DNA of 43,641 nt from the IMG/VR virus record IMGVR_UViG_3300029985_000071, positions 1 to 43,641 of that record, one strand, 5' to 3'. The notes under the pieces were generated by a model. It did no database searches and had not been told where the DNA came from. It worked only from the letters and a program-made list of their open reading frames with translations. Every line of letters starts with the position of its first letter. Positions within the stretch are counted from its first letter, which is position 1. The position numbers and the translations under genes are program-made. Of the stretch, positions 1 to 43,641 are shown one piece after another. This DNA comes from a virus.

Positions 1-350
1 GGTCCATCGAGGCCGGGCGGTCCATCAAGGCCGGGGAGTCCATCAAGGCCGGGCTGTCCATCGAGGCCGGGTCGTCTATCAAGGCCGGGCGGTCCATCAA
101 GGCCGGGGAGTCCATCAAGGCCGGGCTGTCCATCGAGGCCGGGTCGTCTATCAAGGCCGGGCGGTCCATCAAGGCCGGGGAGTCCATCAAGGCCGGGTGG
201 TCCATCCGCTGCAAGGAGGATCTCACCGTGAAGCTCCGCATTTTTGCTGGCCTCTGCGCCTGGCGGCTACCGGAACCCGAAGAGCAGGTTGTCGAGTGTG
301 CTAAATTGACCAAGGGCACGGTGTGTTTTGGCATGCTGAAATTACTATAA
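1..350 (+). CDS. C-terminal part of a SI[K/E]AG hexapeptide-repeat protein (5' end outside window)
   Basis: The reading frame is open from the left edge (codons start at base 3) to a TAA at 348-350. It begins with eleven six-residue repeats of the form S-I-K/E-A-G-x, where x cycles R, E, L, S. A non-repetitive tail of about 50 residues follows, rich in Leu and Cys and containing the stretch [19 protein letters not shown] Gly every six residues with a hydrophobic Ile at a fixed place fits a solenoid or beta-helix. I recall similar GGSIKAG/GSIEAG proteins in phages and bacterial islands, but no function is known to me. There is no start codon in view, so the length is unknown. The reading frame is well supported; the role is not. 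A terminator follows 15 bases after the stop. Confidence 0.7.
3..200 (+). repeat. Eleven tandem 18-bp units with a 72-bp higher-order period
   Basis: The unit is tccatcaaggccgggNNN, with aag/gag and a few tcc/tct changes. The last codon of each unit follows the order R, E, L, S, R, E, L, S, R, E, W, so four units (72 bp) form a second repeat level. This suggests recent expansion in blocks of four units. The array is in frame with the coding region it lies in. Confidence 0.9.
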
Positions 351-364
351 GAGCGTCTAGTTTT

Positions 365-402
365 AGGCCCTGAGCGCAAAGCTCAGGGCCTGAAATTATT
401 TT
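365..402 (+). terminator. Rho-independent terminator after the repeat protein
   Basis: An 11-bp perfect stem (365-375 with 381-391, aggccctgagc/gctcagggcct) closes a 5-base loop (gcaaa). It is followed by gaaattattttc. The T-run is imperfect but the stem is strong. Confidence 0.75.
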
Positions 403-403
403 C

Positions 404-439
404 AAAATAAATTCCGTCGTTCGCAGAAAATGGGTTTAT
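404..439 (+). promoter_or_regulatory. Copy A of a 36-bp repeated upstream element
   Basis: This block differs from copy B at 600-635 at only two adjacent bases (tg here, ca there). It starts aaaataaattccgtcg and ends ggtttat. It lies directly before a short membrane-protein gene, as copy B lies before the next gene. In copy B the end runs into a TATAAT box; here it continues gtgg. No good -35 box for the main sigma factor is visible, so it may be a phage promoter or an operator. Confidence 0.5.
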
Positions 440-462
440 GTGGATTGAAAGGCCACTCCAAT

Positions 463-600
463 ATGGACTTTGCCGAGCGTTTTCCTCGTGTTACCATTGC
501 CCTTATTTCCGTCTCCCTGGGCTTCTTTGCTTTGTCGGCTTTTATCGGCTACTTGCATGCATCCGGCTACATGGTTGTTATTGGGCCGTGGAATTTCTGA
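463..600 (+). CDS. Small membrane protein, 45 aa
   Basis: A short reading frame from ATG 463 to TGA 598-600. The protein starts MDFAERFPRV and then has a hydrophobic stretch of about 22 residues (TIALISVSLGFFALSAFIGY), a clear single transmembrane helix, then a short polar end. A GAAAGG motif lies about 10 bases before the ATG. The gene fills the space between the two copies of the 36-bp upstream element, whose second copy starts at its stop codon. A competing frame (438-653) runs through the next promoter and lacks a plausible protein. Function unknown; membrane insertion is the only property I can infer. Confidence 0.5.
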   Translation: MDFAERFPRVTIALISVSLGFFALSAFIGYLHASGYMVVIGPWNF

Positions 601-638
601 AAATAAATTCCGTCGTTCGCAGAAAACAGGTTTATAAT
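600..638 (+). promoter_or_regulatory. Copy B of the 36-bp element with a TATAAT -10 box
   Basis: Bases 600-635 repeat copy A. The element ends in a TATAAT hexamer at 633-638, seven bases before the hairpin leader of the next gene. The expected -35 position (near 610-615) does not match TTGACA, so recognition may depend on the conserved ttccgtcgttcgcag block. Confidence 0.55.
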
Positions 639-664
639 GGTCTCAGTGCTTAGAAAGGAGCACT
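639..664 (+). promoter_or_regulatory. Hairpin 5' leader carrying the Shine-Dalgarno site
   Basis: AGTGCT (645-650) pairs with AGCACT (659-664) around the loop TAGAAAGG. The Shine-Dalgarno AAGGAG (655-660) lies in the loop and runs into the 3' arm, so folding would hide part of it. The same 20-base hairpin, with the same preceding TATAATG, occurs on the minus strand at 5185-5204. Confidence 0.65.
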
Positions 665-669
665 TTGAA

Positions 670-849
670 ATGGAAAGCGATGAAGTTCGTACGGCTCTTA
701 AAATTGTGCTTGCGTTTATTCGCACCGCCGAGGCCCAGCTTGACATTGTGTACCGAGGCATGCCAGGCGGACGTATTGTTTCTGTTAACGACGCCTTAAA
801 AGCCGTTAAAATTGCTCGCAAGGTTTTAGTGATGCACATAGACGTTTAG
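670..849 (+). CDS. Unrecognised 59-aa protein
   Basis: The start at ATG 670 is set by the leader: AAGGAG at 655-660 lies nine bases upstream. A longer frame from 637 would only translate the hairpin leader, and the opposite-strand leader gives the same false N-terminus (M-I/V-S-V-L-R-K-E-H), which shows that this part is untranslated. The protein starts MESDEVRTAL and looks largely helical, with no membrane segment and no motif I know. It sits under the stronger copy of the repeated promoter element, so it is probably an early phage protein. A 7-bp stem-loop begins at its stop codon. Confidence 0.6.
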   Translation: MESDEVRTALKIVLAFIRTAEAQLDIVYRGMPGGRIVSVNDALKAVKIARKVLVMHIDV

Positions 850-870
850 GAGTCTAGTATAGGCTCCTAA
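846..870 (+). other. Stem-loop at the end of the 59-aa gene
   Basis: ttaggag (846-852) pairs with ctcctaa (864-870) around 11 bases. No T-run follows, so it is not a standard terminator. It could be a weak terminator or an RNA end-protecting structure. Confidence 0.3.
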
Positions 871-942
871 CCCAGCCGTTGGCGGTCTAAAGCCCGCATG
901 AGAAATGGGGATAGGGAGCGATTAGAAAGGATCGCCACCGCT

Positions 943-3111
943 ATGACGGAAGACCAGAAGATTGCTAAACGGGCGCAAGACGCTAAGCACAAACGTGAGA
1001 AGAGGGCTGCTGAGAAGGCCCAGAAGGCTCAGGCCATAGATTTGGTCGAGGCCACACAGAAGATTGTGGATGATGCTAATCCTGCTCGCGTGGGTGCCGC
1101 CCAGACTATCCTGGATATTGCGCCACGACCTTCTATTATCGATGGCATACCTGACGGTGTGGCGGTAGCTTCCCCCGAGGTCCACAGGGCCCTTTGGAAG
1201 GCCGGTTTCTCCTTCATCCGCACGGAGCAGGGCGCGAGCGGTTACTCCCACGCTGATGGCCGGGCTATTCTGATTCAAACTAACGGCGTCTGGGTGCTAC
1301 GCTTCTCCGATGGCACGCAAACGGGCGGTGCTTCTCAAGACTCTCTGCTGGAATTGCTAGCTAAGACGAAGACGCCCAAGGCAGTCCGAGTGGAGGCGGC
1401 GCGGGCGCGCGGGCGACAGGGCGCGGCTTCTTCTGGAGAGAAGAAAGTTGCTAAGAAGGAGCCAGCCGTGCAGGCTCTGGACATTATTGCGAATGCTAAG
1501 GACGCGGCGGTCGCGCAGGTAGAAGCGCGTGTGATCGCGGCGGCTGAGGGCAGGCCGTTGAACGTCGTGCGCGCCGTGGAGATGTTAAAAGGAGTGACCG
1601 AGGGTCGGTTCGACGTCCAGAATCTTCGCGGTGACAAGCACTACAGCGACCGTATGGCTTTGCTGAGGGTGCTCTTCAACCGCGAGAAGGGCGGCGTCAA
1701 GGCGGCTGAGACGGGCATTACCAACGTGGTGCAGGCATTCTACAGTGCCCTTGGCCCGGTGGGCAGTTGCGCCGCCGCTAAGGCGGTTGACTTTGCCGAG
1801 CGGTGCACAGGCCTGCTAGTTGCCACTCATGCGGCGCAGCTACTGGCCGGCAAAGCGGCGAGGAAGGCAGTCAAGGCCGTGCAGCGCCGCGTAGCCCCCT
1901 CCCTGGCCGTGCCAGGCACGATACTACCAGCGGTGAAGCCGCTGGGCCACAAGGCGCAGCGGGAGGCTGACGACGTCGTGCGCCGTGAGGTTTACGTCGA
2001 AGCCTTAGATGTAGAACTTGAGGCCGTTCCCAAGCCGTTGCTGAGAAATCTGGACGTCATCTTGGCTAGAAACCTTCGCCTGCTAGATCACCCTGGCGGC
2101 TTGGTAAGTCTGAAATTGGAACGGTGTAACAGCCAGGGATCTTTGCAGATATACGCCGTCAGCGGTCATCGTCTACACTGCGGAGTGATGCCGCAAATTT
2201 ATGAAGGCGGAAGCCGCCTATGCTGTGGGGTGCTGACGCCCGTGCTAGCCGTGGGAGTAAAGGCCCGGCCATACGACTTGGGTACTGTTCTTTCCCAAGT
2301 TGATGCATGGTTGACTGATGAGTATGAAAAAGATTCAGAAATGGAGGACACATTGAAGAAGGTTAAGACCGCTATTAAGCGCCAAACGGAACCTGTGAAG
2401 CTGGCTCCCGCGCCGTTCACGCCCGCCGCGCCACGCGAGGGCACGCCTGAGCCGCGCATTACGGCTGCTTCCGTGCGGCTGCTGGAAGACCCTCGCTTGG
2501 GAATTATTTTGATGCAATTGGAAAAAGAAAACTCGCAAGGCGCGATTTGCGTTTATAATAATAGTAGCAGGGTAAGTGTGGGCGTAGTCCCGCCAGAGAT
2601 CTTGAAAACATTGCGGCCGGTACCAGGTGAGGTTGACTTGGTGAAAGCTGCCAACCAGTTGCTGAACCCCGTGGTTCCATCCGTTCCAGTGACGCCCGTA
2701 GCCGTGGGCTACTTAACCGCAGTTCTGCACTGCAAGGAGATTGCTACTATGTCCAAGAAGTTTGAAGCACCTGTTCAAGACACACCGAAGTCGCGCAAGT
2801 TTGCCAGCACCAAGTCCGAGAAGCCCGCCAAAGCTGCCAAGGTTGAAAAAGCTGAGAAGGCACCATCGGCAGGACGCAAGCCCGCAATCCCGGACACCGC
2901 GAAGATCACCATTCTCACCGAGAAGAAGGCCAATCCTTACCGCGAGGGCAGCAAGGCCTACGTCACGTTCGATCTGCTCAAGCAGAGCAAGACGGCAGGT
3001 GCGTTCCGTGAAGCGGCTAAGGCCGATCCGGAAAAGTACGATATAACGTACTTGACGTGGACCACCGTTGAGCACGGCAAGCAGCCGGCATATGTTTCGC
3101 TGGCGTACTAA
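943..3111 (+). CDS. Large unrecognised phage protein with an internal domain duplication
   Basis: A 722-residue frame. I chose ATG 943 because GAAAGG lies 12 bases upstream; ATG 898 is in frame but has no ribosome binding site. The N-terminus is a charged Lys/Ala/Glu helix. Two related segments follow: bases about 2062-2208 (RNLRLLDHPGGLVSLKLER, N-S-Q-G, C-G-V-M-P) and about 2464-2610 (SVRLLEDPRLGIILMQLEKE, N-S-Q-G, V-G-V-V-P). They align along some 45 residues and look like a duplicated domain. The last 120 residues match the separate small protein at 4718-5179 and may also be made alone from an internal start. I recognise no enzymatic motif. It is followed by a strong terminator. The middle third is rich in Ala/Lys/Arg. 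Confidence 0.6.
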   Translation: MTEDQKIAKRAQDAKHKREKRAAEKAQKAQAIDLVEATQKIVDDANPARVGAAQTILDIAPRPSIIDGIPDGVAVASPEVHRALWKAGFSFIRTEQGASGYSHADGRAILIQTNGVWVLRFSDGTQTGGASQDSLLELLAKTKTPKAVRVEAARARGRQGAASSGEKKVAKKEPAVQALDIIANAKDAAVAQVEARVIAAAEGRPLNVVRAVEMLKGVTEGRFDVQNLRGDKHYSDRMALLRVLFNREKGGVKAAETGITNVVQAFYSALGPVGSCAAAKAVDFAERCTGLLVATHAAQLLAGKAARKAVKAVQRRVAPSLAVPGTILPAVKPLGHKAQREADDVVRREVYVEALDVELEAVPKPLLRNLDVILARNLRLLDHPGGLVSLKLERCNSQGSLQIYAVSGHRLHCGVMPQIYEGGSRLCCGVLTPVLAVGVKARPYDLGTVLSQVDAWLTDEYEKDSEMEDTLKKVKTAIKRQTEPVKLAPAPFTPAAPREGTPEPRITAASVRLLEDPRLGIILMQLEKENSQGAICVYNNSSRVSVGVVPPEILKTLRPVPGEVDLVKAANQLLNPVVPSVPVTPVAVGYLTAVLHCKEIATMSKKFEAPVQDTPKSRKFASTKSEKPAKAAKVEKAEKAPSAGRKPAIPDTAKITILTEKKANPYREGSKAYVTFDLLKQSKTAGAFREAAKADPEKYDITYLTWTTVEHGKQPAYVSLAY
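2749..3111 (+). CDS. Probable nested gene: 120-aa basic protein with NPYR-G C-terminal domain
   Basis: Inside the large frame, AAGGAG at 2734-2739 lies nine bases before ATG 2749, a strong start signal. The product would begin MSKKFEAPVQ, have a Lys/Ala/Pro linker of about 40 residues, and end in a domain starting ITILTEKKANPYREG and closing YLTWTTVEHGKQPAYVSLAY. The protein at 4718-5179 has the same build: basic linker, then ITLLT-K-V-NPYRQG, F-E/D-L-L-K/R-x-S-K/R-T, A-x-F-R, YLTW, HGKQPAY. I recall similar small C-terminal domains in other phage proteins, possibly helix-turn-helix like. That this part exists as a free gene elsewhere in the window supports independent translation, or recent in-frame fusion to the upstream gene. 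Confidence 0.5.
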   Translation: MSKKFEAPVQDTPKSRKFASTKSEKPAKAAKVEKAEKAPSAGRKPAIPDTAKITILTEKKANPYREGSKAYVTFDLLKQSKTAGAFREAAKADPEKYDITYLTWTTVEHGKQPAYVSLAY

Positions 3112-3134
3112 GACTGCTACATCTAAATCACGCG

Positions 3135-3175
3135 CGCCGCAGCCCTCCTAGTAAGGTGCTGCGGCGTTTCATTCT
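3135..3175 (+). terminator. Rho-independent terminator
   Basis: A 9-bp stem cgccgcagc/gctgcggcg (3135-3143 with 3158-3166), extended by cct/agg inside, is followed by tttcattct. It separates the unrecognised early genes from the modification operon, which starts 27 bases later. Confidence 0.8.
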
Positions 3176-3192
3176 GAGGAAAGGAAGCACGC

Positions 3193-3834
3193 ATGATATT
3201 CAAATTAGCCGGGACTTCCGGGTCAGGCAAGTCAAGCCTGTTTAGGGCGCTGCTGAAACTATGGGACTTCGAGCCTGTTCTTTGGGCTCCTGAAAAGCCT
3301 AAGATTAAAGAATACAGAGCTAAGGTGAAGCCTGGGCAGGCTTTGCACGGAACGTTCGATACCGTAGTAGTGCTGGGGGATTACCGCTCTCCTTGCGGTG
3401 GTATGGACGGGGTAATCCGTAAGGAAGATCGTTACAGCATGGTGGCTCAGTACGCGGGTAAGAAGTTCCGCAAAACCCTCGTTCTGTGTGAAGGCCTGCT
3501 CTTCGGAGGAGTGTACGGAATTACGGAGGGCCTGGGAGTTCTGAGTGAGACCACTAAGGATGGAGTGCCCTGGGTCTATGCGTTCATGGACACGCCCTTG
3601 GAAGTGTGTTTGGAGCGCTGCCGGCAGCGGCGCGCGGCGCGCGGCGTTACAGAGCCTATGAACCCGGCCAATACTACCAGCAAGCACCGTTCTGTCTACA
3701 TGGTTCGGCAGCGCGTGCTGAACCAGAAGAACCCCAACCAAAGAGTGTACGATGTAGACCACAAGTTGAAGCCGGAGACGGCGGCGCGCAAAGTAGTGAA
3801 GTTCTTGGAGGAGTATGCCCAGACTACGCACTAA
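3193..3834 (+). CDS. P-loop nucleotide-kinase-fold protein, probable kinase half of 5-hmdU DNA kinase
   Basis: A Walker A motif GTSGSGKS occupies residues 7-14. A hydrophobic strand ending in Asp (VYAFMDTP) followed by a Lys/Arg-rich helix with C-L-E-R-C-R-Q-R-R resembles the lid of nucleoside monophosphate kinases. AGGAAAGGAAG precedes the ATG. The stop overlaps the next gene by 20 bases. That next gene has the helical domain known from 5-hydroxymethyl-deoxyuridine DNA kinases, enzymes that phosphorylate 5-hmdU within DNA in phages such as M6, ViI and phiW-14. I infer that the two products act together. The alternative is an independent dNMP kinase. The P-loop is certain; the substrate is an inference from context. 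Confidence 0.75.
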   Translation: MIFKLAGTSGSGKSSLFRALLKLWDFEPVLWAPEKPKIKEYRAKVKPGQALHGTFDTVVVLGDYRSPCGGMDGVIRKEDRYSMVAQYAGKKFRKTLVLCEGLLFGGVYGITEGLGVLSETTKDGVPWVYAFMDTPLEVCLERCRQRRAARGVTEPMNPANTTSKHRSVYMVRQRVLNQKNPNQRVYDVDHKLKPETAARKVVKFLEEYAQTTH

Positions 3835-4663
3835 AGAGCTTTTTTACTGGATCAAAGAGCGCTACAGCATCTACCTAAAGCGCCAGGCCGGCAAACCCAA
3901 GCCGTGGACTAAGGATCCTATTCTGCAGCAATATCGGTTCTGCAATGTGTACCGGGAGCTAGACACAGTTACACAGTGGATAGCCACAAACTGGCGCGCC
4001 CCGCATCATGAAGATACTGATCTATGGTTTGCGATGTACGTAGCCAGAATTTTCAACAAGCCAGAAACGTTGCATGCCGTAGGATACCCTTCTCCATGGG
4101 GGACTGCCCGCCGCAGAGCCTTAGAAAATACTATTGCGGATAGGCGCGCGCAGGGCCTGACGGTGATGAATTCGGCATACATGGTGACTACCCACAAACA
4201 CAAAGCGCCCGTGGTAGGATTTTACTGTGATATTTTGGATGAAGCATGGGCGCAGCGTAAGCACGTCAGGCCGCGCGCTGGTGACACAATCCAAGAGTTT
4301 TATGAGCGTTTGTCATCTCTGCGAGGTCTGGCTAGTTTTATGAGCGGCCAGGTTATAGCAGATGTTAAGTACGTAGGTCCGTTGTTACAGGCCTCTGACT
4401 GGCGGACGTTTGCTGCGAGCGGCACGGGCAGTCGCCGTGGGCTGAACTGGGTGTTCGGAAGAGAGTTTGAAAAGGGATGGAAGGAAGCTGAGTGGTACGC
4501 GGCGCTCATGGAATTGAAGCCCAGCGTAGACAAGTTTTTGGAGAAGTGCTCCATGCCTCCTATGCACGCTCAAGATCTGCAGAATTGCCTGTGCGAATTA
4601 GGGAAAATGGTCAAAGTGCAGCAAGGATGGGGCCGCCCGAAGGCTCGGTATGTAGGAGTATAG
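3815..4663 (+). CDS. 5-hmdU DNA kinase helical-domain protein (formerly grouped with aGPT-pyrophosphorylases)
   Basis: Residues 34-50 read DPILQQYRFCNVYRELD, followed by T-V-T-Q-W-I-x-x-N-W-R. This is the signature I know from the helical domain of 5-hmdU DNA kinases and from the family first called alpha-glutamyl/putrescinyl thymine pyrophosphorylase (Iyer and colleagues). The protein has 282 residues and no P-loop, so ATP binding must come from the overlapping upstream protein. The start ATG lies right after GGAGGAGT and the reading frame differs from the upstream gene, so the two are separate polypeptides, probably translationally coupled. Expected role: recognition of 5-hmdU in DNA and its activation as a phosphoester for amino acid attachment. 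A hairpin follows the stop codon. Confidence 0.85.
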   Translation: MPRLRTKELFYWIKERYSIYLKRQAGKPKPWTKDPILQQYRFCNVYRELDTVTQWIATNWRAPHHEDTDLWFAMYVARIFNKPETLHAVGYPSPWGTARRRALENTIADRRAQGLTVMNSAYMVTTHKHKAPVVGFYCDILDEAWAQRKHVRPRAGDTIQEFYERLSSLRGLASFMSGQVIADVKYVGPLLQASDWRTFAASGTGSRRGLNWVFGREFEKGWKEAEWYAALMELKPSVDKFLEKCSMPPMHAQDLQNCLCELGKMVKVQQGWGRPKARYVGV

Positions 4664-4668
4664 ATGGA

Positions 4669-4696
4669 AAGCGCCCGAGTGACGGCTCAGGCGCTT
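4669..4696 (-). terminator. Hairpin between convergent genes
   Basis: aagcgcc (4669-4675) pairs with ggcgctt (4690-4696), with gag/ctc pairing further inside. On the minus strand the hairpin is followed by ttccatc, so it probably ends the small minus-strand gene; it may work weakly in the other direction. Confidence 0.5.
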
Positions 4697-4717
4697 AGTG
4701 GAAACTCAGTGACGTCT

Positions 4718-5179
4718 CTACTTGACTACGATGTATGCGGGCTGCTTACCATGAGGCTTGGTGGCCCAGGTCAGGTAGCTCGGGTCTACCGTGCCGGCAT
4801 GAGCCACCTTGATCCCCGCGCGGAAGGCAGCTACGGTGCGGCTCTTGCGAAGAAGTTCGAACGTCGCTTCAGCGGTAGTGCCTTGCCGGTACGGATTTAC
4901 TTTGGTGAGCAGCGTAATGCGGCGGTCGTCGGCCTTGGGCGCTACGGCCTTGGGCGCTACGGCCTTGGGCGCTACGGCCTTGGGCGCTACGGCCTTGGGC
5001 GCTACGGCCTTGGGCGCTACGGCCTTGGGCTCATTCGTCGACTGTGATTTACCTGCCTTCTCGGCGAGGCTTGCGAGATACAGCATAGTATCGACGGCGG
5101 CGGTGGTTTTCTTCTCAGCTCGGTATTCACGCATCTTCTTGGCTTTGGCGGCTTTCTGTTTAGTGGTGAGAGTCTTCAT
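4718..5179 (-). CDS. Basic 153-aa protein with KAVAP repeats and NPYR-G C-terminal domain
   Basis: The start is the ATG at 5179-5177, behind the AAGGAG hairpin leader; an upstream in-frame extension only reads through that leader. The N-terminus (KAAKAKKMREYRAEKK) is a basic helix that resembles the N-terminus of the large protein at 943. Then come six exact KAVAP units and a compact C-terminal domain (NPYRQG, F-E-L-L-R-K-S-R-T, YLTWATKPHGKQPAY) clearly paralogous to residues encoded at 2880-3108. The gene is the only minus-strand one in the left arm and is divergent from the PLP enzyme gene. A nucleic-acid-binding or regulatory role is possible from its charge, but is a guess. Confidence 0.7.
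   Translation of the reverse strand: MKTLTTKQKAAKAKKMREYRAEKKTTAAVDTMLYLASLAEKAGKSQSTNEPKAVAPKAVAPKAVAPKAVAPKAVAPKAVAPKADDRRITLLTKVNPYRQGTTAEATFELLRKSRTVAAFRAGIKVAHAGTVDPSYLTWATKPHGKQPAYIVVK
4931..5030 (-). repeat. Six perfect 15-bp tandem repeats plus a partial seventh
   Basis: On the plus strand the unit ggccttgggcgctac occurs at 4931-5020 without a single change, then ggccttgggc to 5030. It encodes K-A-V-A-P on the minus strand. Perfect identity at third codon positions points to recent slippage or expansion. Confidence 0.95.
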
Positions 5180-5183
5180 GTTT

Positions 5184-5252
5184 GAGTGCTCCTTTCTAAG
5201 CACTGAAATCATTATAACGTGAATTCATGAAAAGTAAAGGATTATTTCACGT
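5184..5252 (-). promoter_or_regulatory. Minus-strand promoter, hairpin leader and inverted repeat in the divergent region
   Basis: Minus strand: a TATAAT at 5216-5211 with TTTACT 16 bases upstream (4 of 6 matches to TTGACA), then the 20-base hairpin AGTGCTTAGAAAGGAGCACT (5204-5185) with the ribosome binding site, six bases before the ATG. The inverted repeat acgtgaa/ttcacgt (5217-5223 and 5246-5252) flanks the -35 region and lies 27 bases upstream of the divergent PLP gene, so it could be an operator acting on both genes. Confidence 0.6.
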
Positions 5253-5279
5253 TTTCAAAATTATTTTTAAGGAGGTATT

Positions 5280-6341
5280 GTGGACACGATTTTCAAGATT
5301 CTAAGTCTAGATCGGGCGCGCGTGAAGTGGGAGAAGTACCTACGCGCACTCACTCCTGTAGAGAAAATCGGCGATTGGTATTTCAAGCGTGAGGACAAGT
5401 TCGCTCCCCTTGGGTACGGAGGGGTGAACGGATCAAAGTTGCGACAATTGATCTGGCTCGTTAGCAAGGCTGCGCAAAACGGCGCGCACGGCGTAGTCGG
5501 AGGAGCCGTCAGTGGTTCGCCTCAGCATCTCATGCTTGCCGTGGTGGCTTCCCATTACGGCTTGCCGGCCATCACCGTGTGCGGTTCTGCGGATTGGACT
5601 AAGTACCCTATGCTGAAAATGGCGCGCGGGGCCGGGGCTACTTTGCATCTGAGCAAATGCGGGTACGCAAAAACTCTGGAACATGACGCCTTCAAATTGG
5701 CGAAGGAGAATGATTACTGGCCCTTGGAGACGAATATAACCCTTAGTGAGAAGAGGAACACTGATGAAGAAATATCGGCCTTCCATGCTCTGGGGGCTCA
5801 CCAGGTGGAGAACGTGCCTGGCGACGTAGAAACTTTGGTTATTGCGGCTGGGTCGTGTAATTCTGTAGTGTCAGTGCTATATGGCATTACGGCTTACCGC
5901 CCTAAGCATCTCAAGCGCGTAGTATTGATGGGCGTAGGCGCTCACGGGTCTATCGACCCAGAGTACGTGTACGATCGGTTGAGGCGTGTAGACCCCGGTT
6001 TGCCGGGCCAGTTCCGGCCGCACTTTCTGCAGGATCCTAGTAGGGAGCCTGCAGGAAACTATCGTAAGGCGGCATACGATCTCTATCATGTGAACGTAAA
6101 TCATGGCTGCGGAGTAGGGGCGTGCTGCGCGGGCGGCTACTGCGTTTATAATGACCTTATGCCGTATAATTATCACGGGGTGGAATTTCATCCTAGGTAT
6201 GAAGGGAAAGTGTTTTCTTTTATGCGTGATCACCCTGCTCTGATGAAGAAAGCGCTAGGACGCGTCCCTAAGCTGTTCTGGGTGATAGGCTCGGAGCCGA
6301 AAGAAGACGCGATGCGCCCGTTTTATAGGAGGGGCAAGTGA
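5280..6341 (+). CDS. PLP-dependent enzyme of the ACC deaminase/D-cysteine desulfhydrase type, probable hypermodification tailoring enzyme
   Basis: GTG start at 5280 behind AAGGAGG. Residues 35-57 (F-K-R-E-D-K-F, then G-V-N-G-S-K-L-R-Q-L) match the start of the ACC deaminase-like fold type II family, where Lys53 of N-G-S-K would bind PLP. G-S-P-Q-H-L-M-L-A-V-V-A-S-H-Y-G-L matches the conserved Q/N-H helix, and A-A-G-S-C-N-S-V-V-S-V-L-Y-G takes the place of the Gly-rich phosphate loop. The C-terminal part has an unusual Cys cluster (CGVGACCAGGYC). PLP enzymes occur in phage thymidine hypermodification clusters, where they decarboxylate or otherwise trim the attached amino acid. Most members of this fold catalyse beta- or gamma-elimination or deamination, so the reaction here is open. 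It overlaps the following gene by four bases. Confidence 0.8.
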   Translation: MDTIFKILSLDRARVKWEKYLRALTPVEKIGDWYFKREDKFAPLGYGGVNGSKLRQLIWLVSKAAQNGAHGVVGGAVSGSPQHLMLAVVASHYGLPAITVCGSADWTKYPMLKMARGAGATLHLSKCGYAKTLEHDAFKLAKENDYWPLETNITLSEKRNTDEEISAFHALGAHQVENVPGDVETLVIAAGSCNSVVSVLYGITAYRPKHLKRVVLMGVGAHGSIDPEYVYDRLRRVDPGLPGQFRPHFLQDPSREPAGNYRKAAYDLYHVNVNHGCGVGACCAGGYCVYNDLMPYNYHGVEFHPRYEGKVFSFMRDHPALMKKALGRVPKLFWVIGSEPKEDAMRPFYRRGK

Positions 6342-6958
6342 AGGCGCAGCCAGTAGGTACTGTGCGCTACAAGACTGACGGTAGAGCGTATGTTAAAACT
6401 GTAAATCATCAGGCTTTCGGAACAACCTGGGTTCCTCGCGCACATCTTGTCTGGTGGAAGTGGCGAAGACAGACAGTGCCCGAAGGCTGGTGTCTTCATC
6501 ACAAAGACATGAACCCAGCTCGTGATGTTATGAGCAATTTACGCCTCATGTTAGGCACAGAGCATACGCGCCTCCATAAGACTGGCTCTACGCATTCAGC
6601 AGAAGCCCGGGAAAAAGTTAGTAGAGCTAACACAGGCCGGGTAGTTTCTGAAGAAACAAGGACAAAGATGCGCTTAGCTCTTACAGGCCGAGTAGTTCCT
6701 GAAAACGAACGCTTGAAAATGAGCTTGGCGCAGATGGGTAACACAAACGCGCTAGGACATACTGTGTCTGCAGAAGCGCGCCGCAAAATAAGTCAGGCTC
6801 AGCTGGGGAATAAAAGATGGTTGGGGCGGGCGCATACCGAGGCAACTCGCGCGGCGATGAGCGTAAGTAGACAAGGTAAGCCCTGGTCCGATAACCGCCG
6901 AGCATCCTACGAACTTAGCAAGAAGAAAGGTAAATTATGCCCACGACTGACGGATTGA
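6338..6958 (+). CDS. HNH homing endonuclease with NUMOD3-type repeats
   Basis: GTG start overlapping the upstream TGA (GTGA) behind AGGAGGGG. Residues about 50-80 hold VPEGWCLHHKDMNPARD, S-N-L-R-L-M, T-R-L-H, a typical HNH pattern with the His pair and Asn. The C-terminal half has four or five imperfect repeats of the form S-x-E-x-R-x-K-[IM]-S-x-A-x-x-G, the NUMOD3 DNA-binding motif of intron- and phage-borne homing endonucleases. It sits between two modification genes that would otherwise be adjacent, and its end overlaps the next gene by 22 bases. It probably spreads by cutting alleles that lack it. A host-directed nuclease role is less likely. Confidence 0.85.
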   Translation: MKAQPVGTVRYKTDGRAYVKTVNHQAFGTTWVPRAHLVWWKWRRQTVPEGWCLHHKDMNPARDVMSNLRLMLGTEHTRLHKTGSTHSAEAREKVSRANTGRVVSEETRTKMRLALTGRVVPENERLKMSLAQMGNTNALGHTVSAEARRKISQAQLGNKRWLGRAHTEATRAAMSVSRQGKPWSDNRRASYELSKKKGKLCPRLTD

Positions 6959-8103
6959 ATTATTACCCCGCAGCTGGACGTGCCTCGTTGGGTCGGTATT
7001 GCACATTGGAAGGCATGTCAGAGGTAAAGGCGCTCAAAGCGGGCATGGACTTCCGCGAACCGCAGTACCGCAGAGAAGTGTTCTTGCGATTTTATGAGTT
7101 CCACTTACGTCACAGGGCGCACCCCGGTGGAGTGTACTTTCTATTCCCGTACTTTTTTGAAAAGTACAAGATGACAGATGAACAGCGACTGTGGTTCTGC
7201 TTTGTAAATGGAAATTCACAGCATCCGCCAACTACGCTGTCTATTTACCGGCGCTTCCCTGACTTCTCTAAGTTGAACGTGGATAAACTGGACAAGTGGT
7301 TTAATGAGGAGTTCACCCGCCTTGGATGGGATACGGACAGGCGGCATCATAAGAGCCTTTTCATTCAATCTGTGAAATGCTACAAGGCTCTGTGTGGTAA
7401 ATCCCAAGGAAATTACTTTAGGAAAGTCATGGGGAAGGGCGCGGACGAAGGAGCGGCGTTCCGTAGCCTGTGGGCAGAGATACGATCTAAGTTCTTTACG
7501 TTCGGTAGACTGAGCACTTTTTCGTATATGGAGTATTTACGTCTCGCCGGACTGCCGCTAGATTGTGATCAGCTGTTCCTGGAGGATTTAGAAGGGTCCA
7601 AGTCTCATCGTAACGGCCTGGCTAAGGTTCTTGGCAGGGACGACCTAGACTGGAGAAAGGATTACGACTTTGATGGAAAGTACGCGCCGGGCCAGATAGA
7701 ATGGCTGAAGGAAGAAGGCACGACCCTGCTGGCCGAGTCTAAGAAGCGATTCAAAGGTGAGCCCTTCTTCAAGGACGTATCTTTCTTTACTCTCGAGAGC
7801 ACTTTCTGCACTTTTAAAAGTTGGCACAGAAAATCTCGTAGGTATCCTGGAGTATATTTGGATATGTTACATCGTAGACTCCAGCTTGCCGAGAAAGCCC
7901 TCCCCAACGAGGACTACTCTGTGTTTTGGGAAGCGAGGAAGGCGTGCTTACCCGCTTACCTGCGCCTGGAAGATACTCCGAATGATCCTGGTATGTGCGT
8001 TGAAAAGCAGAATCACTACCGCACCACCGGAGAGGTTATAATGATGAGCAGGGAATGGCCCTGCTTCAAAAATGCGTTTGATGACAAGATATGGAGGAAG
8101 TAG
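6937..8103 (+). CDS. Amino acid:DNA transferase (AADT, formerly aGPT-Pplase2), thymidine hypermodification
   Basis: A 388-residue protein. The segment M-D-F-R-E-P-Q-Y-R-R-E-V-F-L-R-F-Y (37-53), the following F-H-L-R-H-R-A-H-P-G-G-V-Y-F-L-F-P (55-71), N-G-N-S-Q-H-P (91-97) and L-D-K-W-F resemble the family I know as amino acid:DNA transferase. In phages M6 and ViI it joins glycine or serine to the activated 5-hmdU base in DNA. This is the step that fixes the identity of the side chain. The start is behind GAAAGG and overlaps the HNH gene end; the stop overlaps the next start by one base. The family call is recollection of sequence patterns plus strong context (hmdU kinase, PLP enzyme and hydroxymethylase in the same operon). 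Which amino acid is used cannot be read from the sequence. Confidence 0.8.
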   Translation: MPTTDGLNYYPAAGRASLGRYCTLEGMSEVKALKAGMDFREPQYRREVFLRFYEFHLRHRAHPGGVYFLFPYFFEKYKMTDEQRLWFCFVNGNSQHPPTTLSIYRRFPDFSKLNVDKLDKWFNEEFTRLGWDTDRRHHKSLFIQSVKCYKALCGKSQGNYFRKVMGKGADEGAAFRSLWAEIRSKFFTFGRLSTFSYMEYLRLAGLPLDCDQLFLEDLEGSKSHRNGLAKVLGRDDLDWRKDYDFDGKYAPGQIEWLKEEGTTLLAESKKRFKGEPFFKDVSFFTLESTFCTFKSWHRKSRRYPGVYLDMLHRRLQLAEKALPNEDYSVFWEARKACLPAYLRLEDTPNDPGMCVEKQNHYRTTGEVIMMSREWPCFKNAFDDKIWRK

Positions 8104-8471
8104 TGGCTAGTGACATAGGATACCACACCCGTCTGTGGGGCAATGGTAGTAAGGTAGAAGGAGGCTGTTTCGGCGGGGCCTTTGACCTAGCCACTGTTAA
8201 CCGTCTCGTAAAGGCACACTTTACTGTGACAGTCAAACCGTCAGGGCATGCTGTATTTGTAGACCGAAAAGGCCGAGAGGTATCTCTGTACGTACGTGTA
8301 GATCCTGAAACTACGGACGCCGGTCGCGCGGTACTAGTTTATTACCGAAAGGTGGAAGAGTTAACCGCAAAGAAGGAAGAAGAGAAACGTGAGCACATTC
8401 AAGACCTAGTCGACTCTATGGATTCAGACGAGGCGATTAAAAGGTTGACGGGAGGAAGTAAGAATGTATAG
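8103..8471 (+). CDS. Unrecognised 122-aa protein in the modification operon
   Basis: I chose GTG 8103, which overlaps the upstream TAG and lies five bases after GGAGG; an ATG at 8091 is also in frame but has no clear site of its own. The protein has a beta-rich N-terminal part (G-G-C-F-G-G-A-F-D-L, V-K-A-H-F-T-V-T-V-K-P-S-G-H-A-V-F-V-D) and a charged helical end. No membrane segment or known motif. It overlaps the thymidylate synthase-like gene by eight bases, so it is co-translated with nucleotide genes, but I assign no function. Confidence 0.65.
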   Translation: MASDIGYHTRLWGNGSKVEGGCFGGAFDLATVNRLVKAHFTVTVKPSGHAVFVDRKGREVSLYVRVDPETTDAGRAVLVYYRKVEELTAKKEEEKREHIQDLVDSMDSDEAIKRLTGGSKNV

Positions 8472-9546
8472 TTTCAAAACAGACGACGTAAATGATGCCT
8501 TGTATCACGGTATCATGCACCTACTTCAGTGCGGAGTGGAAGAAACTAGCCGCAATGGGCGCGTACTGGTTGCGCCCGAGCCGGTCTGCACGGAGTACAC
8601 TAACCCGCGTAGCCGCGTGCTCTACAGTCCTACACGAGACGCAAATCCTTTCTTCCACGTGATGGAGGCGCTTTGGATTTTGTCTGGAAGTAATGACGTC
8701 GAGTTCACCAGTTACTTTGCCAAGAATATGCTGAACTATTCTGACGACGGAAAAACTAGCTGGGGTGCTTACGGCTGGCGCCTGCGGTCTTTCTTCGGGT
8801 ACGATCAGATAGATGCGGTGATCGAAGAATTGAAGACCAATTCTGAGTCTAGGCGCTGCGTGCTAGGCATGTGGAATGCGGCAGATAATCCTGCACTTCC
8901 TCAGTGGCTCAAGTGGTGCAGGAACAGTAGCGCTGATATGATAGTGGCTATTAACGGCGGAAAAGATGTCCCTTGTAACACGCAGATCTACGTAGACGCG
9001 CGCGGGGGCCGCCTCAACATCACGGTGACTAACCGCAGCAACGACATTATCTGGGGCTGCTACGGCGCGAACGCCGTCCACTTCAGTTTCTTACAAGAAT
9101 ATCTTGCGATGAGAGTGGGAATTCTAGCAGGTGTCTACCGTCAGTTCTCAAATAACTTTCATTGCTACCTAGATAAGTTCAGCCGTGAGAAGCTGAAACA
9201 AATTGCTCAAGAAAGCGACACACTGGGCAAGTTGCCTGATACCGGCCCGGCCTTAGAGCCTGGCTTCGATGATGACTTGGCACTGTTCATGCCTTGGGCG
9301 CGCGCGTTGATACGCCATGAGTCTAATGTAATACCGAGCCATGGGAGTGCGGAGCCAGGCGCTTTGGAATTGGAAATTCCTACTTTGAAGACCCGCTTTA
9401 TGGCTGACGTCGCAGTGCCGATGTTCCTGGCCTGGTATTACCGCAAGCAGCATGACGAATTCAGCATGAATGTTTGCCTGGACGGCATCGATGCGCCGGA
9501 CTGGCAGCGCGCGTGCCAAGAGTGGGTAGACAGGAGGAAGAAATGA
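8464..9546 (+). CDS. Thymidylate synthase-family enzyme, probable dUMP hydroxymethylase
   Basis: A 360-residue member of the thymidylate synthase/hydroxymethylase fold. Visible family residues: Glu68 in E-A-L-W-I-L-S-G, the Arg130-Arg131 pair, the catalytic Cys171 in D-V-P-C-N-T, and R-S-N-D (191-194) followed by W-G-C-Y-G-A-N-A-V-H (Asn203), where classical thymidylate synthases have L-G-L-P-F-N. The altered D-to-N spacing is a form I associate with phage members of the family. Phages with modified thymine use such an enzyme to make 5-hydroxymethyl-dUMP; a plain thymidylate synthase would not feed the 5-hmdU kinase next door. The choice between the two is therefore by context. SD GGAGG; the stop overlaps the next start (ATGA). 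Confidence 0.8.
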   Translation: MYSFKTDDVNDALYHGIMHLLQCGVEETSRNGRVLVAPEPVCTEYTNPRSRVLYSPTRDANPFFHVMEALWILSGSNDVEFTSYFAKNMLNYSDDGKTSWGAYGWRLRSFFGYDQIDAVIEELKTNSESRRCVLGMWNAADNPALPQWLKWCRNSSADMIVAINGGKDVPCNTQIYVDARGGRLNITVTNRSNDIIWGCYGANAVHFSFLQEYLAMRVGILAGVYRQFSNNFHCYLDKFSREKLKQIAQESDTLGKLPDTGPALEPGFDDDLALFMPWARALIRHESNVIPSHGSAEPGALELEIPTLKTRFMADVAVPMFLAWYYRKQHDEFSMNVCLDGIDAPDWQRACQEWVDRRKK

Positions 9547-10127
9547 CACCTACTATCAAAGACAAACTGCAATTCATTCAGGAGGGCGGCGCGGTGCAGC
9601 GCTTCCACGTGCGCCCGGGAGTGACCGTGAACACTGACGCTGAGCATAGCTGGGGTGTAGCGATGCTCTGCTGCTTGCTCAGTTCAGCGCCCGGTCCTTC
9701 AGCTACTCTACTCTTAGCCGCGCTTACGCACGATCTGGGGGAGCAGTACGTAGGTGACACGCCTGCCCCAGCTAAATGGGCCAGCGGTACTGCTGAGGCC
9801 CTGGAGAAGGCTGAGAACGACGTGCTCGCCCATTACGAGCTGAGCTTCCAGCCTTACCTGAGCAAATATGAGCTGCGTCTGCTGAAGATGGCGGATGCTC
9901 TAGACGGTATGCTGCATTGTTGCCGTGAGGCCGCTCTGGGTAATCGCACGGTGAGCCCGATTTACTACAAGTGGAATCAGCGCGTGAACGACGGTTTGGT
10001 ATTCGCGCCGTACACAGAGCACGAACTTGGCGTGATTAGCGCCATAGCAGAAATATGGGAGGAAAGCAATGGCATCCGCGGACCGCAGTTCGACGTATAC
10101 GCGCAAATCAAAGAAAGCAGAACGTAG
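9543..10127 (+). CDS. HD-domain 5'-deoxynucleotidase, YfbR-like
   Basis: The start at 9543 overlaps the upstream TGA and follows AGGAGGAAG; a longer in-frame start at 9474 is buried in the upstream gene. The HD-domain metal ligands are visible: His35 (A-E-H-S-W), His63-Asp64 (T-H-D) and Asp118 (M-A-D-A-L-D-G). The segment HDLGEQYVGDTPAPAKW closely follows the E. coli YfbR stretch that ends G-D-L-P-T-P-V-K. YfbR removes the phosphate from dNMPs. In a phage that replaces thymine by 5-hmdU, such an enzyme could lower dTMP so that hmdUTP is incorporated; that role is inference. Length (194 aa) is normal for the family. Confidence 0.85.
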   Translation: MTPTIKDKLQFIQEGGAVQRFHVRPGVTVNTDAEHSWGVAMLCCLLSSAPGPSATLLLAALTHDLGEQYVGDTPAPAKWASGTAEALEKAENDVLAHYELSFQPYLSKYELRLLKMADALDGMLHCCREAALGNRTVSPIYYKWNQRVNDGLVFAPYTEHELGVISAIAEIWEESNGIRGPQFDVYAQIKESRT

Positions 10128-10392
10128 TCAGGCTCTGGCTGCTTTGTTGCAAACGCCCAGCGTAATTGAATCGGCTAACGCGCGCCAGGTGGGCGGATCT
10201 CACTATAGCGCACATGGGCGGCCTGATCTGCAACACTGGGATGTGGTAGATATTTTCAATCTGGACTACTTCCAGGGGAACATCACAAAGTACGTATTTA
10301 GATGGAGGGACAAGAACGGCGTAGAGGACTTAATCAAGGCCCGGCATTACTTGGACAAGTACATTGAGATTCAGCAGCAAAAGAAGGCATAG
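10069..10392 (+). CDS. DUF3310-family phage protein
   Basis: The last 70 residues (V-G-G-S-H-Y, L-Q-H-W-D-V-V, G-N-I-T-K-Y-V-F-R-W-R-D-K-N-G, D-L-I-K-A-R-H-Y-L-D-K-Y-I) are a textbook DUF3310 domain, common in phage nucleotide metabolism regions and sometimes labelled nucleotide kinase without a P-loop. The first 35 residues are a basic, low-complexity extension. The gene overlaps the nucleotidase by 59 bases in another frame, with GGAGG before the ATG. It is the last gene of the plus-strand operon. Function of the family is not established. Confidence 0.85.
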   Translation: MASADRSSTYTRKSKKAERSQALAALLQTPSVIESANARQVGGSHYSAHGRPDLQHWDVVDIFNLDYFQGNITKYVFRWRDKNGVEDLIKARHYLDKYIEIQQQKKA

Positions 10393-10393
10393 A

Positions 10394-10431
10394 AACAGCC
10401 CTCCAGGCCGAAACCTGAAGGGCTGTTTTAC
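10394..10431. terminator. Strong bidirectional terminator between convergent operons
   Basis: aacagccct-c-cagg pairs with cctg-a-agggctgtt (10394-10407 with 10414-10427), loop ccgaaa, followed by tttta on the plus strand and preceded by a run of A that gives T on the minus strand. It lies between the stops of the two converging genes. Confidence 0.85.
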
Positions 10432-10700
10432 TTAGTAGGAAGGCTGTCTTGAACCATCTTAGCGATAGCGGCCTCAATCTTTGAGGGGAACCAGCGCTCA
10501 GGGCGAGGCGCATCTGTGCACTGAAGCGACAGAATGTCAGTACCAGGGTCAAACCTGTACGCAATAGTGTAGCCTTGCGCTGACGCTTCACCTTGTAAGC
10601 CAGAAATAACGACTCCTGTTTCTTCTTTAACCTTCTCTGCTAGGGAATCATAAATAACAGGAGTGATGTTTTCAAATAATTGCTCTTTGCATAGTGCCAT
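10428..10700 (-). CDS. Unrecognised 90-aa protein
   Basis: Starts MALCKEQLFENITPV and has a mixed helix and strand pattern (Y-T-I-A-Y-R-F-D, I-L-S-L-Q-C-T). No motif known to me. A GAGGTTAATC stretch stands before the ATG. It is separated from the late genes upstream by a terminator, so it may have its own promoter within the short upstream spacer or be read by leak-through. Its own stop lies in the shared convergent terminator. Confidence 0.55.
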   Translation of the reverse strand: MALCKEQLFENITPVIYDSLAEKVKEETGVVISGLQGEASAQGYTIAYRFDPGTDILSLQCTDAPRPERWFPSKIEAAIAKMVQDSLPTK

Positions 10701-10710
10701 GATTAACCTC

Positions 10711-10747
10711 TAAAAATAGGGCCACTGATGATAAGCGGCCCTATTTG
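10711..10747 (-). terminator. Terminator of the late minus-strand operon
   Basis: A 10-bp perfect stem (aaatagggcc/ggccctattt, 10714-10723 with 10737-10746), 13-base loop, followed on the minus strand by TTTTTA. It closes the long structural and lysis transcript. Confidence 0.85.
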
Positions 10748-10764
10748 AAATTCGATATAGTTGG

Positions 10765-11346
10765 TTACACCCTGGCGAATCCGGCGCTAGGGTTCTTCTT
10801 CACAGCCTCGTTCCAAGCCGCCCTGAAATCACCCTCGCGCGACCGTCCAAAGCGATGCTTGATGTTGGCCTTCCCCGACCACGGGCTGCTGGTGGAACGT
10901 AGAGCGCCCTTCGCGAGTGATGCCGAAGTGGTTTCAACATAGGAGTAGATGGCCTCAATACCGGCAATGGCAATAGGCAGGAACTCCGCAATCGTCTGCG
11001 TTACTGTCGTTGGGATGGCCGACAGGATCGTGTCGAGCGTCTGAAGCACGGCAATCAAGCGGGCCTCGGTAGTCGTGCCTGCCAGCAGAGCACTGGCTAC
11101 GCTGGACACGTCGTTTGCTGCCAGGGTGATCTTGGCCGAGATGGCCGGATAGAGGTCTGCGGAAGCCGTGGCGATCTGGAGAGCAACTTTGGCGACAGCG
11201 GTTGCGTCGTTGGCAATCTGCGTTGTCGTAACCGTGCAGCCGGTCATGGTAAGAGCGGTTGCAGGAGCAAACATCGTGGCGACAATCATCAGCGATGCCA
11301 TCGTCAGCACTTTCATCTTTTCTGTGAAGCGGTCAATTGTGTTCAT
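10765..11346 (-). CDS. Possible exported or lipoprotein-like protein of the lysis region
   Basis: 193 residues. Lys11 to about residue 35 is a hydrophobic signal-like segment (V-L-T-M-A-S-L-M-I-V-A-T-M-F-A-P-A) ending L-T-M-T-G-C, close to a lipobox with Cys37. The mature part is Ala/Thr-rich and helical, has another apolar stretch (A-E-F-L-P-I-A-I-A-G-I-E-A-I-Y-S) and ends in a basic tail (R-F-G-R-S-R-E-G-D-F-R-A-A-W-N). AAAGGAAC lies before the ATG. It is the last gene of the late operon, downstream of holin and endolysin genes; an outer-membrane spanin-like role is conceivable but I cannot confirm it. Confidence 0.55.
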   Translation of the reverse strand: MNTIDRFTEKMKVLTMASLMIVATMFAPATALTMTGCTVTTTQIANDATAVAKVALQIATASADLYPAISAKITLAANDVSSVASALLAGTTTEARLIAVLQTLDTILSAIPTTVTQTIAEFLPIAIAGIEAIYSYVETTSASLAKGALRSTSSPWSGKANIKHRFGRSREGDFRAAWNEAVKKNPSAGFARV

Positions 11347-11393
11347 ATGTTCCTTTCGTGTGCGCCGTCTTGCGGCGGGTTACCTGTAAATGT

Positions 11394-11614
11394 TCAGAAT
11401 TTTGGATCCGTATCTGTATCCGCTCTGTCTCCTACGTAGGTAACCGATACTCCCCATCCATCAGGGTATTTGGTATTAGCTAAATCACGAAGAGCATCGT
11501 TAGCAAACTCAATACTAGAATATAAACCCAGTATAGCTACCTGTCAGCGGTCATATCGGCCCCGTTGATGTTCTCAGTGAATTTCCCCGAGCAGACGAGC
11601 GGATAACACTTCAT
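11394..11614 (-). pseudogene. Small gene broken by an apparent frameshift
   Basis: From ATG 11614 (behind AGGGAAG) the frame reads MKCYPLVCSGKFTENINGAD-M-T-A-D-R and stops at TAG 11539-11537. In the -1 frame an open stretch continues from 11543 to TGA 11396-11394, reading Q-V-A-I-L-G-L-Y-S-S-I-E-F-A-N-D-A-L-R-D-L, then N-T-K-Y-P-D-G-W-G-V-S-V-T-Y-V-G-D-R. Joined at D-Q they give a plausible 73-residue acidic protein. No slippery heptamer is present, so a real mutation or a sequencing error is more likely than programmed shifting. This segment otherwise would be a gap of about 290 bases in a tightly packed operon. Confidence 0.45.
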
Positions 11615-11637
11615 AGCTTCCCTTCGTTGTGCGCGGG

Positions 11638-11868
11638 TTACTTGTTGAGGCCGAGCGCGTTCGCGTCGTCCACAGGAGGCTTCGCGGTGATGGAGTCTGT
11701 CTGCAAGAGGCCAATCCAGACGCGGGCAATAGATGCAATCAGCGTGACTACGCCCGCCTCCGTTGCAGCCTTGGGATTACTGACAGTTGCGAGATAAGCG
11801 GTGAGAGGGCCCGCCGCTCCAATAATAGCTGCCAAGATTCCGTTCGTACTTGTCTTCCAATTTGTCAC
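11638..11868 (-). CDS. Holin-like small membrane protein
   Basis: I chose GTG 11868 behind AAGGAG (spacing six); the longer frame from 11946 runs back into the endolysin gene without a start signal. The 76-residue protein starts VTNWKTSTNG, then has two hydrophobic segments (G-I-L-A-A-I-I-G-A-A-G-P-L-T-A-Y-L and G-V-V-T-L-I-A-S-I-A-R-V-W-I-G-L-L) and a polar end. Size, two helices and position just after the endolysin gene fit a holin that releases or opens the way for the lysozyme. No holin family signature is recognised beyond that. Confidence 0.65.
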   Translation of the reverse strand: MTNWKTSTNGILAAIIGAAGPLTAYLATVSNPKAATEAGVVTLIASIARVWIGLLQTDSITAKPPVDDANALGLNK

Positions 11869-11878
11869 GATGCGCTCC

Positions 11879-12307
11879 TTATGAGTTCCAGAACAGTTGA
11901 AGTTCCTGCCGACGCCGTGCAAGCAAATTAGCATCAGGCTTTCCATTATTATTATCCCACCGCAAGAACTGCTGACCAGCCCCGGCGTAAGCGCGTTGAT
12001 TGAGCAGCGTGAGCAGTGTCGAACCCTTCAAGCGCTCGCTGCCAAGATTATAGACGAAATCCACCAGCGCATCGAACTGTCCTTGTGTCAGTGGAACCTT
12101 GACCAGACCCGCAATCTGTCGGCCAAATTCCGCAAAGTCCGCTCGCTGAGCCATGTCCGCTTGTGCCTCGTCCCAGACCAGCCCAGGCTTGACATCCGGT
12201 CCATGGTGTCCATAGCCGATTGCCAAGCTGCCGTTGTCCATATACGGCTTTGCACGGAATCCTTCAGACGTCCTGGTGAAGTCAATAAGTTTTTGGGATA
12301 CTTCCAT
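11879..12307 (-). CDS. Endolysin, GH24 (T4-type) lysozyme
   Basis: 142 residues, the usual size. Glu15 in S-E-G-F and Asp24 in Y-M-D-N match the catalytic Glu and Asp of phage lysozymes, followed by A-I-G-Y-G-H (29-34). The position of T4 Thr26 is Ala29, seen in some family members. F-D-A-L-V-D-F-V-Y-N-L-G and R-R-x-E-L-Q-L-F complete the family pattern. The enzyme cleaves the glycan bond between MurNAc and GlcNAc. There is no signal or anchor segment, so it needs the holin. The start overlaps the upstream stop (TAATG). Confidence 0.9.
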   Translation of the reverse strand: MEVSQKLIDFTRTSEGFRAKPYMDNGSLAIGYGHHGPDVKPGLVWDEAQADMAQRADFAEFGRQIAGLVKVPLTQGQFDALVDFVYNLGSERLKGSTLLTLLNQRAYAGAGQQFLRWDNNNGKPDANLLARRRQELQLFWNS

Positions 12308-13065
12308 TAGAGCACCTTCAGCGCAGCCAGCAGGCCGTTCAAGTCAAGTCCGCTGGGAGACTTCCCTTGTGCGTTGACCCACTCGGGACTGACAACCACA
12401 TACCCCTCGTCTGCGCGGCGAAGGAAGAATGCCCACGAGAACGGAATCGACAATCCCCACGAGATGATGTGTCCACCCGCCGCCCCCTGGCCGACGCCAG
12501 TAATGCAGTGACCGCCGATAACTGGCGAGTTGGGAACATCTGTCCAGTTGCTTGTATCATCCTCAGCGCTCTGCGGACACTGGATACCGAGGTACGTACC
12601 ACCGAAGAGGAAATTGGCATAGCGCACTTGCGCGATAGAGCTTAGGTCCAGAGAGGCCCAGCCTAAAATCTTGTGAACTACTGGCTGTCCCTGCGCGTTC
12701 GTGACAGTGATGCCCGTCGATTTCCAGTAGCGCAGCAGGTCCAGCAAGCAAGTCCCCTGATCGCTGTCGGGGTCGTTCTGCTTGAATCCCGTCACTTCGC
12801 TGTACAGATCGAGCGTCTGCGCTAGTGTGCCGTGTAGTGGCCTACCGGCATTGGCCGTCTGGGCCTGAATTAGGTGCATTGCACCGGCCTCGGCGCAATC
12901 TCCGTACTGATCGTTCCCAAGCATTTCCATCGGCCCCAAGTCGGGCGCGTATTCCCAACCCTGCGCTTTGACTGACGGCCACGTGGTCGCCTTGTCGAGA
13001 TAGTCGCCGAATGCTGGCGTACTGACGATATGCTTTGGTTCGAGCTTACCAAGTTTAAATTCCAT
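12307..13065 (-). CDS. Papain-like cysteine peptidase-fold protein in the lysis cassette
   Basis: 252 residues with Cys57 in N-D-Q-Y-G-D-C-A-E-A-G at the head of a helix, His186 in V-I-G-G-H-C-I-T-G-V-G and I-S-W-G (201-204). The order Cys, His, then S-W-G is that of C1 papain-like peptidases. A clear ribosome site (AAAGGAG) precedes the ATG, and the stop is coupled to the endolysin start. Position suggests a cell-wall peptide-cleaving role at lysis or entry. I recall related unnamed proteins in environmental phages and bacteria, so the activity remains unproven. Confidence 0.65.
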   Translation of the reverse strand: MEFKLGKLEPKHIVSTPAFGDYLDKATTWPSVKAQGWEYAPDLGPMEMLGNDQYGDCAEAGAMHLIQAQTANAGRPLHGTLAQTLDLYSEVTGFKQNDPDSDQGTCLLDLLRYWKSTGITVTNAQGQPVVHKILGWASLDLSSIAQVRYANFLFGGTYLGIQCPQSAEDDTSNWTDVPNSPVIGGHCITGVGQGAAGGHIISWGLSIPFSWAFFLRRADEGYVVVSPEWVNAQGKSPSGLDLNGLLAALKVL

Positions 13066-13077
13066 AGTTCTCCTTTT

Positions 13078-13353
13078 TCAATGTTTCCACACCCACGTCG
13101 CTCCTAGAAGCGCCGCGACGATGGCCCACGTTACTTCAAGTACAGTCCAGACCTTGCTGACTGCCATCTCAGTTTCGCGTATCCTGCGATGCAACTCTGG
13201 TAGTGGCGATGTATTGGCGACGATCTGCGCAAGAGTCTTTCCCTGGGATACCTGCTCTATGCGAAAGTCGTCTATGGACTTTTCCATCCTGTCCATTCTG
13301 CCCGCCGCTGTCGCTCGTGCTTCGATTGCCCACTGCTCCGCTGATTCTGTCAT
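13078..13353 (-). CDS. Small coiled-coil protein with C-terminal membrane helix (XhlA-like build)
   Basis: 91 residues. Residues 15-60 are charged and helical with heptad-like spacing, and the end is one hydrophobic helix (V-W-T-V-L-E-V-T-W-A-I-V-A-A-L-L-G-A-T-W-V-W) followed by K-H. This is the topology of XhlA-like haemolysin/holin accessory proteins. GAAGGG precedes the ATG. It lies directly before the peptidase and endolysin genes, after a second gene of the same build. Confidence 0.6.
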   Translation of the reverse strand: MTESAEQWAIEARATAAGRMDRMEKSIDDFRIEQVSQGKTLAQIVANTSPLPELHRRIRETEMAVSKVWTVLEVTWAIVAALLGATWVWKH

Positions 13354-13377
13354 CTACAGCCCTTCGTGCTCATAATT

Positions 13378-13629
13378 TTACCGCGCCTTCAACAACCATG
13401 TCAGCAACGCCACCAAAATCAACGCAACCAAACCCGCAACATACTTTACCATGGCCCCTATCGGGTTTGCCGATGCAGCCGACAGCGCAATCTCGTTTTT
13501 CACAGCCAACGCTATTGCCGTGGCAGATGCTTCGGAATCGCGGACATGGCGGTCTTCGTGACAGGCAACCCACTGCTCTAGGGAGGCTACCCGCTCGTTG
13601 GTGTCCGCGATGTCCTTGTCGATTACCAT
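13378..13629 (-). CDS. Second small protein with one C-terminal membrane helix
   Basis: I place the start at the ATG at 13629, which lies 29 bases beyond the fibre gene stop and after AAAGAG. Alternatives in frame are ATG 13707 and TTG 13728, both inside the fibre gene. The protein (83 aa from 13629) has an acidic helical N-terminal half with heptad-like spacing (I-A-D-T-N-E-R-V-A-S-L-E-Q-W-V) and a C-terminal membrane helix (V-K-Y-V-A-G-L-V-A-L-I-L-V-A-L-L-T-W-L-L) ending in K-A-R. Like its neighbour it may be a holin, antiholin or inner-membrane spanin component. Confidence 0.5.
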   Translation of the reverse strand: MVIDKDIADTNERVASLEQWVACHEDRHVRDSEASATAIALAVKNEIALSAASANPIGAMVKYVAGLVALILVALLTWLLKAR

Positions 13630-13658
13630 GACGCTCTTTGCATCTGTGATCCGCTTGC

Positions 13659-16616
13659 CTAGTTCGTACGATACTCTGCGCTTGCGCTTAGATTTGCCGT
13701 CGTGCATGCTCCTGTCGGGATACTCCAAACAAGATAATGACCTGCTGTCAGAGTTGCATTGCTTATCGTGCCCACATTGAAGGTTGCGCCAGTGATTGTT
13801 ACGCTCCCAAGCAAGGTTGGGCTACTACACGATCCCGCAGTAGTCCCACAGTCATAAAGTGTTACGACAGGACTTACTGTGCAGGTGAATGAAGCTGCGG
13901 ACCCTACGATGTTCTCTATCGTCCCACTCTGCACTATCCCTACCGGGGAATAGTTTGCGTTGGCAAGAGGGGATAACATGCCGGTTGACATTGTTATAAA
14001 TGCCCGTGGGTTTTTTGTGAATGTACTATCTCCGCTGAGGGTAATCGATTTCGTCGTCATTGCTGGGCTTATAATTGAGCCCGAATCTGTTTCTACGATG
14101 ATATTATTCATCGCTCCCGCCGTACACGTGGAATCAATGAACGAGGAAATTTGCTCGATATAATTTCCTCCAATACCTGTGCAGTGAACGCCAGCATCAT
14201 AAAGAATATTATTGGCAACATGCTGCGGCATATATACCCAGCCTGCCGCCCCGTTCATCGTTATACCGTTCCCGCTTGTGGCCGATACACGATTTCCAGT
14301 AACGATTTCTCCCATTCCGTTGAGTTGAATGCCGTTGGTGCTGGTTTGGATATTATTATTGTGAATATACGTTCCTGTCGCAGTGTTGATGATGGGATTA
14401 GCAAGACCCCAGAGCCAGTTTTCAGAAACTTCTGCCTGGTTGTCAGGAGAAGAGCCTGGACTATAGACAGCAATTCCAGTTCCAGTGTAGGCTGTATTTG
14501 GACTGATCCAGTTATCTTTTACCGTAGCCGAATTGCTGGTAATTGAGAACCAAGGCGTACTTGCAGATGGTGATCCGTCTCCTGCCCAGTTAGCTTCTAC
14601 GTCGATAGATTCACCCGCAGTAATGGATAGGCACGGAGACCCTTCGCATGTATTGTTCTTGAACGTCACTGCTTCTGGGTTAGCAATCTGGAATATGTAG
14701 TTTTGACCGACAACCGACGAGTTCGCCTCTACACGTTCAATATCGACGACATTGGTCTGTGACCCGACTAGATTGACTGGATGAGCGAAGTAGTTAATGA
14801 TAGAATCTGTGATATACAAAAACCCACCAAAACCCATCCAAATTCCGGTGGATGTTGTGTCGTTTGGCCCTGTGAAATACACATGCGAAATCCACAAACC
14901 TTGTGCCCACTGTGAGCTATTTGATAAATTGATCGCACAAGATGAGTTAGTCGTAGGAACGCTTATACTTCCGTTCGTTATCATTACCTGCGAAGAACGT
15001 TGAGTTATGAATTGGGTGAATTGCAGATAACCGTTCACGCCAGAGCTACACGCGCCTCCTCCCGTACCTGTCAATTGAAGGGTCGAACCATTCAGGTCTA
15101 GGTAGAAACTATTTCCATCCGTAACGGTCAAACTTGACACTTGGCATATAGAGTTTGGCGGAAGAATAATCCATCCGCCATGAGCAGCACTAATAGCCGC
15201 ATTTAATGCGTTTGTATCGATAGCGACGGAACCAGTGCAGGCCGATATATTAAAAGCCAGAAGTTGGGCAACAGGGGATTTGAAGTATGTAGTGGGGGCT
15301 GCGATGGTGCCTGAGAACGATGCGCTGGTGCCGTTGAGTGCGCCGGTCAGTGTGCCACCCGTCAGGGGCAGGTAACTACCGGATAGGGACGGAATATCAG
15401 CCGCTACCAAAGCGCCCCACACCGGAGCCGCGCTATTTGTTCCATCCCCAGTTTGCGAGAGGAACTTTTTGGTGGTTGTCGTGTTGCCCGCCAGACGTGT
15501 GGCTGCTCCGCTTGCACCGCCATAGATCGTGTCGCCGAGGGTGGTCATGGGGTTGGTAAACAGAGAAGCCATTCCACCGTCAGTCGTCCATGCGGTTGTG
15601 CTCGATCCCCCAGACGGATAGAGATTAAGGCCTGACATGGTGTAAATAGGAGCATAAACATAAGCGGGAGCCGTGACCAAAAAACCGCTATTAACTACTA
15701 AGCCACCTGTTATTAGCGCTCCCCCATCAACTTGGAATCCGCAATTTAGAGTTGATCCCATATCGGGGGGCGCGGTTCCACATGTGCCGGTGTTGCCAGT
15801 AACCACGACAGGGACCGCACCATTTAGTGTCGAATTATTAAACTGCACTTGGCCATAGCTCTGGTCGAACGCCACAGTGTTCCTGTTGTTGGAATCTCCC
15901 GTTCCTCCAAATCTCAAACCGCCAGGTCCGATGTCGTAGGTAGCGTCCGTGGCCGTCTGGTTGTACCAAGTTCCAAAACCTGGGACCTGTAGATGAATAT
16001 CAGTTGGGGTTACGCTGATCGTTGGCAAAATGCTGACTTTGCCACCGCTGCCGCCTGTGGTTGCTCCTGAGCAGCTTGTATCCGACTCTGGGAACACAAT
16101 CTGCGTACTGGTAGCTGACGTAAGATACACGTGTCCGGAGTTGGACAAGCAAGAATCAGCAAACCCGTCGCCAATGATCATCTCTTGGTTGGCTACAGCC
16201 GAATTGGCGACGATGACCGTGCAATTTGTCCCATCGCAGCTTGCAGAGGTGGCTGTGGTCGTGAAGTTCGGCGTCGAATAAATGTCTGTTTCTCCGGTTA
16301 CAGACAGGCCGCTCGTGATCGTGGAGTTTCCCAACGTATTTGTGCCGGTGAACACCGGGACATAGCCGGGCGTGCCTGAAATGCCAGTCCCCTCTTGCTC
16401 CCATCCGTTTGGTCCGCAGTTATACCGTGTGTTTGGCGTAACGGCAGTATTCTGGTAAGGCATTCCATAGTAAATGGAAGAGCAGGCGATAGTAGGAGCG
16501 CCACTGCCTACAATTAAAGGCCAGTTAATTTGCGCGACTGGGTTTATTTTTTGCTGTGCGACACCCGCACTTACTAGCGAAAACAGAATTATGAAACTAA
16601 CGAAAGTAGAGCGCAT
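13659..16616 (-). CDS. Large fibre-like protein with signal peptide and right-handed beta-helix (possible depolymerase)
   Basis: I place the start at ATG 16616 (MRST...), nine bases after GGGGGAT; ATG 16622 is also possible. The first 21 residues are a textbook Sec signal (MRSTFVSFIILFSLVSAGVA then Q-Q). The N-terminal half is Gly/Thr/Ser-rich fibre-like sequence. About halfway comes A-L-N-A-A-I-S-A-A-H-G-G-W-I-I-L-P-P-N-S, the entry motif of the pectate-lyase-like beta-helix of phage tailspikes, followed by about 300 residues of short beta-helix turns. A compact beta domain ends the protein. Tailspikes of this type bind or cut surface polysaccharide. A signal peptide is unusual for a virion protein. 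It overlaps the preceding gene slightly and is followed by the lysis cassette. Confidence 0.75.
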   Translation of the reverse strand: MRSTFVSFIILFSLVSAGVAQQKINPVAQINWPLIVGSGAPTIACSSIYYGMPYQNTAVTPNTRYNCGPNGWEQEGTGISGTPGYVPVFTGTNTLGNSTITSGLSVTGETDIYSTPNFTTTATSASCDGTNCTVIVANSAVANQEMIIGDGFADSCLSNSGHVYLTSATSTQIVFPESDTSCSGATTGGSGGKVSILPTISVTPTDIHLQVPGFGTWYNQTATDATYDIGPGGLRFGGTGDSNNRNTVAFDQSYGQVQFNNSTLNGAVPVVVTGNTGTCGTAPPDMGSTLNCGFQVDGGALITGGLVVNSGFLVTAPAYVYAPIYTMSGLNLYPSGGSSTTAWTTDGGMASLFTNPMTTLGDTIYGGASGAATRLAGNTTTTKKFLSQTGDGTNSAAPVWGALVAADIPSLSGSYLPLTGGTLTGALNGTSASFSGTIAAPTTYFKSPVAQLLAFNISACTGSVAIDTNALNAAISAAHGGWIILPPNSICQVSSLTVTDGNSFYLDLNGSTLQLTGTGGGACSSGVNGYLQFTQFITQRSSQVMITNGSISVPTTNSSCAINLSNSSQWAQGLWISHVYFTGPNDTTSTGIWMGFGGFLYITDSIINYFAHPVNLVGSQTNVVDIERVEANSSVVGQNYIFQIANPEAVTFKNNTCEGSPCLSITAGESIDVEANWAGDGSPSASTPWFSITSNSATVKDNWISPNTAYTGTGIAVYSPGSSPDNQAEVSENWLWGLANPIINTATGTYIHNNNIQTSTNGIQLNGMGEIVTGNRVSATSGNGITMNGAAGWVYMPQHVANNILYDAGVHCTGIGGNYIEQISSFIDSTCTAGAMNNIIVETDSGSIISPAMTTKSITLSGDSTFTKNPRAFITMSTGMLSPLANANYSPVGIVQSGTIENIVGSAASFTCTVSPVVTLYDCGTTAGSCSSPTLLGSVTITGATFNVGTISNATLTAGHYLVWSIPTGACTTANLSASAEYRTN

Positions 16617-16983
16617 AAACATTATCCCCCAGGCTAGTGGCAAAGTTGAGAGTTACAACAGCGCCTAAAATGGTGTAGTCAATTCCTCTACGTTGCACAT
16701 CGCCGTTCCAGCAAAAAGCAAGGAGTAACGTAGGAACGTAACTAAGCGTGTAGACGTTACCGGGAAAACTACCGGACGGTTCCTCATTGACAAACGAGTT
16801 TGCTAGAACTGTTCCAATATCCGCTATAGTGAAACTTTCTACGGATAAAGCTGGGACTGTGATAAGACCGCCAAAAATAAGGTCTAATAAATTCCAGTTG
16901 TAGTTAGTAGGAACTTGCCAATTAGGTTGGTTGAATGCTGCTATTTGCAGCCCAATGTTCGGAGTGGTTGTCTCACTAGCCAT
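16597..16983 (-). CDS. Small tail fibre-region protein
   Basis: ATG 16983 follows GGGGTATTAAG; an in-frame GTG at 17058 is also possible but lacks a good site. The 128-residue product begins MASETTTPNIGLQIAAFNQP and ends with a beta-rich segment (L-L-A-F-C-W-N-G-D-V-Q-R-R-G-I-D-Y-T-I-L-G-A-V-V-T-L-N). This F-x-N-G, Y-T-x-x-G-x-x-I/V-T-L pattern is common at the ends of phage fibres and receptor-binding proteins. It lies between a fibre/baseplate protein and the large beta-helix protein, so it is likely a tip or adaptor component. Confidence 0.6.
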   Translation of the reverse strand: MASETTTPNIGLQIAAFNQPNWQVPTNYNWNLLDLIFGGLITVPALSVESFTIADIGTVLANSFVNEEPSGSFPGNVYTLSYVPTLLLAFCWNGDVQRRGIDYTILGAVVTLNFATSLGDNVYALYFR

Positions 16984-17098
16984 CTTAATACCCCATTGCA
17001 ATCCAGTCAAAATATGCTGCCGTAAATCTGGGTGAACTTCAGTTGCTATGTTATACACAGCGCCAGATCTGCAGTCATCAACGCCCTAACGAATCTGA

Positions 17099-17947
17099 TT
17101 ATAATACTGCAAACAGTAGGTAGCATCCCGTGAGCGTAATGTCAAAACTCGTGGGATTGTGCAGCACGTAATGCACAAGTGAATCATCAGCATTATATCC
17201 ATATGACAAGGTTAATCCTTCCCAGGGAATACCTGAGGATGTAGATACCCAGTTACACGTCAGGGGCGTGTTGATAGACGCTAATGAAAGTGACACACTC
17301 TGATCAGATGAAGACGCGCCTGCTGGTATCGTCCCTGACACAACGTGAGACAATGTTTGAAGGGGGCCACCACCTGCAGGAGGAAACAGCGGCGCTACTG
17401 GCCGTAGCGTTAGTGCAGCATCCGCTAGAAAAATCTGCGCGCTAAGACTTCCTGCCGTAGAAGTCGGCTGAGACGCGGTAGGCCCAAATCCGCTTCCAAA
17501 TGTTATGCCCCATCCTCCGGAGCCATTCTGAATATATAACATGGTATATAATCTGCCCGCGACTACGCCGTCTAATGCTAGCGCAGTAGGGCCTTGTAGA
17601 GGAATTGCGAAGGCACTGAAAGCCGCAGCGTTGAGCGTCATAACACTGCTCCACGCTAAGTTCTGAAGGCCACCTTGCTGATCAGCCGTAGTTAGGATGT
17701 TAGCTAGTTGAGCTACTAGCGCGGAGTAGCTAGCATCTGACACGCTAAAGCCCTTGTTAGCCAGCATCTGACCTAGAGCCGCTGTCATCGTAGTAACTTG
17801 ATACAGAGTCTTATTTGCAGACATGGAAGGAAAGATAGCGCCTACGCCTGCGCCATCTGTCCTAGTGGAGTCAGATACGTATTCCGCGTCAGTTTCTTGA
17901 TTAGCCTGCATAGGATTAAACTGAAGAAAATTCGTAGTGCCTGGCAT
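17099..17947 (-). CDS. Tail fibre or baseplate-attached fibre protein
   Basis: 282 residues, beginning with a conserved-looking motif L-Q-F-N-P-x-x-A-N-Q-E-T-D-A-E-Y that I associate with phage fibre proteins attached to the baseplate. It continues with D-S-T-R-T-D-G-A, a helical region, and a Gly/Ser/Thr beta-rich C-terminal half. AAAGGATTCTAA precedes the ATG. It follows the DUF2612 baseplate gene directly, the usual place for the first fibre gene. No enzymatic motif. Confidence 0.65.
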   Translation of the reverse strand: MPGTTNFLQFNPMQANQETDAEYVSDSTRTDGAGVGAIFPSMSANKTLYQVTTMTAALGQMLANKGFSVSDASYSALVAQLANILTTADQQGGLQNLAWSSVMTLNAAAFSAFAIPLQGPTALALDGVVAGRLYTMLYIQNGSGGWGITFGSGFGPTASQPTSTAGSLSAQIFLADAALTLRPVAPLFPPAGGGPLQTLSHVVSGTIPAGASSSDQSVSLSLASINTPLTCNWVSTSSGIPWEGLTLSYGYNADDSLVHYVLHNPTSFDITLTGCYLLFAVL

Positions 17948-17959
17948 TTAGAATCCTTT

Positions 17960-18631
17960 CTACTGCCATTTACCGATGTCGAACCCAGCGATGAATGCGT
18001 CGTTTAGATCAAACCCAAAGGCCGGAAGTGCGCCTAAAGCAAAGTTGTACTCCACGCCTTCTGGACGCGGCACGATTAAACCGTTCTGCACTACTCCAGT
18101 AGTAGCACCATTTACGGCAAAGCCGCATATCATATCAATCAAAATACTAGACGGCACGCCCTTAATACGCAGTGTCGCCGTCATATTTTGATTATCAGCT
18201 ATGATGATGCGCGCCCTCGGAAATAGGCTGATCCATATAGCATACAGACTTCCTATGGTTCCATCCCATTGGTTCTGCGCTATCTTAGCTTTGATATAAG
18301 TTCTGTAAGTCGTGTCGTCCAATACAGGACTTACATCAAAGCTAGGCTGAAACGGCAGCATTCTCACAGCGCCTACGCAAGTACCCAACACGTCTAGTTG
18401 GTTTCCCTCTGCGCTGTCAAGATCTAGTGCGGTGTCCAGCTTAACTAGGCACTGCGATACATCATCAAATTTCTTCAAAAGAACGTACATTAACTTACTG
18501 AACTTAGGGGAGTTGATGTACTGAGAAGTCACTAAATTTTGGTAGTAGCCTAATGGCAAAGTTTCTATGGGGGAGTTGCCATAGCCGCCGCGCCCATACC
18601 CCTGAGTGCCGTAGAATGGATTGTTCGGCAT
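17960..18631 (-). CDS. DUF2612-family baseplate protein (gpI-like position)
   Basis: Residues 60-140 carry L-D-T-A-L-D-L-D-S-A-E-G-N-Q-L-D-V-L-G, then L-D-D-T-T-Y-R-T-Y-I-K-A-K-I-A-Q-N-Q-W-D-G-T and S-L-Y-A-I-W. This is the DUF2612 pattern of contractile-tail baseplates. Members occupy the place of P2 gpI/Mu gp48 between the J-like wedge protein and the fibres. Three bases separate it from the gpJ-like stop. The C-terminal 30 residues are Phe/Gly/Asp-rich and may contact the fibre. Confidence 0.85.
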   Translation of the reverse strand: MPNNPFYGTQGYGRGGYGNSPIETLPLGYYQNLVTSQYINSPKFSKLMYVLLKKFDDVSQCLVKLDTALDLDSAEGNQLDVLGTCVGAVRMLPFQPSFDVSPVLDDTTYRTYIKAKIAQNQWDGTIGSLYAIWISLFPRARIIIADNQNMTATLRIKGVPSSILIDMICGFAVNGATTGVVQNGLIVPRPEGVEYNFALGALPAFGFDLNDAFIAGFDIGKWQ

Positions 18632-18634
18632 AAG

Positions 18635-19849
18635 CTACACCACCGTTACAATTACGTTAGCCGGCAGACCTGTTGCGGCGCTATAGAACGTAGGCATCGG
18701 AACATCGACGACTCCTGTAGGAGAACTCGATGTGCCAACGGTCAAAGCCTGAACGCCAAACGTAGGCGCGGGCAGATTAGCATTCACAGACATAGCCATG
18801 TAGCTGACGGCTGAAATTGAAACTGTTTCACCGATGGCTAATTCATTCAGATAATTAGTAATTGCCGTCTGAACTGCGGTCTGAACCGAAGAAGTAAGAG
18901 CCCCTGAGTATCCGTGCAGAGACACGCTAACATAGATAGGCACGTAAGACGGCCTGTAGAAACTTATCGTCTCCTGCATCCCCATCACGTTGGGATCGTC
19001 TACTAGCACTGAAGTCGTGCCGTTCGTGAGACACCCAATAGTCTTCCTGCTGTAAATAGCTGTAGCTACAGTTAAGTCTGAACCACCCTCCACTACGATG
19101 GAGATAGAATGCGCCGGATTGCCCCAACTATCAACTGACCCAGTAGGATTCTCAATAGATGTACCAGGCCCACCGGGTGTGGGGTAGCCTGGTGCTACGC
19201 GCGTCACGCCTGCGGTAGATAATACAACTGCCACTGTAGTGGCCATGGGCGTTAAGGCTGGCAGAGACACTGAGATAGCTTGGCGAGACCGAAGGGCTGA
19301 GTCAGATTCTACGGCGGCACCTACTGTAGCCGCCGCGCTATTTGTGACACTAGCCCAACCATTAACAGGCGTAGAAATAATGTTTATAGTTCCTGGTTCT
19401 GCAGAGATAGCACCGGGCGTAGTGCACGTGGCCACGACACTTCCCGGAATAGTCACTTCTCCCAGACTCCATAAATACCCGTTGGTGTCCTGCGCCACAG
19501 CGTTGACCAGAGGAACACCGGCTGTTCCTGCACAAGTTACAACTGCCGTAGAGTAAGTGTACACATCACGCGTTAGACCATTCAGTTTAGCTGCCCTGTC
19601 CAACCCTGTTCCTACAGCTGTGGTAGGAGACGACTGATTGTAAGCCAACTGCAGCCCAGAACAAACGTCGGCGTTCTTTAGAGAGATAACAGACAGTAGC
19701 TGATATATGGCTGAATCAGACTCTACGTACTGATTGCTTCCGTAGATGTTAAGGTATGCCTGCACATTGTCAGCCAAAATGCTGGCGTAAGTAGGAACGG
19801 TCAATCCTGCAGAACCCACTGAAGGGGCCGCGTAGGCTGGTGCAGTCAT
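18635..19849 (-). CDS. Baseplate J-like wedge protein
   Basis: 404 residues. The N-terminal A-S-I-L-A-D-N-V-Q-A-Y-L-N-I-Y-G, S-D-S-A-I-Y-Q-L-L and G-T-G-L-D-R-A-A-K-L-N-G are typical of the baseplate J family, and residues 110-230 have its central fold with E-S-D-S-A-L-R-S-R. Such proteins form the wedge ring that rearranges to trigger contraction. It follows the gp25-like gene and precedes the DUF2612 gene, the standard order. Confidence 0.9.
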   Translation of the reverse strand: MTAPAYAAPSVGSAGLTVPTYASILADNVQAYLNIYGSNQYVESDSAIYQLLSVISLKNADVCSGLQLAYNQSSPTTAVGTGLDRAAKLNGLTRDVYTYSTAVVTCAGTAGVPLVNAVAQDTNGYLWSLGEVTIPGSVVATCTTPGAISAEPGTINIISTPVNGWASVTNSAAATVGAAVESDSALRSRQAISVSLPALTPMATTVAVVLSTAGVTRVAPGYPTPGGPGTSIENPTGSVDSWGNPAHSISIVVEGGSDLTVATAIYSRKTIGCLTNGTTSVLVDDPNVMGMQETISFYRPSYVPIYVSVSLHGYSGALTSSVQTAVQTAITNYLNELAIGETVSISAVSYMAMSVNANLPAPTFGVQALTVGTSSSPTGVVDVPMPTFYSAATGLPANVIVTVV

Positions 19850-19854
19850 GTGTT

Positions 19855-20241
19855 CTAGCTCCCCAGACTCGCCGAGTTACCTGGCAAAGACGAATCTACC
19901 GTGACGGACCCAAAAGCCGTCTGTGCCGTAGCTGTGAATGTGAACTTTCCGTCTGAAAAGTCAGTGGACAGATTACTAATCCCAGTGACGTAGGGCGTGC
20001 CTAAGACGCAAGTTTGAATGGCCGCCTGTATTGCAGCTTGGCAACTCTTAGAAGCCAACTTGCCAAGCATAGACTGAAACACAGGAAGGCCAATAGTAAG
20101 GTCTTCCCACCACTCGCCTAAAAATAGCTTCAGGCGAGTAAGAATGGCTTGGCGTACAGCAGCTTGATCTGACAAAGCTGCGCCGGGGTCAAACACTGGA
20201 TCATTATCAGCGTCTAAAAGCAGGTACGTAATGTACGACAT
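19855..20241 (-). CDS. gp25/gpW-like baseplate wedge protein (Mu gp46-like)
   Basis: 128 residues from ATG 20241, which overlaps the spike gene stop (TGATG). The sequence D-A-A-V-R-Q-A-I-L-T-R-L-K-L-F-L-G-E-W-W-E-D-L-T-I-G-L-P matches the DUF2634/gp46 type, where a helix with L-F-L-G-E-W follows an N-terminal strand pair (Y-L-L-L-D-A-D-N-D-P). These proteins clamp the sheath start to the baseplate. Position between spike and J protein agrees. Confidence 0.85.
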   Translation of the reverse strand: MSYITYLLLDADNDPVFDPGAALSDQAAVRQAILTRLKLFLGEWWEDLTIGLPVFQSMLGKLASKSCQAAIQAAIQTCVLGTPYVTGISNLSTDFSDGKFTFTATAQTAFGSVTVDSSLPGNSASLGS

Positions 20242-21053
20242 CAAACCACCTTCCCACTGACTCCGCCGCCTGTAGTAACTCCTGAGTGGGTGTGGTCTAG
20301 AAACACTCGACTGTCTATAGTAGTCGCAGGCCCCAGTACCACCCTAGAACCTGCGACATTGACATTGCCGGAGGCCGTGACGTCTACATCTCCCGTCGTA
20401 GTGACGGTGGCTTCGGCAGCCGTCACTTCTACGTTCCCCGTAGCGTGGACTACGGCTTTAGGAGATGTGACTGTGACGCCGGTTTTAGCTATGTCAACGA
20501 TAGTAGTACCGTCATCACTGCGCAACTGCATAGAAGTAGTAGAGTAATTACTGAGGACATTAGGCTGGCTCCACATACCGGGGCAAAACCCACAGTCGTG
20601 TAGGTAGTGCCGCCTTACCTCTAACTGCTTTTGAGTGCCAGATGGAGAATCTGCGTTAGAGGCTTTAGGCGCGTTCGTCTGCCCATTCTTCCACCAAAGA
20701 TCAAAGCACGTATCACAAAAAATCAGAAGACCTTCGTCGCCTTTTTTAAGTGGTAGCGTTAACCCATAACCCCCGCCGCGCGGGAGTATGATGGGCACCT
20801 TAATGATGGGAGGTATGTCCATCCAAGCCGCCCCTGGCAGCTTGCTAGTAACCCGCACGCGCTCTTGAATAGCTATCTGAACGGTGACAGTCTGGGTAGC
20901 GACGTCTAAGTCCTCGGTCAGGAATGCAGGTGTGGCGCAACGCGTGTCGGTAAGGGCTTGGCGGACTATCTGCCGCCACTGAGCAGATTCTGAGCATAAC
21001 ACTTGGCTGGGGGTTAGAGATAAGTCAGGAACTGGGCCGGGAGAAGATGACAT
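20241..21053 (-). CDS. Baseplate spike protein (gpV/Mu gp45-like, Gp138-type N-terminus)
   Basis: 270 residues. The N-terminal domain (T-V-Q-I-A-I-Q-E-R-V-R-V, P-L-K-K-G-D-E-G-L-L-I-F-C-D) is an OB-like domain of the Gp138 type. The C-terminal part is a regular beta-stalk (V-T-V-T-S-P-K-A-V-V-H-A-T-G-N-V-E-V-T-A, D-V-D-V-T-A-S-G-N-V-N-V). It ends with D-H-T-H-S-G, the H-x-H pattern that holds a metal ion at the spike tip. This is the membrane-piercing needle of a contractile tail. Confidence 0.9.
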   Translation of the reverse strand: MSSSPGPVPDLSLTPSQVLCSESAQWRQIVRQALTDTRCATPAFLTEDLDVATQTVTVQIAIQERVRVTSKLPGAAWMDIPPIIKVPIILPRGGGYGLTLPLKKGDEGLLIFCDTCFDLWWKNGQTNAPKASNADSPSGTQKQLEVRRHYLHDCGFCPGMWSQPNVLSNYSTTSMQLRSDDGTTIVDIAKTGVTVTSPKAVVHATGNVEVTAAEATVTTTGDVDVTASGNVNVAGSRVVLGPATTIDSRVFLDHTHSGVTTGGGVSGKVV

Positions 21054-21065
21054 TTGGCGGTGCTC

Positions 21066-22100
21066 CTATGTATACTGGTTGATAAAAGTGTCAGCATAGA
21101 GCGTACTGAATCCCGTGACCTCAGTTAGCCAATCATTACCGCGACTGTCGCCTATATGTCGAACCTGACCGACGAAGAATTTCAAATCCGCAGGTAACGT
21201 AGTGGCAGCATCCTCGCCCACTAAAGGAGTGCGCTGCATCTGTGTTACCTGAGTCTTAGCCAGTTGCACTACCAACGGAGGACGCTGCACTTTCAGGCTA
21301 GGATCTAGTAATACTGTAAACACAATTCCCTGCTGTGTCTGCTTAGGTGTCCCTACTAGAGTCTGCTTTGTTCCAGAAGGTAAGTCTAAAAATTGTGCCG
21401 TGTAGCCTGGCGGGAATGGCGGACTGTACACTAAATTTGGCGTAGTGTCAGTGTTAGACATCTCAGAAATATAGGCCTGCTTGCCATCATTCCAAGTCTG
21501 CATAAAATTACTATCGGCGATCTGAGATAGATACTTACTAACTTTGCCAAATACCGTGTTGCCGCGCGGATATTGCGTAGCACTCATACGCTTTTCTGCC
21601 AGTGCGCCTAGAGTTCCCTGTTGGTTTGTGATAGGCGGCAAACTTATCTGGGCGGCCATCTTAGCCACTAAGTCAGTCTGGCTGGAATACGGACCCGTGG
21701 CAAAGCTGACAATAGAGTCCATGACTAAAGGGTTAGCTATGCAGTGTAAAGTCAGTTTCTGATCAACTACATTTTCTCTCGTAAATAACACTTGGAAGAC
21801 AGGACCATCCCAAATTACGGGGTTGGCGCCATTGTTAAAGTCACTCATAAAACCGGCACTAAGAGTGGCCCAGGTAGCATTTTTCAGAAGGTCTTGTATA
21901 GATTCATCATTCAAATTGTATATGGTAATATCAGCGTACCACAAAGGCGATGTGTTAAACGCCTGAAGAACGTCGAACGTAATTTTTAGTGCCTCAGATC
22001 CCCACGTCTTATACTCAATGGTAGTCTGTCGCGATCCATTAGATGTGGCGCTCGTAATTACTAAATTCCAAGCCTGCCCCCACAGAGGACTGTCAGACAT
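21066..22100 (-). CDS. Baseplate hub protein (gp27/Mu gp44-like)
   Basis: 344 residues, beta-rich, with F-D-V-x-Q-A-F, D-I-T-I-Y-N-L near the N-terminus and a central K-M-A-A-Q-I region followed by G-K-V-S-K-Y-L-S-Q-I-A-D. This layout is that of phage baseplate hub proteins which carry the spike. It stands directly before the spike gene and overlaps the plug gene by eight bases. The identification rests on order plus general pattern. Confidence 0.75.
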   Translation of the reverse strand: MSDSPLWGQAWNLVITSATSNGSRQTTIEYKTWGSEALKITFDVLQAFNTSPLWYADITIYNLNDESIQDLLKNATWATLSAGFMSDFNNGANPVIWDGPVFQVLFTRENVVDQKLTLHCIANPLVMDSIVSFATGPYSSQTDLVAKMAAQISLPPITNQQGTLGALAEKRMSATQYPRGNTVFGKVSKYLSQIADSNFMQTWNDGKQAYISEMSNTDTTPNLVYSPPFPPGYTAQFLDLPSGTKQTLVGTPKQTQQGIVFTVLLDPSLKVQRPPLVVQLAKTQVTQMQRTPLVGEDAATTLPADLKFFVGQVRHIGDSRGNDWLTEVTGFSTLYADTFINQYT

Positions 22101-22428
22101 TATCGCCCCACAAAAGAGTGAATTGGCTCAAGTTACTGGGCCCTGGGTAGTCTTCAGAAGACTCGCTAGTGTTCAGCAAGTAAGCGTTACCAATTTGAAG
22201 ATACTGATATTGTGTCAGTAAATTAGCCGCAGGATACCACCCCGTTACAAGAGGAACAGATGCTACCAATAAATTTCCATTAACATCTGAAATACTCATG
22301 TCCCAGTAACCTGCCATGACGTTGTAGCTAACCCCTAGATTAAGCGTCAAGACAGACGAATTTACGGTTAGTGATACACTGAAAGTCTGGCCATCAGCGT
22401 TAGATAAGGGAACCAGCTGGTCGCTCAT
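22093..22428 (-). CDS. Baseplate plug protein (Pam3 gp18-like)
   Basis: 111 residues from ATG 22428, coupled to the upstream stop (TAATG). The pattern M-S-D-Q-L-V-P-L, Q-T-F-S-V-S-L, Y-W-D-M-S-I-S-D-V-N-G-N-L-L, Y-L-Q-I-G-N and D-Y-P-G-P-S-N-L, F-T-L-L-W is what I know from the small plug protein of the cyanophage Pam3 baseplate and relatives. It sits between the Dit-like and hub genes, as in that phage. Confidence 0.75.
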   Translation of the reverse strand: MSDQLVPLSNADGQTFSVSLTVNSSVLTLNLGVSYNVMAGYWDMSISDVNGNLLVASVPLVTGWYPAANLLTQYQYLQIGNAYLLNTSESSEDYPGPSNLSQFTLLWGDNV

Positions 22429-23186
22429 TATGAACCACCATGACAATCGCTAGAATAACTGCCGCCGCATGCGTATGTATGGCTGGTAGGCGATGTTTCG
22501 CCTGACGACGTAAGTGTGGTAGATGACTGCAAAAACTGTTTCTTTGTAGAGGCTGGCACGGTGGTGGCACTGACAGCGCCTACTCCCGTCTGTGTAGTAA
22601 CGTCAGAACGCGTGCTTACTGATGTTGTGGTAGTTGATGCTGTAAAAATTTGCTCAAACTCAATACGTGCGCGTAATCCAGTAATGGTCTTAGAATCTTC
22701 GTGTGGAGCTAGAGACGCCAAAATCATGTTAGTGTATGTTTGCATGCGCGTGGTGACGGTAAGAGGCTGCCGAGCTTTCAGTAATGACAGCATAGTCTGA
22801 TATGCACTAACGCTCTTTGAAGTGCTTCCTGTCCAAGCCGTGTAGTTAGGGTACTTGTACGGAATAGTAGAAGCTGCTTTCGTAGAGCTGGCGTAGGCAT
22901 CCATTGCATCTGACATCCCTATGAGCATAGAGCATTTAGCCGGCATAAGATACGCATGACTAGAAATATCAGAACCGGTTTGAACTGGATGGTGCGTTTT
23001 TTCTACGCGCTGCTCATGATCTATCTCTAACACCGCGTCGAATACATACGTAATGGGTCCTGTATCAGTACTTAAACCCGCCAATGCGCCTGCATTAGGC
23101 ACTGTTATTGACACCATTGCAGAAGCCGTCGACCATTGGGGAGGGCGGTAGGCTCCACTCATCGTGGTGGCGGCTATTACAGTCAT
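22428..23186 (-). CDS. Dit-like baseplate/tail protein
   Basis: Starts at ATG 23186, one base after the tape measure stop; earlier in-frame starts lie inside that gene. 252 residues. The segment I-T-Y-V-F-D-A-V-L-E-I-D-H-E-Q-R-V-E-K-T, H-P-V-Q-T-G-S-D-I-S-S-H-A-Y resembles the N-terminal half of Dit-like proteins (strand, then P-V-E/Q-x-G-x-x-I-x-D/S-H). The C-terminal 70 residues are a Ser/Thr-rich low-complexity tail with a few Cys and His. It would link the tube to the hub. Confidence 0.75.
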   Translation of the reverse strand: MTVIAATTMSGAYRPPQWSTASAMVSITVPNAGALAGLSTDTGPITYVFDAVLEIDHEQRVEKTHHPVQTGSDISSHAYLMPAKCSMLIGMSDAMDAYASSTKAASTIPYKYPNYTAWTGSTSKSVSAYQTMLSLLKARQPLTVTTRMQTYTNMILASLAPHEDSKTITGLRARIEFEQIFTASTTTTSVSTRSDVTTQTGVGAVSATTVPASTKKQFLQSSTTLTSSGETSPTSHTYACGGSYSSDCHGGS

Positions 23187-23187
23187 G

Positions 23188-24885
23188 TCAGTAACTCCCG
23201 CCCACTGCCCAGGCTGATTGGTTAAATTCTTGCTGTGTGCGCTGAATGCGTTTGTTCTGTGCGTCAGCAATACCTGCAGTCACTCGGCGCTGAATTTCCT
23301 GCGGAGAAGCATTTGGCTGGTTGATGTGAATAGTTACGCCGCCTACATTTACATCCCCAGTTTTTCCCATACTGCGCATAACAGCAGATACTTCATTCTG
23401 CGCTGCAACGGACAGTGTAGCTCTCCCTGCGTTAATAGCAGCCATCTTGCCGGGGCCTTCGTGATAAGCCGCCACAGTCGTAGGCATGTCAAAGTTATAG
23501 CGCTCTAGTAACTGCCTGAGGTACTGAACTCCCCCGCGCGCATTTTGTTGCTCATCAAAAGCATTCACGCCTAGCGTTTTAGCGGTAGGACCAGTTAATT
23601 GCATTAGTCCGCGCGCCACCGGATTACCATGTTCATCATAGGAAGTTTTAACATTCCCATACTTATCACGATGACTTTCTCCGCTCTCAGCCAGCGCTAC
23701 TGCATGCGCAAGTTTAGGATCTACTCCATAAAGCTGAGAAAGTGTCTCTACTAGATCATGCCCAGATTTAGTGATAAATTTAGCACGGGCTTCTAAACCT
23801 AATTTTTGAGCAAAATTAGGTAAATTTCTTGTGTAAGACGGCGTAGCATTGGCGGGATCTGGCGCAGAACTACCTGCGCCTAAGCCAGCCCCAACAATAG
23901 CTCCGGCTGGGCCTGCTACGGCAAATCCCACAGTGCCCCCGACGACTCCCCCTATGACTCTAGAATTAACGTCATTGAGCGCTCTTATAAGTTCTTCATG
24001 AGCTTCTTTGAATTTACCTACGCCTACTAAAGACACAGCGCTCACTAGATGTGCTAGCAAGTCTTCCACGTTAGCAATCATTTTGGCAAATTCGGCAAAT
24101 CCATCGAGAAGCTCTTTTACAGCCTTTAGCAAATTATGCAGACTAAATTCTGTCCCTGATATCGAAGAATCTCCTGACAACGCGCCCATGAGATTAGAAA
24201 ACGCCATAGCTCCGTCGCGCGCGGCCTCCGCCGTAGCACCTAGCACTTCTTTAATATCAGACCAAACTGGCATGAACCAAGTGACAATCTTTTTTGAAAT
24301 TTCAGGAAGATTGTGAGTTACCCAGGCATTGAATTTCTCCAACTTCTGGAGTAGTGTGTCCGGGCCAAGCCCCAGGGCCTTCATAAAGTCCTGGATAACG
24401 TGCATGCCCAGGTACTTTACTTCCACTTCCATGCGCGTAAACTCAAAACGTATGTCGCGCACTTTACGCATCTGCTCTTCAAAATCGCCAGCGGGAGCCA
24501 TGGCTCGCTGGTCGGCGATAAGCTGCCGAGTGCGCCCGCGCAACTCAGGGTCCCAGGATAAATTCTCAAGGGGTTGCCCCAAGGCGTCCATGGCGACTTT
24601 CAAAGACCGCGCCGCATCCTTGCTCATGTACATGTGCATGGCGAAGAGTCGGTACTCTTGGTCAGCGTTCGCCACCTTATCTACTAGACCCAGCGCAGCA
24701 CTGCCAATAGCTGTAAACCCGCTTACTATTTCGGTCTGTGCTTTAAGAAATGACCCAGTCATAGCTAGGGTATTAGAACTGACACCCTGGCTAGCTTCTC
24801 GCAGAGCGTTGTGAAAGCGAGCCATGCCGCTAGCATCAACTACGGACCCCAGCTTAATGAGATACTCATCAAATACGTTGGGCAT
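23188..24885 (-). CDS. Tail tape measure protein with lytic transglycosylase domain
   Basis: 565 residues. The N-terminal two thirds are helical (A-S-G-M-A-R-F-H-N-A-L-R) with a Gly/Ala-rich apolar stretch (V-I-G-G-V-V-G-G-T-V-G-F-A-V-A-G). The C-terminal third is a soluble lytic transglycosylase domain: G-V-D-P-K-L-A-H-A-V-A-L-A-E-S-G with likely catalytic Glu400, then G-L-M-Q-L-T-G-P-T-A and V-A-A-Y-H-E-G-P-G. It would locally open peptidoglycan on DNA entry. By the usual length rule (about 0.15 nm per residue) the tail would be roughly 85 nm or less. It overlaps the frameshifted chaperone by 17 bases. Confidence 0.9.
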   Translation of the reverse strand: MPNVFDEYLIKLGSVVDASGMARFHNALREASQGVSSNTLAMTGSFLKAQTEIVSGFTAIGSAALGLVDKVANADQEYRLFAMHMYMSKDAARSLKVAMDALGQPLENLSWDPELRGRTRQLIADQRAMAPAGDFEEQMRKVRDIRFEFTRMEVEVKYLGMHVIQDFMKALGLGPDTLLQKLEKFNAWVTHNLPEISKKIVTWFMPVWSDIKEVLGATAEAARDGAMAFSNLMGALSGDSSISGTEFSLHNLLKAVKELLDGFAEFAKMIANVEDLLAHLVSAVSLVGVGKFKEAHEELIRALNDVNSRVIGGVVGGTVGFAVAGPAGAIVGAGLGAGSSAPDPANATPSYTRNLPNFAQKLGLEARAKFITKSGHDLVETLSQLYGVDPKLAHAVALAESGESHRDKYGNVKTSYDEHGNPVARGLMQLTGPTAKTLGVNAFDEQQNARGGVQYLRQLLERYNFDMPTTVAAYHEGPGKMAAINAGRATLSVAAQNEVSAVMRSMGKTGDVNVGGVTIHINQPNASPQEIQRRVTAGIADAQNKRIQRTQQEFNQSAWAVGGSY

Positions 24886-25530
24886 TGGACTCCTTCCACG
24901 CGGCGTACCGCTCAGTATTTTCTTCTTTTACATCAAGAAACTCCAGCACGTTACACAGGTCTAGTACGTCATATGTTCCATCAAAGGTCTCGTGCTGGTG
25001 CCAGAGGCCCGCTGCAACGGGCCTCCATATTAGCGGGTCCAGACTCGGAAAAGCTACCGGGTCGTAGGAATCTTCTAAGCCGTGGCTGGCCCGCTCCCTG
25101 CCAAAAAAGATGACAGGTTAAATACTATGGCCTCTACCATCAGGCGAGTCACCAGCATAAGATCATCAGCAATCTCTGGGACGGCCCATTGGCCTGAATC
25201 AGTCATGATAGGAAGAGGGGTGGACGCGGCACCTACAGATTCTACACGCGAGATGACCTTCAAAGAGTTAGTCTGAATAAATTCGTAGTCTTTGAAATCT
25301 AAGTGCATAAAAGCAATGCCGCACAACCCGCGCAGTTTCTCTTCCGCCGAGCTTTCTTCCTCAGGTTTTGTGGAAGGCTGCTCTTTAGTGTCAGGCATGC
25401 TTTGCTGGGCTTTGAAACACGCCGCCATAAGAAGCTGCCAGATATAGCTTCCCACGGCGGCGGTCATCTTACGAACCTGGTACTCTTGGTCACTAACCGT
25501 AACTGTGCTTGTCCTTGCTATTTGCTGCAT
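24869..25530 (-). CDS. Tail assembly chaperone, long form made by programmed -1 frameshift (gpGT-like)
   Basis: The short chaperone frame stops at 25075. Its codons tct-ttt-ttg contain T TTT TTG at 25108-25102, a canonical -1 slippery heptamer. After a slip the next codon is GGC at 25102 and the -1 frame stays open for 77 codons to TGA 24871-24869, just inside the tape measure start. The extension (G-R-E-R-A-S-H-G-L-E-D-S-Y-D-P, L-I-W-R-P-V-A-A-G-L-W, V-L-D-L-C-N-V-L-E-F-L) is protein-like and otherwise unexplained. The fusion has 220 residues. Lambda gpG/gpGT and many myophages use the same arrangement to chaperone the tape measure. Confidence 0.85.
25075..25530 (-). CDS. Tail assembly chaperone, short form (gpG-like)
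   Basis: 151 residues, starting MQQIARTSTVTVSDQEYQVR, with an acidic Lys/Glu/Ser linker near the middle (P-S-T-K-P-E-E-E-S-S-A-E-E-K-L) and a helical second half. Position between tube and tape measure genes and the slippery heptamer eight codons before its stop identify it. It should be the main product, with the frameshifted form made at a lower ratio. Confidence 0.85.
   Translation of the reverse strand: MQQIARTSTVTVSDQEYQVRKMTAAVGSYIWQLLMAACFKAQQSMPDTKEQPSTKPEEESSAEEKLRGLCGIAFMHLDFKDYEFIQTNSLKVISRVESVGAASTPLPIMTDSGQWAVPEIADDLMLVTRLMVEAIVFNLSSFLAGSGPATA
25102..25108 (-). promoter_or_regulatory. Programmed -1 ribosomal frameshift site (UUUUUUG)
   Basis: Six T then G on the minus strand, phased as T TTT TTG with respect to the short chaperone frame. 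The short frame ends 27 bases downstream and the -1 frame is open to the tape measure start. Confidence 0.85.
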
Positions 25531-25545
25531 ATCCTTGCTCCTTTG

Positions 25546-26004
25546 CTACTGGTTGATGATGTTAGCCGCCATAAGTTCCCATGTAATACGCTGGCCTGCT
25601 GCATGATATGGCTTGTCAGGAATCTTGCTAAAACTAACCCCGCTAAGATTGTGAATACTACCGTCAACCACCGTGCGAAAACTAAGCGTAGTCGCAGCCC
25701 ACCCGCTAACATCCCCATATTCAGCGGCAGTTACGGAGGCATTATACAGCGCCAGCAACTCATGGTGCAGAGCGCTAGTCTGCTGCACTTCAATGTTGCA
25801 CGCTCCATTAGCACCGGCTAAGTAACTTGGCATAACGACGCCGTCAGCTGCTACATCATGCGCAGTACGTGTCGTAGCCATGGTAATTGTAAGTTGGCCC
25901 ACTCCAACATTACCACCTGTCAGCGTAATGGCCGTACCAAATACGGAGTTAGTAAGAACGCCTACTAAGTCCTTAAACGAGTAAGTATTACTGATAGCGC
26001 TCAT
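25546..26004 (-). CDS. Tail tube protein
   Basis: 152 residues starting MSAISNTYSFKDLVGVLTNS. Beta-rich, with alternating apolar strands (G-Q-L-T-I-T-M-A-T-T-R-T-A-H-D-V-A-A-D-G) and the end S-F-S-K-I-P-D-K-P-Y-H. This size and pattern fit tube proteins of the DUF3277 type, and the gene follows the sheath and precedes the chaperones, the standard order for contractile tails. AGGAGC lies before the ATG. Confidence 0.8.
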   Translation of the reverse strand: MSAISNTYSFKDLVGVLTNSVFGTAITLTGGNVGVGQLTITMATTRTAHDVAADGVVMPSYLAGANGACNIEVQQTSALHHELLALYNASVTAAEYGDVSGWAATTLSFRTVVDGSIHNLSGVSFSKIPDKPYHAAGQRITWELMAANIINQ

Positions 26005-26015
26005 CGATTAGCTCC

Positions 26016-27632
26016 TTAAAGTTGTGCGTAGACTCCGATGACGAGCGACTGAACAGCCCCCGCCGTAGTAATGAGGCAGTAAATTGGCATGGCCTTACCC
26101 GCCGCTCTATCACCCGAGGATTGCGTCGCATACGACGCAGCCAGATTCAAGTAGCCGTTCGGTATAGATGTGCTGTCAGTGACAGAAATAGATCCTACAA
26201 TGACAGTTTCGCCTGTCCAGGTAGCCGGTGCTAAAAACCCAATACTTGCTAGATAAGCGCACGCCGTATCTGCGGCGTTGATCAACAAATGCTCGCCAGA
26301 ATTAGTCTGCGGAACGACTGTGTTTGACCTCAGTACGTTCAGCTCTTCTATCTGCAAGTTGTTGACCAGCATCGCTAGATACAACCACAGGTAAGACGCC
26401 GAGCCGTTAGACATAAAACCCGGCTCAAACATTGGATAGGGACTAAGGTCACAGTAAGCGTTAAACCCAGCGAACGTAATGTTATCATACTGAGTCTGCG
26501 TGAGCGACTCAGTCGCAATTCCAACTATGGTCTTATGCGCCGTCGTAAAGAAACTGCTGGCCAGGCCCGTGTTCAAGCCCATCTCTGTGCCCATCACGCC
26601 AGCTGCCGCATAGACATTATTGGGGTAAAGGCCGTTTTGTGTGGTGGAGTAGATACCTAACACTCGATACTCAAGAGTTTGTAACTGAAGAGCTAGGTTG
26701 CCAGCTACTCCATTCGGAATTCCTACATCGCTTGACCACGGGTAGTAACGCGTAGTCTGCCAATTAGCATCTGCCCAAGCGCTCAAAACTAAGTTGTCGG
26801 CCGCAGTAGGCTGATTGACTGCCAGCCCATACCACAGAGCGCTTGCAGCCCGGCACGCTTGAGCGGCCTGCAGAAGTGACTCACCGACCGCCGTGATGTT
26901 CACCGTAAGACCACTGCCAGACCCACTCGTAGTAGTAGGGAGCGCGGTGCCCGGCGTATACGCCGTGCCTTGATAGCCTGCAGTAACTCCTAACGTGAGT
27001 ACTTGCCCGGCCGACCCCACGGTCAGTACCGTCAGCACGCCATTGGATGCACCACTTTGAACGGCAGTCACAGTGTCGTTCACGGCGTAGCCGTGGCCTA
27101 CCGACCCAAGACTAGCTTGTGCTGCGACGACCGTGGTGCCCGCAGCGGACGCCAGTACTACGTGAGTAGCGTCCGTGTAAGTGGCCACGGTAGTGACAAG
27201 ATCAGCGCCTGCCACACCTGCCCCAACTACTCGGACGGCCAGACCGACATCGGCTGAACTAAACGCGGCAGTCAAAGACGACAGAATTGAAGCCGCAGCG
27301 GTGATAGCCCCATCACTGACCGTGCGCCCGTTAGGTACTACTGTTTTAATGGCGGTGGCATCTTGCCGACCAATCCACAGATACTGCGCAACGGGTGTCT
27401 GTGAAAAATAGATCTGTGCCGCGATGTATTCAGGATTAGCAGATGTAAACCCATCGCTAAGCAGTCCATCCAAGCTAGTGTAGCGCCGCAATCTTGGATT
27501 AGTTCCGTAGGAAGGAATGATGGTGCTGGGACCTATAAACAGTCCCTGGTTAAAACTGTTAGCCGATGCCGCGCTGGGCGACACCGTAACAGAAATGTCC
27601 ACAATGTTCGACAACGCGAGTGGCTGTGTCAT
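26016..27632 (-). CDS. Contractile tail sheath protein, DUF3383 type, with inserted beta modules
   Basis: 538 residues. The N-terminus (I-V-D-I-S-V-T-V-S-P-S-A-A, F-N-Q-G-L-F-I-G-P-S) and Y-T-S-L-D-G-L-L-S-D-G-F, Y-I-A-A-Q-I-Y-F-S-Q, Y-L-W-I-G-R are the DUF3383 sheath pattern. The C-terminal half has Y-Y-P-W-S-S-D, F-F-T-T-A-H-K-T-I-V and G-Y-L-N-L-A. Residues about 103-250 are an insertion made of two beta modules: one with A-A-F-S-S-A-D-V-G-L-A-V-R-V-V-G-A-G-V, one with G-H-G-Y-A-V-N-D-T-V and Y-Q-G-T-A-Y-T-P-G-T. They probably decorate the outside of the sheath. Confidence 0.85.
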   Translation of the reverse strand: MTQPLALSNIVDISVTVSPSAASANSFNQGLFIGPSTIIPSYGTNPRLRRYTSLDGLLSDGFTSANPEYIAAQIYFSQTPVAQYLWIGRQDATAIKTVVPNGRTVSDGAITAAASILSSLTAAFSSADVGLAVRVVGAGVAGADLVTTVATYTDATHVVLASAAGTTVVAAQASLGSVGHGYAVNDTVTAVQSGASNGVLTVLTVGSAGQVLTLGVTAGYQGTAYTPGTALPTTTSGSGSGLTVNITAVGESLLQAAQACRAASALWYGLAVNQPTAADNLVLSAWADANWQTTRYYPWSSDVGIPNGVAGNLALQLQTLEYRVLGIYSTTQNGLYPNNVYAAAGVMGTEMGLNTGLASSFFTTAHKTIVGIATESLTQTQYDNITFAGFNAYCDLSPYPMFEPGFMSNGSASYLWLYLAMLVNNLQIEELNVLRSNTVVPQTNSGEHLLINAADTACAYLASIGFLAPATWTGETVIVGSISVTDSTSIPNGYLNLAASYATQSSGDRAAGKAMPIYCLITTAGAVQSLVIGVYAQL

Positions 27633-27643
27633 TCAATTTGCTC

Positions 27644-28261
27644 CTATGATTTTGTGACTGTGAAATCCGCCGCTGGGTCAGCGGGTGATTCGTCGTAAAC
27701 TTTGACTTCCACGCTCTTGACGTAACCGCCCACGGGAGTCGTAAGAACTTCAGTGACGGCCTCGTAAAGGTCGACGTGAAAGTCAGCCCGCGCCCACCAC
27801 TCTGCGTCTATGTTTTCAGGAGTGTAAGTAGGCTCTGGCGGATCTGGGAGAGGATAGAGGTTTGACGCATTTAGCGCGTCATTAAAATAGTCCAGGAACA
27901 GGGCAGATTTTACCAGCCGCAAATCGTCAGTGGCACGCGGCCCATAAGCGCACCAGGCCACTTGCCAACCGCGCGTGTAGTTCCACGTCTCAGTAACCGG
28001 GTCGGTTCCTGCTAGGTCTTTGTCGCGCACCCTAGCATAATTTGTGTCGCGCGTTACGCATTGAATGTAGCAGACGTCCTCACTAGGCAGTGAGTTGAAG
28101 GGCTGGCCCTGTGTGGGCCAGTCTACGCGCACACGAGAATAGTTAGTAGGGGCCATACCGAGAACTTGCAAGGTCCACGCCTGGAGGGCGATATTCATCT
28201 GAGGAATAGTTAGCGCAGTAGAGACCATCACCTGTCCGTTGGGGAATGCCGTGGTGGTCAT
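27644..28261 (-). CDS. Probable tail terminator/completion protein
   Basis: 205 residues between connector genes and the sheath gene, the usual place of the tail terminator. Visible features: a central segment with W-N-Y-T-R-G-W-Q-V-A-W-C-A-Y-G-P-R-A-T-D-D-L, typical of proteins closing the tail tube end, and a Pro-rich loop (P-L-P-D-P-P-E-P-T-Y-T-P). The stop of the upstream gene and this start are one base apart. Identification is by order and general pattern. Confidence 0.6.
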   Translation of the reverse strand: MTTTAFPNGQVMVSTALTIPQMNIALQAWTLQVLGMAPTNYSRVRVDWPTQGQPFNSLPSEDVCYIQCVTRDTNYARVRDKDLAGTDPVTETWNYTRGWQVAWCAYGPRATDDLRLVKSALFLDYFNDALNASNLYPLPDPPEPTYTPENIDAEWWARADFHVDLYEAVTEVLTTPVGGYVKSVEVKVYDESPADPAADFTVTKS

Positions 28262-28262
28262 T

Positions 28263-28619
28263 TCAAGATGCCCTCAACTGCGTGGCTATAGCTTTCCAGT
28301 ACCCAGAACCATCTTCGTAGTAAGTCTGTAGCACACGGTGCTGGATGTCTGCATAAACCAGTATGTCGCTAGCGCCCGTGGTATTTGTGGTGTAGATGGG
28401 TACCGTGCTCCAAAAAGAACGAATGTTACCAATACGGTCAGCCTCTGGTAACATCGTAATTTCCTTCAGGCTGGCCTGTTGCACCGGGCCAAACATCAAG
28501 ATGGAGGAGACTACAGTCTTGTAACCACCTGCTACGAATGTACCGTCACTGCGCAGAATAAACCATGGCTGAGGAGCAGTCATGTCAGGGTCGCTGACCA
28601 CTTCACGAACTGAAATCAT
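28263..28619 (-). CDS. Head-tail connector/neck protein, unrecognised family
   Basis: 118 residues, beta-rich (W-F-I-L-R-S-D-G-T-F-V-A-G-G-Y, V-P-I-Y-T-T-N-T-T-G-A-S-D-I-L-V-Y). No family recognised. It lies between a morphogenesis-like protein and the tail terminator, so a neck or stopper role is likely from position alone. Confidence 0.5.
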   Translation of the reverse strand: MISVREVVSDPDMTAPQPWFILRSDGTFVAGGYKTVVSSILMFGPVQQASLKEITMLPEADRIGNIRSFWSTVPIYTTNTTGASDILVYADIQHRVLQTYYEDGSGYWKAIATQLRAS

Positions 28620-28622
28620 GAG

Positions 28623-29180
28623 TCACTCCTCTTTAACTAGACCGATTATCGCGGCGCGCATGGCCCCGGTATCAATTCCTGGCCTGTTACTGCCCTTAGC
28701 CTTAATAGTAGAAAGTGCATTAGGTGCCCAACCATTCTCAGAGTCAACAAAGTATTTACGAGCCGCGTTCTGCCCCGCCAAGGCAGCGCGCTTCATGCAC
28801 TTCACGGCTAGATCATGATTGCCATCTATGGAGGCTTTAGTGCTAGCGGCTAACTCGCGACTGATGATGCGCTTAGCATCTTCAGTCTCAACAGCAGGCT
28901 CTAGCACCGGGCGCGGCGGTTGATGATGAAGGGGAGAACCTTTGCTGAAAATGAACAGAAGCTCGGCGTTGGTGATGTCCTCAGCAGCAGCTTTAGCGAG
29001 GCGTGCCTTCTTGCGCTTACCCTTCACCTTGCCCGCCATCTCAAGCAACTGGGATGAACGCTTAGTACCTTCTGCCGGGATACCGACGTAGGCCGCCAGC
29101 TTGCTCAACCCGGCCAGGCGCTTCATCAGGGCCGCCGTGCCGGACTTACGAGCGATGGTAATTTCGGGGCCAGTGTTCAT
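28623..29180 (-). CDS. Virion morphogenesis/neck protein (HK97 gp10 or Mu gpG-like)
   Basis: 185 residues. A-A-Y-V-G-I-P-A-E-G near residue 30, P-P-R-P-V-L-E-P-A-V in the middle, and A-A-R-K-Y-F-V-D-S, G-W-A-P-N-A-L-S-T-I-K-A-K-G-S, G-I-D-T-G-A-M-R-A-A-I at the end. That arrangement is shared by the phage virion morphogenesis family which shapes the neck. The start overlaps the adaptor stop (ATGA). Confidence 0.75.
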   Translation of the reverse strand: MNTGPEITIARKSGTAALMKRLAGLSKLAAYVGIPAEGTKRSSQLLEMAGKVKGKRKKARLAKAAAEDITNAELLFIFSKGSPLHHQPPRPVLEPAVETEDAKRIISRELAASTKASIDGNHDLAVKCMKRAALAGQNAARKYFVDSENGWAPNALSTIKAKGSNRPGIDTGAMRAAIIGLVKEE

Positions 29181-30151
29181 CTAATGAGTGCCGGGCCCGC
29201 GCCAATCACGCGCGCGATCGTAGCAAGCTGCTGGCCGTAAAGCGTAAGATTCCAGGCGGCATAGTCTTCCAGTGCCGACAGCACCTGATAACCAACAGAC
29301 ACATCACCCACTGACTTGCTAGTCTGGATGCCAATGGCCAGGCCCTGCGCCGCGACCTGTGCCCCACTAGTAACGCCGGACTGAAGAGTCTGCGTTTGCA
29401 CCAACCACGTAGCGTATAGTTGATCCGTACTGACGGTAGGCTCCACCAGCGTAATAGTGACGCCGTCCAAAGTGTAATCGCTAGCTGGAGTAAGGTATGC
29501 TCCGTTCTTAGTGAACGTACTAAGCATGCCGCCTGGAGGTGCCACGCTTAGAGTGTAGACTGATCCAGGCGTAAGCCCGCTGGGGACCTCACCGTGCACT
29601 GAGGTACTAAGGACGTAGCTGACCTCTGCTGAGTCACTCTTGGCGTAGAGGGTGAGGTAATGCGCCACGAACCACGCAATACCGATATACCAACTATCTT
29701 CCCAACGGCGCTGCACAAGGCTGGCCGTCGCCAGGTTGAGATAAAGCTGGATGACAGCCGTAGGCACTGGAGGATTCTCATAAACTTGGAGTGTAACTCC
29801 CGCGCCGTCTGCCAGGGCCGGGCGGTTCACTGTGATGGTTCCCGTCCCTAACCCCGTAATCACCGTTCCTTTATCCAGGCCAGTGCCCTGCAGGAACTGG
29901 CCGTAGCCTAGCCCGGTAGTGTCTGTTACCGCGATGACGCTAGACCCTGCCGTGATAGTCGTACTCGCCACGGAAGCGGGAGCGCCAAAGAACTTAGGAT
30001 AAACAGACAAGAAGTCGTCTAAGTAATAAGGCGGATTTTGGCCGAACACGAAACCAACTGAGCCGCCGTAACCACACGTGGAGAAGAACGAGTGCTCAGC
30101 GCCCCACGCTGTCTGGAGCCATGCGTCGAAGTCCGGCCAATTTCCGCTCAT
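29177..30151 (-). CDS. Head-tail adaptor, DUF4054 type, with two inserted beta domains
   Basis: 324 residues; the core family is about half that size. Core pieces visible: F-L-S-V-Y-P-K-F-F-G (N-terminal helix), R-R-W-E-D-S-W-Y-I-G-I-A-W-F-V-A-H-Y-L-T-L-Y (middle) and T-S-K-S-V-G-D-V-S-V-G-Y, W-N-L-T-L-Y-G-Q-Q-L at the end. Between them lie two beta segments: residues about 60-125 (S-S-V-I-A-V-T-D-T-T-G, G-T-G-L-D-K-G-T-V-I) and about 190-250 (T-P-G-S-V-Y-T-L-S-V-A-P-P-G-G). The first is like modules in the sheath and the cement protein. It would sit between portal and neck. Confidence 0.75.
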   Translation of the reverse strand: MSGNWPDFDAWLQTAWGAEHSFFSTCGYGGSVGFVFGQNPPYYLDDFLSVYPKFFGAPASVASTTITAGSSVIAVTDTTGLGYGQFLQGTGLDKGTVITGLGTGTITVNRPALADGAGVTLQVYENPPVPTAVIQLYLNLATASLVQRRWEDSWYIGIAWFVAHYLTLYAKSDSAEVSYVLSTSVHGEVPSGLTPGSVYTLSVAPPGGMLSTFTKNGAYLTPASDYTLDGVTITLVEPTVSTDQLYATWLVQTQTLQSGVTSGAQVAAQGLAIGIQTSKSVGDVSVGYQVLSALEDYAAWNLTLYGQQLATIARVIGAGPALIR

Positions 30152-30166
30152 ACTAATACGCCCCTG

Positions 30167-30574
30167 TTACTGCGCTGTGATGTTAGTTTCAATCAAACCA
30201 ACTGGCCCGTCAGCTTTCTTTTTCTTGCGGCTGCGAGACTTAGGCGCAGGGGCTTCATCCTTCAGGTCTTCGTCATCCTTCGGGCCGTCTCCTTCGCCGT
30301 CTCCGTCATCATCCTCAGTATCAGCGGAAGGAACTTCTGCCGCTGGCAGCTCCTTGACATACACGATCTTGGGCTCGGGCGGTGTCAAATTGACGATACT
30401 GCCGTCCTTAATGCCGTCTTTGTAAGTAGGCGTTTCAACTACCCACGCTGGAACTTGGATAGCGCCTTCACGGGTAGGCCCAGTGAGAAACCTAAGTTCG
30501 CCATGGCTTTCTTTGGCTAGCATGAATAGCTTAGACCGCTTGAAGTGCAATGTCAAAAATTCCTGTTTACTCAT
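30167..30574 (-). CDS. Unrecognised 135-aa head-region protein with acidic then basic tail
   Basis: N-terminal 75 residues form a small mixed domain (F-L-T-L-H-F-K-R-S-K-L-F, P-A-W-V-V-E-T-P-T-Y-K-D-G). An acidic low-complexity linker (D-T-E-D-D-D-G-D-G-E-G-D-G) and a basic cluster (K-S-R-S-R-K-K-K-K) follow, before a short end. It lies between the major capsid and adaptor genes. A minor capsid or packaging accessory role is possible. A 136-base spacer upstream, after the capsid stop, holds only a 7-bp GC hairpin (30646-30652 with 30669-30675) and no gene that I can support. Confidence 0.5.
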   Translation of the reverse strand: MSKQEFLTLHFKRSKLFMLAKESHGELRFLTGPTREGAIQVPAWVVETPTYKDGIKDGSIVNLTPPEPKIVYVKELPAAEVPSADTEDDDGDGEGDGPKDDEDLKDEAPAPKSRSRKKKKADGPVGLIETNITAQ

Positions 30575-30710
30575 AGTGCTACTTCTCTCTTCCGCCTTGC
30601 TTCAGAAGGCTTGGTTATTGCTGCGCAGCGGCAGGGTGCCAAGCGGGGCGGTGGCAAGGATTCACCGAACCGCCCGAGCGCTTACCGCCGCGCAACCTTG
30701 TGGTTAAAGA

Positions 30711-31763
30711 TTAAACGCCGTCAGCATAAGTTTGCGTCGTAGTGCGACGGTAGATGCATTGGCTGATGCAGGCTGCAAACATAGTTTCATAGGCACCACC
30801 GCGCCGCGTAGTAGGCACGGTCATGGCCTGCGTCATGGGTTGCGGAATCTTCAAATAAACAGACTTTTTGCTGTTCTTGTAGAAGACGGCACGATCCAAA
30901 CCGTTACCAGCAATACCTGGGCGGTTCGTGTTGCCAACACCCTGCCCCGCAATCCACGGATCAGGCAAGAAATCGATCTTGAACTTGACGCCGTGGTGAG
31001 CAGCGACGCAGTTCTCTTCGACGTACTTAATTGTGCTCATCACAACCGAAGTACCACCAACCGCCATTGGCAGAGTGAGGTATGCGAACTGCGCGTAAGG
31101 AACCAGCAGGTGGTCGGCCATGCCCTCAGCCGCATCGTATCCGCTATTTTGCACGGTAGCATTCAAGGCCGTGTTAATGTCGGATAGAATTTCGGACTGA
31201 GTTTTCTTAGACCACGCTGTAAACGTGCTCGCGCCCGCTACCACCGTGTACTCAGGGACATTGGGATTATTGATCAGCCCAGCGTCACCCAAGAACCCAG
31301 CGTAAGTGACAAAGTCGCAAGCCTTAGCATAGTTAGCTTCGACCGACTCTTCATACAGTTCCTGTAAACTGAACGGAGGAGCCTGACCAACGCGCAAGCC
31401 AGTTTCCATACGCCGCAAGTCAATCCACGTAATGGTCATTCCCATGGCCCACGTGTAAGTGCGGAAGATGGCCTTTTGGATGTCGGCCTGCGCTTCGGGA
31501 ATGTCAGTATTGTTAGTACCCTGCAACCCAAAGAACTGCGTGCCAGTAGTGGCGTAGTTAGAAGCGAACTCCGAAATAAACTCGGGGAAGCCTCCACCTA
31601 CTTCAACATGGATGTCGCGCTTATGCGTGACAGCCTGCAACGGACGTACGAGGTCCGTGTCAATGAGTTCCAGCTGGCTCTGCAGAAATGCAAAGCCAGT
31701 CGAACCGGCCGCATCAAATGCGCAAGCGCGGCCCCGAGCCAAACCATTACGAGAACGAATCAT
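30711..31763 (-). CDS. Major capsid protein, DUF2184 type
   Basis: 350 residues. F-L-Q-S-Q-L-E-L-I-D-T, L-V-R-P-L-Q-A-V-T-H-K-R-D-I-H-V-E and W-I-D-L-R-R-M-E-T-G-L near the front, and A-M-T-V-P-T-T-R-R-G-G-A-Y-E-T close to the end, are as in the DUF2184 capsid family of HK97-fold myophages. AGAGGAG precedes the ATG. The gene follows cement and protease genes as expected. No long delta domain is present, in keeping with a separate scaffold in the protease gene. Confidence 0.85.
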   Translation of the reverse strand: MIRSRNGLARGRACAFDAAGSTGFAFLQSQLELIDTDLVRPLQAVTHKRDIHVEVGGGFPEFISEFASNYATTGTQFFGLQGTNNTDIPEAQADIQKAIFRTYTWAMGMTITWIDLRRMETGLRVGQAPPFSLQELYEESVEANYAKACDFVTYAGFLGDAGLINNPNVPEYTVVAGASTFTAWSKKTQSEILSDINTALNATVQNSGYDAAEGMADHLLVPYAQFAYLTLPMAVGGTSVVMSTIKYVEENCVAAHHGVKFKIDFLPDPWIAGQGVGNTNRPGIAGNGLDRAVFYKNSKKSVYLKIPQPMTQAMTVPTTRRGGAYETMFAACISQCIYRRTTTQTYADGV

Positions 31764-31774
31764 GGTCTCCTCTC

Positions 31775-32590
31775 TTAGGCCGCGTTGCGGACCTTGAGCA
31801 CAATTTCCAAAGTGTTGTTAGCGTCAACGTAACCCGTGCGCGCTACCACGTTTGGCAAGGCGATGAGGTTACTAAAGGTGAGCGGGGTCGTGGCGGTGAT
31901 GGCCGTAGTAAGCGCCTGACTCAGCACGATAGCCGTATAAGCACCTGCTGGGCCCGTACCGCTGGCCACGTAGGTGCCTACGGCCACACCGGGGCCGGTA
32001 ACCGGCTGCCCAACATAGACATTGGTGCCCGTGAGGGTAATTGCCGTAGCACCCGCAGCCGCTGCCGTGGCACCCGTCAAGGTAAACAGGTCCGTAGCGG
32101 CGGGATTGGTTTCCCAGTCGCCAATGGTACCACCCGAAACGGCGGAGTTCAGAACCGCACGAGTATAGACCTGCGCACCCGCGTTGGGAGCACCAACGGC
32201 CAAGGTAACCGTGCCCGCGCCGCGCTCTAGCACCTCAGCATCCTGCAAGTTACTGTAGTAGCCAACTGCCTGCACACCGGGCGTAACTCCCGCGCCGTAA
32301 GTAATCTGGGTCTTGACTTCACGCACCGCCATACCGGCGAAGTATGCCGCAATGTTGGCCGTGTTAGCAATGGTGCCGATGTAATCCTTGACCGAAGTAA
32401 AGTAGCCACCCAAGGCGTTAGGAATAACTACCGCCGGGTCGCCAAAATACAAGTTACTAGTACTGGTGAGCGGCACGAACTGCTTTGCCGAGATGATGGT
32501 GTCGCCGAAGCGACTGACCGCGCCGGGGAAGCCAATATTCGGCCCCGTAACCGGAATTACCTGACCGAAAGAAGTGCCTGCTACAGTCAT
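31775..32590 (-). CDS. Capsid cement/decoration protein (gp24-like) with inserted module
   Basis: 271 residues. The N-terminus (F-P-G-A-V-S-R-F-G-D-T-I-I) and Y-F-G-D-P-A-V are of the kind found in phage structural cement proteins, which bind the capsid exterior. About residues 165-240 form an inserted beta module with T-A-I-T-L-T-G-T-N-V-Y-V-G-Q-P-V-T-G-P-G-V-A-V-G-T, like those in the sheath and adaptor. AGGGAGG lies before the ATG. It is encoded between scaffold/protease and capsid. Confidence 0.75.
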   Translation of the reverse strand: MTVAGTSFGQVIPVTGPNIGFPGAVSRFGDTIISAKQFVPLTSTSNLYFGDPAVVIPNALGGYFTSVKDYIGTIANTANIAAYFAGMAVREVKTQITYGAGVTPGVQAVGYYSNLQDAEVLERGAGTVTLAVGAPNAGAQVYTRAVLNSAVSGGTIGDWETNPAATDLFTLTGATAAAAGATAITLTGTNVYVGQPVTGPGVAVGTYVASGTGPAGAYTAIVLSQALTTAITATTPLTFSNLIALPNVVARTGYVDANNTLEIVLKVRNAA

Positions 32591-32592
32591 GG

Positions 32593-34296
32593 TTACTTAC
32601 CTCCCTGAATAGATTCGTCATAAGCCGCCTGCAGCTTGGCAATACGATCATTCGCAGCGTCGCCGACACGGGCGTGATTAGGATTGCGTGGAAGTTTAGC
32701 ATCGCGGGCACGCGCTGCACCGGCAAAGCCGCCATAGCTGCCCGTAGAAGCGCGGCTGGAACGAGAGACGTGAGCCAGGGCAGTGTTGAACGCCCGTTGT
32801 GTAGCCGCGTCGTGGCAACGAGCCACAAACGGACGCAGCATATTCAAGGTAGCGATGGCCCCGTCAGCAGCACGCGCCTTGTCCTTACCCTTGAGATCGG
32901 CGACCTCCTCCTCAGGCTCTTCCTCCTCTTCAAGTTCCTCGCCCGCGTTCTCAAGAACCTCACCAAGGTCGTCCTCAGCTTCTGCCGCCTCTTCCTCCTC
33001 CACTTCGGCAGGATTCTCGAGTGCCTCGTCCAGAGCCTTAGTGTCCAGCTTAGGCTCTTCCTCAAGCGCCTCATCAGCCGCGTGTTCCGGTTCCGCTTCC
33101 TCTTCGGAAAGGAACTGACCGAGTAGGGCCTTCAACTCTTCGATGTCAGCATCCTTGACCTTACGGTCTTTGGCGCGCTTACGATCATCAGCAGGCTCAA
33201 CGTCCTCCCGATCTAACAGATCATCCAGGGCATCGTGCATAGCCTTGCGCTTAGCGTCGTCGGCGTGACGGTCACGTGCACGCTTACGATCTTCAGCAGT
33301 CTCATGGTCATGGTCGTCCTCTTGCATTTCCACGTCACGAGCCTTCTTACGATCATCAGCAGGTTCATGATCATGGTCATCCTCTTCGATGTCCAAGTCA
33401 CGAGCGCGCTTACGGTCACGTGCGCGCCGGTCCTCAGCTTCCTCCTCTTCAAGGTCACGAGCCTTTTTGTCTCGTGCCTTCTTATCATCAGCTTCAACGG
33501 GAGGAGTCTCTTGCAAGGCCTCAGCCGCCTCAGCCACCTTCTCAGGATCTGCATCAACGGCAAACGCCTTGAGGGCGAGACCGTGCAGATGCTTAATGAG
33601 ATTGGTCACAGGGGTTTTCTCCTTTTGTACGGTTAGTGATGCGGTTGAGGGTTTAGTCGTCGCCGCCTCAGTGTCGGCAGGCGGCGCTATAAATTGTGGT
33701 GCTGCGTCACCAATAGCGATGAGGTCACCAGCGCGTCCTTTTGGAACGACCGCTGCATGGTTTCCCACCATATCGCATTGGATGATCTTTTTACCGTCCC
33801 TAGCAATTCCGAAGTCGTACCCCAAACTGATGTCGCGTGCAGTCTTATTGCGCACCTTATCAATCAATGACTTTTTGGAAATTACCAGGTCGGCAATAAC
33901 GGGCCACTCCCCATCTTCCATGGGATGCGGCCCCTTACGAACATTTTGAATATGCCCACAGGCGTACTCCGAGAAGTTCTCCGGAGTAACAAAGCCGGGC
34001 GGATGGTTATCCGTAATTGCCTTGCCGTTAAGTGAGGCAAGGAAGTCCGGATCAAACACCGCCGAAGACGGGCGGTAAAGGTCGATGTTAGCTGATGGAT
34101 TACTAACGTCGACGCCTAACTGCTCCGCCGGTTCCTGGGGCAAATCCCTGATAGCATACTCTTGGAATCCAGTCCTCGCGATGGGGCAGCCTACAATAAC
34201 TAGGAAGCCCTCTGGAGTTTCAGAGATGTGCTCTGATAAGGGAGAAACTAGGTAGCCGTGCGCCGTCTTAGTGGCACGAATGATAGTGTCAGGCAT
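32593..34296 (-). CDS. Prohead protease (DUF2213 type) fused to an acidic scaffold-like tail
   Basis: 567 residues. The first 200 carry the DUF2213 pattern: V-I-V-G-C-P-I-A-R-T-G-F-Q-E-Y, D-L-Y-R-P-S-S-A-V-F-D-P-D-F-L-A-S-L-N-G-K, T-D-N-H-P and A-C-G-H-I-Q-N-V. His and Ser residues typical of prohead proteases are present, but I cannot fix the catalytic set. The rest is a long charged region with imperfect repeats of the form D-R-K-x-A-R-D-x-E-x-x-E-D-D-H-D-H-E, then Glu-rich segments and a short C-terminal domain (A-A-R-A-R-D-A-K-L-P). This reads as a scaffold cleaved during maturation. It overlaps the upstream gene by eight bases. Confidence 0.75.
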   Translation of the reverse strand: MPDTIIRATKTAHGYLVSPLSEHISETPEGFLVIVGCPIARTGFQEYAIRDLPQEPAEQLGVDVSNPSANIDLYRPSSAVFDPDFLASLNGKAITDNHPPGFVTPENFSEYACGHIQNVRKGPHPMEDGEWPVIADLVISKKSLIDKVRNKTARDISLGYDFGIARDGKKIIQCDMVGNHAAVVPKGRAGDLIAIGDAAPQFIAPPADTEAATTKPSTASLTVQKEKTPVTNLIKHLHGLALKAFAVDADPEKVAEAAEALQETPPVEADDKKARDKKARDLEEEEAEDRRARDRKRARDLDIEEDDHDHEPADDRKKARDVEMQEDDHDHETAEDRKRARDRHADDAKRKAMHDALDDLLDREDVEPADDRKRAKDRKVKDADIEELKALLGQFLSEEEAEPEHAADEALEEEPKLDTKALDEALENPAEVEEEEAAEAEDDLGEVLENAGEELEEEEEPEEEVADLKGKDKARAADGAIATLNMLRPFVARCHDAATQRAFNTALAHVSRSSRASTGSYGGFAGAARARDAKLPRNPNHARVGDAANDRIAKLQAAYDESIQGGK

Positions 34297-36634
34297 GCTT
34301 AGTCACCTTGACGGGGAGGGGAAAAGTGTCATGCGCAATCTGCCGCGCTTTGACATACAATCCGTTATCTAGTTTGAACGTGCCCTGTGCATCAGGCCCA
34401 GAAACGACCTTTGCATACTTCGACTGTCCTGTATTGAGTAAACGCGGTTCCACGCGCACCTTGTCACCTGGTGCGAACTCACTCCTAGCGTGAAAGCCGC
34501 TGGCCTCACCCCACGGAGATTTATTCTTCAATTGATAAGAAGGGCTGTCCTTCCCCCTCCCCGCCGCGCTCTTAGCCGCCATCCCTTTAGCCCCATACTT
34601 CTTCCGGCCAATGCTTGCCGCCAGCGCATCGGGGTCAGTAATACCTTTGCGATGCGCCAGGCTGTGCTCCAACTTAGCAAAGCCCTCATGCTCATCACAG
34701 ACCGGAACGGGGGAGGGGGGAGAATCTTTAGCAGTGCGTGCCAGCTCGTACTTCAGATCCTTGATCTTTTCTTCAATCTCACGCGTGTTACCACCGTGCT
34801 GTGGGTGCCCCGGCTGCCGTACTTCGTGAAGTAGTCTTTCGCACTCTGCTAGTTCTTGGCGCAGGCTTCCAACACTGCGCGCATCCTCCGCCGGAGCCAC
34901 CACAGTTCCCTCTTCTTCTAGCGCCACGTCCTCCCCAGCACGAGTCCGTTCCACGGCGGACTCTAAGGCGCGCTCGGCGGAGTCAAACGCCTGTACCTTA
35001 CCCCGGCTAGGATGCTCGTACTGGTCGCTGTAACCGTGTGCGGCCTGACGCTGGCACGCGGCGATACCGTCCCGCGCTACCTGCTCACTACGTTGGTCGC
35101 CCGCCTGGCGGAAGCCGTGAGCGGCAGCGCGGTAGGCATCAAGCGCACATGCGTGGTCCTGAGCGACTTCGGCCTTGCGAGCAACGACTAGCTTATCGCT
35201 AGCCTTAGTATTTTCCTGGGCAGCTCTGCCAACACGCTCTGACTCACGGCGATCAGCGCTAACTGAACCTTGAACTAGCTTTCCATTAAGATAAGCTGCC
35301 CACGACTCACTGGCCATTCCACCATAAGCGGGATCATGCTTCTGATGAACTTTTTCTACTGTAAGCGCATCCTCCGCCGCAACTCTATAAGGCGTCACTT
35401 TCTCTCCCCGTTCTCGCAGCGTCTGCTCGTGAGCGCGCAGCCGGTTGGTATCATCGTTAGGGCGCTCACGGTCTAGCTTAGTTTGGATTTCCTTACGGCG
35501 CTTGAAGTAAGCCTCCTCATCGGCCTTGGAGAAGTCCTTAGCGCCAGTGACTTTGACGGGCGTAAGATCCTGCGCCACCGTCAGCCCCGCATTATGCGCC
35601 GCGAGCTTTTGGCGCTTTACGGAGAGGGGAAGGGAGTCTTTTGCGCTCTTCTGCAAAGCCGCCTCAGCCGCCTCAGCCGCCTCAGCCGCCTCAGCCGCCT
35701 CAGCCGCCTCAGCCGCCGACTTAGAGTAATACCCCTCACCTACGACAGTATGGTCAGGCCGATACACAAACCACTTTACGCCGCGCTGCGCGATGTAGTA
35801 ACCAGAGTCAGCATCCGCCCCTCTATGGTCGTTGGCAGGAAGATGCACTGGCTCGGTAATCTCAACGGGGAGGGGGAGGGAGTCGTGAGCGCGCCCCACC
35901 TCTAAAGCGTTCTTAGCTTTTTCTAAATCCATCCAGTATTTATCGCTTCCCTTGCCTTCGCCGTATCGCAGCCAAGCCTTCCGAGCTTTTGTAACGTCCT
36001 GCTCTAGTTTAGTGATCTCACTTGGCAGCACTGCGTCTTTCCCTCTCCGGTCATTAACAGGAAGATCCTGTGCCTCGGTCAGCCCCGCGTTGTGCGCAGC
36101 AAGTTTGGCCTTCTTGACGGCGATGGGAAGCGGCAGACCATCCTTTCCCCTCACCGGAACCGGCGCGACGAAGTGCTCTTTGCCAGATACCGGACCGATG
36201 GCACTACCATACTTAACTGCTTCGCCGGCAGATTCGCGCGCTGCGCTATGTTTGTACGCCTCACCTTTTGTGGCGTGCCAGGTGGTCTTACCCTTTTCAG
36301 GGTTGTCTGCATCCTTCCCCCTCACCGGAACCGGCGCGGGGAGGGCGTCTTTTGCTTCGAGAGTGTCACGATGGAACGTGGTGACAATGCCATTTCCCAA
36401 CTTAACTTCTACAGAAGTCCCACGAACTCTTTGCACCGTTCCTTCGGCACCGTTATACTGACCACCGTAATGCGTGACCTTATCGCCAGCTTTCAATTGG
36501 CCGTCCTTCCCCTCCGCCTCATTCTTCTTAGCATAGGCAATAGCGACAGCCTGTTTCTGCGGCTTACCAGCCTTGATCTCAGTTTCTACGTTCTTACTGA
36601 ACGCAGCAGGACTCTTGCTTGTAATCAACGGCAT
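34289..36634 (-). CDS. Large modular inner-head protein with repeated linkers
   Basis: 781 residues, highly charged. The N-terminus (S-K-S-P-A-A-F-S-K-N-V, A-G-K-P-Q-K-Q-A-V-A-I-A-Y-A) is a motif I know from many phage proteins. Then come a KOW-like segment (49-90), a short linker P-A-P-V-P-V-R-G-K-D-A-D, and a duplicated piece K-L-A-A-H-N-A-G-L-T-x-A-Q-D-L (177-191 and 343-356). A tryptophan/tyrosine-rich segment (277-303), an AEA repeat (307-325), coiled-coil-like regions and a second KOW-like domain near the end follow. Linkers of the form A/G-K-D-A/S-x-P-x-P-V occur about a dozen times. Its place next to the protease suggests internal proteins packaged in the head and perhaps cut by it. 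Confidence 0.6.
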   Translation of the reverse strand: MPLITSKSPAAFSKNVETEIKAGKPQKQAVAIAYAKKNEAEGKDGQLKAGDKVTHYGGQYNGAEGTVQRVRGTSVEVKLGNGIVTTFHRDTLEAKDALPAPVPVRGKDADNPEKGKTTWHATKGEAYKHSAARESAGEAVKYGSAIGPVSGKEHFVAPVPVRGKDGLPLPIAVKKAKLAAHNAGLTEAQDLPVNDRRGKDAVLPSEITKLEQDVTKARKAWLRYGEGKGSDKYWMDLEKAKNALEVGRAHDSLPLPVEITEPVHLPANDHRGADADSGYYIAQRGVKWFVYRPDHTVVGEGYYSKSAAEAAEAAEAAEAAEAAEAALQKSAKDSLPLSVKRQKLAAHNAGLTVAQDLTPVKVTGAKDFSKADEEAYFKRRKEIQTKLDRERPNDDTNRLRAHEQTLRERGEKVTPYRVAAEDALTVEKVHQKHDPAYGGMASESWAAYLNGKLVQGSVSADRRESERVGRAAQENTKASDKLVVARKAEVAQDHACALDAYRAAAHGFRQAGDQRSEQVARDGIAACQRQAAHGYSDQYEHPSRGKVQAFDSAERALESAVERTRAGEDVALEEEGTVVAPAEDARSVGSLRQELAECERLLHEVRQPGHPQHGGNTREIEEKIKDLKYELARTAKDSPPSPVPVCDEHEGFAKLEHSLAHRKGITDPDALAASIGRKKYGAKGMAAKSAAGRGKDSPSYQLKNKSPWGEASGFHARSEFAPGDKVRVEPRLLNTGQSKYAKVVSGPDAQGTFKLDNGLYVKARQIAHDTFPLPVKVTKHA
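35658..35711 (-). repeat. Six 9-bp tandem repeats (A-E-A)
   Basis: gccgcctca repeated six times without change, in frame, giving an Ala-Glu-Ala helix in the modular inner-head protein. Confidence 0.9.
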
Positions 36635-36678
36635 GACGTGTATCTCCTTTTCAAGTGTGCGGCCATGCCGCGCGGTTA

Positions 36679-36993
36679 TTAACTGCCCGAAGTCAAGCTA
36701 ATGGTGGAGGAAGTGCCAGGCGTAAACGTAGAGATGGCAATGTAGGTAAACCCGCCCGTCTTAATGTCCACAGCCAAGTTAGACCCAGGCCAGACTACGG
36801 TGCCTGTACCGTTCGCTACCGTGACGGCACTGCTCGTTCCCAGGTTGAAAAACACCGGCACATTGCCCAGGTTGTTAATGACCAAAACTTGATCAGCCGA
36901 AACCGTAGTGCCTGGAATAAGGACGGGTGTTGACGACGACCCCGCGCTAGTACCCTGCGAGGCGTCAATTTTGAGATAATTACTTAGTGCCAT
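36679..36993 (-). CDS. Small beta-rich head protein, possible decoration protein
   Basis: 104 residues starting MALSNYLKIDASQGTSAGSS. Strongly beta with short strands (Q-V-L-V-I-N-N-L-G-N-V-P-V-F-F-N-L-G, Y-I-A-I-S-T-F-T-P-G-T-S-S-T-I-S-L-T) and no charged patches. AAGGAG precedes the ATG. Its size and setting among head genes suggest a capsid decoration or head-fibre component; I recognise no specific family. Confidence 0.55.
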   Translation of the reverse strand: MALSNYLKIDASQGTSAGSSSTPVLIPGTTVSADQVLVINNLGNVPVFFNLGTSSAVTVANGTGTVVWPGSNLAVDIKTGGFTYIAISTFTPGTSSTISLTSGS

Positions 36994-37010
36994 TCTGTTT
37001 TCTCTCCTTG

Positions 37011-37910
37011 CTAGTTTCTTTCTCGGTAATCTTTTAAGGCGGACTCAGCCTTGTAAACTTCCATGTGAGCATCACTGAGCTTCCTACGGGCCTTAATTTC
37101 TCTCATACTCTGCAACCGCTCGCCTTTATTCCTGCGTGCTTCTACAGCTAGGCTTACCGAGTTGCGCGCTGCCTCTACATGCTTTTCAGCACGAGTTAGT
37201 GCCACCTGTAAACTTTGTTCTGAAACATCATTTGCCCTAGCCCGATCCATCACACAATCCAAGGCCCGATGCAAACGAGCGCGGCGGTCCGCACAATCGG
37301 GGCAAACTACCTTGCCATTAACCTCTGCCACGTCGTCACCGTTCAACGGAGCACCACACATTTGGCACTTAGTAACTCCGGAGCGCGGGTCAGCGTCCTT
37401 CGCTGTCTGTCCATACTTATACTTCACTTTGCGCGCCCAGGCTTTATCTTCATCAGAAGATTTAGAATCAGCCAGTACTTCATTAGCAAGTGCTAAAAGA
37501 TTATACGCGGTTTCATCCAGGCGCTCTTTCACAGGCAACATTTGCGCGTCCTTCGCTAACTTACTCACTAGCACGCCATACCTTTCCGGTTTCGTCAAGC
37601 CCTGTCCCGTACCGTCACTAGCCGGGTGGGGGTCCCAAACCGGCTTACCGTCTTTACCAACAATGGCGTGCTCGCCCCCGCGCGGGCTGGTACCCAGGAT
37701 GAAGTGATAGCCGACGGGATCATTATCCTCCGTGATAGGAAACTCTTCGTAACGCAGTCCGTACCGGGCGAGGAACTTATCCACGCCGGGGTCTTGATTA
37801 GCCAGAGGGAAGTCTGGAACTTGGGATTCACGTAAGTTGAGCAGGCTTGCAAGTGACGCTCTAAAGCACGTCCCGTTCTCGCCCGTGCGGCTTTGGATTA
37901 CGCCGCGCAT
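37011..37910 (-). CDS. Papain-like cysteine peptidase-like domain with zinc ribbon
   Basis: 299 residues. The N-terminal domain starts T-G-E-N-G-T-C-F-R-A-S-L-A-S-L-L with Cys15 at a helix start, and has His81 in G-G-E-H-A-I-V-G and Asp93 in V-W-D-P-H-P, the Cys-His-Asp order of papain-like peptidases. A linker with A-K-D-A-D (170-174) follows. Next comes a zinc ribbon (C182-x2-C185 and C203-x2-C206), then a charged coiled coil to the end. The same A-K-D-A linker is found in the inner-head proteins. The gene lies among head genes, so it could act in head maturation or be injected. Activity is unproven. Confidence 0.6.
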   Translation of the reverse strand: MRGVIQSRTGENGTCFRASLASLLNLRESQVPDFPLANQDPGVDKFLARYGLRYEEFPITEDNDPVGYHFILGTSPRGGEHAIVGKDGKPVWDPHPASDGTGQGLTKPERYGVLVSKLAKDAQMLPVKERLDETAYNLLALANEVLADSKSSDEDKAWARKVKYKYGQTAKDADPRSGVTKCQMCGAPLNGDDVAEVNGKVVCPDCADRRARLHRALDCVMDRARANDVSEQSLQVALTRAEKHVEAARNSVSLAVEARRNKGERLQSMREIKARRKLSDAHMEVYKAESALKDYRERN

Positions 37911-38134
37911 GCAGGTATCACCTTAGTCTCTGTCTTGGCAAAGAAGTTATGATCCAGCATAGCGGTGGCGTCCTGCTCGCGCGCGAACTTGACGGCGTCG
38001 TTCAAATCTGCGCTGTAGGTCATCTCACCTAAATAGACGGTGAAGTAATAAGGCCGGTCTAAGCCAGTAGTGACGATGACCCAACCAAATTCTAAACTTA
38101 CCTGCACCTGTAACTTATCAATCACTGTCGCCAT
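37898..38134 (-). CDS. Unrecognised 78-aa protein
   Basis: ATG 38134 stands nine bases after GGAG; earlier in-frame starts lie within the upstream gene. Mixed beta and helix (V-S-L-E-F-G-W-V-I-V-T-T-G-L, Y-F-T-V-Y-L-G-E-M-T-Y). It overlaps the genes on both sides (17 and 13 bases), which supports it as a real coupled gene. Function unknown. Confidence 0.55.
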   Translation of the reverse strand: MATVIDKLQVQVSLEFGWVIVTTGLDRPYYFTVYLGEMTYSADLNDAVKFAREQDATAMLDHNFFAKTETKVIPACAA

Positions 38135-38327
38135 TGCTAACGTCTCCATGCTGGTGTTCGATCTCCCGCTCCTCGCGCCAGAGTAGCAGGTTAAGCGGAT
38201 TAGTGCGGATAGGCGCGGCATGACGTTCTTTACCGAGTGGCCCCCACTGAGGAGCCCGTACTATAGCGCCGCATAGCAGGCATTGATACGTGAATGAGTT
38301 TCCAATTTCTTCCAGCTTAAACGTCAT
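38118..38327 (-). CDS. Unrecognised 69-aa protein with a C-x-x-C motif
   Basis: Begins MTFKLEEIGNSFTYQCLLCGAIV; the C-x-x-C with nearby aromatic residues looks like half of a zinc ribbon, but no second Cys pair follows, only a few His. The end is polar and Asp/His-rich. AAGGG precedes the ATG. It overlaps the next gene by 17 bases. Confidence 0.5.
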   Translation of the reverse strand: MTFKLEEIGNSFTYQCLLCGAIVRAPQWGPLGKERHAAPIRTNPLNLLLWREEREIEHQHGDVSNGDSD

Positions 38328-38361
38328 GGCCCTTGCCGCCTAGTGACAAAGTTTTCGTCAG

Positions 38362-39957
38362 CTACTGAATTGTTACCCCTTGAATTGTTACCCCTTGAAT
38401 TGTCAGGTAGGTCGTCGCCCCGCTTGAATACTGATACGCCCCTGCATCCCATGCCCCTGACGAGGGACGTGATGCTCCTGCTTTGTCTGTGTCCAATGCG
38501 GTGATACTAAGGCTCGTCAGGTTTGCTCCCAGGCCAATGGCGGGTGATCCTGATTGCAGGTGATAAGCCAAATTGAGTTTGGGGTCAGAGATCAAGCTAT
38601 GCGTATCGAATCCTAGATTTTGCAAAGAAGCAAATGTGTAAATCGTGGGCGAGCCACCATAATTGTAGCTAGATTGCGGCGCGCCGCCGCTATTTGTCAG
38701 CCAAATGTTGTAATCAGATGCGGTTAAATCAATAGACAGTGAGGTTGGATTGTAGTCCCCAATCGCGTAGCGTACATTAGTACTGATATTGTTCTCGATT
38801 GTTGCCTTGGAATATACGGATGTACCTAAACTGGCGTTCAAGGTAATGGCCTGATTCACACCGCTTCCTCCCACAATCGTATTGTTGTAAATATAAAAGG
38901 GACCGCCAGTCGCATAGGCCCAGATATATCCATCGCAGGGCAGTGAACCGTTATCAACCATGAGGTTATTAAAGATCGTGCACGCAGTCCGTTCTCCGCA
39001 AGCTATATATCCAGTAGGTGATCCCCCGCCAAGACTGCCGTGAAAATAGTTGTTAAAGATCCTAAATGTGTCAAGCGCTCCGAGTCCCGCACATGTGTAA
39101 CCACCGTCCGCATCGTTGAAAACGATTATCCCGTCCGTATGATACGTTGAAACGGGGAATTGCCAGTTCAACCAGCCGGAAAAATCGTTATTGTAAATCG
39201 CTACCCCCGTGGCCGTGGAACTGGCGTTACAAGCGCCCACGACAACACTCCAGGGGTGGTCGCTGATTGTGTTGTTGTAAACGGCCAGGTTACTCGCATC
39301 GTACCCACTATCAAAATCAACCCACAAACCTGCGCGCGCGTTGTTCAACACATTGTCGTGCACGTTATCGCCCGTGGATGTACCTTGCAAATAGATGTCG
39401 CCTGTGTTCTGTCCGTTTGTGTCCGTTGCACTGGAACTGCTGCCCTGGTTGAGGTAGATGTTTTGAATGGTAATATTACGGATTTCGATATTTGAGCAGT
39501 TGACGGCGAATATCCCATAACTGGATTGGCTATAGGCTAGACTTGTTCCGTTCGCAGTGTTCTGGATGATTCCGTTCGTTCCACCATTGACGATAAGATA
39601 ACTTTGTCCTGCGCAAAAGATCGCGCCGGAACTCCCCGAACCCCAATATGGCGCTGACATTTGCGCGTTCGTGTCGAACAGCAACGTGATTGGACTTCCG
39701 GATGTTCCGCTTCCCTGAAAAGTGAAGCCAGTCTGTCCCGCCGTTCCCGTAAACGTTCCGCAGAACAATACGGTGGTTCCAGGCCCAATCTGGTTCGCCC
39801 CGGCGCCCCAATTGGCGGCATTATTAAAGAATGCCGGTGTTTGAACGCTCGTGGTGCAATTGCCTGTCGCGCTGCCAGTCTGAGTGATGTAGACATTCGC
39901 AGCCGATGCCCATGATATGACGGGAACGAGCAGCAACAAAAGTATGAGTTTTCTCAT
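38362..39957 (-). CDS. Secreted-type parallel beta-helix protein, fibre-like, with choice-of-anchor-Q-like end
   Basis: ATG 39957 follows GGAGAGG by nine bases. The protein starts with a clear Sec signal (MRKLILLLLLVPVISWASA then A-N-V-Y-I). The body is a right-handed beta-helix: many turns of the form N-N-x-I-x-x, I-E-I-R-N-I-T-I-Q-N, F-R-I-F-N-N-Y-F-H, F-Y-I-Y-N-N-T-I-V. The end has G-S-P-A-I-G-L-G-A, D-T-D-K-A-G-A-S-R-P, D-A-G-A-Y-Q-Y, the pattern of the choice-of-anchor-Q region in bacterial exported proteins. The last residues are a tandem G-V-T-I-Q encoded by a 15-bp repeat (38371-38400). It may be a polysaccharide-binding or -cutting protein taken from a bacterium. Confidence 0.75.
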   Translation of the reverse strand: MRKLILLLLLVPVISWASAANVYITQTGSATGNCTTSVQTPAFFNNAANWGAGANQIGPGTTVLFCGTFTGTAGQTGFTFQGSGTSGSPITLLFDTNAQMSAPYWGSGSSGAIFCAGQSYLIVNGGTNGIIQNTANGTSLAYSQSSYGIFAVNCSNIEIRNITIQNIYLNQGSSSSATDTNGQNTGDIYLQGTSTGDNVHDNVLNNARAGLWVDFDSGYDASNLAVYNNTISDHPWSVVVGACNASSTATGVAIYNNDFSGWLNWQFPVSTYHTDGIIVFNDADGGYTCAGLGALDTFRIFNNYFHGSLGGGSPTGYIACGERTACTIFNNLMVDNGSLPCDGYIWAYATGGPFYIYNNTIVGGSGVNQAITLNASLGTSVYSKATIENNISTNVRYAIGDYNPTSLSIDLTASDYNIWLTNSGGAPQSSYNYGGSPTIYTFASLQNLGFDTHSLISDPKLNLAYHLQSGSPAIGLGANLTSLSITALDTDKAGASRPSSGAWDAGAYQYSSGATTYLTIQGVTIQGVTIQ

Positions 39958-39979
39958 GTCAGTGGACCTCTCCCCTCCC

Positions 39980-41983
39980 TTAGTTGATACGCCAGCACAC
40001 AGATGCAATATCGCCTGTCGCTACTGACGCGACGGACGAATAAGAATTGATTATGAATGATGTTCCAACTACGACTGTGCTTACCGTGGGAACACCTACT
40101 GCGGAACTTCCATTCCCGATGCAGCGCGTTAGTTGAATATTGCAGGTGGTTCCGTTTGGCGTGCAGGCAGCGGTAGTGCTCACGGTATAGGTTCCTGAAA
40201 CCAGCGTGACCATTCCAAACACAGGAGAATGAACTCCGCTATCTACGACATTTCCGTTAGCGTCATAACTGGCTAAGTCTCCGCTTGTTTTCGCCGCGCT
40301 GGTGGTTTCCTGCGCATATCCCCCAGTGCCCGTGCTGCCGCCCATGGCTGTACCGCTATTGATCGTAATACTGGTCACAGATGGCGCACTCGTGAAACTC
40401 GGAGCCCCTGCCGATCCTGTTGTATTTCCCAAGACACTATGGGCCACAGCTGACGGAGTTATCAACTGACTACTGGCATTACTCCCCAACACAGCCGAGG
40501 ATACCGGCACGGTTGCCCCATTTACCTGCGTGGTGTTTGCGTTGCCAAGCTGTCCTTCAAGCTGCCAATACGTCCCGTCAAAAGTTGCGCTAATCCAGTG
40601 TGAAGTCAATAAATCATTAGCGATCAGAGTTCCAGAGCCGCCCCACTTTTTGATGGTTGCCGCTGCTGCTCCGTTGACCGCCAGGGTTGACGATGCAGTG
40701 TTGGCGTACAGCGCCTCGAACTGGATATGATCGCCAGATGCTGGGGTGAATGTCGGGGCCGTCGTGCAGGTGTACGCCGTGGTGCTGGTGTTGGACTGTA
40801 CGCAGTTAGCCGGAAGACTTTCGTTATGGCTAGTAGCCGCAGTAATTTGTGAAGAAGAATTTGAGGACAGTACGGAAGCCGAAGCAGGAACGGAGGCTCC
40901 GTTGACCTGAGTAGCACTGGCGCACGCCCCATTCAATGCCGTGCACGCTCGCGATGGCCCTGTGGCGTTCTCGTTGACCATAAGGTTGCCAACGGTGGCA
41001 TCAGAGGAAATAACTACATTACCAGATGCCCCAGCGGTAGCAGTCCCCGCCGAAAAGGTAATGCCTTGAGTCGTACCTGAAATAGCAACAGGTCCAGTAA
41101 GCGTTGGTGAAGTGGATAGCACCGCGCTGCCCGTCCCTGTCGTGGCCGTTACAATCAACTGCGAAGAAGAGTTACTGCCGATAACCGTTGCACTGGCAGG
41201 AACGGAGGCTCCGTTGACCTGAGTAGCACTGGCGCACGCCCCATTCAATGCCGTGCACGCTCGCGATGGCCCTGTGGCGTTCTCGTTGACCATAAGGTTG
41301 CCAACGGTGGCATCAGAGGAAATAACTACATTACCAGATGCCCCAGCGGTAGCAGTCCCCGCCGAAAAGGTAATGCCTTGAGTCGTACCTGAAATAGCAA
41401 CAGGTCCAGTAAGCGTTGGTGAAGTGGATAGCACCGCGCTGCCCGTCCCTGTCGTGGCCGTTACAATCAACTGCGAAGAAGAGTTACTGCCGATAACCGT
41501 TGCACTGGCAGGAACGGAGGCTCCGTTGACCTGGACAACCGTCATTGCCAATGATCCAGCCGTATTCGTGGCGTCTCCGGTGTGCGCTGGCTCGGAGGTA
41601 GCGGGAAGTGTGGTCGTCCATACAGGAGATGCGCCGACCGTTCCGGTTCCGGTCTGGACTAGAATCCGGGGTGTGGTACTGGTATTCGGAGCGACCATTG
41701 CAGTCGTGCTGGGTGCGCTTTGAATCGGGAGGCTGCCAAGCACTCCTCCAGCCAAGCCGCTTGCGGTTCCGCTGCTACTAGGAGCCGTCAAAGTCCACAC
41801 ACCCTGTAGGCACTGATACAAACCCGGTGCGAGCCCGCCATTTACCTTAGTAATGGAAACAGGCTCTGAGCAGGGGCCTACCGGCGCAGTACTCAATACC
41901 CTGATATTCTCAAAATTAGCCTGCGCCAGGCAGATAGACGAAGCTATGACAAACCCAAATAAAATCTCTACAAATCGTTTCAT
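39980..41983 (-). CDS. Fibre-like repetitive protein with signal peptide
   Basis: ATG 41983 overlaps the portal stop (ATGA), with AGGAG upstream. The first 21 residues form a Sec signal (MKRFVEILFGFVIASSICLA then Q-A). The mature part is Ser/Thr/Gly/Ala-rich and beta-structured, with repeated T-Q-V-N-G-A-S-V-P-A-S-A-x-V-I-G-S-N-S-S-S-Q and a perfect 104-residue duplication. Similar T-Q-V-N-G-A blocks are known to me from fibre-like proteins of environmental phages and from bacterial exported proteins. It lacks a visible catalytic domain. Position between portal and beta-helix protein is unusual for a fibre gene. Confidence 0.65.
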   Translation of the reverse strand: MKRFVEILFGFVIASSICLAQANFENIRVLSTAPVGPCSEPVSITKVNGGLAPGLYQCLQGVWTLTAPSSSGTASGLAGGVLGSLPIQSAPSTTAMVAPNTSTTPRILVQTGTGTVGASPVWTTTLPATSEPAHTGDATNTAGSLAMTVVQVNGASVPASATVIGSNSSSQLIVTATTGTGSAVLSTSPTLTGPVAISGTTQGITFSAGTATAGASGNVVISSDATVGNLMVNENATGPSRACTALNGACASATQVNGASVPASATVIGSNSSSQLIVTATTGTGSAVLSTSPTLTGPVAISGTTQGITFSAGTATAGASGNVVISSDATVGNLMVNENATGPSRACTALNGACASATQVNGASVPASASVLSSNSSSQITAATSHNESLPANCVQSNTSTTAYTCTTAPTFTPASGDHIQFEALYANTASSTLAVNGAAAATIKKWGGSGTLIANDLLTSHWISATFDGTYWQLEGQLGNANTTQVNGATVPVSSAVLGSNASSQLITPSAVAHSVLGNTTGSAGAPSFTSAPSVTSITINSGTAMGGSTGTGGYAQETTSAAKTSGDLASYDANGNVVDSGVHSPVFGMVTLVSGTYTVSTTAACTPNGTTCNIQLTRCIGNGSSAVGVPTVSTVVVGTSFIINSYSSVASVATGDIASVCWRIN
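40885..41532 (-). repeat. Perfect 312-bp tandem duplication plus a 24-bp third start
   Basis: Bases 40885-41196 and 41197-41508 appear identical throughout when read side by side; 41509-41532 repeats the first 24 bases and then diverges. The unit is 104 codons, so the frame is kept. Confidence 0.9.
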
Positions 41984-43641
41984 CGCTTCACTGCTCCTGC
42001 GGGCCGAGTAAGATCGGCAGTGTTGATCCAATGTTTGAAGTCGTCAATCTGCATGGGCGTCACATCGCGGTAAACCAGACATGCTTTGTCATGGCCGATA
42101 TTGAAAGCCTTAACGGCGTCACCCAGCGAGTCATAACCAAAGAAGCATTTTGATTCGTCAAATTTCTGGCTATCAATTTGCTTCTGGTCAAAGACGTAAA
42201 TCCACTTAGACTCAGGGTTAGGCCCCACGGCGGCGTCTAGTGAATCACCATCCGCGCCCTGGTAGCCACGTATAAACCCGTAGTCGTATGGGAGGACGTT
42301 AGACCATCCCGGCCCGCTGCGTGTTTCGCCCTTGTGAGTCTCGATGACAACGGGAAGACCGTGGATGTTCAGTTCCTCAGCTTCAGGACCGTCAGCGTCC
42401 TTGGCCCCCGCCGAGTTCAACAAGGTTCTGTATTTAGAGATCTCACGTTCAGCCGCTACTACGTCACTTTGTTTGCCAAGTTCTTTTGCCGCCTCTGCCT
42501 CAGCCACCCAATAAAAGTAACCTTGTTCAGCGAGGTCGCGAATAATCCGATTCTGTACTACACGACTCTGTACTTTACCTTGAATAGGCTTGGTTGCCAA
42601 CTCGCGAATTTTCTCCGGGGTGTAGGGCTTAGTGTCCTGCGTACGCGCCTTCACTTGGTACGGAATAATCTCACCCGTCTCAAAATGAACCTGCACCGTA
42701 GGATTACCGAACAAGTCCTTTGTGCCTACTACGACCTCGCTCACCGTCAACCATTTTCCGTGAATATGGAGCCGGTCGCCGGGTTTAAGGCCCTCCGGGA
42801 CTTCATCATGAGCCTCTACAGCGCCCTTTGGCGGCGGTTTAAGGCCCTCTGGTGCTCCCGCCGCCTCCGCCGTGGGCGTTTCCCTATCCTTACGCTCCTC
42901 GGCCAGTGCGTGCAGGGCTTTATCCGGGGAACTGGACGGACTCAGCCCGCCTTCGCTTGCTCCGAATAAGTCCTCACCCATCTCGCCCTCTTGCTGCACC
43001 TTATCCGACAAAGCCTCAATGTTCTCATCCGTGATGTTGGTAAAGATGTCGGTCTTGGTACTGGACTGCTTCAACTCTTGGGCAAAGGTACGAATACTGA
43101 TGCCGCCCGCGTTCAACGCCACGACGCAGGTATCCACTACGGTCTTGGCTAACTCCGCCTTCTCTTTTTCATCTAGCACACGAATGGAGGGGAAGTTTAA
43201 GTTGAGGTCGTCAGGCACTTCGCCCAACTCGCTCATGCAGATTACTGGGTAAAGTTTCTCAAGTGCTGGCCGCAGCGTTACGTCAGACTCAGTAGAGATA
43301 GTCTCCTCGTAAATGCGCTCATCGCCGTCACCGGCTTGGCCTAGACCTGAGAAGGTTCGACCCCACAGCCGGGTGACGGGCATTTTAGCCGCGCCCGAAA
43401 CTCCCAGCTGCCACATCTGCATCATCTCGCCCAGACCCGCGAACGAGTACTGAGTTTGACTAAGTTCTCCCTCTTTGCCCAGCAAGACCAGACTTTGATT
43501 GTCTAGCATCTCGTTGAGTTTCTGCATGCGACGTTCAAAGTTCTGCGCGGTCTTCTGATTGACACCTAAGCCACTAAGCATCTGCTCAAGCTCAGGAACT
43601 CTCATACCCAGAATGTTAGCGCGATAAGTAAGACTCAGAGC
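41980..43641 (-). CDS. Phage portal protein (DUF1073-like, C-terminal part) fused to a pyrophosphatase-like domain; 5' end outside window
   Basis: The frame is open to the right edge. Upstream of the first ATG it continues as protein (A-L-S-L-T-Y-R-A-N-I-L-G), so the start is off the window. F-A-G-L-G-E-M-M-Q-M-W, V-S-G-A-A-K-M-P-V-T-R-L-W-G and D-E-R-I-Y-E-E-T-I match the DUF1073 portal end. After a Pro-rich linker come a small beta domain (P-G-D-R-L-H-I-H-G-K-W-L-T-V) and a helical segment, then a linker with A-K-D-A-D. The last domain has I-H-G-L-P-V-V-I-E-T, Y-D-Y-G-F-I-R-G-Y, G-A-D-G-D-S-L-D-A-A-V-G and K-W-I-Y-V-F-D-Q-K, resembling the InPase-like domain of phage polyvalent proteins. 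It sets the head-tail gateway; the extra domains may enter the cell. Confidence 0.75.
   Translation of the reverse strand, partial: ALSLTYRANILGMRVPELEQMLSGLGVNQKTAQNFERRMQKLNEMLDNQSLVLLGKEGELSQTQYSFAGLGEMMQMWQLGVSGAAKMPVTRLWGRTFSGLGQAGDGDERIYEETISTESDVTLRPALEKLYPVICMSELGEVPDDLNLNFPSIRVLDEKEKAELAKTVVDTCVVALNAGGISIRTFAQELKQSSTKTDIFTNITDENIEALSDKVQQEGEMGEDLFGASEGGLSPSSSPDKALHALAEERKDRETPTAEAAGAPEGLKPPPKGAVEAHDEVPEGLKPGDRLHIHGKWLTVSEVVVGTKDLFGNPTVQVHFETGEIIPYQVKARTQDTKPYTPEKIRELATKPIQGKVQSRVVQNRIIRDLAEQGYFYWVAEAEAAKELGKQSDVVAAEREISKYRTLLNSAGAKDADGPEAEELNIHGLPVVIETHKGETRSGPGWSNVLPYDYGFIRGYQGADGDSLDAAVGPNPESKWIYVFDQKQIDSQKFDESKCFFGYDSLGDAVKAFNIGHDKACLVYRDVTPMQIDDFKHWINTADLTRPAGAVKR

Follow-up and report, generated by a model that had tools for sequence, protein, structure and literature searches.

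A candidate ViI-type thymidine hypermodification cassette in an M6/PaMx11-type gene context of a metagenomic phage

Layout of the cassette

We analysed a 43,641-nt stretch of metagenomic viral DNA (the window; positions 1–43,641 of the IMG/VR virus record IMGVR_UViG_3300029985_000071). It represents part of a larger genome, which is probably near 100 kb in full; two long relatives of the phage measure 101–105 kb. Genes absent from the window may therefore be encoded outside it, and given this fragment status and the size of the relatives, completeness of the cassette cannot be claimed. Family profiles recovered the whole gene set that an earlier note on this DNA had named (kinase, HMUDK_hel, PLP enzyme, amino acid:DNA transferase, thymidylate synthase-family enzyme and nucleotidase), and these matches, as judged from sequence, are far beyond chance. 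All cassette reading frames are intact and keep their conserved catalytic residues, identically so in a second copy of the cassette, IMG/VR contig L008, which is identical to the window over 15,261 bp.

On its left the variable cassette is bordered by a plus-strand gene for a 737-aa protein (898–3111). This gene is followed on the same strand by a P-loop 5-hmdU DNA kinase (KIN, 3193–3834) with the Walker A motif GTSGSGKS, which matches phrog_800 (E 5.2e-15), also the family of ViI gp67 (6.6e-67) and YuA gp13 (7.2e-39), and scores below the cut-off against Pfam PF18748 (E 0.033). Next comes HEL (3815–4663, plus strand), a Pfam HMUDK_hel protein (PF18723, E 3.5e-46) of phrog_2396, the family of ViI orf00160, with 30–33% identity to YuA gp14. 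The KIN and HEL frames overlap by 20 nt; because of this overlap, and because YuA and PaMx11 show the same two-gene layout, we rejected a single frameshifted gene. In M6-like phage annotation HEL goes by the name aGPT-Pplase1.

The earlier description of the interval as one plus-strand operon had to be abandoned, since a minus-strand gene (4718–5212) with its own promoter-like element interrupts it between HEL and the PLP enzyme. This 33-nt promoter/RBS-like element lies at 5185–5217, with a −10 TATAAT at 5216–5211, and recurs at positions 632–664. The antisense gene contains 15-nt tandem repeats and encodes a conserved protein paralogous to the C-terminal part of the 737-aa protein (rep737-family profile, E 5.7e-15). 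The remaining genes lie on the plus strand: a PLP enzyme of fold type II (5280–6341), a free-standing HNH/NUMOD3 homing-type endonuclease (6338–6958; PF07460, E 5.5e-15, with further matches to phrog_314 and phrog_1891), the amino acid:DNA transferase (AADT, 6937–8103), a 126-aa reading frame (8091–8471) for which a Pfam/PHROG-type profile search gave no match above noise, a predicted thymidylate synthase (TS)-family pyrimidine hydroxymethylase (8464–9546), a YfbR-like HD 5′-deoxynucleotidase (9543–10,127) and a DUF3310 protein (10,069–10,392; PF11753, E 2e-7), which occupies the same relative place as its homologue YuA gp20. The endonuclease gene, which separates the PLP enzyme from the AADT, the 126-aa frame and the DUF3310 gene are additions to the set first named. 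The antisense, PLP and endonuclease genes make up a 2.27-kb block (4664–6936) that is missing at the same position in the nearest cassettes (L104, L105 and L106), which run KIN-HEL-AADT-TS-HD with HEL abutting the AADT and have no PLP enzyme.

Enzyme families and known systems

The TS-family enzyme matches phrog_5131 (E 9e-103), is 42% identical to YuA gp17, finds its best PDB match in the CMP 5-hydroxymethylase 5b6d and keeps residues C171, N203, H233 and Y235; it is predicted to convert dUMP to 5-hmdUMP. The nucleotidase (PF12917, E 7e-11) is 38% identical to its homologue YuA gp18, and its real start is likely 9543, where an ATG preceded by AGGAGG overlaps the TS stop. The protein at 3815 had been described as a 5-hmdU DNA kinase helical domain, of which the family assignment stands while the label probably misstates the role. 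Across 79 related loci, HEL is found with a hydroxymethylase in 70, a glycosyltransferase in 36 and a kinase in 19, the last two never in one locus. For that reason HEL is unlikely to function as part of the kinase; the pattern suggests that it commonly accompanies the hydroxymethylase irrespective of the decoration, in another role than its name implies.

The AADT belongs to Pfam ADDT (PF18724, E 7.4e-16) and to phrog_3271 (E 6.8e-77), as does ViI orf00247 (8.2e-233). HEL and the AADT thus both fall, by profile, inside the families first proposed for them, which supports the earlier interpretation of an amino-acid-derived thymine. The sole confident PDB fold for the AADT model (pLDDT 94.9) is the PaMx11 5-phosphomethyl-dU (5-PmdU) glycinyltransferase 8z2m/8z2n, which accounts for the top three Foldseek matches at a probability of 1.00 and a target-normalised TM of 0.6, with E values of just 0.02–0.07 and 14% identity over the fold match. 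Since hhalign of the two AADT families is weak (probability 4%, motif-level agreement only), their kinship is carried by the fold match. Scans of bacterial genomes gave no match with a single-protein query and two remote matches with the profile.

The PLP enzyme, whose gene is preceded by a strong ribosome-binding site, has no Pfam match; its assignment is borne out by phrog_3650 (E 1.4e-72), the family of ViI orf00226, and its identity to Ackermannviridae PLP enzymes is 34–40%. The best PDB folds for its model (pLDDT 94.1) are D-cysteine desulfhydrase and ACC deaminase, with the PLP lysine K53 and S80, Q82, Y307 and E308 mapping in the model to K51, S78, Q80, Y294 and E295 of ACC deaminase. 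Members of this family adjoin an AADT in 74 of 79 loci that were selected by the presence of the PLP enzyme; the two are fused in one reading frame in L017–L020, L081 and L096, and a kinase-PLP-AADT fusion occurs in L099.

In its enzyme families the window resembles Salmonella phage ViI (Vi01): its kinase, HEL, PLP enzyme and AADT share their PHROG families with the ViI proteins, a hydroxymethylase is present in both, and the published ViI gene list, like the window, is without a radical SAM gene. Protein identities are 27–38%, with the AADT at only 26–27%. The ViI genes, however, lie dispersed in a genome of 157 kb (orf66, 67, 160, 226 and 247) and include a second kinase, orf243, whose family (phrog_4409) gave no profile match in the window, itself a fragment. 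In contrast, the window set is compact within 7 kb, belongs to a ∼100-kb myophage lineage and has the HNH and antisense genes inside it.

In its gene order the window instead resembles the Pseudomonas phages YuA/M6, with kinase, HEL, hydroxymethylase, YfbR and DUF3310 genes running in one direction, though with extra genes inserted. The YuA/M6 cassette is of the 5-(2-aminoethyl)-dU (5-NedU) type and, unlike the window, has an AADT of phrog_6364, a PLP enzyme of phrog_7093 (PALP), a radical SAM enzyme and Nmad5. Pseudomonas phage PaMx11 shares the kinase-HEL-hydroxymethylase-HD order and the AADT fold, but its AADT sequence family differs and the window has a PLP enzyme in place of the FAD lyase and acetyltransferase. 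Profile searches of the window for radical SAM, FAD lyase, GNAT and Nmad5 gave no match, nor did PaMx11-seeded profiles for the FAD lyase and acetyltransferase of the 5-acetamidomethyl pathway. We rejected an M6-type product, since the PLP and AADT families differ and radical SAM was not found, and a PaMx11-type product, since the FAD and acetyltransferase genes were not found in the window.

The AADT is 44–55% identical to those of TET/JBP-ParB-AADT-kinase loci in mycobacteriophages (Hangman), in Rhodococcus phage Tonitrus and in numerous phages from metagenomes, where it often adjoins a PLP enzyme from the window enzyme's family. These loci presumably form the hydroxymethyl group in DNA by a TET/JBP oxygenase, whereas the window uses a dUMP-type hydroxymethylase with HEL and has no TET.

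Predicted pathway and product

Very probably the cassette adds an amino acid to thymine-like bases of the phage's own DNA and then trims it, as happens in phage ViI. Our best reading, which we regard as rather probable, pairs a thymidine hypermodification pathway of the ViI type with a gene context of the M6/PaMx11 type; we infer each reaction and the product from the observed families, gene order, residues, folds and cassette differences. The TS-family enzyme would make 5-hydroxymethyl-dUMP for incorporation into phage DNA, with the YfbR-like nucleotidase possibly reducing the pools of competing dNMPs. The P-loop kinase would phosphorylate 5-hmdU within DNA, the AADT would displace the phosphate with an amino acid and the PLP enzyme would decarboxylate the attached amino acid. 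Because a PLP enzyme working without a radical-SAM isomerase requires the alpha-amino group to be free, the amino acid would be joined via its side chain, and serine as substrate would give 5-(2-aminoethoxy)methyl-dU. The ViI-like phage PP35 has a dUMP hydroxymethyltransferase, two kinases, one PLP enzyme and two aGPT-PPlases, a set that the window matches except for one kinase (PMC6336734), and ViI DNA carries 5-(2-aminoethoxy)methyl-dU (5-NeOmdU; PMC11721090; PMC6449724). The earlier suggestion of an aminoethoxymethyl-type or new base, made from a PLP enzyme seen without radical SAM, flavin lyase or acetyltransferase, is strengthened by the placement of PLP enzyme and AADT in the ViI families (phrog_3650, phrog_3271) and outside the YuA/M6 families.

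The same pathway could possibly, if with clearly lower probability, use an amino acid other than serine, such as threonine, cysteine, homoserine or lysine, giving a thymine with an amine group that would differ from 5-NeOmdU and may not have been described before. In trees the AADT forms a clade with L104, L105, L107, L108 and L120, separate and far from ViI's, and the PLP enzyme branches with L025 and not with ViI; the closest AADT relatives lie in TET-oxygenase loci or in loci without a PLP enzyme, so the substrate may be a different amino acid. Both enzymes nevertheless remain within the ViI PHROG families, and we know of no specificity residues that would separate them from ViI's.

The PLP enzyme is a candidate decarboxylase of the base-linked amino acid, a role that rests on ViI-type precedent, for which the source is reportedly Lee et al. 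PLP enzymes of fold type II are associated more with elimination than with decarboxylation, and with the ACC deaminase residue set kept and lyases as closest folds, an ACC-deaminase- or D-cysteine-desulfhydrase-like elimination, or some other reaction, would leave a differently trimmed base. We consider this unlikely: ViI has a PLP enzyme from this family, and its final base is of the aminoethoxymethyl kind, equal to decarboxylated O-linked serine; beta-elimination of an O-linked serine adduct would only regenerate 5-hmdU. It is still less probable that the PLP gene arrived recently as a passenger in the 2.27-kb block and that the base is the untrimmed amino-acid adduct, the product expected of L104–L106, whose cassettes have no PLP enzyme. 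That layout, and the HNH gene adjoining the PLP gene, would fit such an arrival, but the active-site residues are all intact, the ribosome-binding site is strong and the family is tied to AADTs by adjacency and fusion. Finally, although the genome is fragmentary, we give hardly any credence to a non-functional cassette or a target other than DNA thymine, given intact frames, conserved catalytic residues, an identical second metagenome contig and the presence of both a 5-hmdU-type hydroxymethylase and a DNA-base kinase family.

Cassette differences among relatives

Relatives were searched by profile over full six-frame ORFs. In three long relatives of the same lineage (G005, G007 and G014), with major capsid identities of 76–78%, homologues of the 737-aa protein border the cassette, as they do in L104 and L105. 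The slot holds a glutaminase-AADT fusion with a GNAT acetyltransferase in G005 and sets of a TAGT glycosyltransferase plus a nucleotidyltransferase in G007 and G014; no radical SAM was found in these three. The slot is thus filled in close relatives by quite different DNA-decorating enzymes. We lean towards a ∼100-kb myophage lineage with a fixed HEL-TS-HD-DUF3310 core, alongside which whole decoration cassettes are swapped: amino acid plus PLP in the window, glutaminase-AADT plus acetyltransferase in G005, and glycosyltransferase plus nucleotidyltransferase in G007 and G014.

Thymine hypermodifications protect phage DNA against restriction enzymes, and if this exchange is real, close relatives would carry chemically unrelated thymine decorations. 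To our knowledge an ammonia-fed AADT decoration is undescribed, and the glutaminase-AADT fusion offers a concrete starting point towards a new base. The survey also suggests that HMUDK_hel, named after the 5-hmdU kinase, is tied instead to the hydroxymethylase. With an amino-acid branch of the ViI type set in an M6-like gene frame, and unrelated sets occupying this slot in near relatives, the idea of modular, exchangeable base chemistry becomes directly testable within one phage lineage.

Gene content and layout of the cassette

The window, a linear viral record of 43,641 bp and itself a fragment, carries every gene that the earlier note had named in a thymidine hypermodification operon proposed at 3193–10392: a P-loop kinase (3193–3834), the HMUDK_hel protein (HEL, PF18723; 3815–4663), a PLP enzyme (5280–6341), an amino acid:DNA transferase (AADT; 6937–8103), a thymidylate synthase (TS)-family enzyme (8464–9546) and a YfbR-like nucleotidase (9543–10127), the last followed by a DUF3310 gene. 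Overlooked there were a minus-strand gene (4718–5212) between the HEL and PLP genes, whose product is paralogous to the C-terminal part of the 898–3111 protein (profile E 5.7e-15), and an HNH/NUMOD3 gene (6338–6958) between the PLP and AADT genes. Since the minus-strand gene separates HEL from PLP, the PLP gene, with a strong Shine–Dalgarno sequence (AAGGAGGT) preceding its GTG start at 5280, probably heads a second transcript. A 33-nt element containing TATAAT, plus AAAGGAG ahead of a start codon, occurs in opposite orientation at 632–664 (+) and 5185–5217 (−) with 94% identity, and is likely a phage promoter/RBS unit. Because 15,261 bp of a second IMG/VR contig, L008, are identical to the window, the gene order is no assembly accident of a single record; the capsid region is matched at 100% in three further contigs. 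Tandem repeats of 18 nt (2–242) and 15 nt (4915–5049) are also present, the latter within the antisense gene and encoding a PKAVA repeat, and a portal protein fragment (41980–43641, −) bears an inorganic pyrophosphatase domain at its C-terminus (PF18823, E 3e-27).

Family placement and predicted product

The cassette holds ViI-type decoration genes within an M6-type frame, real and intact. Profile searches placed the proteins encoded from 3815 and 6937 in the families that the earlier note had named, and PHROG profiles group four of the proteins with their counterparts in Salmonella phage ViI: kinase, HEL, PLP and AADT fall in phrog_800, phrog_2396, phrog_3650 and phrog_3271, as do ViI gp67, orf160, orf226 and orf247. 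In Pseudomonas phage YuA, by contrast, the PLP and AADT proteins are phrog_7093 and phrog_6364. The gene order, however, is that of YuA gp13-14-17-18-20 and PaMx11_49-52. In the literature, M6-like phages are assigned two aGPT-PPlases together with a hydroxymethylase, a kinase, a PLP enzyme, Nmad5 and a radical SAM enzyme (PMC9476957). ViI-like phages are credited with two aGPT-PPlases and a single PLP enzyme in addition to a dUMP hydroxymethyltransferase and kinases (PMC6336734); all of this ViI list is found in the window, a fragment, except the second kinase.

The sole kind of confident PDB match to the AADT model (pLDDT 94.9) was the PaMx11 5-phosphomethyl-dU glycinyltransferase (8z2m, 8z2n; Foldseek probability 1.00, 14% identity, E 0.02–0.07). 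With weak statistics, DRRH, FG and E..C..YK/FKS motifs align between both AADT families, and the HEL C-terminus has a motif similar to that of AADT. The PLP model (pLDDT 94.1) matched D-cysteine desulfhydrase and ACC deaminase (E about 1e-11), and its K53, S80, Q82, Y307 and E308, invariant across 39 relatives, align to K51, S78, Q80, Y294 and E295 of ACC deaminase. The TS-family protein, whose best PDB match is CMP 5-hydroxymethylase, keeps C171, N203, H233 and Y235.

The proposed activities would run from hydroxymethylase to kinase, transferase and decarboxylase, PLP enzymes of this type in hypermodification reportedly acting as decarboxylases in one study. PLP aldimine formation requires a primary alpha-amine, which N-linked glycine does not have; because of this, and because PLP occurs without radical SAM, the amino acid would on chemical grounds be joined via its side chain. 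By analogy to ViI, whose DNA contains 5-(2-aminoethoxy)methyl-dU (PMC11721090, PMC6449724), the product is predicted to be a serine-derived aminoethoxymethyl base.

The role of HEL

Among the 79 HEL-selected loci (L171–L249), a hydroxymethylase occurs in 70, a TAGT glycosyltransferase in 36 and a kinase in 19, and TAGT and kinase never occur together (Fisher p 1.4e-6, which ignores relatedness, some loci being incomplete). These counts argue against a kinase-specific role despite the family name; 'HMUDK_hel' looks misleading, as does the earlier label of a 5-hmdU DNA kinase helical domain.

Exchange of the decoration genes

AADT adjoins PLP in 74 of 79 loci gathered by PLP profile; PLP adjoins AADT in 13 of 53 gathered via AADT, so AADT is frequently found without a PLP enzyme of this family. 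The two form a single ORF in L017–L020, L081 and L096, and in L099 (9122–12409) one 1,096-aa frame joins a ViI orf243-type kinase, PLP enzyme and AADT. AADT-kinase and TET-AADT fusions occur in TET/JBP-type loci (L062, L064, L077, L083), which suggests that the oxygenase route there supplies substrate to transferases of the same family. Profile searching of the bacterial genome collection yielded just two remote PLP-family relatives, L278 (an Actinomycetota MAG contig) and L279 (Parachryseolinea); one sits in a 32-kb MAG contig, which may be viral.

In the nearest cassettes (L104–L106; AADT 62–64% identical), HEL abuts AADT without the 2.27-kb antisense-PLP-HNH block. PLP could have been lost elsewhere rather than gained, but its acquisition by the window's lineage is the simplest reading. 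In quick trees, AADT (as the identical copy L008) groups with L104/L105 (SH-aLRT 92) among HEL/TS loci, and PLP pairs with L025 (99), apart from ViI.

The slot holding the decoration genes is exchanged among close relatives. Three long relatives reached via the capsid protein, G005 (105 kb), G007 (69 kb) and G014 (101 kb), have syntenic structural genes, a capsid protein 76–78% and a hydroxymethylase 59–65% identical to the window's, and common cassette flanks, a homologue of the 737-aa 898–3111 protein on one side and HEL-TS-nucleotidase-DUF3310 on the other. In place of kinase-PLP-AADT, G007 (L276:8073–10485, −) and G014 (L277:8034–10565, −) carry a TAGT glycosyltransferase, an uncharacterized protein and a sugar-type nucleotidyltransferase; kinase, AADT and PLP are absent throughout the available sequence of both. 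The G005 slot holds an AADT fused at its N-terminus to a class II glutamine amidotransferase domain (L275:10025–11905, −; PF13522, E 1e-9), adjoining a kinase and a GNAT acetyltransferase, and a 159-aa protein. This set is a candidate for making a base of the aminomethyl or acetamidomethyl type from ammonia.

Follow-up and report, generated by a model that had tools for sequence, protein, structure and literature searches.

The host range of tailed phages is decided by their fibres and spikes, which according to the textbook view are assembled in the cytoplasm. The beta-helical tailspikes known so far (those of Sf6, P22 and Dettilon and the K1/K5 lyases) are made without signal peptides and bear an N-terminal head-binding domain. 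Phage DGR target proteins also lack the signal peptides that bacterial ones have (PMC6199706). Some phage proteins do take the Sec route of the host, as is the case for secreted endolysins such as Lys44 of fOg44 and for SAR endolysins (PMC6116005), but these are lysis enzymes, unlike the fibre-like proteins described below. A literature search with most subscription journals outside its scope returned no report of signal-peptide-bearing tail fibres as a class; a leader on a fibre is already on record in single database entries.

We have analyzed the whole 43,641-base record of the uncultivated virus IMGVR_UViG_3300029985_000071, hereafter the window. Its minus strand holds a myovirus head-tail block with portal, maturation protease, sheath, tape measure region, hub, baseplate J and DUF2612 genes. 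Three fibre-like genes, A (13659..16616), B (38362..39957) and C (39980..41983), are all encoded on this strand at the coordinates given in an earlier note on this DNA, and the plus strand opposite them contains stops throughout. Gene A occupies the receptor-binding slot behind the genes for the baseplate J-like wedge protein (18635..19849; phrog_6) and the DUF2612 baseplate protein (17960..18631; PF11041, phrog_587); these are followed by a fibre stub (17099..17947) and a leaderless stand-alone virion-type module (16597..16983; all minus strand), whose end shares 20 bases with the start of A. The stub is a short protein homologous to the N-terminal region of the conventional tail fibres found in our control phages (hhalign probability 97%, E 3e-11). 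B and C are located between the portal (DUF1073) gene (41980..43605, minus strand; PF06381, phrog_146), which lies directly upstream of C, and the head maturation protease (32593..34296, minus strand; phrog_530 and related), which bounds this region downstream. At its C-terminal end the portal gene encodes an inorganic pyrophosphatase-like domain (PF18823), for which matches to DarB-like and large virion protein families were obtained as well. Short, perfect or near-perfect tandem repeats with units of 18, 15 and 9 bp are present in or near genes at 1-206, 4930-5030 and 35657-35717, respectively.

The N-termini of A, B and C each comprise a short positive n-region, a hydrophobic h-region and small residues at -3/-1, the features of Sec substrates cut by signal peptidase I. 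The predicted signal peptide of A, MRSTFVSFIILFSLVSAGVA (16557..16616, minus strand), ends before QQKINP, that of B, MRKLILLLLLVPVISWASA (39901..39957, minus strand), is followed by ANVYIT and that of C, MKRFVEILFGFVIASSICLA (41924..41983, minus strand), by QANFEN. Leaders were called with a simple rule-based Sec/SPase I scorer, other than SignalP, that recognized nine of ten known E. coli signal peptides and called neither of two negatives. In the head-tail block of the window, A, B and C were the only genes called. The scorer also called two ORFs of the lysis region; a small ORF of that region (10765-11346), in which a lipobox-like TGC comes after the leader, possibly encodes an outer spanin or lipoprotein. 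When the N-termini were shuffled at constant composition (5000 trials), the observed score was reached in 1.7% of the cases for A, 0% for B and 0.06% for C. Of 151 structural genes located upstream of J in related phages, only 3 were called, all at internal alternative starts. Scorer and shuffling thus agree with the earlier note, which had ascribed Sec signal peptides with n-, h- and c-regions to these three genes and had proposed signal peptide prediction as a check. Real Sec/signal peptidase I signals, and hence predicted export, are the best explanation for these leaders.

Fibre A is organized as a signal peptide, a mature N-terminal adapter, a spacer, a low-confidence beta-strand (pectate-lyase-like) region and C-terminal strands. 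The adapter domain (16392..16556, minus strand) carries a Q-x-x-INP-x-x-QINWP motif and a conserved Cys45-Cys67 pair before GW, and is modeled with a pLDDT of about 71-87 over residues 31-80; outside the adapter the model is poor (pTM 0.39). A has no match in Pfam, PHROG or NCBIfam, and tblastn with A and B against the phage collection gave no match either. The designation as fibre-like, made in the earlier note for all three genes, is based for A on gene position. In addition, A and its relatives combine a conserved N-terminal adapter with a variable remainder, as tail fibres and tailspikes do. The leaders of 14 A relatives are dissimilar (mean identity 38%), with n/h/c properties retained, whereas the motif Q-x-x-(I/V)(N/D)P-x-x-QINWP-x-x-TG-x-G-x-P starts exactly at the predicted cut between A and Q, with 52% identity over 22 residues. 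In 13/13 A relatives two cysteines are retained as a pair close to the mature N-terminus, even where a stretch of ~65 residues is inserted between them. The spacing is 20-25 residues, or 85-90 with the insertion, and the second cysteine is always found in Y/W-x-C-x(2-4)-G-W. This is the pattern of a disulfide, which is thus predicted here. Codon changes in the leaders (pN 0.10-0.14 versus pS 0.26-0.57 in three pairs) point to amino-acid constraint; the leaders of phages Tunturi 1 and Tunturi 2 differ by too few changes for a selection test.

To see whether leaders are a class feature, 46 viral contigs were fetched with baseplate J as the sole bait, which is blind to leaders (L numbers below denote relatives). 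Wherever a contig extends far enough, the gene order is J, DUF2612, the stub ('NFLQFNP...ETDA' protein), the ~130-residue module ('TTPNIGLQ...NWQVP' protein), one to three signal-bearing fibres and lysis genes. The comparison was made between 25 independent soil phages with a fibre in the slot (hand-counted, the window included and near-identical contigs merged) and 19 controls with a homologous J and fibre (11 cultured phages and eight Bacillota loci or prophages). The first fibre behind the baseplate was called signal-bearing in 23/25 soil phages and in 0/19 controls (p = 1.5e-10). The two uncalled fibres are those of L024, which is signal-peptide-like with a charged c-region, and L058, in which a leader is present and a good start codon is absent. 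A leader on the first fibre is thus a class feature of these soil phages. In several controls the conventional fibre gene is followed by a gene for a tail fibre assembly (Tfa-type) chaperone. Neither the L016 tail protein nor Tunturi 1 gp11 brought up further relatives when used for scans, and a J-alignment profile search of genome contigs gave matches from Bacillota only. L031-L033 represent one phage type with signal-bearing fibres on both sides of baseplate J. In L104 (contig of L022), another tape-measure-like gene, accompanied by a separate pair of signal-bearing fibres, is found upstream of the J block at 7903-16146; this contig either carries two tail modules or is chimeric.

The exported character of these proteins is also suggested by their composition. 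Alanine or glycine directly before the cut and glutamine directly after it are found in 36/41 fibres, while any AQ/GQ in the same stretch of leaderless genes occurs in 24/99. The median cysteine content is 1.78% in 31 signal-bearing fibres versus 0.46% in 18 control fibres (~4x; p = 5e-8); in the same soil phages, leaderless stubs contain 0.30% and J 0.74%. Most phages encode the ~130-residue module without a leader. In L054 (twice), L062, L058 and Tunturi 1 gp13, however, it immediately follows one, and the leaderless and leader-fused sets are related (hhalign 98.8%, E 7e-17). Since the same module occurs fused behind a leader, leaders are linked with a virion-type module.

Protein B consists of a signal peptide, a right-handed beta-helix from about residue 20 and a choice-of-anchor-Q C-terminus, and has leader-bearing relatives in L005 and L007. 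The modeled fold, with a pLDDT of only 57, matches polysaccharide epimerases, lyases and tailspikes, with Z scores of 25-27 to several tailspikes, and it is on this beta-helix that the designation as fibre-like is based. No PHROG match was obtained for B. Unlike the known beta-helical tailspikes, B lacks an N-terminal virion-binding domain or adapter ahead of the helix in the same model, with strands from residue 21 and structural matches from residues 16-21. The choice-of-anchor-Q-like end reported in the earlier note for one of the genes was found in B (NF041518, 34.2 bits against a curated cut-off of 25). B shares the N-terminal signal peptide, beta-helix and C-terminal Q domain with exported bacterial choice-of-anchor-Q proteins, yet, as read by eye, its end GAYQYSSGATTYLTIQGVTIQGVTIQ lacks the hydrophobic and charged tail of a C-terminal sorting signal, and its gene resides in a phage head block. 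The B relative in L007 (8013-13535), 1841 residues long, contains six CHB_HEX_C_1/Fn3-associated repeats; such domains are present in Tunturi 1 gp17, too. In L005 (1719-9494), six consecutive leader-bearing ORFs, some with doubtful starts and one of them the B relative, are located between the small terminase and a portal-like gene.

Fibre C is built from a signal peptide, a Cys-pair N-terminal motif, a tandem 312-bp repeat and a K1-lyase-type C-terminal domain, the latter at 40034..40219 on the minus strand (PF24146, K1-lyase_C, 33.3 bits against a cut-off of 27). This is the only curated fibre/spike family match among A, B and C, and supports the designation of C as fibre-like. The repeat (40884-41533) is an exact tandem duplication of 2.1 copies with 100% identity; the near-identical contigs L006, L011 and L012 are 312 bases shorter at this position, indicating that the copy number differs between close relatives or assemblies.

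Leader-bearing fibres are also encoded by cultured phages. Tunturi 1 and 2 are podoviruses isolated on the acidobacterium Tunturiibacter, of which Tunturi 1 is plaque-forming; signal peptides go unmentioned in the isolation paper (PMC11924767). In both, gp12, gp13, gp14, gp16 and gp17 have leaders at their annotated starts, and in Tunturi 1 the five leader-bearing genes among 26 plus-strand genes tested all belong to this spike cluster. Gp14 is annotated as tail spike in Tunturi 1 and as pectin lyase in Tunturi 2, gp17 as virion structural protein. As in the window class, the cluster products gp12-gp17 are cysteine-rich and carry alanine or glycine before glutamine at the cut; gp13 joins leader and module, and Tunturi 1 gp17 combines a beta-helix with choice-of-anchor-Q, as does B. 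However, the Tunturi spikes show no clear sequence relation to A, B and C of the window, only short weak matches to other soil fibres, and these podoviruses share no other demonstrated gene relation with the window phage. By analogy with Tunturi 1 only, the host of the window phage may belong to the Acidobacteriota, and it is presumably diderm. A universal leader rule for Acidobacteriota phages was considered and rejected: leaders are absent from Tunturi 3, from Tunturi 4 and from those Tunturi 5 fibres that were examined, so export is not required for infection of Acidobacteriota.

In Burkholderia phages, the annotated tail fibres Bcep1-51 and Bcep781-49 are leader-bearing, and the depositors of the Bcep records already noted a 'possible signal peptide domain'. 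Similar to A, Bcep1-51, Bcep43-48 and Bcep781-49 adjoin baseplate wedge genes and have leaders that end in a small residue before Q; their adapter (QFAPGQxLTAAQLN) is different, no sequence relation to A or B was detected, and the Bcep1 fibre is cysteine-poor (0.96%). In the control phage BgManors32, the second fibre has a leader that the rule missed through an arginine in the c-region, and the C-terminus of this spike matches tail fibre family phrog_32740. The annotated fibres and spikes of Tunturi 1 and 2, Bcep1, Bcep781 and BgManors32 contradict the premise that virion fibres are free of signal peptides.

Leaders recur at this gene position in some two dozen related soil phages, and cultured phages share the feature; we therefore propose that these soil phages and the cultured Acidobacteriota and Burkholderia phages probably send host-binding spikes out of the cytoplasm. 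A, B and C would be exported via Sec to the host periplasm late in infection, where the leader would be cut, mostly before glutamine, and the products, rich in cysteine and beta structure, would form disulfide bonds as they fold. A and its relatives would be receptor-binding tail spikes with the newly exposed, conserved mature N-terminus as docking end, and would meet the cytoplasm-built tails once the inner membrane opens at lysis. We consider the chances evenly balanced that Sec export, cleavage and periplasmic oxidative folding are followed by such joining of A-type spikes to virions, a docking step that we infer. P22 spikes attach in vitro to spike-less particles, so late docking is physically possible; to our knowledge there is no demonstrated tailed-phage precedent for an exported spike meeting a cytoplasm-built tail. 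C is likely a receptor-binding spike of the same kind as A, while B may be a free polysaccharide-acting enzyme.

The main competing explanation is that these are exported non-virion proteins, i.e., free or surface-bound exoenzymes or adhesins acting on polysaccharides of the envelope or matrix, which they would degrade or mask, thereby easing progeny release or blocking reinfection, with adsorption left to the leaderless stub and module proteins. The lyase/epimerase-like fold of B that is modeled right behind the leader, together with its choice-of-anchor-Q end, fits this explanation, as does soil phage L019, in which stub and module are present without a signal-bearing fibre in the slot. B and C moreover occupy a cargo-like slot between portal and protease, which among the relatives read there contains a signal-bearing gene in L099 and L101 and none in L097, L098 and L100. 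We regard it as possible rather than probable, given that A-type fibres with their conserved mature N-terminus are found in the receptor-binding slot, that virion-type modules are fused behind leaders and that all large spike candidates seen in Tunturi 1 are leader-bearing. Another explanation, in which captured host exoprotein genes, as raised in the earlier note, are carried as cargo and retain their leaders by inertia without a phage role, finds some ground in B and in the choice-of-anchor-Q and CHB_HEX_C_1 domains, which are typical of bacterial exported proteins. It does not suit A, which overlaps its upstream gene and whose relatives share a conserved mature N-terminus and, across some two dozen divergent phages, hold the same place after the baseplate genes; with the amino-acid constraint on the leaders and the phage spike domain in C also against it, we deem it very unlikely overall.

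Alternatively, the hydrophobic N-terminus may stay uncut and serve as a helical anchor of the fibre, either in the baseplate or, as the earlier note had suggested, in the membrane while assembly proceeds. Some virion proteins indeed use hydrophobic ends, and residues 2-16 of A, which precede the adapter, are modeled as a helix. A baseplate-binding helix is expected to be conserved in sequence, whereas the leaders diverge freely and conservation starts only past the cut, with the small -3/-1 residues and the glutamine at +1 kept; this weakens the anchor, and since cysteine pairing suits an oxidizing compartment we consider it unlikely. From the secretion proposed in the same note, export is retained as a prediction on account of signal type, cysteine content and cleavage site.

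The preferred model of exported spikes implies, tentatively and with somewhat less than even likelihood, a recurrent class of tailed phages with two-compartment assembly, in which the tail is built in the cytoplasm and Sec-exported, cut and disulfide-bonded spikes are added at lysis. Metagenomics uses the signal peptide to separate cellular from phage genes; if soil phages routinely export their spikes, this sorting rule fails for them, and standard cytoplasmic expression would misfold the spikes. If true, the two-compartment route would be testable in cultured phages, namely Tunturi 1 and 2 of Tunturiibacter and Bcep781 of Burkholderia.
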